Origin: Amphibalanus amphitrite
Taxonomy: Eukaryota; Arthropoda; Thecostraca; Balanomorpha; Balanidae
Direction of reading: 5' to 3'
DNA length: 64,000 nt
Assembly (NCBI RefSeq): GCF_019059575.1
Contig: NW_024881973.1
Span: 434,001 to 498,000, forward strand
Shown here: positions 1-64,000 of the stretch, piece by piece
Layout: each line of letters begins with the position of its first letter
Position numbering within the stretch: the stretch's first letter is position 1
Position numbers and translations under genes: made by a program
Notes under the pieces: generated by a model
Seen by the model: only the letters and a program-made list of their open reading frames with translations
Databases searched by the model: none
Told to the model about the DNA's origin: nothing

Positions 1-816
1 TTGCCGTTTGGCCCCTGATCGAGCTAGAGCTTCGCGGAAAAAACGAGCGTGTTGCCCGTGACGAGAAGAAGCCGATGATACCCAATTTTAAGGTCCTAGG
101 TCATTGGTTGACCTTCCAGGTCACGTCAATGACCCAAAGTCGGGAAAATCGGGACCTGTTAGAAAGTCGTAAAGTGTGGCTGCTAAGGGGTTTTTCGGGG
201 TGCTGATCACGAATATCGTGTTAGTTTTGATCACAGATGATGTCTTGAAGCATTTAGACCAGGTCGGGTCAGGTCAGGTCAGGTCAACCAGTAGGCGTCG
301 TGACGGGTATTCGTAGTACGTGTCAACCGCCTCTGACAGCTTCGTAACATGTTACGAAGTCACCAAAACTACTTCGTAAATGTTCAAATGGTTGCTAAAT
401 TCGAATTCAGCTCCAAAAACTAGCCTAGAAACATGTAAAACTCGAAAAAGTGACCCGAGGTCACCCGAGGTCACCAAAGGTCAATGGCCTGACCTGACCT
501 TCAAGTGACCTTGACACACACGGGAGTAACATCAAATCACATGTTTGAACGTTTGAAACCACGAAAAGCTTGCAAACACGCGGCTAGTGCGAGCCGACAT
601 ACGCGAAATCGCGATTCCGGCCAAACATGGTCTCAGAAAAGAGGTCACAGGTCAAAGGTCATTGGGGTCAGGGTCATGAAATTTTCAGGGTAGGTGTAAA
701 ATTGATCAATGCGAGGGTACTCAAAGATTCGTTGCGATCGGCCGCTTTTTACGCGAGTTATTCGCGAAAAACCATGGGGGGGTCCATCCGACCCCCCCCC
801 CCTACACATGCGAGGG
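1..816. mobile_element. TTAA-type (piggyBac-like) element, family IV copy 1, cut by the window edge
   Basis: The window opens inside this element. Its right end shows the family architecture: a G-run, a short palindromic core and a C-run at 775-802, then ACATGCGAGGG at the tip, followed by TGAA where TTAA would be expected. The interior carries many GGTCA/TGACC motifs (for example 265-285 and 455-500). The first 170 bases match 51,960-52,125 in the same orientation, which is how the family was recognised. Right of the tip the sequence is BEL/Pao, so this element inserted into that fossil. No coding capacity is visible. Confidence 0.7.
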
Positions 817-988
817 TGAAGTCCATTTTGTCTCGTTTCTGGGAAAAGTTTAGCCTCATTTCGAATACGAAGTTATTATCTTGCGTTTCCCAAAACATTC
901 CTAGGATTTTCACACGTTTTGTTTTCATGATCAATACATTTTGGCTTGCGTTTTCCTTTTTGTCGCCCGAGAAAACCCAACGCTTTAT

Positions 989-1920
989 CCCTCGCACGAC
1001 CAGGCCATTTCTCATAACACGAACGACCAGGGGGGGTTACGACCCCCCCTGGCGTTTCGAAAGGGAAGGTCGTAGAGCTTAGCGGAAAAAACCAACGGAT
1101 TGCTCTCAACGAGATCTCGCGATTGGTGGTATATTTTTTGGTCCTAGGTCAACATTTGACCTACTTATGACCGGTGAAAGGTCAAATTTTCCGAAAAATC
1201 AAACTTTTTCAACTTTCCGCGGCGATTGCGGCAAAACGGTGGGAGATATCGACTTGAAACCTTCACTATCGTGTTCCTTGATCAATTCTCTATCGTTTGG
1301 TATGTATTTCGTTTCCCTAGCTCTAAAAATGGCGCGTTGGGAGCGCCGGAAGTCGGCAAGGTCACAGTCGGCGGCAGAAATTCGAAAAATCAAAATTTAC
1401 ATTTTTGAAATCTGATTGTATTTTTGGATTTGGGAGGTCCATTTGCTCCCTATAGAAGCTAATATTGCTGCATATTCCCATTGAGGTGACAAGAATTAGC
1501 AAAATAGTGGTTCGGGCGCTTTTCAAAGAAAGTACCGGACGCTGTTCCTCTTGTGACGTCATAGCTCCGTGACCTGACCTGACCCGGTCAATTTTCTTGC
1601 ACCACACGATAGCCAATGCTTGCCCCAACAAGCATGTGAAGTTTCATCATGATCCATCAAACAATGTGGGTATCACCGGCAGAAAACCTAGGGATTCGGC
1701 GCACACGTTTGGTAACTGTCGGCCAGAGGCTGTACCTCTTATGACGTCATAACTCCGTGACCTGACATGACCCGATCACTTTTTTTCGGCAAAAGATGCG
1801 CAAAGGTTGCCCCAGAGGGTATTGAAAATTTCAGCCCGCTACGACAAGCCGTTTAGCGTGCACTTCGAAAAAACCTCAGGGGGGGGGGGTTGATACAACC
1901 CCCCCCTAGGCGTTCTAGGG
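989..1920. mobile_element. TTAA-type (piggyBac-like) MITE, family II copy 1, flanked by TTAT
   Basis: The ends are CCCTCGCACGACC on the left and GGCGTTCTAGGG on the right, the same pair in reverse order as at 48,832-49,772. Each end is followed inward by a G-run/short palindrome/C-run hairpin (1,030-1,050 and 1,878-1,907). The flanks are TTAT (985-988) and TTAT (1,921-1,924) instead of TTAA. The interior holds GGTCA and TGACGTCA motifs. No transposase is present. It lies inside the BEL/Pao fossil, with Pao sequence on both sides. Confidence 0.85.
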
Positions 1921-2260
1921 TTATGTTCAAGTTTCCCTTAGCAAGGATGTTTTGGACGTCAGAGGCTAAAGCCAATGCCTCGCTGCTATTTGTGACCGAT
2001 TGTAGCAAGTGATCAACATAACTATTTTCTTTGATCATTCTCGCTGCTTCTGGATATAGCTTCATGTTCATGTCGGCTATTGTGTGAAGGGCCACCATAG
2101 CGATCGTGCCACTAGGACGGTCTCCAAAAGGCACGGCGGTAAGAGCGTAATGGTGGGGCTCTTGGTCAGTTTGCAGATCACGCCAGAGATAACGATGAAC
2201 GTGCTGATCTCTTGATGACAGTCGAATCGAGTTATACATCTTTGAAATGTCCGTACGGAC
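1921..2260 (-). pseudogene. BEL/Pao fossil: reverse transcriptase part
   Basis: The minus-strand reading shows Pao-type reverse transcriptase signatures, namely a TDISKMYNSI segment and a FGDRPSGTIA segment, followed by a SYVDHLL segment at the position of the catalytic YVDD-like box. These are typical of the Pao clade rather than of Gypsy or Copia. The piece is bounded on one side by a TTAT-flanked element and on the other by the inverted-repeat element starting at 2,261. It is a fossil fragment. Confidence 0.85.
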
Positions 2261-3535
2261 ATTCCACGTCAAATCAAACACCGAAATCCGTCATCCCCTT
2301 CGATTTTTCTGAAAGTTTGTAGGCAGACTGGGCATGGTTCAAAACTGAGTTAAGTATAATATTTTCGAAATTTGATAAAGTATCGCTGAGATATAGGTCA
2401 TCGAATATAGCCAAAAATGCCACACATCAATTTTTTTTAAATGTCTAACTCTGGTTCCTTTTCTGGTATCAAAATGATATTAACAGAGTCTTACAAGACT
2501 CTGTACATTTTTGAACATACATTTTTGAACATACATTACATACATTACATACATTTTACATGAACATACATTTTTTACAAGAACATACATTTTTGAGTAT
2601 GTATGGGGAATTTCTAGTTAATCCAATAATGAATATGGCAGTTAGAAGCCTGCTAAGAGTAACATGTCGCCGGCTGAGGCGGGATCGGCCGACGCGGGAA
2701 ACGCAGCAATCACAATTTTGTGTTTACACGTTCATATTTCAATTGTTTACCAACCGATTTTCAAAATTCTTACACCATAAGATTGCCTGTACATTTCTTA
2801 GGCTTTTCACAAAATTTGACGCGAATCGAACGTAATCAGCGGTAAGGAGCGCGATGTAAAGACGGAACCGTTCCGTTCCGTCCCGGCACAGTCTACAATT
2901 CAGGCGGCGGCTAGCGGTCGGCGCCGGCTGCCGAGTCGCCGCGTCGCCGCGGCCACAGGATGTTCACTTTACACCGCTATTACTAGACCAGTTGTGAACC
3001 GATTTTCTTCTTGCTTGCACGATGAGATGTGCAATTCAATTTTGGACAGGTAGCTATAATTAATTTCGCAGTAATACTATGAGATATTGGCGAAAAACAG
3101 GAGGGGTGGGGCGAAATTCACTCTTCCCCCTCCACTGCGCGTGCTAACATACGTTTGCATATGTGCCATTTTCTTTAAAACTTATGAATGGCCCACTCTA
3201 ATTTTTTTCACAGGTTGTTAAGAATATGGTAGGCAATAAAATATATGAAAATTAGCCAAACAGTGGCGTATCCAGGGGGGAGGCCAAGAGGCCATGGCCT
3301 CCCCCTTTGGGATCAGACATGCAAGTGGGCCCTTTGGGTCACTTGAGTGCAGTGACGTACCCAAGGGGGCCACGGGGGCCCTTGAGGTCCAAGGATAACT
3401 CAGGAGAACCAGCGTGACGAAGGCGTTCTGGGTCTCCCTGTCTTAATTCCAGTACTACAGAATGTCTTTTACTCGAAAAAAAAAACAAATATCAAAGAGC
3501 GATATCTATCACAGTCACGAACACAGAGAGCCCCT

Positions 3536-4230
3536 AATTACCTGAGAGCCCCTGGGTACCTGAGGGGCCCCCTGGTTACCTGAGGGGCCCCCTAGTTACC
3601 TGAGGAGCCCTGGTTATCTGACGAGCCCCTAGTTACCTGAGGGGCCCCTGGTTATCTGAGGGGCCCCTGGTTGGCCGAGAGGTTCCTGGTTGTCTAAGGG
3701 CCCCCTGGCTACCCAAGGGGCCCCTGGTCACCTGAGGGGCCCCTAACTAGTTATCTGAGGGGCCCTAGTTTCCTGAGGGCCCCTGGTCACGGGACCCCTG
3801 TTTACCTGAGGGTCCCCTGGTTACCTGAGGGACCCCTGGTTATCTGAAGGACTCCTGGTAAAGGACCCCTGGTTACGAGGGTCCCTGGTTACCTGAGGGG
3901 CCCCTGGTTACCCGAGGGACCTCTGGTTATCTGAGTGGCCTCTAGTTACCCAAGGGGCCCCTGATCCCCTGGATGGCCCCTGGCCAGTCATCTGAAGAAG
4001 CCCTGGTCACCTGAGGGGCCCATGTTTACCCGGGGAGTACCTGGTTATCTGAAGGGATTCTGCAGTCACATGAGGGCCCTTAGTTGCCCGAGGAGTCCCT
4101 GGTATAACCGGCCTTTGATTATCAGAGGGTCTCCTGGTCACGGTAACCTGGTGGGCCCCTGATCAATTGAAAAGCCCATGCAGTCACCTGAGAGGCCCCT
4201 GATTGCCTGAAGGGCCCCTGATCACTTGAA
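3536..4230. repeat. Minisatellite, about 20-bp units (CCTGAGGGGCCCCTGGTTAC-like)
   Basis: Several dozen imperfect copies of a unit close to CCTGAGGGGCCCCTGGTTAC run through this stretch, varying by substitutions and small length changes. The unit contains GGGGCCCC, a self-complementary core. It lies inside the hAT-type element and explains the lack of genes here. Confidence 0.85.
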
Positions 4231-4259
4231 TTCAATGGCATAGCCAGGGGGCGAGGGAC

Positions 4260-6330
4260 ACGTGTCCGTTATATGGTTTAGGGTCCCCTCGGGCCCGAGG
4301 GGCCCTACGGTGCCAATTGACATTAGAGGCTCCGCGCCGGCCACGATTCAACTGGAAAGTAGTGAAAGGACACCACGGGGCTTTTGAGAACACGTCATGG
4401 GCTCTTATGTAGCCACACTTATCTCCAGAAGGGCCCCACCGCAGGTTCTGAAGGACCTTGCCGGCCTCTGCCGTTCGATAGCCCTCAGAGACCGGCTTAG
4501 GGCCCTATAGGCCGTCTCAGGGCCCTCAGAGGCTGAGGCCGAGCCCAGAGGCTGGCGTGGGGGCCCTCAGAGGCCGTTTTGGCGGTCCTACAGAAGTTTA
4601 GACTTGGGCGTGGGACCCTTTGACGCTGGCGTGGAACCTTAACCCGCGCACCGACGGGGGGGGGGGCGGATATCCGCCCCCCCTGAGGTTTTTCGCGAAT
4701 AGCGGGAAAACCGCCGCGAAATTTGGTATGACTATTCCCTCATCAATTTTACACATGGTGTGCAAGTTTGAACCTCCTACCTTTCAAGGTCAGGTCACCA
4801 GGTCACTTTGAATGACCCAACCTCAAGTAACTTTTTTGCAACTTTGTCACCGTGCCAGAGCTACAGTAGATGTCGGAGGCCTCTGAAAGTCGCAGGATGT
4901 TATTAGGTCATTAGTAGCTACAATTTGTATATCTCGGAATTTTGATATCGGTGACCTAAGGTCAGGTCAATTTCGCGACCTCCCCATTATAAGTCAATGG
5001 GGGAAAAATCAACTCCCTGTTTTTACCACTAAAACGGGTCGGAATGGCCCCATGTACCATACATGACTTCATATACGATCAACCTTCACTACCTTGAGGT
5101 CTGTTGTGCTGTTGGGCAGCTGTGAGGTCATGTGACGTCATCAAAGGTCACCAAAGGTTTTTGGCCAATAACTCCGTACAGGAACAAGATACAGACGCGT
5201 GGATGGTCTCATTGTGTTCAGCTCGTCAAGATGCATCGAATGATATACATGATGACCTCAAGGTCACGTGACCTGAGGTCAACCTTTGACCTTGACCTTT
5301 CGAGGTCACCATATATATCATTCGATGCGGATTGACGAGAGGATTACGATGATGCCCTTAGTTTGTTCCTATCTTGACTAATTCGAAAGTTACTCGAGAA
5401 AAACTCTCTCCATATCTAGCGCCGCCATTTTGACTTTTTCGACCCCTGTGACGTCATCTTTGACCTGACCTGAAAATGACCTTTGTAAAAATTGTAGATC
5501 TTGACCGTGCGTATCCGATGCCGTTTGCCGCTTGTCGCTATCTTGCTTCGTTCTCGAGATCTCAGGGGGGGGGGGGCGGTCATCCGCCCCCCCGTCGGTG
5601 CGAAGTTGGCGCGGACCCCCGTCGGTGCGCGGGTTAAGGAGCCAGCGCGCAGCCCTCTAAGGCCAGCCGTGGAGCCCTTTAAGGCCAGCGTGGGGTCCTC
5701 TAAGTCCATTGTGGGGATTTCTAAGGACAGTGTGGTGTGGGGCCTTCTAAGGCCAGTGTGGGACCCTCATGTTCAGTGTGGGGCCGTCTATGTCCAGCTT
5801 GGGGTCTTCTAAGCCCAGCGGTGTGGGGCCTTCTGAAGTCAGTTTGAGGCCCACTGGCCACTAAGACCAGCTTGAGGCCCTCTGAAGACAATGCGGAGCC
5901 CTCTGAGGCCAGTGTGAGACCCTCTGTGACCAGCGTGAACCCTCTGAGACCAGCGTGGGGCCAACTGTGATCTGACTTTAGACGCTGGTGCTGGGCCTTC
6001 AGAAGCCAGCACGGGGCCTTCATAGGCTGGCGTCGGGCCATTAGAGGCCACTTCGAGGGCCTCGGCAGCCATAATTCAGATCTTGTGCATGTTGAAGCCC
6101 CCTGATGTAGGAATGGCCCTTAGAAGCCGGCGCGGAACCCTCAGAGGGCTCTAGAGACCGGCGTGGGTTCGAGAGCGGCATAGGGCCATCAGACTGACTC
6201 AAAGGCTCCCAAGAGCCAGCGTGAGGCCCTGGGAGGTCAGCAATAGCATGAGTCTCCTGAGGCCATTATGGGGCCGGCTGAGGCCAGAGTCGTTCACTCT
6301 GTTGCCGAAGAGGGGCTTAGAGGCCAGAAT
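4260..6330. repeat. Degenerate minisatellite (AGGCCAGCGTGGGGCCCTCT-like), split by a TTAA element
   Basis: Irregular units of roughly 20-35 bases around AGGCCAGCGTGGGGCCCTCT occupy 4,260-4,638 and resume at 5,638-6,330. The interruption is the family I element at 4,643-5,633. Open reading frames here are an effect of the repeated units and carry no protein signature. Confidence 0.75.
4643..5633. mobile_element. TTAA-type (piggyBac-like) MITE, family I copy 1
   Basis: The flanks are TTAA at 4,639-4,642 and 5,634-5,637. The ends are CCCGCGCACCGACGGGG and its complement, each followed by a hairpin with a CGGATATCCG-type core between G- and C-runs. The interior has many AGGTCA/TGACCT motifs, a TGACGTCA at about 5,136 and again near 5,450, and the block CCATTATAAGTCAATGG at 4,984-5,000. 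It is the same family and orientation as 42,021-43,020. No coding sequence is supported. Confidence 0.9.
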
Positions 6331-6879
6331 GAGTCTTGAGAGTTTTTAGATTGCTAAGTGTGGCTAAAAAGGCTCCCGACATGGCGAAAGTGGCAAAGAA
6401 CCGCACCTGTTCGTGGGTTAAGTGGCTACCACTGGGGCCCCTAAGGTAAGGGTGGGGCCCCTTGAGCAGGTTTGGCCTCCCCCTTTTCAAGATCCTGGAT
6501 ACGCCACTGTAGCCAAATCGAAGGTGACGTGTTTTTTGCTATTTCAATGTTTGTGCTTAAGAACAGAGTTAAGCAAATTTCAAGGTCATATATTTAAGTA
6601 GGTGCAATTCTAAACAAATGCTTAAGAAATTACCTAAACAGTAAGGCTTATTTCATTCAAATCAAACAAGTACAACCAAAGTTATGGTCGTTCAAAAATA
6701 TAAAGATGCAACATTTTGTAAAAATTCGATGCCCTATATTTAGAAGACCTGTGGTCAGAATGTGCAAAAAACATCAATGTAATGACCGGGGCGACACAGG
6801 AACACGCTCACAAATTTATAATGAAATCGCTGATGGTAAGGTGCAAAACAGCCGATTTTTGTTCGATTTGACGTGGAAT

Positions 6880-8820
6880 GCCCCCGTAGCTATCGCCACT
6901 GGGTATTCTCTAAATCTGATCAGGATACCATAGAGGCTGTTGACAAAATCGGGTCCTTTTGCCCAATAATCGTTTCACGCATGACCCATATATGATGCTG
7001 AAGAATTGAACCCGATTCTAACTGGAGTTGTTGACGAGTCACCTTTTATTATTTCATGATGTTGAAGATAATGGACAGGCCCTGTGTAACAGTGGACCTC
7101 CTCTTGTGATAATTTCTTTGCCACCTTTCTGCGCTCCATATCTTTCATTTGCTCTCTGTATGCTCGCTGTCGTTCGGTATCCAGTTTATTAAGTCGTGAT
7201 TCGGTCGATCGTAGTTTCGCTTTCGCTGCTCTTATGTTGTTGGGAAGATTTTCTGGTCCTTTTATCCACGGATAGGCAATTTCGAATATTTGTTCTTCTT
7301 CGTTGTATTTAAGACCGGTCTTAATCAAAGCTAATTCCCCTTCTTCCTTCAAAGTATATCCTTTCATGCCCATGGAGCAATTTCCACACCGACATCCTCC
7401 GCATTGTGGGTGACAACTGATGCCTAAATTTTCACACTCGAAGAACTTCTCGATAGCGTTCTCGGTCGGGGAACTCGTTTGGATGTCGTCTGTGCGTATG
7501 AGCAATGTATTCGCGCGTATTTCTGTGCTCATATCTTGTTCGGATCTTTCGTTCGCTCCTGGGAAAATGCCCCTTATACAATATCCAAACTTATTTTTTA
7601 GAAGTTGCGCGTTATCAACCGTTCTTACGACATTTGGCATTATAGCGGAACAGTCAACACCAATAAGGATGTCAACTTTTCCCGTTGGTCTTCGATAGTC
7701 AATGATATTAATTTCGGGAAAATACTTGGTAATGTATTTTTCATCAATGTTTTGCAGGTCAGTCGTAATTTCGTCCATTCCGTATGCGTCAATATTCCAG
7801 ACATTTTTGTCCAAGTCGATTAGAGGAACGGTGTACTTTTTGCTATTGAGTATGGCAGGTTGATTTCCAACTTTAACGATGGATAAGTCCGTGTTACTTT
7901 CAAGTAGATTTAACCGTTTTGCTGCAGAATGTGTAATTAGCGAAATATTAGCTCCGGAGTCCCACAGCACTGTAACCAGTTGATCGTTACAGAGAATAGT
8001 ACTTATGGCCAGAAGTGCCGGATTATCTTTCATTTGGGCGTTGTAGATTGCGATCCGCTTGTTTTCTGTGTTGCTCTGTCGATGTAGAAGGGGGTGATGC
8101 CGTTTTCCGCATACCTTTCCCGACGAGATTGCTGTGCATCTAGGATTTTCTGTGCAATCTGCAATCTTTAGCTATATGACCGGTTTGTAGGCAGTTGAAA
8201 CATGCTCCTACTTTTCGCATGGCCTATAATTTTTCGTCATGTGTCATCTTTGCAAAATGATCACATGAAGCGATGGCGTGTCCAGATGGTTTATGTACCC
8301 AACACCATTGGTTTGGTTCCAAGCGAGTATCATTTTTAGTAGGAAAATTCTTTGAAATATAAGTGACTTGAGCGAGATGTTCCAAACGGTTGGACACTCG
8401 TTTGATTTCATTCCATATTCGACGTTCAGGTGTACAATTCGCTTCTTCTAGACATAATCCCTTGGTGAATTCAGTATTGTTAGAGGAGTTACCCACGGTT
8501 TGATTCACGTAGCGATGTTTGCCAGAAATGCGCACGTCGTGCTCTATGTACTCAATGACGCGTTTTTTCTTGGAGAAGATATTGCAAAAGATTATCAAAT
8601 ATTGTTTCCTTGGAAGTAAAATCCTTTGAATCTGTTTTCCAAATCCATTCTCGTTTTTGTGTAGGAGGTAGTAATCTTTCTATCATGCTTACGATTGTCA
8701 CCGTGTTCATTTCATTTGATAATCCCATCCTCTTTAGATCTAACCAGGATCGTTCGATGACATTCACCATGGATATAAACTGTTTGGTATCTCCCTCTGC
8801 GATGGGTTTCAATATTTTAA
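6880..8820 (-). pseudogene. BEL/Pao fossil: aspartic protease and gag part
   Basis: The stretch 6,975-8,033 reads as a Pao-type aspartic protease region (DUF1758-like), with a WDSGANISLI segment in which DSG is the active-site triad. A cysteine-rich CGGCRCGNC motif follows downstream. The stretch 8,224-8,812 is gag-like and includes a Cys/His-containing WCWVHKPSGH segment resembling a nucleocapsid knuckle. Gag and protease lie in the order expected for a Pao element on the minus strand. It is a fossil; the neighbouring insertion at 8,821 interrupts gag. Confidence 0.85.
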
Positions 8821-9830
8821 AGGGAGATAATGAGCTTTCTTTTTTCTTAAATAAAAATTACTCGACATCTATACTATTTCTACTGTAGTTTCTATAAAAT
8901 ATGAAAATTTCCTAGCACATTTTCGTATGTGAAAAAGGTTTTATTTTTGCAAAAAAGAAGCAGTACTTGCAGTACTTGTAACACCCACCGAAATGCGTTG
9001 TCCTTCTCTATAAAAAAGTCGCAGTATATGGCGCTTTTGTTTCAAACAGCGACGCTTGGGTTTTTGTTTATGTTATCGCCTTGTCGTTGCTTGGTTGTAA
9101 GGATTCTAATTTGAATTAGAGTTAATACGGTTTAGAATTAATTAGATTCTAATTCGGGGGTACATAGTGCCTACTCTTCTTTGTTTCCAAGTATTATTTT
9201 GCGCCACAAATGAACGGCAAGCGCCAGAAACGCAGCCAAATCTTGCGATTGCGACTACGAAATTCATTATTTTGGCCTCAGAGCCTGAAGCGAAAAATAC
9301 AAACATATTTATTTCAAAAAGACTTCAGGTTTGTCGAACGGTGTTATGAGAATTTCGATAACAGTACTGCATAAGTTTTTCAGTGATGCCGCAAAAGTGT
9401 TGTATCTATCTTCTTTTATTGTGCAGTCGGCGGGACCGATTCAAAATTGAGTCGTTGCTACTAAAATAGCAGCATATGGCCACAGATGATGAACAGGAAA
9501 AATAGTTGCGTAAATTTAGACATAAACCACCCCCAAACCATGAATATCTTTTGAAGGCACTATAGACGACCATTAACTAACTAGATGTGATGAAGATCAA
9601 ATGTAATGAATACGCTCATTTTACAAAATTACATGCAAGTACCAAAAAGTGATGTAAGTACTTATTCAACGGTCTTTTTCAGCGCTCCCCGCTAACGTGA
9701 CTTCAAGTTGAGATATTTGCGGCAAGGTACCGAATTGAGCAAAATGGTTTTAATTTACATTATAACTTGTTGTGTTTTGTCAGAAAATGGTCCTAACTCA
9801 GATTTTGTGGAAAAAGGTCATAATCTCCCT
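8821..9830. mobile_element. TTAA-flanked MITE with AGGGAGAT ends
   Basis: The flanks are TTAA at 8,817-8,820 and 9,831-9,834. The terminal inverted repeats are AGGGAGATAATGA on the left and the complement of AGGGAGATTATGA on the right. It splits BEL/Pao gag. The ends differ from the CCC-ended elements elsewhere in the window, and it lacks their G/C hairpins, so it is a separate TTAA family (piggyBac- or Kolobok-like). The interior is AT-rich and non-coding. Confidence 0.75.
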
Positions 9831-10453
9831 TTAAGGTCTTATATAACAGTGTCAACAATTTTTCTGGGGTCTCCGAAGGCCTTGTCCAAACGGTAAAGCA
9901 TCTCGTCGAAGTTGTCCTCAACTCCTTTAACCGTGTCCAGAGCAGAACCAAATAGGCAGGAACGTAATGCATAGGCATCCTTGCCATATTTACTGGCCAT
10001 TAAGCGAAGAAAGTCATGACGAAAACTAGAGCATTCGCGAAGGTTGCCTGAGAATCGTGGGGAGTCTAGGGGTTTTACTTGGATTTCCGAAGATCGATGA
10101 CTCCCGTTTTCTGGTAATTGCTCGGCATATATGCTTCTCATTTGATCTAATACAGAGTCAATTTCTGTCATATATGCGTCGGCCTCATCCAGAAGATTGT
10201 TCATTGTACCGTGCGAAGCAGTTCTATTTATAACATGCAATAGTCGATCATTACACTTATCAATTTCTTTATATATCTCTCGAATATCTTCAAATTTCTC
10301 CTTTATCACCAAAATATGTTCCTTATTGTGACTTAGTTCCTGAAACGCGTTACATTTTCGTGTAAACTTACGCTTTGCGTTCGCTCGTTGTCGTTTGATC
10401 GATTCGTAATTTTCTTCCTCTTCCAGGTTCATTTTCTTAGTTATTGTGTCCAT
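9831..10453 (-). pseudogene. BEL/Pao fossil: start of gag
   Basis: The minus-strand reading starts at 10,453 with a basic, coiled-coil-like N-terminus. It continues into a DUF1759-like gag domain with a PRFSGNLRECSSFRHDF segment, the usual signature at the beginning of Pao gag. The piece ends at the TTAA where the element 8,821-9,830 inserted. No LTR was recognised between here and the Penelope-like fragment that begins near 10,580. Confidence 0.85.
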
Positions 10454-10579
10454 TTAATTATTAGTTCTTACAAAAACAGCAAAGGTGCATCAAATTACGT
10501 TATGGCTTGTAGATGAAATGTAATGCTAACTCAACAAAACGAGACTTCGCACTGAGACATATAATTTGTAGTAAAATTT

Positions 10580-10807
10580 CATCCTGAAACAGAAACAACA
10601 ATCATTGCATGTCTAGCTTCACAGGTCGCACGGTTTAGATTACTAAGAGGTTCGAGTCTTCTGTTGGTGTCATCGTTTTGCGCTTGGTTCGTTTCTTGTT
10701 CGTATCTTCTGTTTTGTTCGTTTCTTCGATTTTTGATTTTTTCGGCTTTTTCTTTTTGTTTGATTAAAAATCCTCTGGGATATTTCAGTTTTCGAACGAA
10801 GTATAAA
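10580..10807 (-). mobile_element. Penelope-like element, minus copy: linker fragment
   Basis: This basic, N/R/E-rich segment matches 27,590-27,709 and 39,683-39,730 in the plus copy. It ends at a TA where the large CACTGTAAAAAA element begins; the same Penelope copy resumes at 26,272. It diverges from the plus copy on the left at about 10,645. Confidence 0.75.
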
Positions 10808-12454
10808 TACACTGTAAAAAAATCTTACAAGCCCCTTGTAGGAAAACCGCTGGCGCAAAAATGAGCATGCAGCGACGTGTAAAAATCGCCTCATATTTAG
10901 CTAGTAAGAGGGTACAAGTTTGTTTCGTTAGTAAATGACAAGCCTTCGCCTGATAAACCGAGCACCCCCGTGTCAGCCCCTCGTTTCGTTATTCGGTACC
11001 TCGTTTGAAAACGAGGGCAAAACCAGCAGATCGGTACGCCGATTAGGCTCCTTAGCAGGACTCGCCTGGTAACCCAACCAGCTAGCGCCTGCTATTGCTG
11101 CCCAGTAGTAATACTAGCTCAATTGCGTCACCCCCCCCCCTCCTTCTCCCCAGTCGCCCCTCCCATGGTGGACGACCCGGCCAACGACAGCCACGACAGC
11201 ATGCCAACCACGTTACAAAAAAAAATACACAAAAATAACGTTTATTTCTTATTAGCATACGATGCAAAATATATAAATATATACATATTACAATATCATA
11301 GTGGAGTGGTGCAAAAGCTGATTCGAGTCACCACCAATAACATTCACAAAATAATACGGTTGCATGAGACACGATCGGGCACTTCCACGGGCTCTGACGC
11401 AACGGCACTTAACCCAGGCGAGTGAGCAAGTTGATCCTGCCATGTCAGGTACATTGTGCACTGTGCAGTCCATCAAATATTTGCCATACTTTGCAGATTC
11501 AAGCAAGTATTTTTTCTGGGCGAGGCTTACCAACAGAAATATCGCTGGCTTCCGGTATACCTTCATGCCTCAGTCTCCCACAACTTTGAGCAACACTGCA
11601 AACAGAAAAGAGAATTAACTGCCGATTTTAAAATATCAGTGAGGATGGCTTTATTATATACATCAACTGACTTTTGTATAAGATAAATCAATGTGAGGCA
11701 ATATCTGTACCTTACACATTTGGAAAAAAGGCTAGACAGCAACTGAAAGGAAGTCCGTCTTCCAATAGTCGGAATTCAAACGAAACAGTGGCCCACAACG
11801 GTCAAGGGGTGAATTCTATGACGCAACATGTGTTCAGAATATTACAAAATAAATAAAATGTCGCCCATTGCTACGTAAATATCATACAATATACACTGTA
11901 AAAAAATTCACTAGCTAATTTTGAAATTAGGCATTTTTTACGAGTGCCTCCCTTGCTCCTCGTTACAACATATATGGACATTAGTAGTCAGAGCCATGCA
12001 CGTTAACAATGCCGCTTGTGGAACAAATGCCTACGAGCGAGAACATGTTCAGGAACCTAATTTTGCGCAGTGTTAATGAACTACGCACAGCCTCACAGTG
12101 TTACCCGCCGTTGGCTTGTTCTCGGCCAGTTTTTAGTGTGTCCCTCAATTAGGTCATTTCGCTATTAGCTCAGCTGACGAGGCCCCGGCTGGCACCTACT
12201 AAACGGATAACCTTGCGTGCAACCCCGCTTGTTGTCACGAACGCCTGCAGCTGGTAAACGTGCTGGCAAGCTTGCGCGGTAAGCGGCTTCGGATGGCTAT
12301 GAGGATGTGCCTCATAGCTATCCTCGTCGCATGTTACAACCTAGGAGTCTGTGGCTGCTTTCAGAAGGAGTCCCCCCCCCCGCTTCCGGGAGCCGGCGTC
12401 CATTTTGTGTTGCGTCGCCATTGCTGTGTGTGTCTGCCCAACTGCTCTTTGGCT

Positions 12455-12992
12455 CAGGCCCATGTCACTCCACTTTTGATGACATCATATGGGGGCCTCA
12501 GGACAATAATGGCGCGGCGCGCCACAATCGCTTCAAAGCTACTTGCCAACAGTTGCCATTTTTGAAAATATTATTTTGAAATAAAGTTCCAAGTAATAAA
12601 AATATTGTAATAAAGTTGTTGAATAAATCGATACCATATCTAAAAACTTACTGAAAAATGATTTATTCATAGTAAAAATATAAGCTCGATGCATTTTTAC
12701 GTTGCTTTCCTGCAACTGCAGAGGGTTTTTAAATCGTCCATATCTTCAAAACCGGCCATTTCTTAGCATATTGCTGCTCTTTTTTATCGCTAGAAAATTA
12801 GTTGGACTTTCCAATGACATCAATGGTTGAGCGATATATGTAGAGTGTCACCAACAATCTTCAAATGAAATTAGTCATTTTTACGTTGTAAAGGAATGGA
12901 GTACCCCTTTCGAGCATCAGGGGTGACGTCACTCAGGATCTGTCTCTGATTGGTCGGCGGGGGAGTGACTGTACCTTCTATAGATGGCCTTG
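12455..12992. mobile_element. hAT-type MITE inside C copy 1
   Basis: C copy 2 lacks this block. Its edges are CAGGCCCAT and ATGGCCTTG (imperfect inverted repeats). The flanks are a perfect 8-bp duplication, CTTTGGCT, at 12,447-12,454 and 12,993-13,000. C copy 2 has a single CTTTGGCT at the same point, which is the empty site. It is non-coding. Confidence 0.8.
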
Positions 12993-13447
12993 CTTTGGCT
13001 TGATTGAAGGTGAGGCATCTTGTATCATTTGCTGTGTGCTCAACAAAAAGGTTGTCCATTTGTAAACAAAAGTTATTATGTTGTTGAGTTCTTAGAAGAT
13101 GTATAGTATCGCATAATGTTGCCCGTCGTTGGCAGAAGTGCGCCGGTATCGTCTATCCAAGTCAGAATAGCTATATGTTTGGGACTTAAGCTAGCTTGTG
13201 GCAGGAGTCTATCACTTTATTTAACTTTAATTTAATCATTTTCCAGATTGGTATGCCTTATGATAATAATAATGTTAATATTCGTTTTTTTTCACCCATT
13301 ACAGACTTCTCTGGTGAAGAATGGGGCCATGTATATGTCCTGGCCTACCTGCACCCCGCGACTGCCGCCGATGCAGAGCTAATGAAAAAATCACAAATGT
13401 TTGATGGTGGTTATTTAAGAAACCTTATTGAAAATTATTCAGTTAGC

Positions 13448-13511
<64 letters not shown>

Positions 13512-13512
13512 A
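13448..13512. repeat. (TTG)n microsatellite in C copy 1
   Basis: About 21 TTG units. The same position in the other C copies holds about 10 units (15,249-15,279) and, on the opposite strand, runs at 16,307-16,369 and 19,915-19,986. The poly-Val/poly-Cys reading frames here are translations of the repeat. Confidence 0.95.
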
Positions 13513-14242
13513 AAGTTATAGTTATTGTCCTGGCGTTGTTATTGTTCTCGTTCTCGTTCTCGTGCCCGAATAAATGTGCTGCAGCGCTACTCAGTCTGTT
13601 TACTTGCGGGTGGCGGTCGAGAGTCGGGGGCACTGGTCGACGGAATTCCGTCGACGGAATTCCGTCGACCGTGCCTCGACCCCGAAGACCAGTAGTGGTA
13701 CTAGTTAACAAGTGCCACTACTGGCCTTGAGCTAGTACCATTACTAGCCTTGGGGGCTAGTACCATTACTGGGTATGGATTAGTAGGCAGTGGCTAGTTA
13801 CCTTACCAGGCAGGGGCTGTTATGACACCTAGTAGACGCACTACCCACGCTATTTACGTGCGTATTGTCAAACTAGGTGGAGCACGGTGGTCGTATGCAT
13901 ACGAGGCACAGCCTTGTCGAACAAGCTTGTTACTCGGCAACTAGCCTAAAATTAGCCAAATTTACACGCTCCTGCAATGTTATTTTTGCGCTGAGAATTC
14001 CTCTACGAGGGGCTTGTAAGTTTTTTTTTTACAGTGTAACGTCCCTTCGAAATATCCCAGTCCGAGAACTTCACAACGCACCGTGCCACAACACAACCGC
14101 ACCAACCGCCGGCAGCCGCAGAACTGAGCGATGGCGGCCGGAAATGACGGCCTCGCCGGAAGTGAAGGACGCGTTTTAGAAGCAGTCTCAGACTCGTCGC
14201 TGCTCACCGTACACTGTAAAAAAAACTTACAAGCCCCTCGTA

Positions 14243-15805
14243 CACTGTAAAAAAAAATTCACTAGCTAATTTTGAAATTAGGCATTTTTTACGAGTGCCT
14301 CCCTTGCTCCTCGTTACAACATATATGGACATTAGTAGTCAGAGCCATGCACGTTAACAATGCCGCTTGTGGAACAAATGCCTACGAGCGAGAACATGTT
14401 CAGGAACCTAATTTTGCGCAGTGTTAATGAACTACGCACAGCCTCACAGTGTTACCCGCCGTTGGCTTGTTCTCGGCCAGTTTTTAGCGTGTCCCTCAAT
14501 TAGGTCATTTCGCTATTAGCTCAGCTGACGAGGCCCCGGCTGGCACCTACTAAACGGATAACCTTGCGTGCAACCCCGCTTGTTGTCACGAACGCCTGCA
14601 GCTGGTAAACGTGCTGGCAAGCTTGCGTGGTAAGCGGCTTCGGATGGCTATGAGGATGTGCCTCATAGCTATCCTCGTCGCATGTTACAACCTAGGAGTC
14701 TGTGGCTGCTTTCAGAAGGAGTCCCTCCCCCCGCTTCCGGGAGCCGGCGTCCATTTTGTGTTGCGTCGCCATTGCTGTGTGTGTCTGCCCAACTGCTCTT
14801 TGGCTTGATTGAAGGTGAGGCATCTTGTATCATTTGCTGTGTGCTCAACAAAAAGTTTGTCCATTTGTAAACAAAGGTTATTATGTTGTTGAGCTTCTTA
14901 GAAGATGTATAGTATCGCATAATGTTGCCCGTCGTTGGCAGAAGTGCGCCGGTATATCGTCTATCCAAGTCAGAATAGCTATATGTTTGGGACTTAAGCT
15001 AGCTTGTGGCAGGAATATATCACTTTCTTCAACTTTAATTTAATCATTTTCCAGATTGGTATGCCTTATGATAATAAAAATGTTAATATTCGTTTTTTCA
15101 CCCATTACAGACTTCTCTGGTGAAGAATGGGGCCATGTATGTCCTGGCCTACCTGCACCCCGCGACTGCCGCCGGTGCAGAGCTAATGAAAAAATCACAA
15201 ATGTTTGATGGTGGTTATTTAAGAAACCTTATTGAAAATTATTCAGTTAGTTGTTGTTGTTGTTGTTGTTGTTGTTGTTAAAGTTATAGTTATTGTCCTG
15301 GCGTTGTTATTGTTCTCGTTCTCGTTCTCGTGCCCGAATAAATGTGCTGCAGCGCTACTCAGTCTGTTTACTTGCGGGTGGCGGTCGAGAGTCGGGGGCA
15401 CTGGTCGACGGAATTCCGTCGACGGAATTCCGTCGACCGTGCCTCGACCCCGAAGGCCAGTAGTGGTACTAGTTAACTAGTGCCAGTACTGGCCTTGAGC
15501 TAGTACCATTACTAGCCTTGAAGGCTAGTACCATTACTGGGTATGGATTAGTAGGCAGTGGCTAGTTACCTTACCAGGCAGGGGCTGTTATGACACCTAG
15601 TAGACGCACTACCCACGCTATTTACGTGCGTGTTGTCAAACTAGGTGGAGCACGGTGATCGTATGCATACGAGGCACAGCCTTGTCGAACAAGCTTGTTA
15701 CTCGGCAACTAGCCTAAAATTAGCCAAATTTACACGCTCCTGCAATGTTATTTTTGCGCTGAGAATTCCTCTACGAGGGGCTTGAAAGTTTTTTTTTTTA
15801 CAGTG
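14243..15805. mobile_element. CACTGTAAAAAA element C, copy 2 (+), nested in copy 3
   Basis: A 1.56-kb full-length copy flanked by TA at 14,241-14,242 and 15,806-15,807. It lacks the hAT-type block seen in copy 1 and has the shortest (TTG)n run of the four copies. It lies inside the terminal region of copy 3. Confidence 0.9.
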
Positions 15806-16319
15806 TAGAGGAATTCTCAGCGCAAAAATAACATTGCAGGAGCGTGTAAATTTGGCTAATTTTAGGCTAGTTGCCGAGTGACAAGCTTGTTCGACAAGGC
15901 TGTGCCTCGTATGCATACGACCACCGTGCTCCACCTAGTTTGACAACACGCACGTAAATAGCGTGGGTAGTGCGTCTACTAGGTGTCATAATAGCCCCTG
16001 CCTGGTAAGGTAACTAGCCACTGCCTACTAATCCATACCCAGTAATTGTACTAGCCCCCAAGGCTAGTAGTGGTACTAGCTCAAGGCAAGTAGTGGCACT
16101 AGTTAACTAGTACCACTACTGGCCTTCGGGGTCGAGGCACTGGGTCGACGGAATTCCGTCGACGGAATTCCGTCGACCAGTGCCCCCGACTCTCGACCGC
16201 CACCCGCAAGTAAACAGACTGAGTAGCGCTGCAGCACATTTATTCGGACACGAGAACGAGAACGAGAACAATAACAACGCCAGGGCAATAACTATAACTT
16301 TAACAATAACAACAACAGC

Positions 16320-16366
<47 letters not shown>

Positions 16367-16643
16367 CTAACTGAATAATTTGCAATCAGGTTTCTTAAAT
16401 AGCCACCATCAAACATTTGTGATTTTTTCATTAGCTCTGCACCGGCGGCAGTCGCGGGGTGAAGGTAGGCCAGGACATACGAGTATGTACATGGCCCCAT
16501 TCTTTACCAGAGAAGTCTGTAATGGGTGAAAAAAAATATTAACATTATTATTATCATAAGGCATACCAATCTGGAAAATGATTAAATTAAAGTTGAATAA
16601 AGTGATATATTCCTGCCACAAGCTAGCGTAAGTCCCAAACATA

Positions 16644-18620
16644 CACTGTAAAAAATATTGACGAGCTATGTGTTAAAACAAGGGTCTCGAAACAGTCACC
16701 AGGTTGTCAATGCTTCCGGTACCTACCACTTGACTAGTTACCGCTTAGTTAGCTTACAGGCTGAGAACTATCCAGATCGTTATGATCCGGTATTGTAATG
16801 ATACCCTAGGTGTACCTTTGTTTTGAAGTGCTGAATTAACTATCAAGGTTGTTTGACGTTTGTTTTCGCCTCAATCCGAAACGAGGAAGACCCTCATCAA
16901 ATTATTAGGTGAAAGCCAGCCTCAGGATGATCAAAATACTAGGGGTAGTTTTGTCATAGTAATCTGTGAAGGTTGAGGAACAAGCCGTAGCAATGCACTC
17001 GTCACTAAACCAGCCTGAGATTATTCGCCAGGTAGCGGCTGCGTTTCCCTACTTGCTGAATCATGTTAGCAACTTTCCATTTCCAGACACTTTTTACGGC
17101 AAATAAATTGTTGGGTTATTTGGAAGGTGAATGACAATTTTATTTCTATAAGTCAATACATTTGTATTTCCGATTGCCCTAAAACTTTTTTTTAATCGTT
17201 TGCGGTAGGTTTTTATTGTTCGCAATAAAGTTGCGCACCTGTGAATCCTTCACTTAATGCGTTCCCGGCTTCCCGGCGCCAGCTGTTGCGCTGTGCCGTG
17301 CCGCGTTCGGTCGGGGGTGCGCGAGTCTGTGCAGTGCGAGTGTTTATCACTGGGCAAACCTGTATCGTTTCCATTTGTGCAGTGTCTAGTTATGAAGAAT
17401 TGCTTGCCGATATATGACCTGCAGTGATCGACGTTCTGATTCAATAACTTGCCATAAGCCATTATTCTCAACCAAATCGCGCAGAGACGTTTGCAAAGTT
17501 GTCGAGGGGGGGGGGGGGGCGAAACAAGAGCGATTTTAAATGAATTGCTCTCCATGCAGTGCAATAGGACTTAGGTTTAATTTTTCGAAAGTTGTGGAGC
17601 CGCCCCCGGTGTCCGGCCTGGCCAACTCTCTCAAGAACCGACAGCTAACGGAACACTGAAGTTTCACTACGACGATTTCCGCCAAAGTTATGAAGAAAGG
17701 GCAAGTGCAAGAAGTACAAAACTTCTCTTGGTAATCAAAACTTAGGTTTGGCAAATTCCAAACCCTAAGTCACTACAACTGTGGATATAAATAAGCTGGT
17801 TATTGACGGCCAAGCTCTGGCCAATCTGAGGTTCAGACCTATCATCAAGTTCATGAGGCAGCTGCGGTTGGGCGGCTCACGGGCTCCACTGCATAGGCTC
17901 AGACAGGTACTCTACAAAATGTCGTCTGTGTTCTTAGGTTCAGATCTATCGATAGGTATGTGCATGCTTCTGATTCGATTGATAACTGTAAACGGGCGCT
18001 GGAAGTGAAAGATTCGCTTGATATACGAAAGGTGCATTGCAAGAAAGCATATTATTTCAGAAATACACTTTCATTTTATCTTGAGCGTTTTTGGAATGGG
18101 CCGGATGAATTCGTCATCAAACTGTTAAGGGATTTCGTTTGAAGACCACCGATATTTAATAATATGATGGTCTTCAAACGAATTCGCTGGCAAATTCGTT
18201 GACTGGATTGGGCGACGTAGGATCTGCTGGTCATCTGACTATGGGTTGAGCAATACGTTAGTTTTGACCTAGTTTGAGCTTCATTCGTTAAGTAGGAACA
18301 AGACGATGCTTCTTTTGAGCATCGTCACTAAACAAGCCGCCCTCGTTTTGACATTGTTTTTCGTTATTATTGTTACTAGGTACTTTGTTATCATACACAG
18401 CATTAACGAGGACCTGCTTCCAAAACAAGGCAGAAACGCTCCAGCTATTTTTGGGACGTGGTAAAAACTAACCGACACCTGGTAACTGTCATCTGACGAA
18501 CACAAAACAAGCTAGGGGCTCGCAGCGTGTGTCAAAAGTAGGATGCAAAACTAGTCTGTACCCCCGACATTTAGCGTTGAGAATCATTTGACGAGGGGCT
18601 AGTCAATATTTTTTACAGTG
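16644..18620. mobile_element. CACTGTAAAAAA element D, nested in C copy 3
   Basis: The inverted ends are CACTGTAAAAAATATTGAC, identical for 19 bases, and the flanks are TA. Inside the tips it shares the TAGCCCCTCGT motif with family C, so the two are related, but the interiors do not match. A poly-G run lies at 17,508-17,519. No protein domain was recognised. Confidence 0.85.
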
Positions 18621-19384
18621 TATAGCTATTCTGACTTGGATAGACGATACCGGCGCACTTCTGCCACGCGGGCAACATTATGCGATACTATATACATCTT
18701 CTAAGAAGCTCAACAACATAATAACTTTTATTTACAAATGGACATCCTTTTTGTTGAGCACACAGCAAATGATAGGTACAAGATGCCTCACCTTCAATCA
18801 AGCCAAAGAGCAGTTGGGCAGACACACACAGTAATGGCGACGCAACACAAAATGGACGCCGGCTCCCGGATGCGGGGGGGACTCCTTCTGAAAGCAGCCA
18901 CAGACTCCTAGGTTGTAACATGCGACAAGGATAGCTATGAGGCACATCCTCATAGCCATCCGAAGCCGCTTACCACGCAAGCTTACCAGCACGTTTACCA
19001 GCTGCAGGCGTTCGTGACAACAAGCGGGGTTGCACGCAAGGTTATCCGTTTAGTAGGTGCCAGCCGGGGCCTCGTCAGCTGAGCTAATAGCAAAATGACC
19101 TAATTGAGGGACACGCCAAAAACTGGCCGAGAACAAGCCAACGGCGGGTAACACTGTGAGGCTGTGCGTAGTTCATTAACATTGCGCAAAATTAGGCTCC
19201 TGAACATGCTCTCGCTCGTAGGCATTTGTTCCACAAAGGGCATTGTTAACGTGCATGGCTCTGACAACTAATGTCCATATATGTTGTAACGAGGTGCAAG
19301 GGAGGCACTCGTAAAAAATGCCTAATTTCAAAATTAGCTAGTGAATTTTTTTTTTACAGTGTAGCAGGGATTTATGAGGCACTA

Positions 19385-19918
19385 TACTGTAAAAAAAAAA
19401 ACTTACAAGCCCCTCGTAGAGGAATTCTCAGCGCAAAAATAACATTGCAGGAGCGTGTAAATTTGGCTAATTTTAGGCTAGTTGCCGAGTAACAAGCTTG
19501 TTCGACAAGGCTGTGCCTCGTATGCATACGACCACCGTGCTCCACCTAGTTTGACAACACGCACGTAAATAGCGTGGGTAGTGCGTCTACTAGGTGTCAT
19601 AATAGCCCCTGCCTGGTAAGGTAACTAGCCACTGCCTACTAATCCATACCCAGTAATTGTACTAGCCCCCAAGGCTAGTAGTGGTACTAGCTCAAGGCCA
19701 GTAGTGGCACTAGTTAACTAGTACCACTACTGGCCTTCGGGGTCGAGGCACTGGGTCGACGGAATTCCGTCGACGGAATTCCGTCGACCAGTGCCCCCGA
19801 CTCTCGACCGCCACCCGCAAGTAAACAGACTGAGTAGCGCTGCAGCACATTTATTCGGGCACGAGAACGGGAACGAGAACAATAACAACGCCAGGACAAT
19901 AACTATAACTTTAACAAT

Positions 19919-19986
<68 letters not shown>

Positions 19987-22171
19987 CTAACTGAATAATT
20001 TGCAATCAGGTTTCTTAAATAACCACCATCAAACATTTGTGATTTTTCATTAGCTCTGCACCGGCGGCAGTCGCGGGTGAAGGTAGGCCAGGACATATGT
20101 ACATGGCCCCATTCTTTACCAGAGAAGTCTGTAATGGGTGAAAAAACGAATATTAACCCGCGCGGGGCTGGGGTCTTCAGCCGAACGCGCGGGGCTGGGG
20201 GGGGGTAAATTTTACCCCCCCTGTTATCTCCCGAACTAATGGTCCGATTTGGAAAATTCAAACGCCAATCGAAAGCTCTCATCACGAACTACTACAAACA
20301 TGTACTTAATTTAAAGTTTGAGGTCAAGGTCAAGGTCAGGTCAAGGGTACAAATTGCAAGTTTCTACAGTATCGGCCTTGCACCGTAGTTGCCGAAGAAT
20401 GGAGTCATGGACTGAGACTGATCGCCCAAAACGTGTTCTTAGGCTACCAAGACAATATTCGTTGCATACAATATCATTTAGAGGTCAAGGTCAAGGTCAG
20501 GTCAGGTCAGGTCAGGTCACCAAAAAACAAAATATAGAAAAGGGCATGTGCGACACATGTTTTATGGGTCATTTTACTCATAGAATTCAATAGGCACACT
20601 CAATAAGTGATATGGAACACCTCTGGATGAATTTCAGGTCGAGGTCAGGTCAAGGTCAGGTCAAGTGAGGTCAAATTTTGAAGTTGGTTGTTAAGGCCTA
20701 AAAAGGTGTCTATCTGATGCAGTTTTTCACGGCGAATCGAATGGTGCTATTTTTGTTTCCGTACGAGGTCTAGAACTTCCAAAAAAGTCATTTTTCAAAA
20801 ATTTTGTGTGTCGTGACGTCATAAAATTTTGAATAACTCCCACATTTTTGAACCGATTCTTCTAAAATTTGGTATGTAGGTGCACATAGACCACTTCTCT
20901 GACATATATTCCGGTTTTTTTCGATAGACTCAAAATTTTGGATTTTATAATGATTTTCCCCAAAAAATCAGTTTTTTGAAAAAAATTGGGCCAAAATCCA
21001 AAATTTTCAAAAAACCGAGATAGCCATTTGATAGACAAAGTAAAATTACGTATAACCTTTTTTTGTTACGTCTTGATTCCTTTAAAAATGAAGATGTTAG
21101 CGGCGTTTGAACTTTTGCCGTTTTTTAGGCGAAAATGGCGAACATGACGTCACTAAAACGTCAATTTCTCAAAAATTTTCCGACGGATTTCGCTCAAATT
21201 TTCAGGGAACGTGTCAAATTGATGTAAGAAAAGGTACTGAAAGTTTGGCGGCGCTGCGCGCCGCCGTTTTTGAGATATCGCAAAAATTCGCGAGGGGGGG
21301 TAAAATTTACCCCCCCAGCCCCGCGCGGGTTAACATTATTATTATCATAAGGCATACCAATCTGGAAAATGATTAAATTAAAGTTGAATAAAGTGATATA
21401 TTCCTGCCACAAGCTAGCTTACGTCCCAAACATATAGCTATTCTGACTTGGATAGACGATAACGGCGCACTTCTCCCAACGACGGGCAACATTATGCGAT
21501 ACTATACATCTTCTAAGAAGCTCAACAACATAATAACTTTTGTTTACAAATGGACAACCTTTTTGTTGAGCACACAGCAAATGATACAAGATGCCTCACC
21601 TTCAATCAAGCCAAAGAGCAGTTGGGCAGACACACACAGTAATGGCGACGCAACACAAAATGGACGCCGGCTCCCGGATGCGGAGGGGGGGGACTCCTTC
21701 TGAAAGCAGCCACAGACTCCTAGGTTGTAACATGCGACGAGGATAGCTATGAGGCACATCCTCATAGCCATCCGAAGCCGCTTACCACGCAAGCTTACCA
21801 GCACGTTTACCAGCTGCAGGCGTTCGTGACAACAAGCGGGGTTGCATGCAAGGTTATCCGTTTAGTAGGTGCCAGCCGGGGCCTCGTCAGCTGAGCTAAT
21901 AGCAAAATGACCTAATTGAGGGACACGCCAAAAACTGGCCGAGAACAAGCCAACGGCGGGTAACACTGTGAGGCTGTGCGTAGTTCATTAACATTGCGCA
22001 AAATTAGGTTCCCGAACATGCTCTCGCTCGTAGGCATTTGTTCCACAAAGGGCATTGTTAACGTGCATGGTTCTGACTACTAATGTCCATATATGTTGTA
22101 ACGAGGTGCAAGGGAGGCACTCGTAAAAAATGCCTAATTTCAAAATTAGCTAGTGAATTTTTTTTACAGTG
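19385..22171. mobile_element. CACTGTAAAAAA element C, copy 4 (-), with a TTAA element inside
   Basis: The left tip reads TACTGTAAAA (one change from CACTGT) at 19,385; the right tip ends ACAGTG at 22,171; the flanks are TA. It is interrupted at 20,157-21,329 by a family E TTAA element. It contains the longest CAA/TTG run (19,915-19,986). Confidence 0.85.
20157..21329. mobile_element. TTAA-type (piggyBac-like) MITE, family E copy 1
   Basis: The flanks are TTAA at 20,153-20,156 and 21,330-21,333; C copy 3 has one TTAA at the same point. The ends are CCCGCGCGGGGCTGGGG, with a TAAATTTTA-type palindrome between G- and C-runs. The left end carries a partial duplication of the tip (CGCGCGGGGCTGGGG occurs twice). 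The interior has AGGTCA runs (20,325-20,345; 20,483-20,520) and TGACGTCA-type sites. It is nearly identical in reverse to 30,177-31,352. Confidence 0.9.
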
Positions 22172-22278
22172 TACCGAATCAAAGTCGTTTCGCCTCATGC
22201 GGCAACACGAAAACCCTACCATGACTAGTCCGATGATGAGTTTCCGACTAGGTGGCGTGTGCGCAGGATTATATTTAA

Positions 22279-23453
22279 CCTTCGCCCCAGTGGGGGGGGG
22301 GGCATATGTTACCACCCTGTCGCGTTTTTTTCGTATAAATAAAAAACCGCGGCGCGTAGCGCCGCGCCGCTTGGGGTAGCTTTTGGTACATCAATTTTGG
22401 ACAATGTGTGAAATTTTTGACCCCAGGTCATGTCAGGTCAGGTCACCAGGTCAAGTTAACTGACCAAGCCTAAAAAAAAGTTTGCAATCATGTCCAGCCT
22501 GCAGTGTTTGTCAGAGAGGTTTCAAACTTGGTGGATTGCATGATGTTATGGGTGCCTACAATTTGTATATCTCGGATTTTTTATATGCGTGACCTAAGGT
22601 CAGGTCAGTGGCGTGACCTTTCCATTATAAGTCAATGGAGAAAAACGAAAATGCCTCTAGATCCGTGTGTACGCATAGGAACAGTCCAAATATTTCAGGA
22701 TAACAATGATTTGGACCACCCGTGACGACCAAGGTGTCTTTTTTGCTGATAGCCTCTTGAAAGGTCATCCGAGGTCATTTGAGGCTACAAACAGTTTTTT
22801 GCCAATAACTCTCGATTGGAAAGAGATAGAACGCTGGGGTTGGCCTCATTGTGTTTGTCTTGCCGAGACGCATCGACTGATATGCAACATGACCTTTTCC
22901 GGTCAGGTCATGACCTTGACCTGAGGTCAAATTTTGAAGTTGACCTTTCAAGGTCAAATTATAGTTCATTCGACGCGTCTCGGCGAGAGGAACACGATTC
23001 TGGCACTATAAATGACCTAGCCTTTTTTAGTCAAAAGTTATTGTCGAAAAACACTTTTCTTAAAAACAGCTATTTTTGGAGTTTTTGCCCTCTGGAGGCT
23101 AAACCGTTGAACTGAGGTCATTTTTGATAATGACCTTATCAAAAGAAGAGTTCAAAAGCTATCGATTGCTTTTCCCAGCGTTTTTCTAGCTATCATAGTT
23201 CCTGAGATAATGGCATGTTTTCTGAAAAATATAATGACAATTCGCAAATTTTGACCTTTGATGACCTCTGGTGACCCCAATATTGCTCTAAGATGAAAAA
23301 TGACTGAATACTTTCAAACGTACGCATCAAGAGCTATCGACTGCTTTTTACCGCGTCTTTCTAGCTCTCTTAGTTTTTGAGTTAGAGGTGGGTGGTAACA
23401 TATGCCCCCCCTCACTAGGGCGAAGTTGGCGGAGACCGCCACTGGGGCGCGGG
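22279..23453. mobile_element. TTAA-type (piggyBac-like) MITE, family VI
   Basis: The flanks are TTAA at 22,275-22,278 and 23,454-23,457. The ends are CCTTCGCCCCAGTGGGG and the complement of CCCGCGCCCCAGTGG. The left hairpin has a GGCATATGTTACC core. It holds the CCATTATAAGTCAATGG block at about 22,621 and many AGGTCA/TGACC motifs. It is non-coding and lies in element N's own sequence. Confidence 0.85.
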
Positions 23454-23559
23454 TTAAAGCACGTGCAGGGCGGTGCCTCATTAGCCGACATAATAATGAT
23501 ATGACACGATAATGAAACACGCATGTAACTAGCATGCAACAAGCTTCTGGCGGATTTAA

Positions 23560-24746
23560 CCCGCGCCCGGCTGGGGGTCCTGGATTTCCACGCCCTGCTG
23601 GGGGGGGGGGGTGTTTGAACACCCCCCCTTGTAACTCGGCTCCTGGGCCACGTAGCGATACGCGGAAGGCGGCGTTCGAAAGAGCGTCAAAAATAATGAC
23701 GAAATCACTTCGGTCAATTTTTGGGTCAGGTCAAAGGTCAGGTCACCAGAGGTCATTGAAGGCAAAATTTCGCCGATTTCCAGGTTGAATGTCGAAAATT
23801 TCCAAGAAGCCGACGCATAACTCGAGAACCAATAGAGCTACAGCGCCGCGGAAAAGCGCATTCGATAGCCCTATTAAAGCCCTTTCTGAGTAATTCTCTC
23901 CGATTTGACCTAACGTCAACGGTTTTGCCTGCAGGGGGCAAAAACTGCAAAAATAGCCGATTTTTTCGGAAACAGTTTTTCTGCAATAACTTTTGACCCA
24001 AGCATTGTACGAGCTTACTTTTACCGGCATTGTGTTCCTCTCGTCAAGACGCATCGAATGAACTATAAGTTGACCTTGAAAGGTCAACTTGAAAATTTGA
24101 CCTCAGGTCAAGGTCATGACCTGACCGGAAAGGGTCATGTTGCATATCAGTCGATCCGTATCGTCGAGCTGAACACATCTAAGGCGTTTTCATCGCTCTA
24201 GCATGCCTCTATCAAAAGTTATTTGCGAAAAACTGTTAGATACCATTCGTGACCTAAGATGACCTCAGGGCATAAACAAGGGTCACGGACACCATTTTCA
24301 TGTTCAGTGTGTCTAAACCACTTGTAATTCGGTGTTTGGGAGTGTTTATAATGTCTTTTGTCCAAAAGAGGCGCATTTCAATTTTCTCCCATTGACTTAT
24401 AATGGGGAGGTCGCAAAATTGACCTGACCTTAGGTCATCGATATCAAAATTCTGAGATATACATTTTGTACATGCTATTGCTCTTAGCAATCGCTGAAAG
24501 TTTCAAAGCGATCGGTCACTCGGTGTAGCTATGACAGACATTGAAACTTTTTATGAGGTGAGGTCACTTCAAGTGACCTGGTGACCTGACCTTGAATGAC
24601 CTTGGTCTGAAATTTTCACAACATATGTAGAATTGATGTATGATAAGGTGTACCAAAAACGGCGGCGCTCCGCGCCGCCGTTTTTGAGATATTTGCGAAA
24701 AACCACAAGGGGGGGTGTTCAAACACCCCCCCCAGCAGGGCGCGGG
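23560..24746. mobile_element. TTAA-type (piggyBac-like) MITE, family V copy 1
   Basis: The flanks are TTAA at 23,556-23,559 and 24,747-24,750. Each end has a GTGTTTGAACAC-type palindrome between G- and C-runs, and a GGCGGCGC/GCGCCGCC hairpin lies near the right end (24,660-24,680). A perfect direct AGGTCA-A-AGGTCA pair lies at about 23,719-23,731. It is the same family as 28,197-29,378 in reverse. Confidence 0.9.
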
Positions 24747-24910
24747 TTAATTATGAGACTATGCGTAGTTTTCCGACACAGCGCGAAATCTGTTGATAAG
24801 CAGGAAGGGGTGTTAGGGAAGCATTTAAGTTATTAGGTTACCGTTTGTAACCAATTGTTTCACGAGGCCACTCTTTAACTAACAACTCTCAGGCTGATAA
24901 TGTCCCTATA

Positions 24911-26194
24911 TATATGTTACAGGGAGTTTGAGAAATCCGTGAGTTTGCAAACTCCCTAGTGAGTTTGCAAACTCCCTGACCCATCAGTGACTTTGCAAAC
25001 TCACTAGGGAGTTTGCAAATTCACTAGGGAGTTTGCAAACTCACTGACCAGTCAGGGAGTTTGAGAAATTCCAGAGCGATTGGGCCAAATAAAATCAAAT
25101 GTGTAAGATGAGGGTGGCATACGTGCCGTCCGTGATTTTAAAACAAAAGCGAATAGTGGTACGGCCTATATAACCGTCTCACGCTGACAAAAAGCTTACA
25201 GATCCTTCATTGTTTTACCGAAAAAAAAGCTTCTCGCGGCTATGTAAAGGGGAGGTTCGGAGCAACGAGCTCCTCCGTTCCGTCGTTTCCATCCTCAGGA
25301 ATCAGGATACTGAAATCCTTCTCGTCCACGCCGAAACCCACTCCGGGCTGGACAGGCACCTTTATCTCATGCGGGCTGCTCCCTTGGAGCGGCACCGCTG
25401 CTCCCGAGGGAGCGCACCCCGTAGCCGGGTGCAAAGAGTGCTTGGGGGGCTGGTTGGTCTGTCATTTCGGACGGGCTCAACCCCGGCGACTCTGCATATA
25501 GGGTGTCTCCCCAGACCAATGTCTCCCCCTATAATTCCTGTCATTCGTCCGACTCTGAAATGGTCTTGTCAGACCGAAAGAGCCTAACCCAACAAAGCAA
25601 AAACAAACAAGCAGCGTGCGCCAGTCGCAGCTGGGCTGGCTGCCAGCAGCGCCGGCTCTCGATGACACGTCTATGGCGGAGTGGGAATGGGCGTGAATTG
25701 ATGCGTGTGCCTGTACTTTAGCATAAGTGACCAACAGTCAGCTGTTTCTACTTTGATATATTAGCCTGACTCTGGAATAGCCACACTTGAGTGGAACGGG
25801 TCTAATTGGGACGTAAACTAAATAAATGTATAACTAAATAAAGCGGCAGTACATGCATGGGTAAATCACTGAACACTTTAAAATAAAAAAGGTATTTATG
25901 GTGTGCATATGGTCTATAAGCTTTTTGTCAGCGTGCGAGGCCTTACAACTAGCCTCCTTTGTTTTAACATCACGGACGGCACGTATGCCACCCACATTCT
26001 GCACACTTGTTTTTAGTTGTCCCAATCGCTCTGAAATTTCTCAAACTCCCTGACCGGTCAGTGAGTTTACAAACTCCCTAGCGAATTTGTAAACTCCCTA
26101 GTGAGTTTGCAAACTCACTGATGGGTCAGGGAGTTTGCAAACTCACTAGGGAGTTTGCAAACTCACGGATTTCTCAAACTCCCTGTAACATATA
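24911..26194. mobile_element. Foldback-like element K with 285-bp arms made of GTTTGCAAAC repeats
   Basis: The outer edges are TATATGTTACAGGG and its complement. Arms of about 285 bp (24,911-25,199 and 25,914-26,194) are inverted copies of each other. The outer half of each arm is a tandem array of AGTTTGCAAACTC-type units, each itself palindromic. The centre (25,240-25,690) is CpG-rich and could be a captured host fragment. A minus-strand reading of 64 codons (25,240-25,434) ends in an acidic tail, but its family is not recognised. No transposase is visible. Confidence 0.7.
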
Positions 26195-26271
26195 TAACAG
26201 CAAGGTACAATGGACGACCGTGTAACCTACTCCTTGTCATAGAATTGGCTCGTGACATTTTTTTTACAGTG

Positions 26272-27017
26272 TATGATTGAACTCTTCCTGAATGAATTCA
26301 TCGCTGCAGATTCTTAGCGCTCTGAGAAAGAAACCGATAACTATTCCGCTTTTCGTCCTTTGACTGTGTGCTGAGTAAAAGTGCACATAATCCTCTTTGT
26401 CGGTTTTCTGTGGACTTTGAATTTGAAGCCTGAGGCTGATTTTACGATGCATGTATCTAAAAACGCCATCTTTTCTTCTTGTTCTTCTTCAACCGTAAAT
26501 TGTATGTTTGGATGAACAGCATTCAGTTTGTTCAGCGTTTCAGAAATGTCAGTTTCTTTCGGAATGATTGCTAGTACGTCGTCTACGTATCTAAGCCAAG
26601 TAGAGTCGTCACCAATAATTTTGAGAAAATGCTCTTCTTCGAGTACTTCCATAAAAAGACATGCTGCTACTGGGCTTAATGGGGACCCCATTGCAAGCCC
26701 ACTGTGTTGGACGTATTCATTTCCTTTGTATGAAAAGCAGTTGAATTTCATGCATATTTTGACAAGTTCTAGGTAGTCGTTTTTCGGAAGAGGTAGTTCG
26801 TCGTCGGCCATGCGTTCGACTACTTTTCCTATCGCCTCTAATGCATCGTCAACTGGGACGTTTGTGAATAAAGACTTAATGTCAAAACTTGCTACTTTTT
26901 TGTCACTTACGTCTGTCACTTCACTAATTTTGTCCACCATCTCCGACGTGTTCTTGATGTGGGTGTCGCTTATGGAACCAAGAGATCTAGAAAGAGGTTT
27001 GGCTAGCACTTTGGATA
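26272..27017 (-). mobile_element. Penelope-like element, minus copy: reverse transcriptase part
   Basis: The minus reading at 26,341-27,009 (222 codons) shows Penelope-like reverse transcriptase motifs in order: SFDIKSLFTNVPVDDAL, GLAMGSPLSP and the catalytic RYVDDVLAI. The copy continues beyond element N at 10,580-10,807. At its right edge it meets a second copy in opposite orientation. The shared part of the two copies appears identical in translation over more than 130 residues, so the duplication is recent. Confidence 0.9.
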
Positions 27018-27709
27018 GGAAAAGTAGTCGAACGCATGGCCGACGACGAACTACATACCTCTTCCGAAAAACGACTACCTAGAACTTGTCAAAATATGCA
27101 TGAAATTCAACTGCTTTTCATACAAAGGAAATGAATACGTCCAACACAGTGGGCTTGCAATGGGGTCCCCATTAAGCCCAGTAGCAGCATGTCTTTTTAT
27201 GGAAGTACTCGAAGAAGAACATTTTCTCAAAATTATTGGTGACGACTCTACTTGGCTTAGATACGTAGACGACGTACTAGCAATCATTCCGAAAGAAACT
27301 GACATTTCTGAAACGCTGAACAAACTGAATGCTGTTCATCCAAACATACAATTTACGGTTGAAGAAGAACAAGAAGAAAAGATGGCGTTTTTAGATACAT
27401 GCATCGTAAAATCAGCCTCAGGCTTCAAATTCAAAGTCCACAGAAAACCGACAAACAAAGAGGATTATGTGCACTTTTACTCAGCACACAGTCAAAGGAC
27501 GAAAAGCGGAATAGTTATCGGTTTCTTTCTCAGAGCGCTAAGAATCTACAGCGATGAATTCATTCTGAAAGAGGTCAATCATATTTATACTTCGTTCGAA
27601 AAAAAAAAAACTGAAATATCCCAGAGGATTTTTAATCAAACAAAAAGAAAAAGCCGAAAAAATCAAAAATCGAAGAAACGAACAAAACAGAAGATACGAA
27701 CAAGAAACG
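27018..27709 (+). mobile_element. Penelope-like element, plus copy: reverse transcriptase part
   Basis: The plus reading 27,100-27,710 has the same GLAMGSPLSP and RYVDDVLAI motifs, then a basic Lys/Arg-rich linker. It lacks the upstream SFDIKSLFTNV box, so this copy is 5'-truncated at the head-to-head junction. It is cut at 27,709 by the satellite-bearing element L and resumes at 39,683 with the linker and endonuclease. Confidence 0.9.
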
Positions 27710-28040
27710 CGTTATGCGCCAGGCGCGGCCATAGCGCGGGACGCGACGCCAGCGCCGCCTATCGGCAACGCCAGAGAACTAAGGTCGGTGAGAGCACGGA
27801 TTTTGATGAGTGATAGCGCAGTGTGAAAAAATAGGAAATTTGCATGAAAATGTCGCTATACAGGGTGTTCCGAAAAAAAGTGTCACAGTTTCAAACGTGT
27901 ATTATAAACGCTTGACAAGTATTAACGCATTAAAACATACACCATATGAAAGCTCACGTTTGTCGTTTTTCAACAAGGTTACTCTCGTATCAGTGCTATA
28001 ACTCCTTGCCAGAGGGCAGAGGAGTTCCTGCGATCACAAG

Positions 28041-28196
28041 TTTACGCGAACTTCTTGTAGTTCACGTTCTCGATATGGGCACCACCGCGGTTGAACACGC
28101 CTTGATTCTGGCCTGGAAACTCTCAGCGACTTTCGTCAGAGTCTCGGGACCGACTTGATGCAGGTATCTTTCGACGTTCTGCTTAACCCGCGCCCT
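28041..28196 (-). pseudogene. mariner-like transposase, C-terminal part (same gene, other side of the insertions)
   Basis: The minus reading continues the transposase after the TTAA: KQNVERYLHQVGPETL, then a Gln/Arg-rich stretch. A further single-base shift near the GTGTTCAACC segment leads to RGGAHIENVN before TAA at 28,041-28,043; the RGGAHIE-like tail is usual for this transposase group. Across the TTAA the codons stay in frame with the part ending at 35,382, which supports precise insertion of the intervening elements into one gene. Confidence 0.85.
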
Positions 28197-29378
28197 GCTG
28201 GGGGGGGGGGTGTTTGAACACCCCCCCCCCTTGTGGTTTTTCGCGAATATCTCAAAAACGGCGGCGCGGAGCGCCGCCGTTTTTGGTACAACTTATCATA
28301 CATCAATTCTACACATGTTGTGAAAATTTCAGACCAAGGTCATTCAAGGTCAGGTCACCAGGTCACTTGAAGTGACCTCACCTCATAAAAAGTTTCAATG
28401 TCTGTCATAGCTACACCGAGTGACCGATCGCTTTGAAACTTTCAGCGATTGCTAAGAGCAATAGCATGTACAAAATGTATATCTCAGAATTTTGATATCG
28501 ATGACCTAAGGTCAGGTCAATTTTGCGACCTCCCCATTATAAGTCAATGGGAGAAAATTGAAATGCGCCTCTTTTGGATGAAAGACATTATAAACACTCC
28601 CAAACACCGAATTACAAGTGGTTTAGACACACTGAGCATGAAAATGGTGTCCGTGACCCTTGTTTATGCCCTGAGGTCATCTTAGGTCACGAATGGTATC
28701 TAACAGTTTTTCGCGAATAACTTTTGATAGAGGCATGCTAGAGCGATGAAAACGCCTTAGATGTGTTCAGCTCGACGATACGGATCGACTGATATGCAAC
28801 ATGACCCTTTCCGGTCAGGTCATGACCTTGACCTGAGGTCAAATTTTCAAGTTGACCTTTCAAGGTCAAGTTATAGTTCATTCGATGCGTCTTGACGAGA
28901 GGAACACGATGCCGGTAAAAGTAAGCTCGTACAGGGCTTGGGTCAAAAGTTATTGCAGAAAAACTGTTTCCGAAAAAATCGGCTATTTTTGCAGTTTTTG
29001 CCCCCTGCAGGCAAAACCGTTGACGCTAGGTCAAATCTGAGAGAATTACTCAGAAAGAGCGTTAATAGGGCTATCGAATGCGCTTTTCCGCGGCGCTGTA
29101 GCTCTATTGGTTCCCGAGTTATGCGTTGGCTTCTTGGAAATTTTCGCCATTCGACCTGGAAATCGGCGAAATTTTGCCTTCAATGACCTCTGGTGACCTG
29201 ACCTTTGACCTGACCAAAAAAATGACCGAAGTGATTTCGTCATTATTTTCGACGCTCTTTCGAACGCCGCCTTCCGCGTATCGCTACGTGGCCCAGGAGC
29301 CGAGTTACAAGGGGGGTGTTCAAACACCCCCCCCCCCCAGCAGGGCGTGGAAATCCAGGACCCCCAGCCGGGCGCGGG
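28197..29378. mobile_element. TTAA-type (piggyBac-like) MITE, family V copy 2
   Basis: The flanks are TTAA at 28,193-28,196 and 29,379-29,382; the right one is shared with the next element. It is a reversed near-identical copy of 23,560-24,746, with GTGTTTGAACAC-type end hairpins and the GGCGGCGC hairpin. The CCATTATAAGTCAATGG block lies near 28,535. It is non-coding. Confidence 0.9.
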
Positions 29379-30176
29379 TTAACCCTCGCCCATGTAGGGG
29401 GGGGTTGGTGCAACCCCCCCCCCTGAGGTTTTTCGGAAATAGTGCAAAAACGGCGGCGCGCAGCGCCGCCAAATTTTGGGTACCTTATGGGGCAAACCTT
29501 GCGCATCTTTTGATAAAAAAAATTTGACCGGGTCATGTCAGGTCACGGAGTTATGACGTCACAAAGGGAACAGCCTCCGGCCGGATTTTCACAAACTGAG
29601 TGCCAACGCCCGAGGTTTCCTGCCGGTGGTACGGACATCGGTTGATGGATCATGATGAAACTTCCCATGCATATTGGGGCAAGTATTGGCTATCATATGG
29701 TATAAGAAACTTGACCGGGTCAGGTCAGGTCACGGAGCTATGACGTCACAAGAGGAACAGCGTCCGGTACTATTTTTGAAAAGGGCCCGAACCACTATTT
29801 TGCTAATTCTTGTCACCTCAATGGGAATATGCAGCAATATTAGCTTCTATAGGGAGCAAATGGACCTCCCAAATCCAAAAATAGAATCAGATTTCAAAAA
29901 TTTAAATTTTGATTTTTCGAATTTCTGCCGCCGACTGTGACCTTGCCGACTTCCGGCGCTCCCAACGCGCCATTTTTAGAGCTAGGGAAACGAAATACGG
30001 GTGCAGTTATTTTTTTACATCTTAGTTTTTGTTTACGCGTTTTTAGACGTTTCTCGGCGCACTGTTGTTGAAGTTATACAGGCCTATTTTACAGCTATTT
30101 TTGATTCACAAAACTGCTGCAATTTTTAGAACTTTTTTTTGCATATTTACATTTTGATGGAATTGGAATGCATTAA

Positions 30177-31352
30177 CCCGCGCGGGGCTGGGGGGGGGGA
30201 AATTTTACCCCCCCTCGCGAATTTTTGCGATATCTCAAAAACGGCGGCGCGCAGCGCCGCCAAACTTTCAGTACCTTTTCTTACATCAATTTTACACGTT
30301 CCCTGAAAATTTGAGCGAAATCCGTCGGAAAATTTTTTGAGAAATTGACGTTTTAGTGACGTCATGTTCGCCATTTTCGCCTCAAAAACGGCAAAAGTTC
30401 AAACGCCGCTAACATCTTCATTTTTAAAGGAATCAAGACGTAACAAAAAAGGTTATACGCAATTTTACTTTGTCTATCAAATGGCTATCTCGGTTTTTTG
30501 AAAATTTTGGATTTTGGCCTAAATTTTTTTCAAAAAACTGATTTTTTGGGGAAAATCATTATAAAATCCAAAATTTTGAGTCTATCGAAAAAACCGGAAT
30601 ATATGTCAGAGAGGTGGTCTATGTGCACCTACATACCAAATTTTAGAAGAATCGGTTAAAAAATGTGGGAGTTATTCAAAATTTTATGACGTCACGACAC
30701 ACAAAATTTTTGAAAAATGACTTTTTTGGAAGTTCTAGACCTCGTACGGAAACAAAAATAGCACCATTCGATTCGCCGTGAAAAACTGCATCAGATAGAC
30801 ACCTTTTTAGGCCTTAACAACCAACTTCAAAATTTGACCTCACTTGACCTGACCTTGACCTGACCTCGACCTGAAATTCATCCAGAGGTGGTCCATATCA
30901 CTTATTGAGTGTGCCTATTGAATTCTATGAGTAAAATGACCCATAAAACATGTGTCGCACATGCCCTTTTCTATATTTTGTTTTTTGGTGACCTGACCTG
31001 GCCTGACCTGACCTTGACCTTGACCTCTGAATAATATGGTATGCAACGAATATTGTCTTGGTAGCCTAAGAACACGTTTTGGGCGATCAGTCTCAGTCCG
31101 TGACTTCATTCTTCGGCAACTACGGTGCAAGGCCGATACTGTAGAAACTTGCAATTTGTACCCTTGACCTGACCTTGACCTTGACCTCAAACATTAAATT
31201 AAGTACATGTTTTTAGTAGTTCGTGATGAGAGCTTTCGATTGGCGTTTGAATTTTCCAAATCGGACCATTAGTTTGGGAGTTAACAGGGGGGGTAAAATT
31301 TACCCCCCCCCCAGCCCCGCGCGTTCGGCTGGAGACCCCAGCCCCGCGCGGG
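30177..31352. mobile_element. TTAA-type (piggyBac-like) MITE, family E copy 2
   Basis: The flanks are TTAA at 30,173-30,176 and 31,353-31,356. It is a reversed copy of 20,157-21,329, including the same partially duplicated tip, here at the right end. The GGCGGCGC/GCGCCGCC hairpin lies at about 30,243-30,259, with TGACCT runs at 30,836-30,870 and 30,990-31,025. It is non-coding. Confidence 0.9.
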
Positions 31353-31356
31353 TTAA

Positions 31357-34300
31357 CAGATTTTTATTCTTAAATCTTGAATGCCAATATAATATCAATG
31401 TGAATCGAGCCACGCTCATAGCGAAATATTACGAATCAATGATAATAACAGTAATCGGCAGAAAATATGTAGTTACCGCGATTGTACAAGATAATACTAT
31501 ACGTTCCGCGTGAAATTGACAGGAGATACCACAAGAATAATAGCCAGAAATAATATTGAAATAACTGAAAGCTCATAATACCCGCTTAGCACTGTCAACG
31601 CTGACCATTTTCTTCGAACATTAAATGCTTACCATACCATAACATCTGAAGATAATGAACTTGAACCTCGAAAAGCGAGTTGTCCAGTTTCAGTCTCAGT
31701 TTGTGCGGTACTGGGATACATTCATTATCAGTGAATCAAATAAAAATTGTCCGGGGCATCATGCTGTGATTATATGAACCAGTTAATATGTATAAAATCT
31801 ATAAAATCTAGTTATTGGCCAAACGTAACGGCCACGGACCGTATAGGTTGACGACCCCGAAATTTAGCGAAATGAAGTATAGGTTCAAGCAGTTTAAATA
31901 ATGCTGGTGCGTGGAGTTGAATAGTGATGTAAATGTGGCCACAGTCTACAAACACGATAACAAATATCGATTGCGCTTCGCTCAACCAGAGCCATGCTCG
32001 TTCTTGCTCATGAAGCAGTGCATCCCTATAAAATGGAAAGTCTGAACGAATGCATTCAGGTTCCTATAATCACCTTATATTGAGATCCGTTTCTTAACAG
32101 GAACACAAACGCGGCCCGTCAATTCGTCAGTACTAAGGCAACAGCGTCTGACAAGTGACAACGCATCAAATGGCCAACTTCTGAGTGCTGACACTATCTA
32201 CCAATACGGTAACGGTAATAAAATTGCATTGCAAAATGCAAATAAAATTGCACGATTTCCAAGCGCAGCTTGAAACCAAATGCGACCAGCTAGTGTCATT
32301 TTCACAACCAAGTGCGACCAGTTAGTGTCTCGAGAGTCGAGACACATTCCAACTGCATAGGTACCGCAGTAACCCATTAGGGGCGAAAGGAAACACATGA
32401 CTTGTGTACGACCAGCGTTCTGTCAGCGTACGACGCATAAAGCAAACTGCTCAAACAACTGCGGTCCCGAACAACACAACACAGAGCTCCGAAACGAATG
32501 GTTTACAAAAGTCTACGACTGACGACATCGAAACAGTACGTTCATCGGGACTAGTCACATGACTCGCTCAGCCCAGCTGGGTTAGGAGTACTAATTGCGC
32601 TTCAAATTGACCTCTGACAGCCATTTACTTACGCTAGTTTGATGCATAAAACTGTACATTGAAACTCAAGCAGCAGCACATAGGTCTCCATCAAGGTGGT
32701 TATATACAACAGAGCACCTCGCTAAAACGAGCGCGAGCCGCACTGTCACACTGACAGTTAACACTGAGCCGCGAGTCGTGACAGTTGCACTGCGTCATAT
32801 GCACGCAGATTTCGCACTCACGGCACCGTTGCTGGCACCGGCCCCCGCCGAAGTTAGTTGGTAGCACTGCTGCTCCACGGCGTACATTTCCTACCAGCCC
32901 ATAGGGTTTACATGTTAAATGGCCTGTTTTCGGCGAGCGATATCTCGGTCAACCTTTGAAGGAATCAATGGTTCTTGGTCTCAAATGATAGATCGATGAA
33001 TTTTCTTTCGACAATTCCTCTACCATTTTTCACGAAACCCAGCCGATCTTCTACGGCGTACAGGGTAAAGATTTCTCTGCACGCCAGCACCCGCGATCCG
33101 CCTCTCCGATCGTCGGCGCGCGGTCCGCGGTAGCGCAGTCGGTAGCGTATCGGCCTACGGATCCGAGGGTCGTGAGTTCGAATCCTGGGGGCGCCGCGTG
33201 ATTTTGGCTAGAATTGAATGATGTAGGTTCTTGAATGTTTGCATTATCAATTATTAATAGCTAATTGAATGTATCTGCCCACTAATCGGCCCCTAAAACC
33301 TGTTATTTAAGGAATTTAAGAAATGAATGTCACGTGCGCGTCACGACTGTCAACCATAAGCGCTACCATATTCTAGTTTGAACTAACTTTTTGCTAGTCC
33401 CGACCACATATAGTAGGTTTTCTAGTAGTTATACTAGAAATTCCTACCAAAGTTCGTCCTACCCTTCACTCAATATACCCTGGCTGGCACTGCGCTGCGG
33501 GTGGACACGCGCGGTGCAGTAGCTCCACGGTGTGCGGCTCACCGGAGGGATTACCAGTCTCCGACCGGACAGTCCAGGCGGGAAATGCGGTGTCTTCAAT
33601 CATGACCGCCGTCCCCGTCCCCGCGGAGTGCCGCACGGCGGCGACGCGGCGGCGTCGGATCTTGAGCTGGTGGACACTTGGACTCCTGCCAGAGCTACCA
33701 GCTTCAGCCCTTCAGCATCCTGTCATCAGCAAACTCCAGCAGAGCTCCAATGCAACTGGGAAAATAAAATTTATGCTGTTAAGCTAAATCATGCAAAACA
33801 TTTTCTTGCACAGGATTCTCTTGCGCAGTTCAGCAAAATCTTCTGTGATATCTATGGCCATGAAAAGAGGACTTGATGCCATTGTAAAAAATATAGGTTC
33901 ATTGGTTCTCATTTACCCACATCGAGCTTCTATAGGTACCATTCATTTGTATATCATGAAGTATGTTAACTACACAATATTTATGCAATAGACTGACATG
34001 AAATATGTATAGGAATGGCAAGAGAGATGGGTAAATAAGCCAAATAGGTTGCAGGATTTATTGGCACCAAACAGGTCAGAAAGTAGTTCAAACAATCTTA
34101 CAAACTAGCCACAACCATGTGTGGAGTGTCTGTTGATGTAATACATACAACTACACCAGAGAAAGTCTTTGAATTAGGTACAAAATTATGCCACAGAAAT
34201 AAAAACAATGCAGTTTTGTAGAGCATTACCCAAAAGATAATTGTGATTCAGCCTTGCTCCCATTCTGGGATTGAATAAATACAAATTATGAGGTGAAAGT

Positions 34301-34998
34301 TACTAAAAAGCAGTTTTTTTAGAAAACAGCTTCAATCCATGTTTGCCTGATTTCAAACTCAAGGCAACATCTCATAGCTCTGGCAGCATGAAAATTCATT
34401 ATTGAGGTTACAATTTCCATTATCTTGTCACAAACAGTGCACTTTAATATGGATAACTAACACCAAATCAGCCAACCTTGTATCTTTATCTGGTGAAACT
34501 CAAGAAACCAATAGAGCAAACAATTTCTGAGCAAAACATTTAGGTATTTGACAAGCTCAACTACCAGCCACTGAATCGGTATGATGGGGTCTCGTAACTT
34601 GAACGTTCAGTCTGTAAGAGCATGCCTGACTTGACTTAACGGCTTTGAGGCATCACAAAGACCTTTTGCCTTGCAGCAGCTCCTCCTATTCTTTTTTAAC
34701 ATAAACTTAAGCTATCATTACCATGCCATGATGATGAGGTGGCTGGTTTCGGGAGCATGAAAAGTAGCAGCCCTTCTTTCATTCTATTTCCTTGTTTTCA
34801 CATGCTGCACAAAATGTTTTTTCTTCCACGTTCCTTCTGTCATTAAAAAAATAATAGGTATCATAATTGCTTCACTTCTTCTTTATATTCCAAGTATTGC
34901 CGCTGCAATTCATCACATCTCCCGTTAGTAAACCCATGAAAACCATTGCCCTATGGCCGCTAAAGTAAATAAGTGGAATGCGCCAGAAATTGTCAAAA
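31357..34998. other. Interior of element H without a recognised gene
   Basis: Mostly AT-rich sequence of normal complexity. A tRNA-like segment lies at 33,124-33,200, and a CpG-rich stretch at 33,480-33,760 holds two overlapping short plus-strand readings of 85 and 114 codons. These have no recognisable domain. The CpG-rich stretch could be a captured promoter or exon, but nothing shows this directly. Confidence 0.5.
33124..33200 (+). tRNA. tRNA-like sequence, Arg (ACG) type, probably a pseudogene or SINE head
   Basis: The order of parts is tRNA-like: an A-box-like TAGCGCAGTCGGTAGCG (33,131-33,147), an anticodon arm with loop CTACGGA (anticodon ACG, as in Arg tRNA) closed by four of five pairs, and a B-box GAGTTCGAATCC (33,175-33,186). 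The T stem and acceptor stem do not pair well, so a working tRNA is unlikely. It is more probably a decayed tRNA or the tRNA-derived part of a SINE. Confidence 0.4.
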
Positions 34999-35381
34999 TC
35001 GCGCCAAAATAGCAAACTAAGATGAGAAAAAATAACCGCACCCCGAAATACATACCAAACGATAGAAAATTGATCAAGGAACACGATAGTGAAGGTTTCA
35101 AGTCGATATCTCTCACCGTTTTGCCGCAATCGCCGCCGAAAGTTGAAAAAAAAGTTTATTTTTCCGAAAATTTGACCTTTGACCGGTCAAAAGTAGGTCA
35201 AATGTTGACCTAGGACCAAAAAATATACCACCAATCGCGAGATCTCGGCGAGAGCAATCCGTTGGTCTTTTCCGCTAAGCTCTACGACGCTCCGTTTTCA
35301 AACGCCAAGGGGGGGTCGCACCAACCCCCCCCCCCCTGCATGGGCGAAGGTGGCAGATCGCCGTTTACGGGCGAGGGTTAA

Positions 35382-36403
35382 GCTGGACCAGTGTCTTGGG
35401 CTTGCCTGCGTACACAGTGTCCTTGGCAGCCCCCCCACAGCCAAAAGTCTAGCGGGTTGAGATCAGGGCTGTGGAGAGCCCACTCATGGGCGGTGCCGAG
35501 AGACATGAGGCGAGCGTTGAACAGCTCCTTAAGGCATTCGATACTCTCACGCGCAGTGTGAGGCGGAGCTCCGTCTTGCATGAACCATGCCTGTTGCAGT
35601 TGGTTATCGGTGAGCATATCGGTCAGATCCGCGTAGAATTCCCGGATGACCTCGCGGTAGCGCTCGCCATTGATGGTGACGGTCCGGCCATCTTCTTCGA
35701 ACCAGTAGGGACCGAGGAGGCCGTGAGTGGCGTTGTAGGCCACGAAGGCAGTGACCTTCGGGCCCTTCAGCTGCTTCTCCGTTACTTCTTCCGGTGGTGA
35801 GTTACCCCAGAAAGTGTTGTTGTGGTTGTTCACCGCACCGTTCAGGTGGAAGTGAGCCTCGTCTGAGAACCAGACTCGGTTCACCCACCGCGCGTTCCTC
35901 TCCATCTTGTTGGAGATCCATTGACACATGACTTGCCGCTTTTGCCTGTCCCGATCCGTCCTCTTATGTCTGGTGGATATTATGTACGATGACAGTTTTA
36001 GCTCGTCGCATAGGATGCGTCTTACGCTGGTTTTAGCAAGTCCGAGCTGTTGAGAGCGTCGACGGAGCGACTTCTTGGGACTGGCAATGACGGAATTTCG
36101 CACGGCAGCGATGGTCTCTGGGGACTTTGAAACCGATGCTGGCCTGCCGCTGCTGCCCCTGTGAGTATTCAGGACTGAACCTGTTGTCTCAAAATGGTTA
36201 ACAAACCTTGCAATGAGTTTGTTGCAGGGCAGATCTCGAGTTTCCATGTCACACTCGCGTCGAAGTCGGCGGCGGACGGTGACGTACGATTTCGTCTCGA
36301 ACCATAATCGGACGATTTTGATTTTTTGTTCTGGCGAGAAAACCATCGTAGATTTTGGTGAACCGTTTTGTCCACCAAAATCGACAAGGGTTGTGAGCAA
36401 CAT
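35382..36403 (-). pseudogene. mariner-like transposase, N-terminus to catalytic domain (split gene)
   Basis: This encodes a DDE/D cut-and-paste transposase of the IS630/Tc1/mariner group. The reading opens at 36,403; the second Met (residue 20, MVFSPEQKIKI) is the likelier start. Residues 22-75 look like a DUF4817-type helix-turn-helix and 95-160 like a second DNA-binding region. The catalytic domain shows D181 (WFSDEAHF), D277 (MQDGAPPH) and D313 (HSPDLNPLDFW), with 35 residues between the last two. Just after this, a run of seven C (35,430-35,436) shifts the frame; the other frame continues KDTVYAGKPKTL. The gene is cut at a TTAA (35,378-35,381), and its C-terminus lies at 28,041-28,196. 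It is inactive as it stands, though all three catalytic Asp are kept. Confidence 0.9.
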
Positions 36404-36410
36404 ATCTTAA

Positions 36411-37353
36411 CCCTCGCCCGTAAACGGCGATCTGCCACCTTCGCCCATGCAGGGGGGGGGGGGTTGGTGCGACCCCCCCCCCTTGGCGTTTGAAAACGGA
36501 GCGTCGTAGAGCTTAGCGGAAAAGACCAACGGATTGCTCTCGCCGAGATCTCGCGATTGGTGGTATATTTTTTGGTCCTAGGTCAACATTTGACCTACTT
36601 TTGACCGGTCGAAGGTCAAATTTTCGGAAAAATATACTTTTTTCAACTTTCCGCGGCGATTGCGGCAAAACGGTGGGAGATATCGACTTGAAACCTTCAC
36701 TATCGTGTTCCTTGATCAATTCTCTATCGTTTGGTATGTATTTCGTTTCCCTAGCTCTAAAAATGGCGCGTTGGGAGCGCCGGAAGTCGGCAAGGTCACA
36801 GTCGGCGGCAGAAATTCGAAAAATCAAAATTTAAATTTTTGAAATCTGATTGTATTTTTGGATTTGGAAGGTCCATTTGCTCCCTATAAAAGCTAATATT
36901 GCTGCATATTCCCATTGAGGTGACAAGAATTAGCAAAATAGTGGTTCGGGCGCTTTTCAAAAATAGTACCGGACGCTGTTCCTCTTGTGACGTCATAGCT
37001 CCGTGACCTGACCTGACCCGGTCAAGTTTCTTATACCATATGATAGCCAATACTTGCCCCAACATGCATGGGAAGTTTCATCACGATCCATCAACCGATG
37101 TCCGTACCACCGGCAGGAAACCTCGGGCGTTGGCACTCAGTTTGTGAAAATCCGGCCGGAGGCTGTTCCCTTTGTGACGTCATAACTCCGTGACCTGACA
37201 TGACCCGGTCAATTTTTTTTATCAAAAGATGCGCAAGGTTTGCCCCATAAGGTACCCAAAATTTGGCGGCGCTGCGCGCCGCCGTTTTTGCACTATTTCC
37301 GAAAAACCTCAGGGGGGGGGGTTGCACCAACCCCCCCCCTACATGGGCGAGGG
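36411..37353. mobile_element. TTAA-type (piggyBac-like) MITE, family II copy 3
   Basis: The flanks are TTAA at 36,407-36,410 and 37,354-37,357, the latter shared with the next element. It is an inverted copy of 29,383-35,377 minus its insertion, so the two stand as inverted repeats around the transposase part. The G-run/GGTTGGTGC/C-run hairpin is at 36,452-36,482, with CRE-like TGACGTCA near 36,988 and 37,177. Confidence 0.9.
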
Positions 37354-37357
37354 TTAA

Positions 37358-38394
37358 CCCTCGCCGGACCTATTGGTTTTCTACATACGCGCCGGCCGAG
37401 GGGGGGGGGGCGGGTACGACCCCCCCCTCGCCGTTTCGCCCCTGGTGGAGCTAGCGCGTCGCGGAAAAAAACGAGCGTGTGCGCCGTTACGAGACGCAGA
37501 GATTGGTACCCGATTTTAAGGTCCTAGGTCAACCGGTGACCTCTGAGGTCAGGTCAAGTGCCCCAAGGTACGGTTCAGTTTTTGGTGAATAACTTCGCAA
37601 AAAACGGCCGCAGAGCGCCGATGTTGGAAGCATCGTGTTCGTCTCGCTCAGGCGCGTCGAATGATATACTTTTTGTCCGGGTCAGGTCAATTTGGGGTGT
37701 TGACCTCAGGTCAAGGTCAGGTCAGCACCTCCAGGTCACGAAGTTGGTCGAAAGGGGTCATGTCGCATATCATTCGATTCGGCAGGTCTTCCTGAGTCCA
37801 TTGGTGGCTTTCCCGACTCGCTAGCTCAATTTGATCAAGAGTTATTGACGAAAAACTAATATGACCTTGATGACGTCATAAATGACGTCACGCAAGGTCA
37901 ACATTGCAAAAGTGACGCATCTAACCTTGCAAGAAGTGCATCAAATCACGATTCTGTGTGCTTGAGATAGTTGGAGATCGTTCCCGGCGCCAGAATAGCA
38001 GTTTGAATTTTTCCCCATTGACTTATAATGGTGAGGTCACGAAAATGACCTGACCTCATATGACCTTTAGGAAAAATCCGAGATATACAAGTTGTGGGAC
38101 TCATAATGGATACTAGATCCTGCAAGTTTCATTTCCCTGTGACATCTCCTCTGGCAGTGAGGGCGCTGCGAAGTTGCGACATCTGAAGACCGTGCAGAGG
38201 TTCACTTATGACGTCATAGGTCAGTGACCTGACCTGACCCAAAAATGCGGTTGGTGTCAAAAGATCCGGCTTGGATCAAAGGTCAGGTATGCCAAGTTTC
38301 AGCTCTCTATCGCCAGCGTGTGCGGAGCTATCGCGAAAAAACCCTATGGGGGGGGGGGGGCGGCACCCGCCCCCCCCCCCTCGGCCGGCGAGGG
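37358..38394. mobile_element. TTAA-type (piggyBac-like) MITE, family III copy 1
   Basis: The flanks are TTAA at 37,354-37,357 and 38,395-38,398. The ends are CCCTCGCCGGACC and GGCCGGCGAGGG, with GCGGGTACGACCC- and GCGGCACCCGCC-type hairpins between G- and C-runs. The interior has AGGTCA runs, TGACGTCA sites at 37,871 and 37,884, and the CCATTGACTTATAATGG block at about 38,014. It is the same family as 40,950-41,971 and 50,251-51,279. Confidence 0.9.
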
Positions 38395-38472
38395 TTAAGC
38401 CAAACTATTTCGGACAATTTTTACGGAAATCGCACGTGACTAAAATCGTGACACTTTTTTCGGAACACCCGG

Positions 38473-39181
38473 TACTACGGTATAGTTCACCACCTGAGCA
38501 ACATTTTTATGTATTTTTTATCCATGGCGGATAAAAATTGGACTCGGGATCTGGCCATGGAAGAAAAAAAATATTGGTCAGTGTAAGCACGGATTTTCGT
38601 GGAAACTAGCACAGTATGAAAAATACGCAGTTTACATCAAAATGTCGCTATACTACGCTGTAGCTCACTATCTGAGCAACATATCTATGTATTTGTTATC
38701 CATGACGGATAAAAATTGGACCTGGGATCTGGCCATGGAAGAAAAAATGTTGGTCAGTGTAAGCACGGATTTTCGTGGAAATGAGCACAGTATGAAAAAA
38801 TAGGGTAGTTACATAAAAATGCCGCTATACTACGCTGTAGATCACCATCTGAGCAACATATTTATGCATTTTTTATCCATAGCGGATAAAAATTGGACCT
38901 GGGATCTGGCCATGGAAGAAAAAAATATTGGTCAGTGTATGCACGGATTTTCGTGGAAACTAGCACAGTATGAAAAAATAGGCAGCTTACATAAAAATGT
39001 CGCTATACTACGCTGTAGCCCACTAACTGAGCAACACATCTCTGCACTTTTTATCCATAGGAGAGAAAAATTCGACCTGGGATCGGGACATGGAAGAAAA
39101 AATATTTGCACCACCAAATGAAATTAAGATACATCACTCCCGTTATACTTGTATTGAGTCTGTCATGAAACAATGTCGCTA
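38473..39181. repeat. Tandem array, about 177-bp unit, four copies
   Basis: Units begin near 38,473, 38,651, 38,828 and 39,006 with TACTACG, then a CTGAGCAACA segment, TTATCCAT, AAAATT(G/C)GAC and ATGTCGCTA. Spacing is 176-178 bases; the last unit is diverged in its second half. A partial unit at about 27,785-27,860, left of the mariner-like element, shows that the array was split by it. Confidence 0.9.
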
Positions 39182-39682
39182 TACTACGGCAAACAGCATG
39201 ACATCTCGCATATATTGAGACATATTTTGACAATGTAATGTAGGTATAATACAATTTGGAATGTTGTTAAACATTTTATCTTCTCCTGCCAAATCCCGGT
39301 GCCAATTCTCCCCGAATATTGGTAAAAATACGTCAGGGTGAACGTATATTACTGAATTTAATTGCATTATATCGCATTTTTCAGTTTATCGTTAAGTCTC
39401 CACACAGGGACGTTTTCATCTGAAGTTTGCCGCCGGAGCCACCGCGAGGCCTAGTTGCACGAGTAGCCGATAGTCGGCGCCACCGTCGCACTCGGCCGCA
39501 GCCAGTATACTGCCAAAATGGAGCTATTATGATATCGCTCGTTGGTAACTGAGTTTGCCGTGCTTCATAAATGATCGCCGCATAGAGAAACAACCGTTTA
39601 ATGAAGAAAATGACTTATATTTTACTCATAATAACAATCTGAACCCCAATGTCCGCTTCTATATGGAGTTTGGCGCATAACG

Positions 39683-40370
39683 GAACCAAGTGCAAAACGA
39701 TGACACCAACAGAAGACTCGAACAACGTACGAACCAAGCACACGGAGATGAGACCGACAGAAGACACGAACGACGCGCGAACCAAGCAAACGGCGACGAT
39801 GCCAACAGAAGAGACGAACAACATGCGAACAAAGCACACAAAGATGACACGAGAAGAAAAGGCAACAAAAAATAGAGATGGATTTCGGTCCCAAATTCGA
39901 AAAATATTGATATCATAGTAAGAGCACTTGAAAAGTCAGATATCAAAGAAGCTACAGTAACAGGAAAGAAAACTCAAGATTTAGTCAAGCACCATGAAAC
40001 CAAAAAAAAATATACCAGTGATGAAAAAAGTGTAGTTTACGAAATACCCTGCAAAGGGTGCCAAAGAACGTACGTTGGGAAGACGGGAAGGTGGGTGTAA
40101 GTTCGTTTGAAGGAACACAGAAGCGATGTAAAATTTCACCGAACATCAAATGCAATAGTACTGCACATAGAAAAGCATGACCACTTACCTGACTGGGACG
40201 GTACGAAGATATTAGAAAACAACATAAAGAAAGGTACAAGGAAGGTCCTGGAAGCAGCCCACATCATCACACGTGATACGTTTAACAGTAGGAGCGGATT
40301 TATCACATGGTCGTCAATGGCAGCAAAATCGGTGGTAGACCAGCAGAAGAAGAAAACACGCGGCTGATTA
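39683..40370 (+). mobile_element. Penelope-like element, plus copy: linker and GIY-YIG endonuclease part
   Basis: A repetitive basic linker (units resembling DDTNRRLEQRTNQA) runs to about 39,890. Then follows a GIY-YIG-type segment, VVYEIPCKGCQRTYVGKTGR, at 40,027-40,086, with RLKEHRSDV downstream. A reverse transcriptase followed by GIY-YIG is diagnostic of Penelope-like elements. Coding is interrupted by at least one internal stop, so the copy is dead. Sequence to about 40,640 may be its 3' tail. Confidence 0.85.
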
Positions 40371-40945
40371 ATTTCAAAGAAATTTTAGACGGTTACAGCG
40401 ATTGTTATACTCATTTGCACAGTGATCAAGGTTCCATGAACCGAAAGCTTTGTGTGTCTTTTTGAATATATTTGAATGCATTTGTAATAATTTGGTTTAT
40501 TATTTACATCATCATCCAACCTGTCATGGATACTCAACTTACAAAGCATGCTTATATGTAGATGACTGATGATGATTCTATCCATTACAGTATGATCCGC
40601 ACTCAGCAGCTTCCGAAAACTAAAATGCCTCAATTTTCCTCAAATTATATTCGTTTATCACTCAAAAACAAGACAAGAAATGCATAAAGGTAGGTGCCAT
40701 GGAAAAAAAAAACACATACAAGTTACATATTTTGCATGTACCATCCTTTCACAGCATCATCATATAGAAACACACCACGACGTCCACGCAGAGCACTGAA
40801 GCAGGGGCTCTGCCGCATTGGGTTCGTACAGAGCACAGAGGTCAGATCTTGAAAAAAACTCTAGCGCTTTCTTCAGTCACTTTATATTTCTCTCAAGATA
40901 TTACATTGGCTTTTCACCACTCCACAAAACAACCAGATTGAAGCT
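40371..40945. other. Non-coding stretch after the Penelope-like copy
   Basis: AT-rich, with no domain-bearing reading frame and no clear repeat. Part of it may be the Penelope 3' untranslated region and the rest host intron. A short A-rich run lies at about 40,706-40,715. Confidence 0.5.
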
Positions 40946-40949
40946 TTAA

Positions 40950-41971
40950 GCCTCGCCGGCCGAGGGGGGTGGAGGGGCGGGTGCCGCCCCCCATAGGTTT
41001 TTTTCGCGATAGCTCCGAACACGCTGCCGATAGAGAGCTGAAACTTGGCATATCTGACCATTGATTAAAGCTGCATCTTTTGACACCAACCACATTTTTG
41101 GGGCAGGTCAGGTCACAACTATGACGTCATAAGTGAACCTCTGCACGGTCTTCAGATGTCGCAACTTCGCAACGCCCTCACTGCCAGAGGAGATGTCACA
41201 GGGAAATGAAACTTGCAGGTTCTAGTATCCATTATGAGTCTCATAACTTGTGTATCACCAATTTTTCCTAAAGGTCATACGAGGTCACATCATTTTCGTG
41301 ACCTCACCAATCACCATTATAACTTATAAGTCAATGGGGAAAAATGAAAAAATGCTATTCTGGCGCCGGGAACGATCTCCAACTATCTCATGCACACAGA
41401 ATCGTGATTTGATGCACTCCTTGCAAGGTTAGATGCGTCACTTTTGCAATGTTGACCTTGCGTAACGTCATTTATGACGTCATCAAGGTCATATTAGTTT
41501 TTCGTCAATAACTCCCGATCTAATTGAGCTAGCGAGTCGAGAAAGCCACCGATGGACTCAGGAAGACCTGAATCGAATGATATGCGACATGACCTCTTTT
41601 GACCAACTTCGTGACCTGGGGGTGCTGACCTGACCTTGACCGGAGGTCAACACCCTAAGTTGCTTTGACCCGAACAAAAAGTATGCATGAACACGATGCT
41701 GCCAAAATCGCGGCTCTGCGGCCGTTTTCTTGCGAAGTTATTCACCAAAAACTGAACCGTACCTTGGGGCTCTTGACCTGACCTCAGAGGTCACCAGTTG
41801 ACCTAGGACCTTAAAATCAGGTACCAATCTCTGCGTCTCGTAACGGCGCACACGCTTGTTTTTTTTTTCGCGACGCGCTAGCTCCACCAGGGGCGAAACG
41901 GCGAGGGGGAGTTGTACCCGCCCCCCCCCTCGGCCGGCGCGTATGTAGAAAACCAATAGGTCCGGCGAGGG
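40950..41971. mobile_element. TTAA-type (piggyBac-like) MITE, family III copy 2
   Basis: The flanks are TTAA at 40,946-40,949 and 41,972-41,975. The ends are GCCTCGCCGGCCG (one change from CCC) and GGTCCGGCGAGGG. It is reversed relative to copy 1, with the same core motifs, and lies 41 bases from the next TTAA element. It is non-coding. Confidence 0.9.
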
Positions 41972-42020
41972 TTAAGAGGATAAGCTTTTGTGCCTGATGC
42001 ATTTTATTTCGAGTTGTTAA

Positions 42021-43020
42021 CCCGCGCACCGACGGGGGGGGCGGATATCCGCCCCCCCTGAGGTTTTTCGCGAATAGCGGGAAAACCGCGGCGCGTAGCG
42101 CCGCGAAATTTGATATGACTATAACCCCATCAATTTTACACATGGTGTGCAAGTTTGAACCTCCTACCTTTTAAGGTCAGGTCACCAGGTCACTTTGAAT
42201 GACCCAACCTCAAGTCACTTTTTTGCAAATTTGTCACCGTGCCACAGCTACAGTAGATGTCGGAGGCCTTTGAAAGTCGCAGGATATTATTAGGTCATTA
42301 GTAGCTACAATTTATTTATCTCGGAATTTTGATATCGGTGACCTAAGGTCAGGTCAATTTCGCGACCTCCCCATTATAAGTCAATGGGGGAAAAATCAAC
42401 TCCCTGTTTTTACCACTAAAACGGGTCGGAATGGCCCCATATACTTAACATGACTTCATATACGATCAACCTTCACTACCTTGAGGTCTGTTTTGCTGTT
42501 GGGCAGCTGTGAGGTCATGTGACGTCATCAAAGGTCACCAAAGGTTTTTGGCCAATAACTCCGTACAGGAACAAGATACAGCCGCGTGGATGGTCTCATT
42601 GTGTTCAGCTCGTCAAGACGCATCGAATGATATACATGATGACCTCGAGATCACGTGACCTGAGGGCAACCTTTGACCTTGACCTTTTGAGGTCAACATA
42701 TATATCATTCGATGCGGATTGACGAGAGGATCACGATGATGCCCTTAGTTTGTTCCTATCTTGACTAATTCGAAAGTTATTCGAGAAAAACTCTCTCCAT
42801 ATCTAGCGCCGCCATTTTGACTTTTTCGACCCCTGTGACGTCATCTTTGACCTGACCTGAAAATGACCTAGTAAAAATTGTAGATCTTGGCCGTGCGTAT
42901 CCGATGCCGTTTACCGCTTGTCGCTATCTTGCTTCGTTCTCGAGATCTCAGGGGGGGGGGCGGTCATCCGCCCCCCCCCCGTCGGTGCGAAGTTGGCGCA
43001 GACACCCGTCGGTGCGCGGG
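42021..43020. mobile_element. TTAA-type (piggyBac-like) MITE, family I copy 2
   Basis: The flanks are TTAA at 42,017-42,020 and 43,021-43,024. It matches 4,643-5,633 end to end in the same direction. It additionally keeps the complete CGGCGCGTAGCGCCG hairpin at about 42,090, part of which is missing from copy 1. Confidence 0.9.
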
Positions 43021-43024
43021 TTAA

Positions 43025-43646
43025 AATGAAACACTCGAATCTACCCTTGAAAATTGTTGGCATTTGAATATTAACATCACGATTTTCCTGATCAACAAAC
43101 AAACTATTCAAACCTCACCCATATGACAACTTGGCGAAGTTGATAAATCTTGCTGTCTTATAAAAAGCAAATATTCAATTTGTTTCCATTGTTGTCATGT
43201 ATCTACTTCACGAGAAGGTATTATTAAGATACCTACCTATGGTATAATTGCACTTCAGACTCCAATAACATCCTCCTAGATCCAAATCCAATGCCAAGCA
43301 TCCAAATCTTGTGGCAAGGCCCTAAAAACAACAGAAAAAAAAAAACAAAAACAGACAAGGCCCTAAGGTCTTGTGAAAATCGTCAGTGCGGCGAAATTTC
43401 CCAAGGCTGCTCTTTGTTTACATTTTAGTAATGGGCCAACTTGACCGCCCAAGTACTTATTTTGCCTAAGTACAATTTTGTCAATTTTGAAACGGCTAAA
43501 GCTCGCAAAGTGTAGTACATACCAATTTGAATTTTATGCATATCGCTAGAATCGGCAGAGTTTGGGGAGTTCATTAATAGGCAATTTATGCCGATTACCG
43601 TTAATTTTGAAACCCTGATAATCCCTTAAAGCATGTTAAGTTGAAG
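43025..43646. other. Intron-like host sequence
   Basis: AT-rich sequence with no supported reading frame, transposon tips or tandem repeat, apart from an A-rich run at about 43,330-43,345. It lies upstream of the KEN-domain exon. Confidence 0.5.
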
Positions 43647-43650
43647 TTAA

Positions 43651-44839
43651 CCCGGCAGGCGGTGGGCCTACCAGCCACCTTCCGCGCGGTGGGGTGGGGG
43701 GCATTTTTTGCCCCCCCCCCGTATCTCCGAAACTACTGGGCGGATCCGGAAAATTCAAACGGCGTTCGATAGCCCTGTCAAATTTGTCAAGAGAAACCAA
43801 ATTCCATTGACCTCGGGGTCACCGATGACGTCACAGGTCAGGTCAAAGATAAAATGTTTTACCGTTCACGGGGCTTCTAGGGAAAGCGCTATAACACCGA
43901 GTAAAACGCATTTTGTCGAAAATCAGCGATAAGGCGTCAGTTGTCTAGTGCATATGTTGCTATTAGAGGTCACTGGTCATGCCAGGTCAGGTCACAGGTC
44001 AGGTCACCAAAGGTCACCAAGGGTCACCACATGAGCCCAGCTTTACTAAGGTTATGCGATGCATGTTTTATGGCCAGTTTTTCATTTCCAACTCAATGGT
44101 GTTGGTTATACGGCCATCAGGTACGGTTTAGGTCACTTTCTGGTGGAGGTCAGGTCAAGGTCAGTTCAAAAAAGGTCAAATTTCAAAGTTGATATTTTGC
44201 ATAAAATGGGTATCGATTCGATGCAGCTCGTCACGGGGAGTCTAATGGTGGTCTTGGTTTTGCGTTACGAGGTCTAGAATTGCTAAAAATGAGTTTAAAA
44301 ATTTGAGGTCATCAATTTTGAACAGTTTTTTCGCTATAACATGGCCAAAAAAAGAGGTATCGATTTTAAATTTGGTATGTAGATAGAAGGCGGTAGGGAC
44401 TATCACATATATTCCGTTTTTCGAAATTCAATTTTTTTTTTGGAATTTTTGGCTATTATATTCAAAAAATCTATTTTTTTTATTTTTGGGGGTCAAAATC
44501 CAAACATTTCCAAAAACCGAAATAGCAGTTTTGTAGCCCTATTGATCCCACACCTCTTATGTCGAAACATTTTTCTGTATCTCTAAAGCTGTAGGCCTGA
44601 CAGCTCTTCCCGCGAAACCTTTTTTTGGGGTCGAAAATGGCAAAAATGACGTCATTCTGACGTCATTAGCGGCCAACCTATCATAGCCTTTGGAAAAAAT
44701 TTTGGTCACCATGTGCGCTAGCTGCTCCCGGGAGGGTACTGAAAGTTTGGTGACGATCGGCGCAGCGGTTCTCGAGATATATTGAAAAAAAACTAGAGAG
44801 GGGGGGGGGGCAAAAAAATGCCCCCCACCGCCTGGAAGG
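43651..44839. mobile_element. TTAA-type (piggyBac-like) MITE, family VII
   Basis: The flanks are TTAA at 43,647-43,650 and 44,840-44,843. The ends are CCCGGCAGGCGGTGGG and CCCACCGCCTGGAAGG, with a GGGCATTTTTTGCCC-type hairpin at each end. AGGTCA direct repeats lie at 43,985-44,030, and TGACGTCA-type sites at 43,826 and 44,646-44,665. It shares an inner stretch (TTTGGTATGTAG followed by a long A/T-rich part) with family E, so the two are distant relatives. Confidence 0.85.
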
Positions 44840-44929
44840 TTAACAAGATAACTATTTTCGAAAAACATAACCGACTCAGGTCTCCAGGAAGAAGGATAGC
44901 CTTATATGCATACCTGTCTTTGTTTTCAG

Positions 44930-45124
44930 GCCATTAGTGACCTCATCACGGCAAAAGACGAAGAGCTGAAAACGGCTGTCAATGAAGATCCCACTCGGGT
45001 TTTCGAGGAGGACCAAGGCAAACCCAAGGACTGGAGGGAACTAATCGACCGCTCACTGGACAAAGGCTCCTTCAAGAGCTACAAGACGACCACATCTGAG
45101 CTGCTACGGTTGGTTCGAAATAAG
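44930..45124 (+). CDS. Host exon encoding part of an IRE1/RNase L-type KEN ribonuclease domain
   Basis: This is a 195-bp open exon (65 codons, phase 0 at both ends) bounded by TGTTTTCAG and GTGAGG. The translation matches the KEN domain that follows the kinase domain in IRE1 and RNase L. That domain cleaves RNA after dimerisation; in IRE1 it acts on the cytosolic side of the ER during the unfolded protein response. The DWRELIDRSL segment (residues 34-43) corresponds to DWRE in IRE1. KSYKTTTSELLRLVRNK (49-65) carries the Tyr (51) and the Arg-Asn pair (63-64) that are catalytic in the family. The catalytic His normally follows a few residues later and would lie in the next exon, which was not found here. 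An ankyrin-type RNase L-like relative is possible. The gene reads on the plus strand through TE-filled introns. Confidence 0.75.
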
Positions 45125-45231
45125 GTGAGGGTCGGAGACACGCAAGTCTCCTGACTTTTTTATTTTAGTCGCATGGCGCTAATTACTACCATGATTCACA
45201 ACATGATGAACCGTAAAGTGAGGCTTTTTAA

Positions 45232-45819
45232 CCCACCAGCCGCTGGGGGGCATAAAGTTGCCCCCCCCCTTTACGTTTTGTGAAATATCTCCGAAACCTG
45301 ATGAGCTACGAACGTGAAACTTGGCATAGCTTCAAATGAATACCTAGGCAATGTTTGAGGAAAGTTTGGTGGTTGTAGCACCTAAGATGACGTCACAGTG
45401 ACGTCATAAAGTTTTGTCGTTTTCCGATATGGACCGTTTCTGATGACGCTGAGCATGAAACTCGACTGTAAATGAACTACAGCACCTGCTGTCATCCTAA
45501 AACATCTTACTACACTTCCATCTAGTTTCTGACCAATAATCGGCCCTTTATATTTGGTCCCATATATGATGTATCGTGAGGAATATGAGAGTCGCAAATC
45601 TATAATTTCACTTATGACGTCACTGTGACGTCATTTCAAATGGGATCGACACCAAATTTGGACACAACCTCGGCTAGGTATTCAGGAAGATGTGTGCAAA
45701 GTTTCGCTTCTCTATCTCTTCGCGTTGCGACGATATCGTCGCAGAAGTAAAGGAGGGCAACTTTATGCCCCCCCCCCCCAGCGGCCGGCGGGTGGCGCGG
45801 AGGCCCAGCGGCCGCCGGG
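45232..45819. mobile_element. TTAA-type (piggyBac-like) MITE, family VIII (short)
   Basis: The flanks are TTAA at 45,228-45,231 and 45,820-45,823. The ends are CCCACCAGCCGCTGGGG and CAGCGGCCGCCGGG, with a GGCATAAAGTTGCC-type hairpin. At 588 bp it is about half the length of the others. It lacks AGGTCA arrays but has paired TGACGTCA-type sites (45,389-45,406 and 45,615-45,634). It inserted about 100 bases downstream of the KEN exon. Confidence 0.85.
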
Positions 45820-45823
45820 TTAA

Positions 45824-46127
45824 GAAGTGTGAAGTGATTAACTTTCATATCATGCTCACTGTCTCAGCGGAATAATATGTTCTTAACAGAGCACTTTCAA
45901 TGTTTTTAGCATCTGGAATTCAAAAAGATGTCCTAATTTATTGATATCTTCACTTTCTTGATCTATCTCAATTATCTCCTTCTGTATGATAATATTTTGT
46001 TTATTTTCATGTGTTTTAGGCTGATTCTGAATTTTCCAATGTTGGGGTTGTAGTTTTGCCATTGGGGTTGTACTTATAAAAATTGGGGTTGTAGCTACAA
46101 CCACCACAGTATATAAAGTTCCGCATG
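45824..46127. other. Intron-like sequence with a TTGGGGTTGTA repeat
   Basis: AT-rich and non-coding. Between 46,043 and 46,095 TTGGGGTTGTA occurs three times, a short irregular tandem repeat. Confidence 0.6.
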
Positions 46128-46197
46128 TGTTAGGGAGTGTTTATAATGGCTTTCGTGCAAAAACAGCGCCTTTCAATTTTCGCCCATTGACTTTTAA

Positions 46198-47353
46198 CTC
46201 GCGCCCCAGTGTCAGTCTGGATTTTCCACGACCTGGTGTGTGTGGGGGGGGGGTGTTTGAACACCCCCCTTCTAACTCGGCTCCTGGGCCACGTAGCGAC
46301 ATGCGGTAAGCGGCAATCGAAAGAACGTCAAAAAATAAGGACGAAAACACTTCGGCCATTTTTTGGGTCAGGTCAAAGGTCAGGTCACCAGAGGTCACCA
46401 AATGTAAAATGTTGACTATTTCAACATTTTGGAAACTGCAAACGGCTATCTCGGGAATCGATAGAGCTACAGCGCCGCGGAAAAGCGCATTCGATAGCCC
46501 TTTTACAGACCTTTCTGAATAATGCTTTCAGATTTGACCTCAGGTCAACGGTTTAGCCTCCAGAGGGCAAAAACTCCAAAAATAGCCGTTTTTACGAAAA
46601 TCGGTTTTTCGGCGATAACTTTTGACTCAAAAGAGCCATGACATTACTTTTGCCAGCATCGTGTTCCTCTTGTCGACACGCGTCGAATGAACTATAATTT
46701 GACCTTGAAAGGTCAACTTCAAAATTTGACCTCAGGTCAAGGTCATGACCTGACCGGAAAAGGTCATGTTGCATATCAGTCGATCCGCAACGTCGAGCCG
46801 AACACATCTAAGGCGTTTTTAGCGCACTAGCACGCCTCTATCAGAAGTTATTAGCAAAAAACTGCTAGATTCTGTTCGTGACCTGATATGACCTCGGGGA
46901 CATAACGAGGGGTCACAGTTGCCATTTTCCGGTTCAGTGTGTCAATTCTACCTACATCTCGATGTTTGAGAGTGTCTAGAAAAGCGTTCGTGCAAAACAG
47001 ACGCTTTTCAATTTTCTCCCATTGACTTATAATGGAGAGGCCGCAAAATTGACCTGACCTTAGGTCACCGATATCAAAATTCCGAGATATACCATTTATA
47101 GATACTGTTACCCTCATCAATCGCTAAAAGTTTCAAGGTGATCAGTCACTCTGTGTAGCTATGGCAGACATTCAAACTTTTTATGAGGTGAGGTCACTTC
47201 AAGTGACCTGGTGACCTGACCTTTAATGACCTTGGTCTGAAATTTTACAACATGTGTAGAATTGATGTATGATTGGGGAGCGCCGCCGTTTTTGAGATAT
47301 TCGCGAAAAACCGCAAGAGGGGGTGTTCAAACACCCCCACACTTGGGCGCGGG
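46198..47353. mobile_element. TTAA-type (piggyBac-like) MITE, family V copy 3, nested in copy 4
   Basis: The ends are CTCGCGCCCCAGTG and ACTTGGGCGCGGG with GTGTTTGAACAC-type hairpins. TTAA is present on the left (46,194-46,197), but the right flank reads TGGA, so the duplication has decayed or the insertion was irregular. The target lies in the CCATTGACTTATAATGG block of copy 4. Confidence 0.75.
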
Positions 47354-47432
47354 TGGAGAGGACGCAAAATTGACCTGACCTTAGGTCATCGAAATCAAAA
47401 TTTTGAGATATACATGTTTTACATACTATTAC

Positions 47433-47662
47433 GCCCACGCTCAGGAAGTTCTTGTTAGAACACCAGCGTGAGCCCCAGCATGTCAACCATGGAATGTGAT
47501 GCTACATTCTGCGATGATGTAGTGTTGTTCATGTTAGCATGTGTCAAGTATGTGCGTTATGTAGTCTCGTTTCCCCAGTCCATTGCTATATGATGACACG
47601 AGCATGTAATAGCCTCTTGTTTTGACGGAATTGCTCACGATGTAAAATAAATAAATAAATAA
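47433..47662 (+). mobile_element. Short retroposed fragment with (AAAT)n tail
   Basis: About 230 bases ending in TGTAAAATAAATAAATAAAT and flanked by the 5-bp repeat ATTAC (47,428-47,432 and 47,663-47,667), inside family V copy 4, whose other copies lack it. The tail and short duplication fit a 5'-truncated LINE (RTE-like tail) or a SINE. No tRNA-type promoter boxes were seen. Confidence 0.6.
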
Positions 47663-47933
47663 ATTACTCTTAGCAATCGCTGAAAGTTTCAATGCGATCG
47701 GTCACTCGGTGTAGCTATGGCAGACATTGAAACTTTTTATGAGGTGGGGTCACTTCAAGTGACCTGGTGATCTGACCTTGAATGACCTTGGTCTGAAATT
47801 TTTACATGTGTAGAATTGATGCATGATAAGGTGTGCCAAAAACGGCGGCACTCCGCGCCGCCGTTTTTGAGACATTTACGAAAAACCACAGGGGGGTGTT
47901 AAAACACCCCCCCCCCAGCAGGGCGAGAGTTAA

Positions 47934-48481
47934 AATAGTGCAGTACACTTTCGGAGCGTCTCCTCCACGAATTACACAGCTCTCTAGTGCCATTTTGGAT
48001 CACGGAACACGGGACAGATCGTGATCGAGTTTGGACGGATCACGTGACCACCTCCTCCCCTCCCCTTTACTCCCGTCCCCTTCCCCAGTGGAGCCTTCCA
48101 TCTAATCGCGCCCCAGGCGGTCGGCTCGGTCCGACCCTCACTGGTCGAGCCATGTGGCCGCCTGAATTTGTGCCGGGTGCAAAACTGGAGCAGTAACTAG
48201 CGCCGGAACTAGTAACCAGCACGACCATCGTTAAATGGCAGGAGTGAATGGAATAAGCGGTTCCAGGTTTCAGGAGTGGGGCAGGAAATAGCGCGAAAAA
48301 CAATGTTTTGCTGATACAGCCATAACAAGCTGATTGAATTAGGAGAGCACCACAACAGGTTAAAGTCCTTCAAATGGCGGTTATAATAAGCACACAATGA
48401 TTTCCCAATTCGCCTTCAACGGTGTCACAGGCCAAGAATACGCTTAAATACTAGTGTATATAGAAGCAACTGCGGATCCCT
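47934..48481. other. Unrecognised sequence
   Basis: Moderately GC-rich (48,050-48,180) and then AT-rich. Short reading frames on both strands show no domain. It may be host intron. Confidence 0.4.
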
Positions 48482-48831
48482 GTACGACCTCTTCGCCGTT
48501 TCGCCCCTAATGGAGCTAGCGCCTCGCTGAAAAAAAAAACGAGCATGAAAACCATTACGAGACGCAGCGATTGGTACCCGATTACTCAGGTCAATCGGTG
48601 GCTTATGTCAGGTCAAGTGGCATATTAGTCACGTTTTTTGTAAATAACTTCGCAAAATATGGCCACAGAGCTGCGTTTTTTGAATCATCGTGTTCGCCAA
48701 GCTCAGGCGCGTCGAATAGTGTAGGTAGGGGAAGTTGGGGCAATGCCGGAGTTGGGGCAAAGCCGAAATTCGAGATATTTCGAAAACCGTAAGACATGGA
48801 TGCCACCTGTCAGTGATGCTCTGAAGCTTAA

Positions 48832-49772
48832 CCCTAGAACGCCTAGGGGGGGGGGTTGTATCAACCCCCCCCCTGAGGTTTTTCGGAAATAGTGCAAAAA
48901 CGGCGGCGCGCAGCGCCGCCAAATTTTGGGTACCTTATGGGGCAACCTTTGCGCATCTTTTGCCGAAAAAAAATTGATCGGGTCATGTCAGGTCACGGAG
49001 TTATGACGTCATAAGAGGTACAGCCTCCGGCCGGATTTTCACAAACTGAGTGCCAACGCCCGAGGTTTCCTGCCGGTGGTACGGACATCGGTTGATGGAT
49101 CGTGATGAAACTTCCCATGCATGTTGGGGCAAGTATTGGCTATCATATGGTATAAGAAATTTGACCGGGTCAGGTCAGGTCACGGAGCTATGACGTCACA
49201 AGAGGAACAGCGTCCGGTACTATTTTTGAAAAGCGCCCGAACCACTATTTTGCTAATTCTTGTCACCTCAATGGGAATATGCAGCAATATTAGCTTCTAC
49301 AGGGAGCAAATGGACCTCCCAAATCCAAAAATACAATCAGATTTCAAAAATTTAAATTTTGATTTTTCGAATTTCTGCCGCCGACTGTGACCTTGCCGAC
49401 TTCCGGCGCTCCCAACGCGCCATTTTTAGAGCTAGGGAAACGAAATACATACCAAACGATAGAGAATTGATCAAGGAACACGATAGTGAAGGTTTCAAGT
49501 CGATATCTCCCACCGTTTTGCCGCAATCGCCGCCGAAAGTTGAAAAAAGTCTATTTTTCCGAAAATTTGACCTTTGACCGGTCAAAAGTAGGTCAAATGT
49601 TGACCTAGGACCAAAAAATATACCACCAATCGCGAGATCTCGGCGAGAGCAATCCGTTGGTCTTTTCCGCTAAGCTCTACGACCTTCCGTTTCGAAACGC
49701 CAGGGGGGGGGTCGTAACAACCCCCCCCCCCTGGTCGTTCGTGTTATGAGAAATGGCCTGGTCGTGCGAGGG
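48832..49772. mobile_element. TTAA-type (piggyBac-like) MITE, family II copy 4, intact reference copy
   Basis: The flanks are TTAA at 48,828-48,831 and 49,773-49,776. The left end, CCCTAGAACGCC, resembles the published piggyBac tip, which begins CCCTAGAAAG; the right end is GTGCGAGGG. At 941 bp it is the only uninterrupted copy of this pairing of ends, and it shows the empty site (CGAAATAC, 49,440-49,450) used by element H in copy 2. Confidence 0.9.
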
Positions 49773-50250
49773 TTAAGTGACTACAATTATCGCATGTTTG
49801 TTACGAGTCGTCATTCAGAATACTTCGGCTGTGAGGGCGCCAAGAGCGTTTTCGAGGTATGCGTTCCTTCTACTACATGCGCCTTTGAAGCTGCATTTCT
49901 TGCTCATTATCCTACCGTTTGTCTGGCCAATTCGGTCAAGTAATCTTCAGCATGTCTTTGCATAAGTGTGCTGCCTATTTGAAATTTATACGGCACGTTG
50001 AAAAGTTATGGGCCTGCAAATGAAAGTATGGCTGGCTGGGGTAATGCCGAAAACGTGCAATTACGCACGTTAAAGCACGCTACGTGGACTTTACTGCTGT
50101 AGAATAGCAACGCCAATTTTTAGTCACACAAATTACACTTTCAACCGACACAACGGCCTGTTACCTATAAGGAATTATTTACCTGGCATTTTCTTATTAT
50201 ATCACACAATTATAACATCCAGTGTGCACCAAGCGTCCTCAAGCTCTTAA

Positions 50251-51279
50251 CCCTCGCCGGCCGAGGGGGGGGGGCGGGTGCCGCCCCCCCATAGGGTTTT
50301 TTTCGCGATAGCTCCGAACACGCTGGCGATAGAGAGCTGAAACTTGGCATACCTGACCTTTGATCCAAGTCGGATCTTTTGACACCAACCGCATTTTTGG
50401 GTCAGGTCAGGTCACTGACCTATGACGTCATAAGTGAACCTCTGCACGGTCTTCAGATGTCGCAACTTCGCAACGCCCTCACTGCCAGAGGAGATGTCAC
50501 AGGGAAATGAAACTTGCAGGATCTAGTATCCATTATGAGTCCCACAACTTGTATATCTCGGATTTTTCCTAAAGGTCATATGAGGTCAGGTCATTTTCGT
50601 GACCTCACCATTATAAGTCAATGGGGAAAAATGAAAACTGCTATTCTGGCGCCGGGAACGATCTCCAACTATCTCAAGCACACAGAATCGTGATTTGATG
50701 CACTCCTTGCAAGGTTACATGCGTCACTTTTGCAATGTTGACCTTGCGTGACGTCATTTATGACGTCATCAAGGTCATATTAGTTTTTCGTCAATAACTC
50801 TTGATCAAATTGAGCTAGCGAGTCGGGAAAGCCACCAATGGACTCAGGAAGACCTGCCGAATCGAATGATATGCGACATGACCTCTTTCGACCAGCTTCG
50901 TGACCTGGGGGTGCTGACCTGACCTTGACCTGAGGTCAACACCCCAAGTTGACCTGACCCGGACAAAAAGTATATCATTCGACGCGCCTGAGCGAGACGA
51001 ACACGATGCTGCCAAAATCGGCGCTCTGCGGCCGTTTTTTGCGAAGTTATTCACCAAACACTGAACCGTACCTTGGGGCACTTGACCTGACCTCAGAGGT
51101 CACCGGTTGACCTAGGACCTTAAAATCGGGTACCAATCTCTGCGTCTCGTAACGGCGCACACGCTCGTTTTTTCCGCGACGCGCTAGCTCCATCAGGGGC
51201 GAAACGGCGAGGGGGGGGGTCGTACCCGCCCCCCCCCTCGGCCGGCGTGTATGTAGAAAACCAATAGGTCCGGCGAGGG
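50251..51279. mobile_element. TTAA-type (piggyBac-like) MITE, family III copy 3
   Basis: The flanks are TTAA at 50,247-50,250 and 51,280-51,283. The ends are CCCTCGCCGGCCG and GGTCCGGCGAGGG. It is in the same direction as copy 2. It is inserted in element J and is non-coding. Confidence 0.9.
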
Positions 51280-51904
51280 TTAAAACGCTTGTCAGCTTTG
51301 ATAAATTCTGGATAAATTTTGAGATAAAGTGGCAAAACATCAATGTCGGCATTCCCCGTAGATCATTTCTCACATTTTCGGCTTTCCCCGCAGTCCGGGG
51401 CAACGCCGAAAAAATCACTTCTTTGATATTTTTAGTTTGTGCGCTTAACGGTATGCGAATTCATCAAATGCGCCTGGTATGTTTGAAAGGCAAAAGACTG
51501 GCCTCTCGAATGACGCCAACAAGAATAGCTTATGTTGTCTACCTTGCGTGCTACGGGCGGCGTATATTCGGATGCAGTATGAGCAGAGCATGGGTCCCGA
51601 AAAATTCCTCAGAAACTAGAGAAATTCTCGGACACACACGACGGGTACCATATGAATGCGGGTGAGACTAAATGCTTACTTCGAAATTTAAGCTGCGTTG
51701 CGGCATTGGCGATTGTGTGCGGCGTGTATGCCGCATGATTAGTAAGCGGCGACCACTAAATTAAAAACTCAATAGCTTTGACCTGTTTTCAATGGATAAC
51801 ACTGCATACCAAAAATGTCCATCGCTCTCGTCATAGGATATTTAGATTTAAATAACTAACTTATCTACATCATCGTTTTGAACCAAATTAATACTTTCAA
51901 CTTG

Positions 51905-52126
51905 ACCCTCGCCCGTATAGGTGTTTTTTTTCCAGCCGCGAACGTATAAGGTATAACCCCTTGCCGTTTCGCTCCTGATCAAGCTAGAGCTTCGCAGAAA
52001 AAAACAGCGTGTTGCCCGTGACGAGAGGAAGCCGATGATACCCAATTTTAAGGTCCTAGGTCATCGGTTGACCTTCCAGGTCAGGTCAATGACCCAAAAG
52101 GCAGGAAAATTGGGACCTGTTAGAAC
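51905..52126. mobile_element. TTAA-type (piggyBac-like) element, family IV copy 2, fragment
   Basis: The tip is CCCTCGCCCGTATAGG after TTGA (51,901-51,904). The sequence then matches 1-170 of the window and stops near 52,126. There is no right end. Confidence 0.75.
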
Positions 52127-52245
52127 GTTGGACGTGGTGAACGTGGGACCTGAAGGCTGAAAAAGTTGCACCTCTATGTAACATGTGGGTTCGATATACT
52201 GTGTGACGTTCCAAGAACTATTTGGGAAAAGTTGCACCTCCGGAA

Positions 52246-52436
52246 AGCGGACGGACGGACGGAGAGACGGATGGACGGACGAAGAGACTGATGACGGACG
52301 GACGGAGAGAGTGACTGATGAACGGACGGATGGAGAAACGGACGAACTGAGAGACGGAAGGGCGGACGGACGGACGGACTGAGAGACGGAAGGGCGGGCG
52401 AACGGACGGAGAGACGGACAAAGAGATGGACAGACG

Positions 52437-52520
<84 letters not shown>
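52246..52520. repeat. Microsatellite: GGAC-rich then (GA)n
   Basis: ACGG/GGAC-rich irregular repeats run from 52,246 to about 52,438 and pass into a (GA)n run of about 80 bases (52,438-52,520). Serine/leucine- and arginine-rich frames here are repeat translations. Confidence 0.95.
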
Positions 52521-52523
<3 letters not shown>

Positions 52524-53698
52524 AGGGTGGTGAGAGAAAGGAGGATCAGATGAAGGAAAAGACTTAGAGATATGGATATTACACTTGTCAGAGACTCGGG
52601 GAGGACGGGAAGGAGACTGATACCTAAAGAGAGGAAAGATGATCGTGAGCAAGGGGTTTGGGAGATAGGTAAGGAGACAGGGGAAAATGAGATTTTATTG
52701 CTCCGGTCCCAATAACACTTCCCAAAATAAAATATAATTGGTCGTAATTATCGAATAAGAATCGGAAATTGTCAATTGAACGTCTGATTTGCTTACATCG
52801 ATCCGCCCTATACCCTGTTTGACATGTTTGCACCAAAGCCAACTTGCAGGCTATATGTACATCGAGCCAGTGGTATATACTATGCAATAAATACATCTCT
52901 CCCGGTGGTATACCTGCATAGAGCCGAGACCTCCGGCTGTATTTTCCCACGATCAGCCGGATTGCAAAGCCGTGTATTTTTCGTCCGTTGCAGGCGGCCG
53001 GCGCAATCTCCGTGAAAGAAGCGCTCCAGTGACAAAAGCACGAGCAGATCGCCTAAATGCCGGTGGCCGCGAGAATTTCTCTAGTTCTGAAGAATTTTTC
53101 GGGACCCATGCTCTACTAATACTGCATCCGAATATACGCCTACGGGCGTCAGAAAAAAAGTATTCGGCGTTCCCCCAACTTCCCCTACTATTTGTTCGGA
53201 TAAGGTCAACTTAAGTTGTTGAGCTCATGTCAAGGTCAGGTCAGAGCCCCTCAGGTCACGAAGCTGGTCGAATGAGGTAATATTGCATATCATTCGATTT
53301 GAGAGGTCTGTCCGAGTCCAATGGTGGCTTTTCCGAATCTCTAGCTCAATTCGATCGGGAGTTATTGATGATTAACTCTGATGACCCTAGTGACGTCATA
53401 AATGACGTCACGAAAGGTCAACAGTGCAAAAGTAAATTATCGGAACTTGTAAGCAGTTCAAGTTCCGATATCTTATTCTTATTTTGTTAAGCACAATCTT
53501 ATTTGCTTGAGATAGTGTCAGAACATCCCCGGCGCCAAAATAAGTTTCCATGTTTCTCATTGATTTATAATGTTGAGGTCACGTGACCGACCTGACCTTA
53601 TGTGACCTTTAGGAAAAAATCCGAGATATACAAGTTTTGCGACTTCTGGAGGATACTAAACCCTGCAGGTTTCCTCTCTCTGTAAAAGTTCCTCTGGC

Positions 53699-55558
53699 AC
53701 TGTTCTAAAAATTAGATTTAATGGACATTTTGAAAGTGATCTGAGCCATTGTGTTGTAACTTTATGAATGACCATCCAGCTTGTGATGATATTGTAGCAC
53801 GCTACATCTTGAACATTTAACGTATATCTTTTCGGCACGGCTCGGTCCGGCAGTCCCTCTCCCTCGCAGTCATGCCACACGCCTAACCTCGCTTTCCCCT
53901 CCCCCAATCCCCCCAGTTCCCTTAATCTATCACTGTCCGCACAGAATAGGCAGCCGTTAAACTCCCATTAAGACGCGCGCTTTTGGAGACAGCTACCGCA
54001 GGATGAACGATTCGAATCCCAACAAGTAACAGCTGGATCAGTAACACTGTCAACAGCTCGTGGACCCACGCCGAGGACAGATAACGGCTGGGAGCGCTGG
54101 ATCAGCAAGATACGTCATCAGATCATGGAGCAGTGTAAAGGATGGATGCCGGATGGAGCACACAGCCTCCTTTGTCGGGGTACAACAACCCAGGGTGAGT
54201 GACCCGGCAGAACGCCTTGAAGGTGACCTCCACAACAAGCCGCAAGCAATGACCTGTAGTTCCAGATTTCGCGACTGAATAAAAGAGGCAGCACGCTACG
54301 GCCACACCCCGCAACCACAAGGCCTGGCGGGAAAGGTCAGCAGCGAAGAGGGGGGTGCTAGCCAGCTGACGATGGGGACACGCCCAAGGTACTAGTTGCC
54401 AGAGCTACCGCCAACCGAAGGGGGCAGCACTATCCAGACGCGAGAAAGGTTGACAACAAAGGATGTATGATTCTGGGAGATAAAACCATTTTGACGGAAG
54501 ATCGGACGGAGGGGTAGCTCCTAAAGTAATCAGCCAATACAGTAGCCGCGGGAGAAATGACTGACAAATATGGGGCTTGTGGCAAATGCAGGCTTGAATT
54601 CCAAGGGCTAGAGTCACCGTCAGGTTAATAGCAAAATACAACCAAGAAAATGGAGCAGCCGGCCATGAACAATGTCTGCAAATCCCAAGCCTGGAGACTA
54701 AGCAAGAGGACGTCGGGAAAACAGTTATACCAGCTCAGCGCAACGGTCGTATCGGAAACAGCAATACGGAATACACCGATTCGCCAAAATCTAAGATGAA
54801 GGCTAAGATACGAAGTGTCGTCTCCTGAGTATATTGTAAGTGGCTGGAACAAAGAAACGCTGTTGAGGCTAACTAAAGCTGTTATGGGATTCAACCCAAT
54901 TCAAGCAAACAACGACGAGCTATATGGAATGTGATAAGATGTTTAGCTACCGAGGTATTTGGATAACCAGAGGAAAAGAAGGCTGCTGCGGGCAGATACG
55001 CAGTCGATATAAGAATGAAAGTGGTTGAGGATAAAGAAACGGCACGACAGAGCTAATTCACACTTTTATCAATGTTCTTATATCCTACACATCGATGAAC
55101 CGACTGGTAAAACTCCCAATATGAAGATGGTGAGCGGCCAAGTGAAAACGCACGGGAGTAACAAAGACACCCTGGGTGCAATGACTCCGAGGTCGGCTCA
55201 GGGCGTGGCAGCCCCTCGAGCTATAAAAGGTGCACGATTCACCCCGGAGACACTGTCTGCAGCCGGAGCCGGAGACGCCATCTGGAGGCCGCCGTCGGTC
55301 CGGGGTCACCCGCGGGAAGCCTCTTCAGTTCGACCGACCAGAGCCGGAGGACAACCGCCGACGCTTGTGACCACACTGAGAAGCGGAAGCGCAGAGAAAC
55401 TCCAGAATGATGAGTGTTGTTGAAAAGTCTGCTCAATCCCTGATCCTTCCCCCCCTCTGCCCAGCTTGCCGTGCCGTGACGACTGCCAAACATTTTCGGT
55501 TGCCATAAAATGCACTCTCAATTGGAATTGGAAAACTTAAATTACTTTGAACTTATTG
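53699..55558. other. Unrecognised sequence
   Basis: Mixed composition with no protein domain identified. A TATA-like GCTATAAAAGG lies at about 55,219-55,229, followed by a CpG-rich stretch and a 132-codon plus-strand frame (55,025-55,423) without a recognised family. It could be a promoter or a decayed element, but neither is shown. Confidence 0.4.
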
Positions 55559-55566
55559 GTCCAGAC

Positions 55567-55828
55567 TAGAGATGTCAATCGGATACCAACTTTTTGGTAT
55601 ACCGATACCAAACCGATACCAACTTGGTATTTGGTATTTCAATCGTAATGTGTTTGGTATTTTGTTGGTATCATAAGCCCTCACTAATGTATTAGAGGCT
55701 AAGAAATCGGTAAAAAGTTGGTATTTTCCTCAGTTTCCCAAGTTGGTTTGGTTTCGGTATTCTCCCGTGGTTTTAGTTGGTATTTGGTTTGGTATCGGTA
55801 TTCCGATTTTCCGTGATTGACATCACTA
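55567..55828. mobile_element. hAT-type MITE, 262 bp, made of TTGGTAT/ATACCAA repeats
   Basis: The ends are TAGAGATGTCAATC and the complement of TAGTGATGTCAATC. The flanks are a perfect 8-bp duplication, GTCCAGAC (55,559-55,566; 55,829-55,836). TAG(A/T)GATG ends resemble the Ac-type hAT tip TAGGGATG. The interior is dominated by repeated TTGGTAT and its complement, so it can fold extensively. It is non-coding. Confidence 0.85.
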
Positions 55829-55836
55829 GTCCAGAC

Positions 55837-58000
55837 ACCCTAGTAGCATATTAGGATCTGAATTTTGAGGTCATGTCAGAGCCGCCAGCAAATACGTTAT
55901 TGTCAGTTGGAGCCGGTATGTTTCGCGATTAGACCGAGAACGAGATGCTAAAATTTGAATAAGCAGGTCAGTGTCACGAACGCTGAAATTATTGACATGT
56001 TGCGCGTCAGCATTGAATATGCCCTTGTGTTTGGCCAAACTGGTTCGTTCATTTATTATCGGCGGTAGTCAGGTGCGATTAAGATTTGAGGTTGGGAAGT
56101 TTGTGAAATTAAGGGTGTATATTCATGCTGTACTCATAAAGAGTTGCATTGCGAAATCATTGGTGATATTACTGTAGGAATTAATTGTGAAGTCAAAATC
56201 AATTATAGAACAGGTGAATACGGTGAAATAGGAATATAATGTTTTAAGGCGGCGACTGATTCATGCGATCGATCTACGAATATGGCTATGAGTTATGATT
56301 TTCGACAGATACGAATGCTTGAGCTTACGGCGGAATTTCTTCTGTTACTTAGGTGCAGAGTTGAGAGTAGTGGTTTGAGGTCGACGGTTTGACACTTTTG
56401 CGACTTTAGCTGGTCCTTGTACTTTGCGTCATTGAAATTGCGAAATGTCTAGTAATAGGTAGATGTAGAATTGTTTGTGGTTAGAACTAATATGCGACTA
56501 ATATAGGTACCGATCGTTGTGCTTCTGTAGAATAAATACTAGAAGAGATCATCTTTGTTGGGAAACGATTAAATGGGAAAAGAAGTTATTTAAAGAAAAC
56601 TTACGTAGAACGGAACCGATGAGATGTCGAACGGGGAGATATTGCAGCGATATTTTACCAGATTCACACTCACTAGCCGCGTTTACATAGGGCTAGTTGC
56701 CAGATAGTGGAATTCCACTAACGAGACATTTTTTCCACTAACGAGACATTTCAGGCACCTTTAGATAATTCTGACGACTTATCCGGCCAGAAGGACCAAA
56801 CCGATTGACAAAAATAAATACATCGTGGCGGATGAATACTTCAGGCCTAGACATAGTATAGATGTCGCAACTCGCGGCCTTCCCGGCAGTAAGGGCGAGG
56901 TATAGATGACGCTACTGCAGCAAGTCACTGGAACGTGGGAGTCGTGGAATGGAACGGAAGATACGGAACGGGGGCTTATTCGTTTTATTTTCATTTAAGA
57001 ATTGATTTCGTGCGCTAGGGAAAGAACATTGTCTTCTTTTTCCTTACGTCTGCACCCCCCCCCCGTCCCTTCCATCCTTTGGATCAGCCAGTGTGCAGCA
57101 AGAGGGTTCATCGGAGAAAAACAACAAAGAGCAATCCTCCCTGAGCCTGTCAGGTCAGGCGGCGGAACGGGGAGGGCACCGGGGCACCGTGCCCCCCTTT
57201 GATTTTGGCATTTTAACATTAGCCCTATGGGCGCTGCATGGAAAGAATGGGACCAAAAGTCGGCGGTGCCCCCCCCCCTTAATTGAAGGTGCTCCGCGGC
57301 TACTGAACCCGAGGACCGTTCGTTATGCCCTACTGCCCACGCTTCTTAAAATTTCAGTAGTAGTCAGTTATCTGGCCAATGTTTCCGTATAGGGGTTGGC
57401 AAACACAACTGAGCCTCGTGAGTGGGATGAGTACTGGACACAGAAGTGGACAATCTGTTGGCAAGGAGCCCGCAAGGATAATATCTCGAAACTCAGGACT
57501 ACGCATACAAACACTTTAAAAGCATCTAAATCTATACTATAATCGAAAGCCGCATTGTTGTGAACTACCGGCACGTGCGTCCAATCACCATCAAGAACGG
57601 AAGTCCGACCTACAGCAAGCACGACAGTCCGATCATAGATGTATTGAAAAATAACTAGCAACTTTAAACATCGCCTTCCTCAGCCACGCTCTACACCGCA
57701 TCACATAAGAAAACCGCCAATATCGATTACAAAACACACATAAAGGAATTTCGTAGGTATAGATCAGAGGAATACTTCACCTCCTTTATCTGGCGCGTCA
57801 ATAGGTATAAAGTAATCTTTGGCGTCTACGCACTAGCAACATCTATAATGCAAACAGCAGTTCATAAACCATCCACTAAAATTGTAACAAGGCAAGGGTT
57901 GGTCAAAATAAATTATAGTCACCGTGATAAATAGCAAACGAAATACAGAACAAGCACAACAAAGCATTCCACACTCGTTTAGACTGTACCTACAATATGC
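55837..58000. other. Unrecognised sequence
   Basis: AT-rich, probably intron or intergenic. ACTAACGAGACATTT occurs twice at about 56,715-56,750. Two C-runs and the palindrome GGGGCACCGTGCCCC lie at 57,050-57,285. No supported coding sequence. Confidence 0.4.
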
Positions 58001-58327
58001 CTACATAAGACATTGCAGCAGTGTACAAGGGAAACATTCTTTAAAGATGCTAACGTGAGGAGTTTTAAAAGTTTGGTGAACATAGTTACGAGTCACTGCA
58101 CAAGAAATGTCGCGGTCGCCAGCCGGCCCAGGCGAAAGAGTCGACGGAGACGGCGTCAAACAAACCCGAGAGGGGGTAGTTTCATCCGCATCAGCGGAGG
58201 CGCTCTCTCTACCAAGGTCGTCAGTTACCAGCCGCAGCACCCTGCTGGCGATTTGATAGCGGCTCTCATTCTCAGCTGGCTGAGCGCCATGTACCGGGTC
58301 ATCCGGCTCCATGATTTCCCCTTTCAT
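58001..58327 (-). CDS. Unrecognised 108-codon reading frame, doubtful
   Basis: The frame starts MKGEIMEPDDPVHGA and is Ser/Thr/Pro- and acid-rich in its first 75 residues, which looks more protein-like than neighbouring frames; the rest does not. The ATG follows a CAACAA-rich leader. It lies just downstream of LINE copy A on the same strand, so it could be transposon-derived or the first exon of a host gene. No domain is recognised. Confidence 0.25.
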   Translation of the reverse strand: MKGEIMEPDDPVHGAQPAENESRYQIASRVLRLVTDDLGRESASADADETTPSRVCLTPSPSTLSPGPAGDRDISCAVTRNYVHQTFKTPHVSIFKECFPCTLLQCLM

Positions 58328-58814
58328 TAGCAGCTGCTGTTGTAGTTATTGTTGTTGCGTTCCTTTCAGCCGCTGCCGCAGCATAGCCGTACGGTTCTGG
58401 ATGGTTCTCACGGCGGCAGCCAGGGTCACCAAATCCGTCTCCCCGTAGCCACACCAGACTCGGGAAAATGTACCGAGATGTACCGAGCCAATGTTGCAGC
58501 ACTCGCGGCATTCATCGGTAGGACTCCGCCCAACCCAATGTCGGCACTGGCAGGAGCCCGACCAGTGGTCCAAACGAAACTGATGAAAATCGACAGCTGA
58601 TGAGCGGTCCTCCACTGACGCCGGACGGGTGGCGACGGCGCGGCCGGTCCTGGAGCTGGAACAGCAGAATGGACCGGCCGGGACACGCGGCTCATCAGTC
58701 CATTCGTGCTGCTACTCCCCGTAGACCCCAGCTCCTTCGCTGCAGGTTCTCGCGTCTGCCGACCCGTCCGTCCACACCCACGCGGCTCGATAGGGGAGGG
58801 GAGGGCAGATATCG

Positions 58815-59590
58815 TTACGTCGCTTGAAGCAGTTCAGCTGCCGAGGCTCTTTGTCGCAACACCGCCAGCGCCGCGCATCGCAGCAGCACATACCGTGGAG
58901 TGCCAGCCTCTTCGCGGCAGACGCGGCATCGGGCAGCAGGGCACTCCACGTCGTTGCATTGTGGGCATCCGGCCTCGGGAGGCGGCCGATGCAGAGCAGG
59001 TACTGGCGGATGTCGATAACGACTGCACGGTCGGCCTCCAGGACGGAGCCAGGACAGCGGTCGACCCATATCGACCGGTACCATCCGTCCGGCCAGTTCC
59101 GCTGCCAGGCGCGCGCGCCTGCCGTGGCGCGCCTGTCGCGCGCGCGCGCCTGCCTTGCAGAAAGTGCCTACGTCGATCGGCGCTACCGTTGGGATAGACG
59201 GCGGTCGACCCATATCGACCGGTACCATCCGTCCGGCCAGCTCCTCCAACACCGCTCTTAGGGCGAATAGCTCGCCGCGCGTGCTAAAGCAGAGGGCGCC
59301 TGCCGCGACACGCACCTCTCGGATGTCGCGGTTCAGGGGGGGGGGGGTGGCCCCTCCTCCTCCATCTAGCACACCATCGGTGGCGGAGCTGTCTGACCAG
59401 ATCAAGCTCGCCTCAGACGGGAGCTCCGCCAGACGACTTTCCGCCGCCTTGGCTCGCCAGCCGTCGCGCCCAAACTCGCTTCAGGACGTGAGTCTATAGC
59501 CGGCGCGGTGGCGTGGCTTCGTCATGGTAGCCTTGGGCGGGTTGTCCTCAGAGAACGCATTCGCATTGGCGAAGAGGCGAGCAGCGCCAC
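58815..59590 (-). pseudogene. LINE fragment A: RNase H domain and C-terminal zinc knuckle
   Basis: The minus reading contains an RNase H-like start (IWSDSSATDGVLDGGGG, first catalytic Asp), the STRGELFALRAVLEELA helix with the catalytic Glu, and a C-terminal CPQCNDVECPAARCRVC knuckle followed by VLLRCAALAVLRQR, as in RNase H-bearing non-LTR elements (I/R1-like group). Inside the RNase H part a segment of about 50 bases is duplicated in tandem (59,053-59,101 and 59,203-59,245). Upstream it matches LINE fragment B (LFANANAF against LFAKAHAL). The reverse transcriptase core is missing. Confidence 0.7.
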
Positions 59591-59599
59591 GAGTCCTGA

Positions 59600-62180
59600 A
59601 AAGACCAAACAATATCAATAGACAATCAAAATTGTAAAAATTGGCATTAACTGCGCAACTGATGTTTGTTTGTTTGTTTATTAGGGTTTACGGGCGCTGC
59701 GGTGGTCATTTTGCACCCATGAAGCTGTTCTGGTGAACCTGCCCAACTGAGCAGTGATCATGCCATAACTTATGTTTGGCGTAGTGGCAGGGTTCCACAT
59801 AAAATTTCGGCGCACGTCAGGTGTAACGTCACATGCGACAAATTCAGCGCATGTCAGTTGGGCAAACTAAGGCTGATGGTGATGGAATAATATAAAACGA
59901 GGGCACCAAAAATTGATCCTAAATGACCATACTTGGACATTAATGCAGACCCTCTCTGTATCACCAATTGTCAGAAAACAAGCAGGTGTTTCAAGGAGCG
60001 TTAGAGAGTCATGAAGCCAGGATAAAACACAGTGGCTACACAGGTCATGATTTTTACCACCAGAATTGAATTAAATGCCTATTGATGCTTTACCTAATAT
60101 TTTGAAGCCTGAAATCTGATTAACCAAACATTTTTTTTCTTGTGTTGGCAGTTTAAAATTTGGCTGGCTTGAGCGCGATGCTATTGCTCTAGCAGAATCT
60201 CAAACGGATGTCTACCAAGTGCCACTCCCAAGAAAGTTTTTCAAGATTCTAAAACCACAAACTTAGTTGATGCCTGATCGTGTGATGGTAAATCAAATAC
60301 CTAATAGCACTCCATCTGAGGCCAGTTTTACAAACAGAAAATAGCCACCTACCGGATTATTTTGCCTAAAGGCTAATTCACATATGGAGTGTAAATGGTG
60401 AAGCCCTCCCTTACCTACATGCCTATCGCGTTTACCCTCTGTATGTTGTACCTACGTGGAATGGATATATGAGGAGAAAAATTCCAGGCAGCTATTTTTG
60501 TTGGTAAATCGGCCATCGGGTAAAGTAATACTGGCCTCTGAACGAAAATTTGGACTGAGTGAGATCTGTCGTTTCTTTGGTGGTTTGGATAGGAGTTGAT
60601 GATTTTAATTGAAAGATTAAAAGGAAAGGGTTTCAAGACAATCGGCATGACAAACCAACACCTTACCTGCAGTTCAAGTTTGTCGATTTCTTCATCAAAA
60701 TCTAGTCTTCGTCTAGTCCACAAATCAAGATAAAATTACTGGATAGGTACAACTTCTTCTTCTTCTCCTTCTGCACCTCACCTGCCACCCCCTACACTTC
60801 TACCTTATTCTGATAAATATTTTTACATAATTTTCACAAGAATGCCACTCAACGGGTTACGGGGTAGATCTAACAGAGTGCAGGGCTTCAGTTTTGAGCT
60901 ATAGAGTTCTCAGTGATTTTGAGACACCCAATATGTCTTTGGCACGCCGTATTTGTCTCTCACCGCCTGCGAATTCGGCGATATGATTGGTCGAAGGCCG
61001 AGGCTATGTGGGTCCAAGAAAAGGCCAAGATTCCTGCCAAGATTCTTACAGATAGCCAAAGCCGATGACTGACGTGACTGACGGCATGTTACTGCCCTTG
61101 GCATATTGCCAATGCACTGCTCCGTCATATCCGCAGTAATGTCAACAGTCATATCGGAAGTAATATGGTAGCTAAACGCAAAAACCATTTGGCGTATAGC
61201 TACCATACTTTTCCGATAACGAGACATTCTAGATCAATTTCTCTACTGTTGGCGACATCTGCTGAGAAATCCCAAGACCGAACGCAAGCACATAAAAGTA
61301 ATGCACTCTAAGGATGAGTTCGAAATCTGGGAAGTGACGGATTTCATTCCTCAATGCCTGTCCCAGCCTTCCCCATTCCCCAATCCCCATGCTGTTCGTT
61401 CCGCCATCTATTGCCATGTTTCGCATTCGCACTTCATGAATTGACCACCCCGCCAGGCGCCAAGTAGGTTGGTATCAAGTTGGTATAGGTGTCGCATTGC
61501 TCTGGTCGATCAGGCTGAGCCGACTGTCTGGAGAGTGGAGCCGATCCAAAAAACGCAGAAATTGAAAAGACCGACTCCAAAGCAATGGCAGCATGCACAT
61601 CAAAAGAGCGTAATTCTGTCATGATTGCGTCAGAAGCAAACATAATGGCAAGAGTTTCTTGTGTTTCGGTAGGCGCGTGTGGAGCCGCTGGACCGACCGG
61701 GGACGTACCCAAGGGGGGACGGACGGGGCGCGCCTCCCCCTAGGGGGTTTCAAGGCCCATGCTGGTAGAAGGCCCACGTTGGCCAAAATCACGTCGGAGA
61801 CGAACGAAATTCATGGGAATCCCCCCAAAAATCACGTCAGGACAATCAAGGCTCTCCGACTCGCCTGCCACCTAGGGTCCTTCAATTTACTACATGGGGC
61901 CTCCTGTGAATAGCCGCTAGTGTCTGTGTCTGACCACTAGGGCCCCTCTGACTCCTCGGGTAGAGGGCCCTCTGTAGGTAGGAGGCTCTCTCTACGGGAT
62001 TCCTCCGCTCCCCCCCCCTCGGCCAAATTATAGGTTATACGTGCCTGCGCTAAGCCGGGGTCGGAGGGAGGAGTTGACGACCGAATGACAAGGAGTACTC
62101 GTCCTGATAGTAAACATTTGGAATACAAACAATCCAAAGCTGTTCAGTATATTTATATCATTCGAGAGCAGTGCCTTCAA
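59600..62180. other. Unrecognised sequence with small repeats
   Basis: A (TTTG)n run lies at about 59,664-59,682. At 60,664-60,720 (minus) a short open stretch ends LDFDEEIDKLELQ before GTAAGG and could be an exon, but no acceptor fits. At 61,706-62,000 GC-rich sequence with GACGTACCCAAGGGGG resembles the filler of the hAT-type element at 3,261-6,509. No gene is supported. Confidence 0.4.
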
Positions 62181-62189
62181 TTTGGATAC

Positions 62190-63050
62190 ACTTAGCATTC
62201 ATTTCCCACACCCGTGTACACTCCACGAAGGCTTCTCCGCTGCGGACTACCGCTTCCGCCGATGCGTCAGTTCATACCCTGATGGCTTGCTGGGGAGGGT
62301 GGCCAAGTGTCGCTGTGCCGCCAGGTGTAGTTCATCAGCCGAGGCGTCGCGCTGCAGTGTCCCGATGTCCAGCCTGAAGGTGAAGTCTGGGAAGGCGACC
62401 ACCTCCCACGGCGGCGCGCTGGCATGCAACCAGAGGATCGAGCCGCAGGGCGATGCCAGCCGCTCGCCAGGTTTCGTGCCCCACCCCACGCCAGCCCGTC
62501 ACCGATTTCAGTCGGCTGGGCATCTTCCGCGATAGTCCTGAGGGCTTGCCCTCGGGGAGCGCGTGCGCCTTGGCGAAGAGCTTCGCTACCAGCACGTCTC
62601 GCCGGGCGGCCAGCGGGCACCGGTATCAGTCCGGACTTCACCATCACTGCGTGGGCTGGGATAAACAAGGGGCAGCCGGTGATATACGGGTCACCGCCCG
62701 CATCTCCCTCTGGAGGAGTTCCACGTGGGATTGTGGCGTCACCGGGAGCCAGGTGGCGGCCGCGTGCACCAGCACTCCACGGACGTATCCAGACGCTACA
62801 GCGCAGAGCTGTCGTTCCTCTAGTCCCCAGCCCGGCGCTGTCAGCTTGCGAAGCTGCTGGATCCGGGGCGCACTCGGGAGCGGAGACTGCGACAATGGGC
62901 CCCGAAGTGAGGAGCCGGTTGAGGGGGTGGCTCCGAGTAGTTTGAGACGGTCGGCTGCTGGAACCGATTTTCCGTCGACTTTGATGGGGCAGTCCACGGC
63001 GTCCGCGGCGCTCTAGGAGACGACGAGCAGCTGCGTATTTCACCCGCTAC
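62190..63050 (-). pseudogene. LINE fragment B: end of reverse transcriptase to start of RNase H
   Basis: The 62,644-62,997 reading (LKLLGATPSTGS, CAVASGYVRGVLVHAAATW, LLQREMRAVTRI) is the thumb/connection region of a non-LTR reverse transcriptase. A second frame gives VAKLFAKAHALPEGKPSG, and a third ILWLHASAPPWE followed by TDASAE, the RNase H start. The frame changes show decay. It is related to fragment A but diverged, and overlaps it only around the AKLFAKAHAL region. The palm domain with the catalytic Asp pair is absent. Confidence 0.7.
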
Positions 63051-63059
63051 CAGCGGGTG

Positions 63060-63730
63060 AAACCAGGAAACCAGGAGCCCAGCGCACCACAGCGTCCGTC
63101 GCCTGCTGCGTCCGGCCCCAGCTCAGCGTCGTCTGTTTCCATTAACACTCTGAAATGACAAAACAATTAGCAATTAAAATCAAAGTTCAGCCCCGACCAA
63201 GTTTAATCCAACTTGCCACTTCAGCATAACACAGTGAGCTGTCAGAATGCTGTTCTTTTGTGCTTTGACACAGTTGCAAAATAGTTACCTTCATGCGTAT
63301 ACCATAGAAGTAATTACTGGTTATTATTATTGGGGGAATTTTTGGCAGCAGTCTCGTGAAATTATATACTATCTTCTTTAAAATGACTATAGTTTTGCAT
63401 TAACATCTTCGAGAAGCAGTGGTGGTATATGCTGTTTTGCGCTCAACATCGGTCACATTTTTAAAACACCAAATAACTGCTTTCCAATGACTACGAATGA
63501 ACAGTGTAGGCCACGGGAAATAATAAAAAGTGTAATATCTGAAAAAACGGTGAATATCTTTCAATTGAAATTAATGTACACCAGTAGACATTCCTTTTTT
63601 GATCACTCTGATCCATTAAACAGCACTTGTATGCCAATTCATTAACTTTTGAAGGTGGGGGGTCTCTTTAGGGCGTTCAGGCTGCTCAATAGTATCTACA
63701 CGCTTTCTGCTAATGTACTGTACATCCCAA
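63060..63730. other. Unrecognised AT-rich sequence
   Basis: No domain-bearing frame, transposon tip or tandem repeat was seen between LINE fragment B and the inverted repeat near the window end. Confidence 0.4.
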
Positions 63731-63736
63731 GCACCG

Positions 63737-63908
63737 CGCATCGGTGCGGTGGATCCATCAAGCCCGATCGACGAAAGGCTGCTAAAATTTGAGTCACTGA
63801 ACCAAAGTGAGCCTTTATCCATCCCCAGGTCACCTGGTCCGGCTACTTTCAAATCAAGCAGCCTTTCCTCAGTCGGGCTTGATAAATCCACCGCACCGAT
63901 ACGGCGGT
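63737..63908. repeat. Imperfect inverted repeat, arms about 60 bases
   Basis: GCATCGGTGCGGTGGAT with ATCAAGCCCGA and AAAGGCTGCT on the left (63,737-63,792) is mirrored on the right (63,850-63,908), with a spacer of about 55 bases. Both strands have open frames through it (98 codons minus, 67 plus) because of the symmetry. No protein family is recognised. Confidence 0.7.
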
Positions 63909-64000
63909 ACATTTAAAGACGGGAGTCGTCACAGTCGCCAAGGGCGTCGATGTCGAGCTCTACTGCCTCGTCACGGGCCATCCGCCGATAGTCCAGTGGC

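Follow-up and report, generated by a model that had tools for sequence, protein, structure and literature searches.

The TTAA elements of the 64,000-nt window (the whole stretch of DNA analyzed here) follow one asymmetric plan, in which each of the 17 elements with both ends recognizable, read by hand, has one short and one long end. We consider it very probable that these elements belong to the piggyBac clade typified by the element of the moth Trichoplusia ni (T. ni), that they are non-autonomous and rely in trans on piggyBac transposases encoded elsewhere in their genome, that a dimer of the transposase C-terminal zinc domain (CRD) reads the palindrome at each end, and that end modules have been exchanged between elements.

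RESULTS

Short and long ends

The short end comprises TTAA, a 13-14 bp tip (one box), and a palindrome, while the long end comprises a box, a spacer, a repeated box, and a palindrome that is shifted by 27-28 bp relative to the short end. Tips start with CCC, which is damaged in old copies (e.g., copy 2 of family C, C2). The original prediction was of a single plan, a G-run, a family-specific core, and a C-run, at each end; these modules are real, but the two ends of an element are unlike. Both this short/long rule and the discordance between ends and interiors (see below) were absent from that prediction.

We found the G-run/core/C-run module at 34 places in the window (68 matches over both strands), whereas shuffling the window 20 times with dinucleotides preserved gave zero to two strand hits each time, and 26 modules stood behind a TTAACC, compared with none in all 20 shuffles. 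Not every place is an element end, as the one at 61713-61740 looks like chance. TTAACCC occurs 14 times and GGGTTAA 15 times in the window. The distance from TTAA to the G-run was two-peaked, falling at 13-16 or 39-45 for 76 of 79 modules in a non-random sample of 318.7 kb, since the fetched loci were picked around transposase hits or short ends and include several near-duplicates. Strict automatic pairing over these loci and the window yielded 17 pairs, all short/long, with no short/short and no long/long pair; 11 of them lie in the window, where the rule missed 6 of the 17 elements, and 6 lie elsewhere.

Across the 17 window elements, the box is repeated in the long end at an offset of 27 (n = 12), 28 (n = 3), or 29 (n = 2, both with damaged tips), and 8 to 12 of 12 bases agree between the tip box and its duplicate. 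Compared with shuffled boxes, this duplication had a p value of at most 0.02 in 16 elements and of 0.09 in V3, an old V-related copy. A weak palindrome in the long-end spacer was considered as a degenerate first unit and dropped (p = 0.03 in family VI only; 0.21-1.0 in the other 16). On the forward strand of the 807.6-Mb genome, 17,008 short-end and 21,410 long-end pattern matches were counted, and reversed-pattern controls for the short-end/long-end counts gave 0/0 and 2/0. By these patterns, the genome holds thousands of such ends.

Elements in the window

The predicted "about twenty" elements proved a fair count (17 with both ends, plus several fragments), and the window contains nine families (predicted, "at least nine") and one further short end. 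The latter, of a tenth family (693-820, - strand; core TCGGATGGA; profile E = 5.9e-18), has TTCA in place of TTAA and runs off the window start; its tip and core occur with intact TTAA elsewhere in the genome. The elements predicted between 20153 and 51283 are real, but two lie outside that range, namely, copy 1 of family IIb (IIb1; 985-1926, - strand), with its short end on the right and TTAA decayed at both ends, and copy 1 of family I (4639-5637, + strand), with its short end on the left (core CGGATATCCG) and its long end on the right.

Within the range, the elements with the long end left and the short end right, all on the - strand, are copy 1 of family E (E-1; 20153-21333; core TAAATTTTA), copy 1 of family V (23556-24750; core TGTTTGAACA), copy 2 of family II (36407-37357; core TTGGTGCAA), copy 1 of family C (37354-38398; core CGGGTGCCG), which has a TTAA in common with the preceding element, and family X (43647-44843). 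Those with the short end left and the long end right, all on the + strand, are family VI (22275-23457), copy 1 of family II (29379-35381), family Y (45228-45823), and copy 3 of family C (50247-51283). Copy 2 of family V (28183-29382, +; short end left) has the TTAA at 29379 in common with copy 1 of family II, which is split by an insert (~29999-35043) that contains copy 2 of family E (30173-31356, +). Also present are C2 (40946-41975, +; damaged short tip), copy 2 of family I (I2; 42017-43024, +), V3 (46193-47357, -; damaged tips), a V element fragment keeping its short end (47663-47933, -), and copy 2 of family IIb (IIb2; 48828-49776, +), a mosaic with IIb ends and a mostly family-II-like interior. 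A decayed long end lies at 51905-52026 (+; profile E = 3.8e-11). Whether elements insert preferentially into TTAA sites flanking other elements was considered and set aside: two TTAA are shared, the window has 233, and a rough estimate is compatible with chance.

The 4-bp TTAA duplication is shown for E-1, the only element with a sequence-proven empty site: E-1 is inserted in a repeat, and three further copies of that repeat have a single TTAA at the insertion point. TTAA or tips are damaged in the older copies (V3 at 46193, IIb1 at 985, C2 at 40946, and the tenth-family end). No transposase is coded inside the window elements, and a tblastn search of the window with T. ni PB gave no match below an E-value of 12, so we regard the elements as non-autonomous; the longest stop-free stretch in eight of them is 69-110 codons. 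IIb1 is short and non-coding and has its ends in common with the transposase-bearing element IIbA2, as in a MITE. Its short end matches IIbA2 at 96.7% along some 390 bp and its long end at 90.8% along some 305 bp, and it looks like a deletion derivative of a transposase-bearing IIb element. The other families have only the layout in common with transposase-bearing elements.

Palindrome cores and the inner hairpin

Among 28 distinct palindrome cores, the two outer pairs were complementary in 48 of 56 cases, compared with a mean of 21.3 and a maximum of 37 in 20,000 shuffles. Cores thus vary among families with their symmetry mostly kept, as predicted, except that the VI core has poor symmetry and is only weakly palindromic; symmetry is also lower in the long-end cores of II, IIb, and C than in short-end cores. 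Many palindromes are long, with arms of 10-15 bp and few or no mismatches. An automatic axis search overlooked four palindromes, namely, both of those in Y, the short-end one in VI, and the long-end one in C2. Intact copies of the same family have palindrome axes 2-3 bp apart, which fits poorly with strict phasing, unless the runs slip after insertion or the difference is a sequencing error.

The GGCGGCGC hairpin, originally placed inside many elements, is found on the short side; C, X, Y, and IIb1 lack it, and it is lost or cut in copy 1 of family I and in V3. Motifs just inside the palindromes are common to the families, which are therefore probably of shared descent.

Transposase-bearing elements

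The genome contains at least 116 PF13843 matches, a minority of which were fetched with flanks. Five transposase-bearing elements have these ends, with the short end 5′ of the open reading frame (ORF), the long end 3′, and a shift of 27 in all five. Two of them have tips matching those of window family IIb, apart from a single base in one copy, and three more transposase-bearing families have the same layout. The transposases between matching ends are DDE_Tnp_1_7 ORFs: those on C33 and C702 are open across the whole match, those on C1173 and C778 are each interrupted by one stop within the match, and that on C44 has its C-terminus out of frame. In a tree of 27 sequences, the five ORFs and T. 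ni PB formed a 100/100 group, although long branches were flagged, making the exact position less certain than the grouping itself; identity to T. ni PB is 27-33%. A T. ni-type CRD zinc pattern was seen in all four ORFs with a readable C-terminus, compared with 0 of the 21 other genomic piggyBac ORFs tested. The transposase loci on C72 and C757 had no matching end pair within 9 kb.

The proposed genome search for piggyBac transposases with matching tips thus succeeded for IIb but, among the transposase loci fetched, gave no partner for families I, E, V, II, C, VI, X, and Y, and we infer their mobilizer. Pattern searches outside this genome returned none and then 14 stretches in viral contigs and 10 stretches in genome contigs; none of these loci matched the profile strongly over its full length (best E = 1.5e-4), and they were taken as chance.

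Different ends on near-identical interiors

Three family pairs (II2/IIb2, I2/T1, and E2/L077) share stretches that are 92-98% identical, yet their ends differ. In II2/IIb2, 27 of 48 tip positions differ compared with 18 of 800 interior positions (p = 3.5e-26), and differences between the two also extend some 20-25 bp inward of the long palindrome. I2 matches 682 bp of T1 (G000:C702:33975-34969) at 96.8%, and the two differ over 300 bp from the short end inward, while E2/L077, compared without the long end of L077, breaks about 95 bp inside. One break falls at a G/C run in two of the three pairs; breaks do not always fall there. Five same-family control pairs had no tip excess of differences, and IIb1/IIb2 differ at 0 of 49 tip positions and at 67 of 790 interior positions. 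Breaks are sharp, and IIb-like and II-like blocks alternate along IIb2. The tip excess was weak in V1/V3 (p = 0.0075) and not significant in four between-family pairs (V1/VI, I2/V1, I2/VI, and E1/X; p = 0.24-1.0), so exchange is not universal. Taken together, the symmetric but differing cores and the three discordant pairs make it seem that end modules are exchanged, which suggests that the part recognized by the transposase can be swapped.

DISCUSSION

The original link to piggyBac is borne out by the TTAA duplication, the CCC tips, the T. ni-type asymmetric ends, and the DDE_Tnp_1_7 ORFs between IIb ends. What is not supported is the idea that a double hairpin is unusual for piggyBac. In T. 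ni piggyBac, an internal repeat of 19 bp is separated from the tip repeats by 3 bp at the 5′ end and 31 bp at the 3′ end (PMC2532691), and this repeat is described as a palindrome to which the CRD binds as a dimer (PMC7351741); in human MER85, a 16-bp palindrome is reported to be the main determinant of transposase binding (PMC3459987). The elements here resemble T. ni piggyBac (IFP2; LE35/RE63) in the TTAA target, the CCC tip, the 13-bp tip repeat, the palindromic internal repeat in near and far positions (shift 28) with the box duplicated at the far end, the CRD zinc pattern, and the placement of the short end 5′ and the long end 3′ of the ORF. Given this common layout, the double hairpin is most likely a CRD dimer site rather than a new device. 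They differ in that the half-sites are G and C runs around a family-specific core, the shift is mostly 27, the window elements are short and non-coding with many families side by side, and transposase identity is low.

Less close parallels exist. PiggyBat (Myotis lucifugus) also has a piggyBac-type transposase and box-plus-palindrome units at an end but differs in its CRD fold and in having three units on one end and, as described, no such palindrome on the other (PMC11707139), a layout unlike the present one. MER85/PGBD3 of primates are likewise piggyBac derivatives that are short and do not code for protein, with a palindrome starting 3 bp inward of the tip repeat, but MER85 is 140 bp with one palindrome, reported near the 5′ end only (PMC3459987). 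CsuPLE1.1 of Chilo suppressalis has 13-bp tips and subterminal inverted repeats in asymmetric positions, but it codes for its own transposase, and its description mentions no G/C runs (PMC4273485). Coral CMITEs, which are piggyBac-type MITEs, share TTAA, CC(C/T)T tips, and different tip repeats on shared interiors; they are about 100 bp, and their report describes neither a palindrome nor a short/long rule and leaves the cause of the end/interior mismatch open (PMC2872659).

Folding, a G-quadruplex, and transposase choice had all been suggested as roles for the palindromes, and the data favor the last. That they work as folded DNA (hairpin, cruciform, or G-quadruplex) rather than as a protein dimer site could be argued from their long, well-matched arms and from a preprint stating that such repeats in human piggyBac-like elements could form hairpins (PMC12324416). 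We think this very unlikely, since palindrome position and asymmetry agree with the known CRD site, CRD type tracks the presence of these ends in the loci examined, an intramolecular quadruplex would need more than the single G-run that each strand of a short end offers, and the equivalent palindromes of T. ni piggyBac (PMC7351741) and MER85 (PMC3459987) are reportedly bound. TTAA duplication by itself does not decide between piggyBac and another TTAA-duplicating superfamily such as Kolobok; however, Kolobok termini are given as 5′-RR (PMC9587614), whereas here they are CCC, on which ground we rejected it, and the transposases of the coding partners are DDE_Tnp_1_7 proteins that cluster with T. 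ni PB, making such an origin barely conceivable.

The asymmetry could also be mere inheritance from one ancestor, now irrelevant to movement, and the motifs common to the families do point to shared descent. This is improbable, as the spacing (26-28) and the one-of-each rule were kept while tips and cores changed greatly, and with the native T. ni transposase, two-left-end vectors are reported to be inactive and two-right-end vectors to excise without integrating (PMC7351741), a requirement that a hyperactive transposase relaxes (PMC7351741). As for the discordant interiors, fast point mutation of the ends, selected by a changing transposase and without exchange, has a parallel in coral CMITEs, whose interiors are also better conserved than their ends (PMC2872659). 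We regard it as unlikely: same-family copies with an interior divergence similar to that of II2/IIb2 have near-identical tips, IIb1/IIb2 show the reverse pattern, the breaks are sharp, and IIb2 alternates between IIb-like and II-like blocks.

In the mechanism that we favor, by analogy with solved piggyBac complexes, the tip box would be read by the transposase catalytic core and the palindrome, with the G and C runs as its outer arms, by a CRD dimer. The short end would supply one unit (box plus palindrome) and the long end a second dimer position, so that a short/long pair would be needed for synapsis. The family-specific box and core would then form an address that selects the transposase. 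End modules may be swapped between co-resident elements via recombination or repair-template switching, sometimes at G/C runs, and an interior could thereby change its transposase. On balance, we lean slightly toward a broader proposal, that the tip box and G/C-run palindrome form an exchangeable address cassette, moved by recombination partly at homopolymer runs, which lets one interior come under different transposases and, with core drift alongside the CRD, yields dozens of families in one genome, all under a one-short-one-long rule comparable to the 12/23 rule. In the portions of the literature consulted (including PMC10140906 and PMC13405395), coral CMITEs are the only near precedent found for such exchange. 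The newer points here are the 28 differing but mostly symmetric cores and the near-identical stretches carrying different ends.

The asymmetry of piggyBac ends has been termed a puzzling arrangement and an enigmatic feature in a structural paper (PMC7351741). In the present genome, tip and core sequences vary across many families, all of which retain one short and one long end; this is natural evidence for a constraint on layout rather than on sequence. Together with four transposase-bearing families, the numerous tip/core pairs offer material for studying site choice by piggyBac CRDs, perhaps also useful for orthogonal gene-delivery vectors. End exchange, if true, would explain MITE families with common interiors but different ends, such as those reported in corals (PMC2872659).

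One short and one long end in every element

The TTAA elements of the window are real and are piggyBac elements. The words TTAACCC and GGGTTAA occur 14 and 15 times, respectively, and modules consisting of a G-run, a short core and a C-run were found at 34 places (68 strand hits), whereas none of 20 dinucleotide shuffles of the window gave more than two strand hits, which bears out the originally predicted set. Self-comparison and reading of the ends revealed 17 elements with both ends recognisable, which fall into nine families (I, E, V, II, IIb, C, VI, X and Y). Also present are a fragment of V, a tenth family represented by its short end, and some ends that are decayed; the predicted minimum of nine families holds. 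The listed elements occupy 16,142 of the 31,131 bases of 20153-51283; this predicted range includes most elements, but two lie further left (985-1926 and 4639-5637). A possible long end without a G-run (TTAACCCACGAACAGGTGC...) lies at 6375-6421 (profile E 0.045), and a like end is present at G000:C44:1067467.

In a non-random sample of fetched loci plus the window (318.7 kb), modules within 120 bp of TTAACC began either 13-16 bp (n = 39) or 39-45 bp (n = 37) after the TTAA, together 76 of 79 modules. Read by hand, all 17 window elements have one short and one long end. A strict automatic rule, which missed six of them (VI, Y, II1, IIb1, C2 and V3), returned 17 convergent pairs (11 in the window and 6 at other loci), all of them short/long, with palindrome offsets of 26 (n = 1), 27 (n = 12) and 28 (n = 4). 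The long-end box adjoining the palindrome is a repeat of the short-end box, offset by 27 in 12, 28 in 3 and 29 in 2 of 17 elements, and both offset-29 elements (V3 and C2) have damaged tips. The chance of all pairs being short/long under random pairing is 5.6e-5 (17 elements) or 0.011 (nine families), values that are a guide only because the families probably share descent. A further short-side hairpin, GGCGGCGC-NNN-GCGCCGCC, lies ~70-95 bp from the TTAA in I copy 2, E, V copies 1 and 2, II, IIb2 and VI, with both arms changed in I and VI (CGCGGCGC..GCGCCGCG); among window short ends, it is absent from C, X, Y and IIb1.

Genome-wide ends and transposase-bearing elements

We searched 807,550,619 bases in 2,644 contigs, in which the window is C476:434001-498000. 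The forward strand gave 17,008 short-end and 21,410 long-end pattern matches (reversed-pattern controls, 0/0 and 2/0); reverse-strand counts (49,908 and 70,311) were set aside, as several lengths of one site were listed. If both strands are alike, we estimate ~34,000 short ends, amounting to perhaps 4% of the genome. On contig C1, six of seven reverse short ends had a same-family long end ~1 kb away among the matches listed.

The genome contains at least 116 PF13843 matches, many stop-free, and in five elements a transposase lies between a short and a long end of the window type. Two carry IIb ends, so the proposed search for transposase genes with matching tips succeeded for this family: C1173:156154-160130 (one stop in the match) and C44:1060842-1064816 (out of frame at the C-terminus). 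Those at C33:447032-451754 and C702:33509-39481 are open across the whole match, the latter with the miniature element T1 nested inside, and the L049 element on C778 has one stop and a decayed short-end TTAA. All five share one orientation, the short end on the 5′ side of the ORF and the long end on its 3′ side, and a shift of 27. Window IIb1 looks like a deletion derivative of the C44 element, judging from identities of 96.7% over ~390 bp and 90.8% over ~305 bp.

In a tree of 26 genomic transposases and the T. ni piggyBac transposase, the five grouped with the T. ni protein (100/100) and stood apart from the remaining 21, a set that includes some near-duplicates; long branches were flagged. 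The T. ni-type zinc pattern occurs in all four of the five with a readable C-terminus and in none of the other 21, of which 14 match a pattern that we take to be piggyBat-like and 7 match neither. Where ends were seen (several had none seen), tips of this other group, e.g., CCCATTAGTGCC, lack the G-run palindrome. In an other-group piggyBac (L025, 412-450), one end bears the perfect palindrome TGTCCTCATATGAGGACA around bp 25, with none obvious at the opposite end. This grouping, the zinc pattern and the T. ni-like end layout support the piggyBac identity originally proposed.

Target sites and neighbouring sequence

E-1 (20153-21333) lies inside a repeat, three other copies of which are empty and have a single TTAA where E-1 is flanked by one on each side, confirming TTAA duplication on insertion for this element. 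This repeat copy belongs to a nest of direct and inverted segments, mostly 91-99% alike, at 11892-22174. The tandem pair V-2 and II-1 (28183-35381) interrupts a Tc1-like gene, the protein sequence of which, read by eye, continues across one TTAA in the frame entered after a shift close to where the long ORF ends. This ORF (35382-36406, minus strand; DUF4817 helix-turn-helix and a weak DDE_3 match below its cut-off) is cut by two pairs of TTAA elements. Two neighbouring pairs each have a TTAA in common, at 29379-29382 and 37354-37357, respectively. A ~5-kb insert in II copy 1 (29999-35043), flanked by the 8-bp repeat CGAAATAC and ending in GGGTGC(A/G)GTTATTT, is probably another kind of DNA transposon; family E copy 2 is nested in it. 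Retroelement fragments (DUF1758 protease and reverse transcriptases, one of them in inverted duplicate) lie at 6978-8171, 26344-27810 and 1856-2290; judged from its repeats, the host appears to be an animal.

The double hairpin and its symmetric cores

Each end of T. ni piggyBac carries a terminal repeat of 13 bp and a subterminal one of 19 bp, separated by a 3-bp (5′) or 31-bp (3′) spacer (PMC2532691). The 19-bp repeat is palindromic, with its centre near bp 25, and is bound by a dimer of the C-terminal zinc domain (CRD); because of an insertion and a duplicated box in the right end, its bp 34-63 resemble left-end bp 7-35 (PMC7351741). Native transposase is inactive on two left ends and excises two right ends without integrating, and hyperactive transposase relaxes this requirement (PMC7351741). 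Binding of the transposase to MER85 depends chiefly on a palindrome located 3 bp inward from the tip (PMC3459987). Of 18 short ends that we examined, 13 have their axis at bp 25-30, and the shift here is 27-28. The double hairpin originally seemed unusual for piggyBac MITEs; given its axis position, its shift and the MER85 parallel, it most likely represents a G/C-rich version of the known internal repeat, and we infer that the CRD binds these palindromes.

The two outermost pairs are complementary in 19 of 20 cases among ten window short-end cores (shuffle mean 8.0, maximum 17). Among 30 short ends, one per tip family, hand-picked from the genome matches listed and from window and locus ends, there were 28 distinct cores, with 48 of 56 such pairs complementary (mean 21.3, maximum 37 in 20,000 shuffles) and all three outer pairs complementary in 16 of 28. 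In two elements, C33 (CCATTTTGG and CCAAAATG) and L039 (CCGAAACGG and CCGTTTCGG), the core of the long end matches that of the short end except that its centre is reversed. The kept symmetry and reversed centres suit a two-fold symmetric reading of half-sites. Symmetry is lower in the long-end cores of II, IIb and C, in which the inner half ends ACGACCC or GCGACCC, unlike symmetric short-end cores. Elements of sister transposases have similar cores in IIb/L049 (TTGTATCAA/TTGATGCAA) and C33/C702 (CCATTTTGG/CCAATTTG), two pairs only.

Mismatched ends and interiors

Between II2 and IIb2, 27 of 48 positions differ in the tips and 18 of 800 in the interior (p 3.5e-26), and the box of the short end changes in step with the inner long-end box, whereas IIb1 and IIb2 differ at 0 of 49 tip and 67 of 790 interior positions. 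Along its length, IIb2 has IIb tips, ~60 bp that match II exactly in a stretch where IIb1 has many differences, an IIb-like block and a II-like centre; IIb-like sites resume ~20-25 bp inward of the long palindrome. A 682-bp stretch reaching as far as the G-run of the long palindrome is 96.8% identical between I2 and T1; past this run their cores and tips differ, and their first 300 bp differ too. For E2 and locus L077, the long end of which was not seen, 68 of 97 positions match within the first 100 bp, and identity is ~96% further in. V1/V3 showed a weak tip excess; there was none in five same-family control pairs (p 0.51-0.68) or in four other between-family pairs. We infer that recombination or repair-template switching between co-resident copies may exchange ends, for which the homopolymer runs would provide short stretches of identity. 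A similar mismatch of ends and interior occurs in coral CMITEs, left unexplained in the part of that report cited here (PMC2872659).

The layout of the ends is already known from piggyBac. What sets these elements apart is the G/C-run form of the palindromes, the many families whose cores change yet stay symmetric, the rule of one short and one long end in every pair examined and the discordance between ends and interiors.
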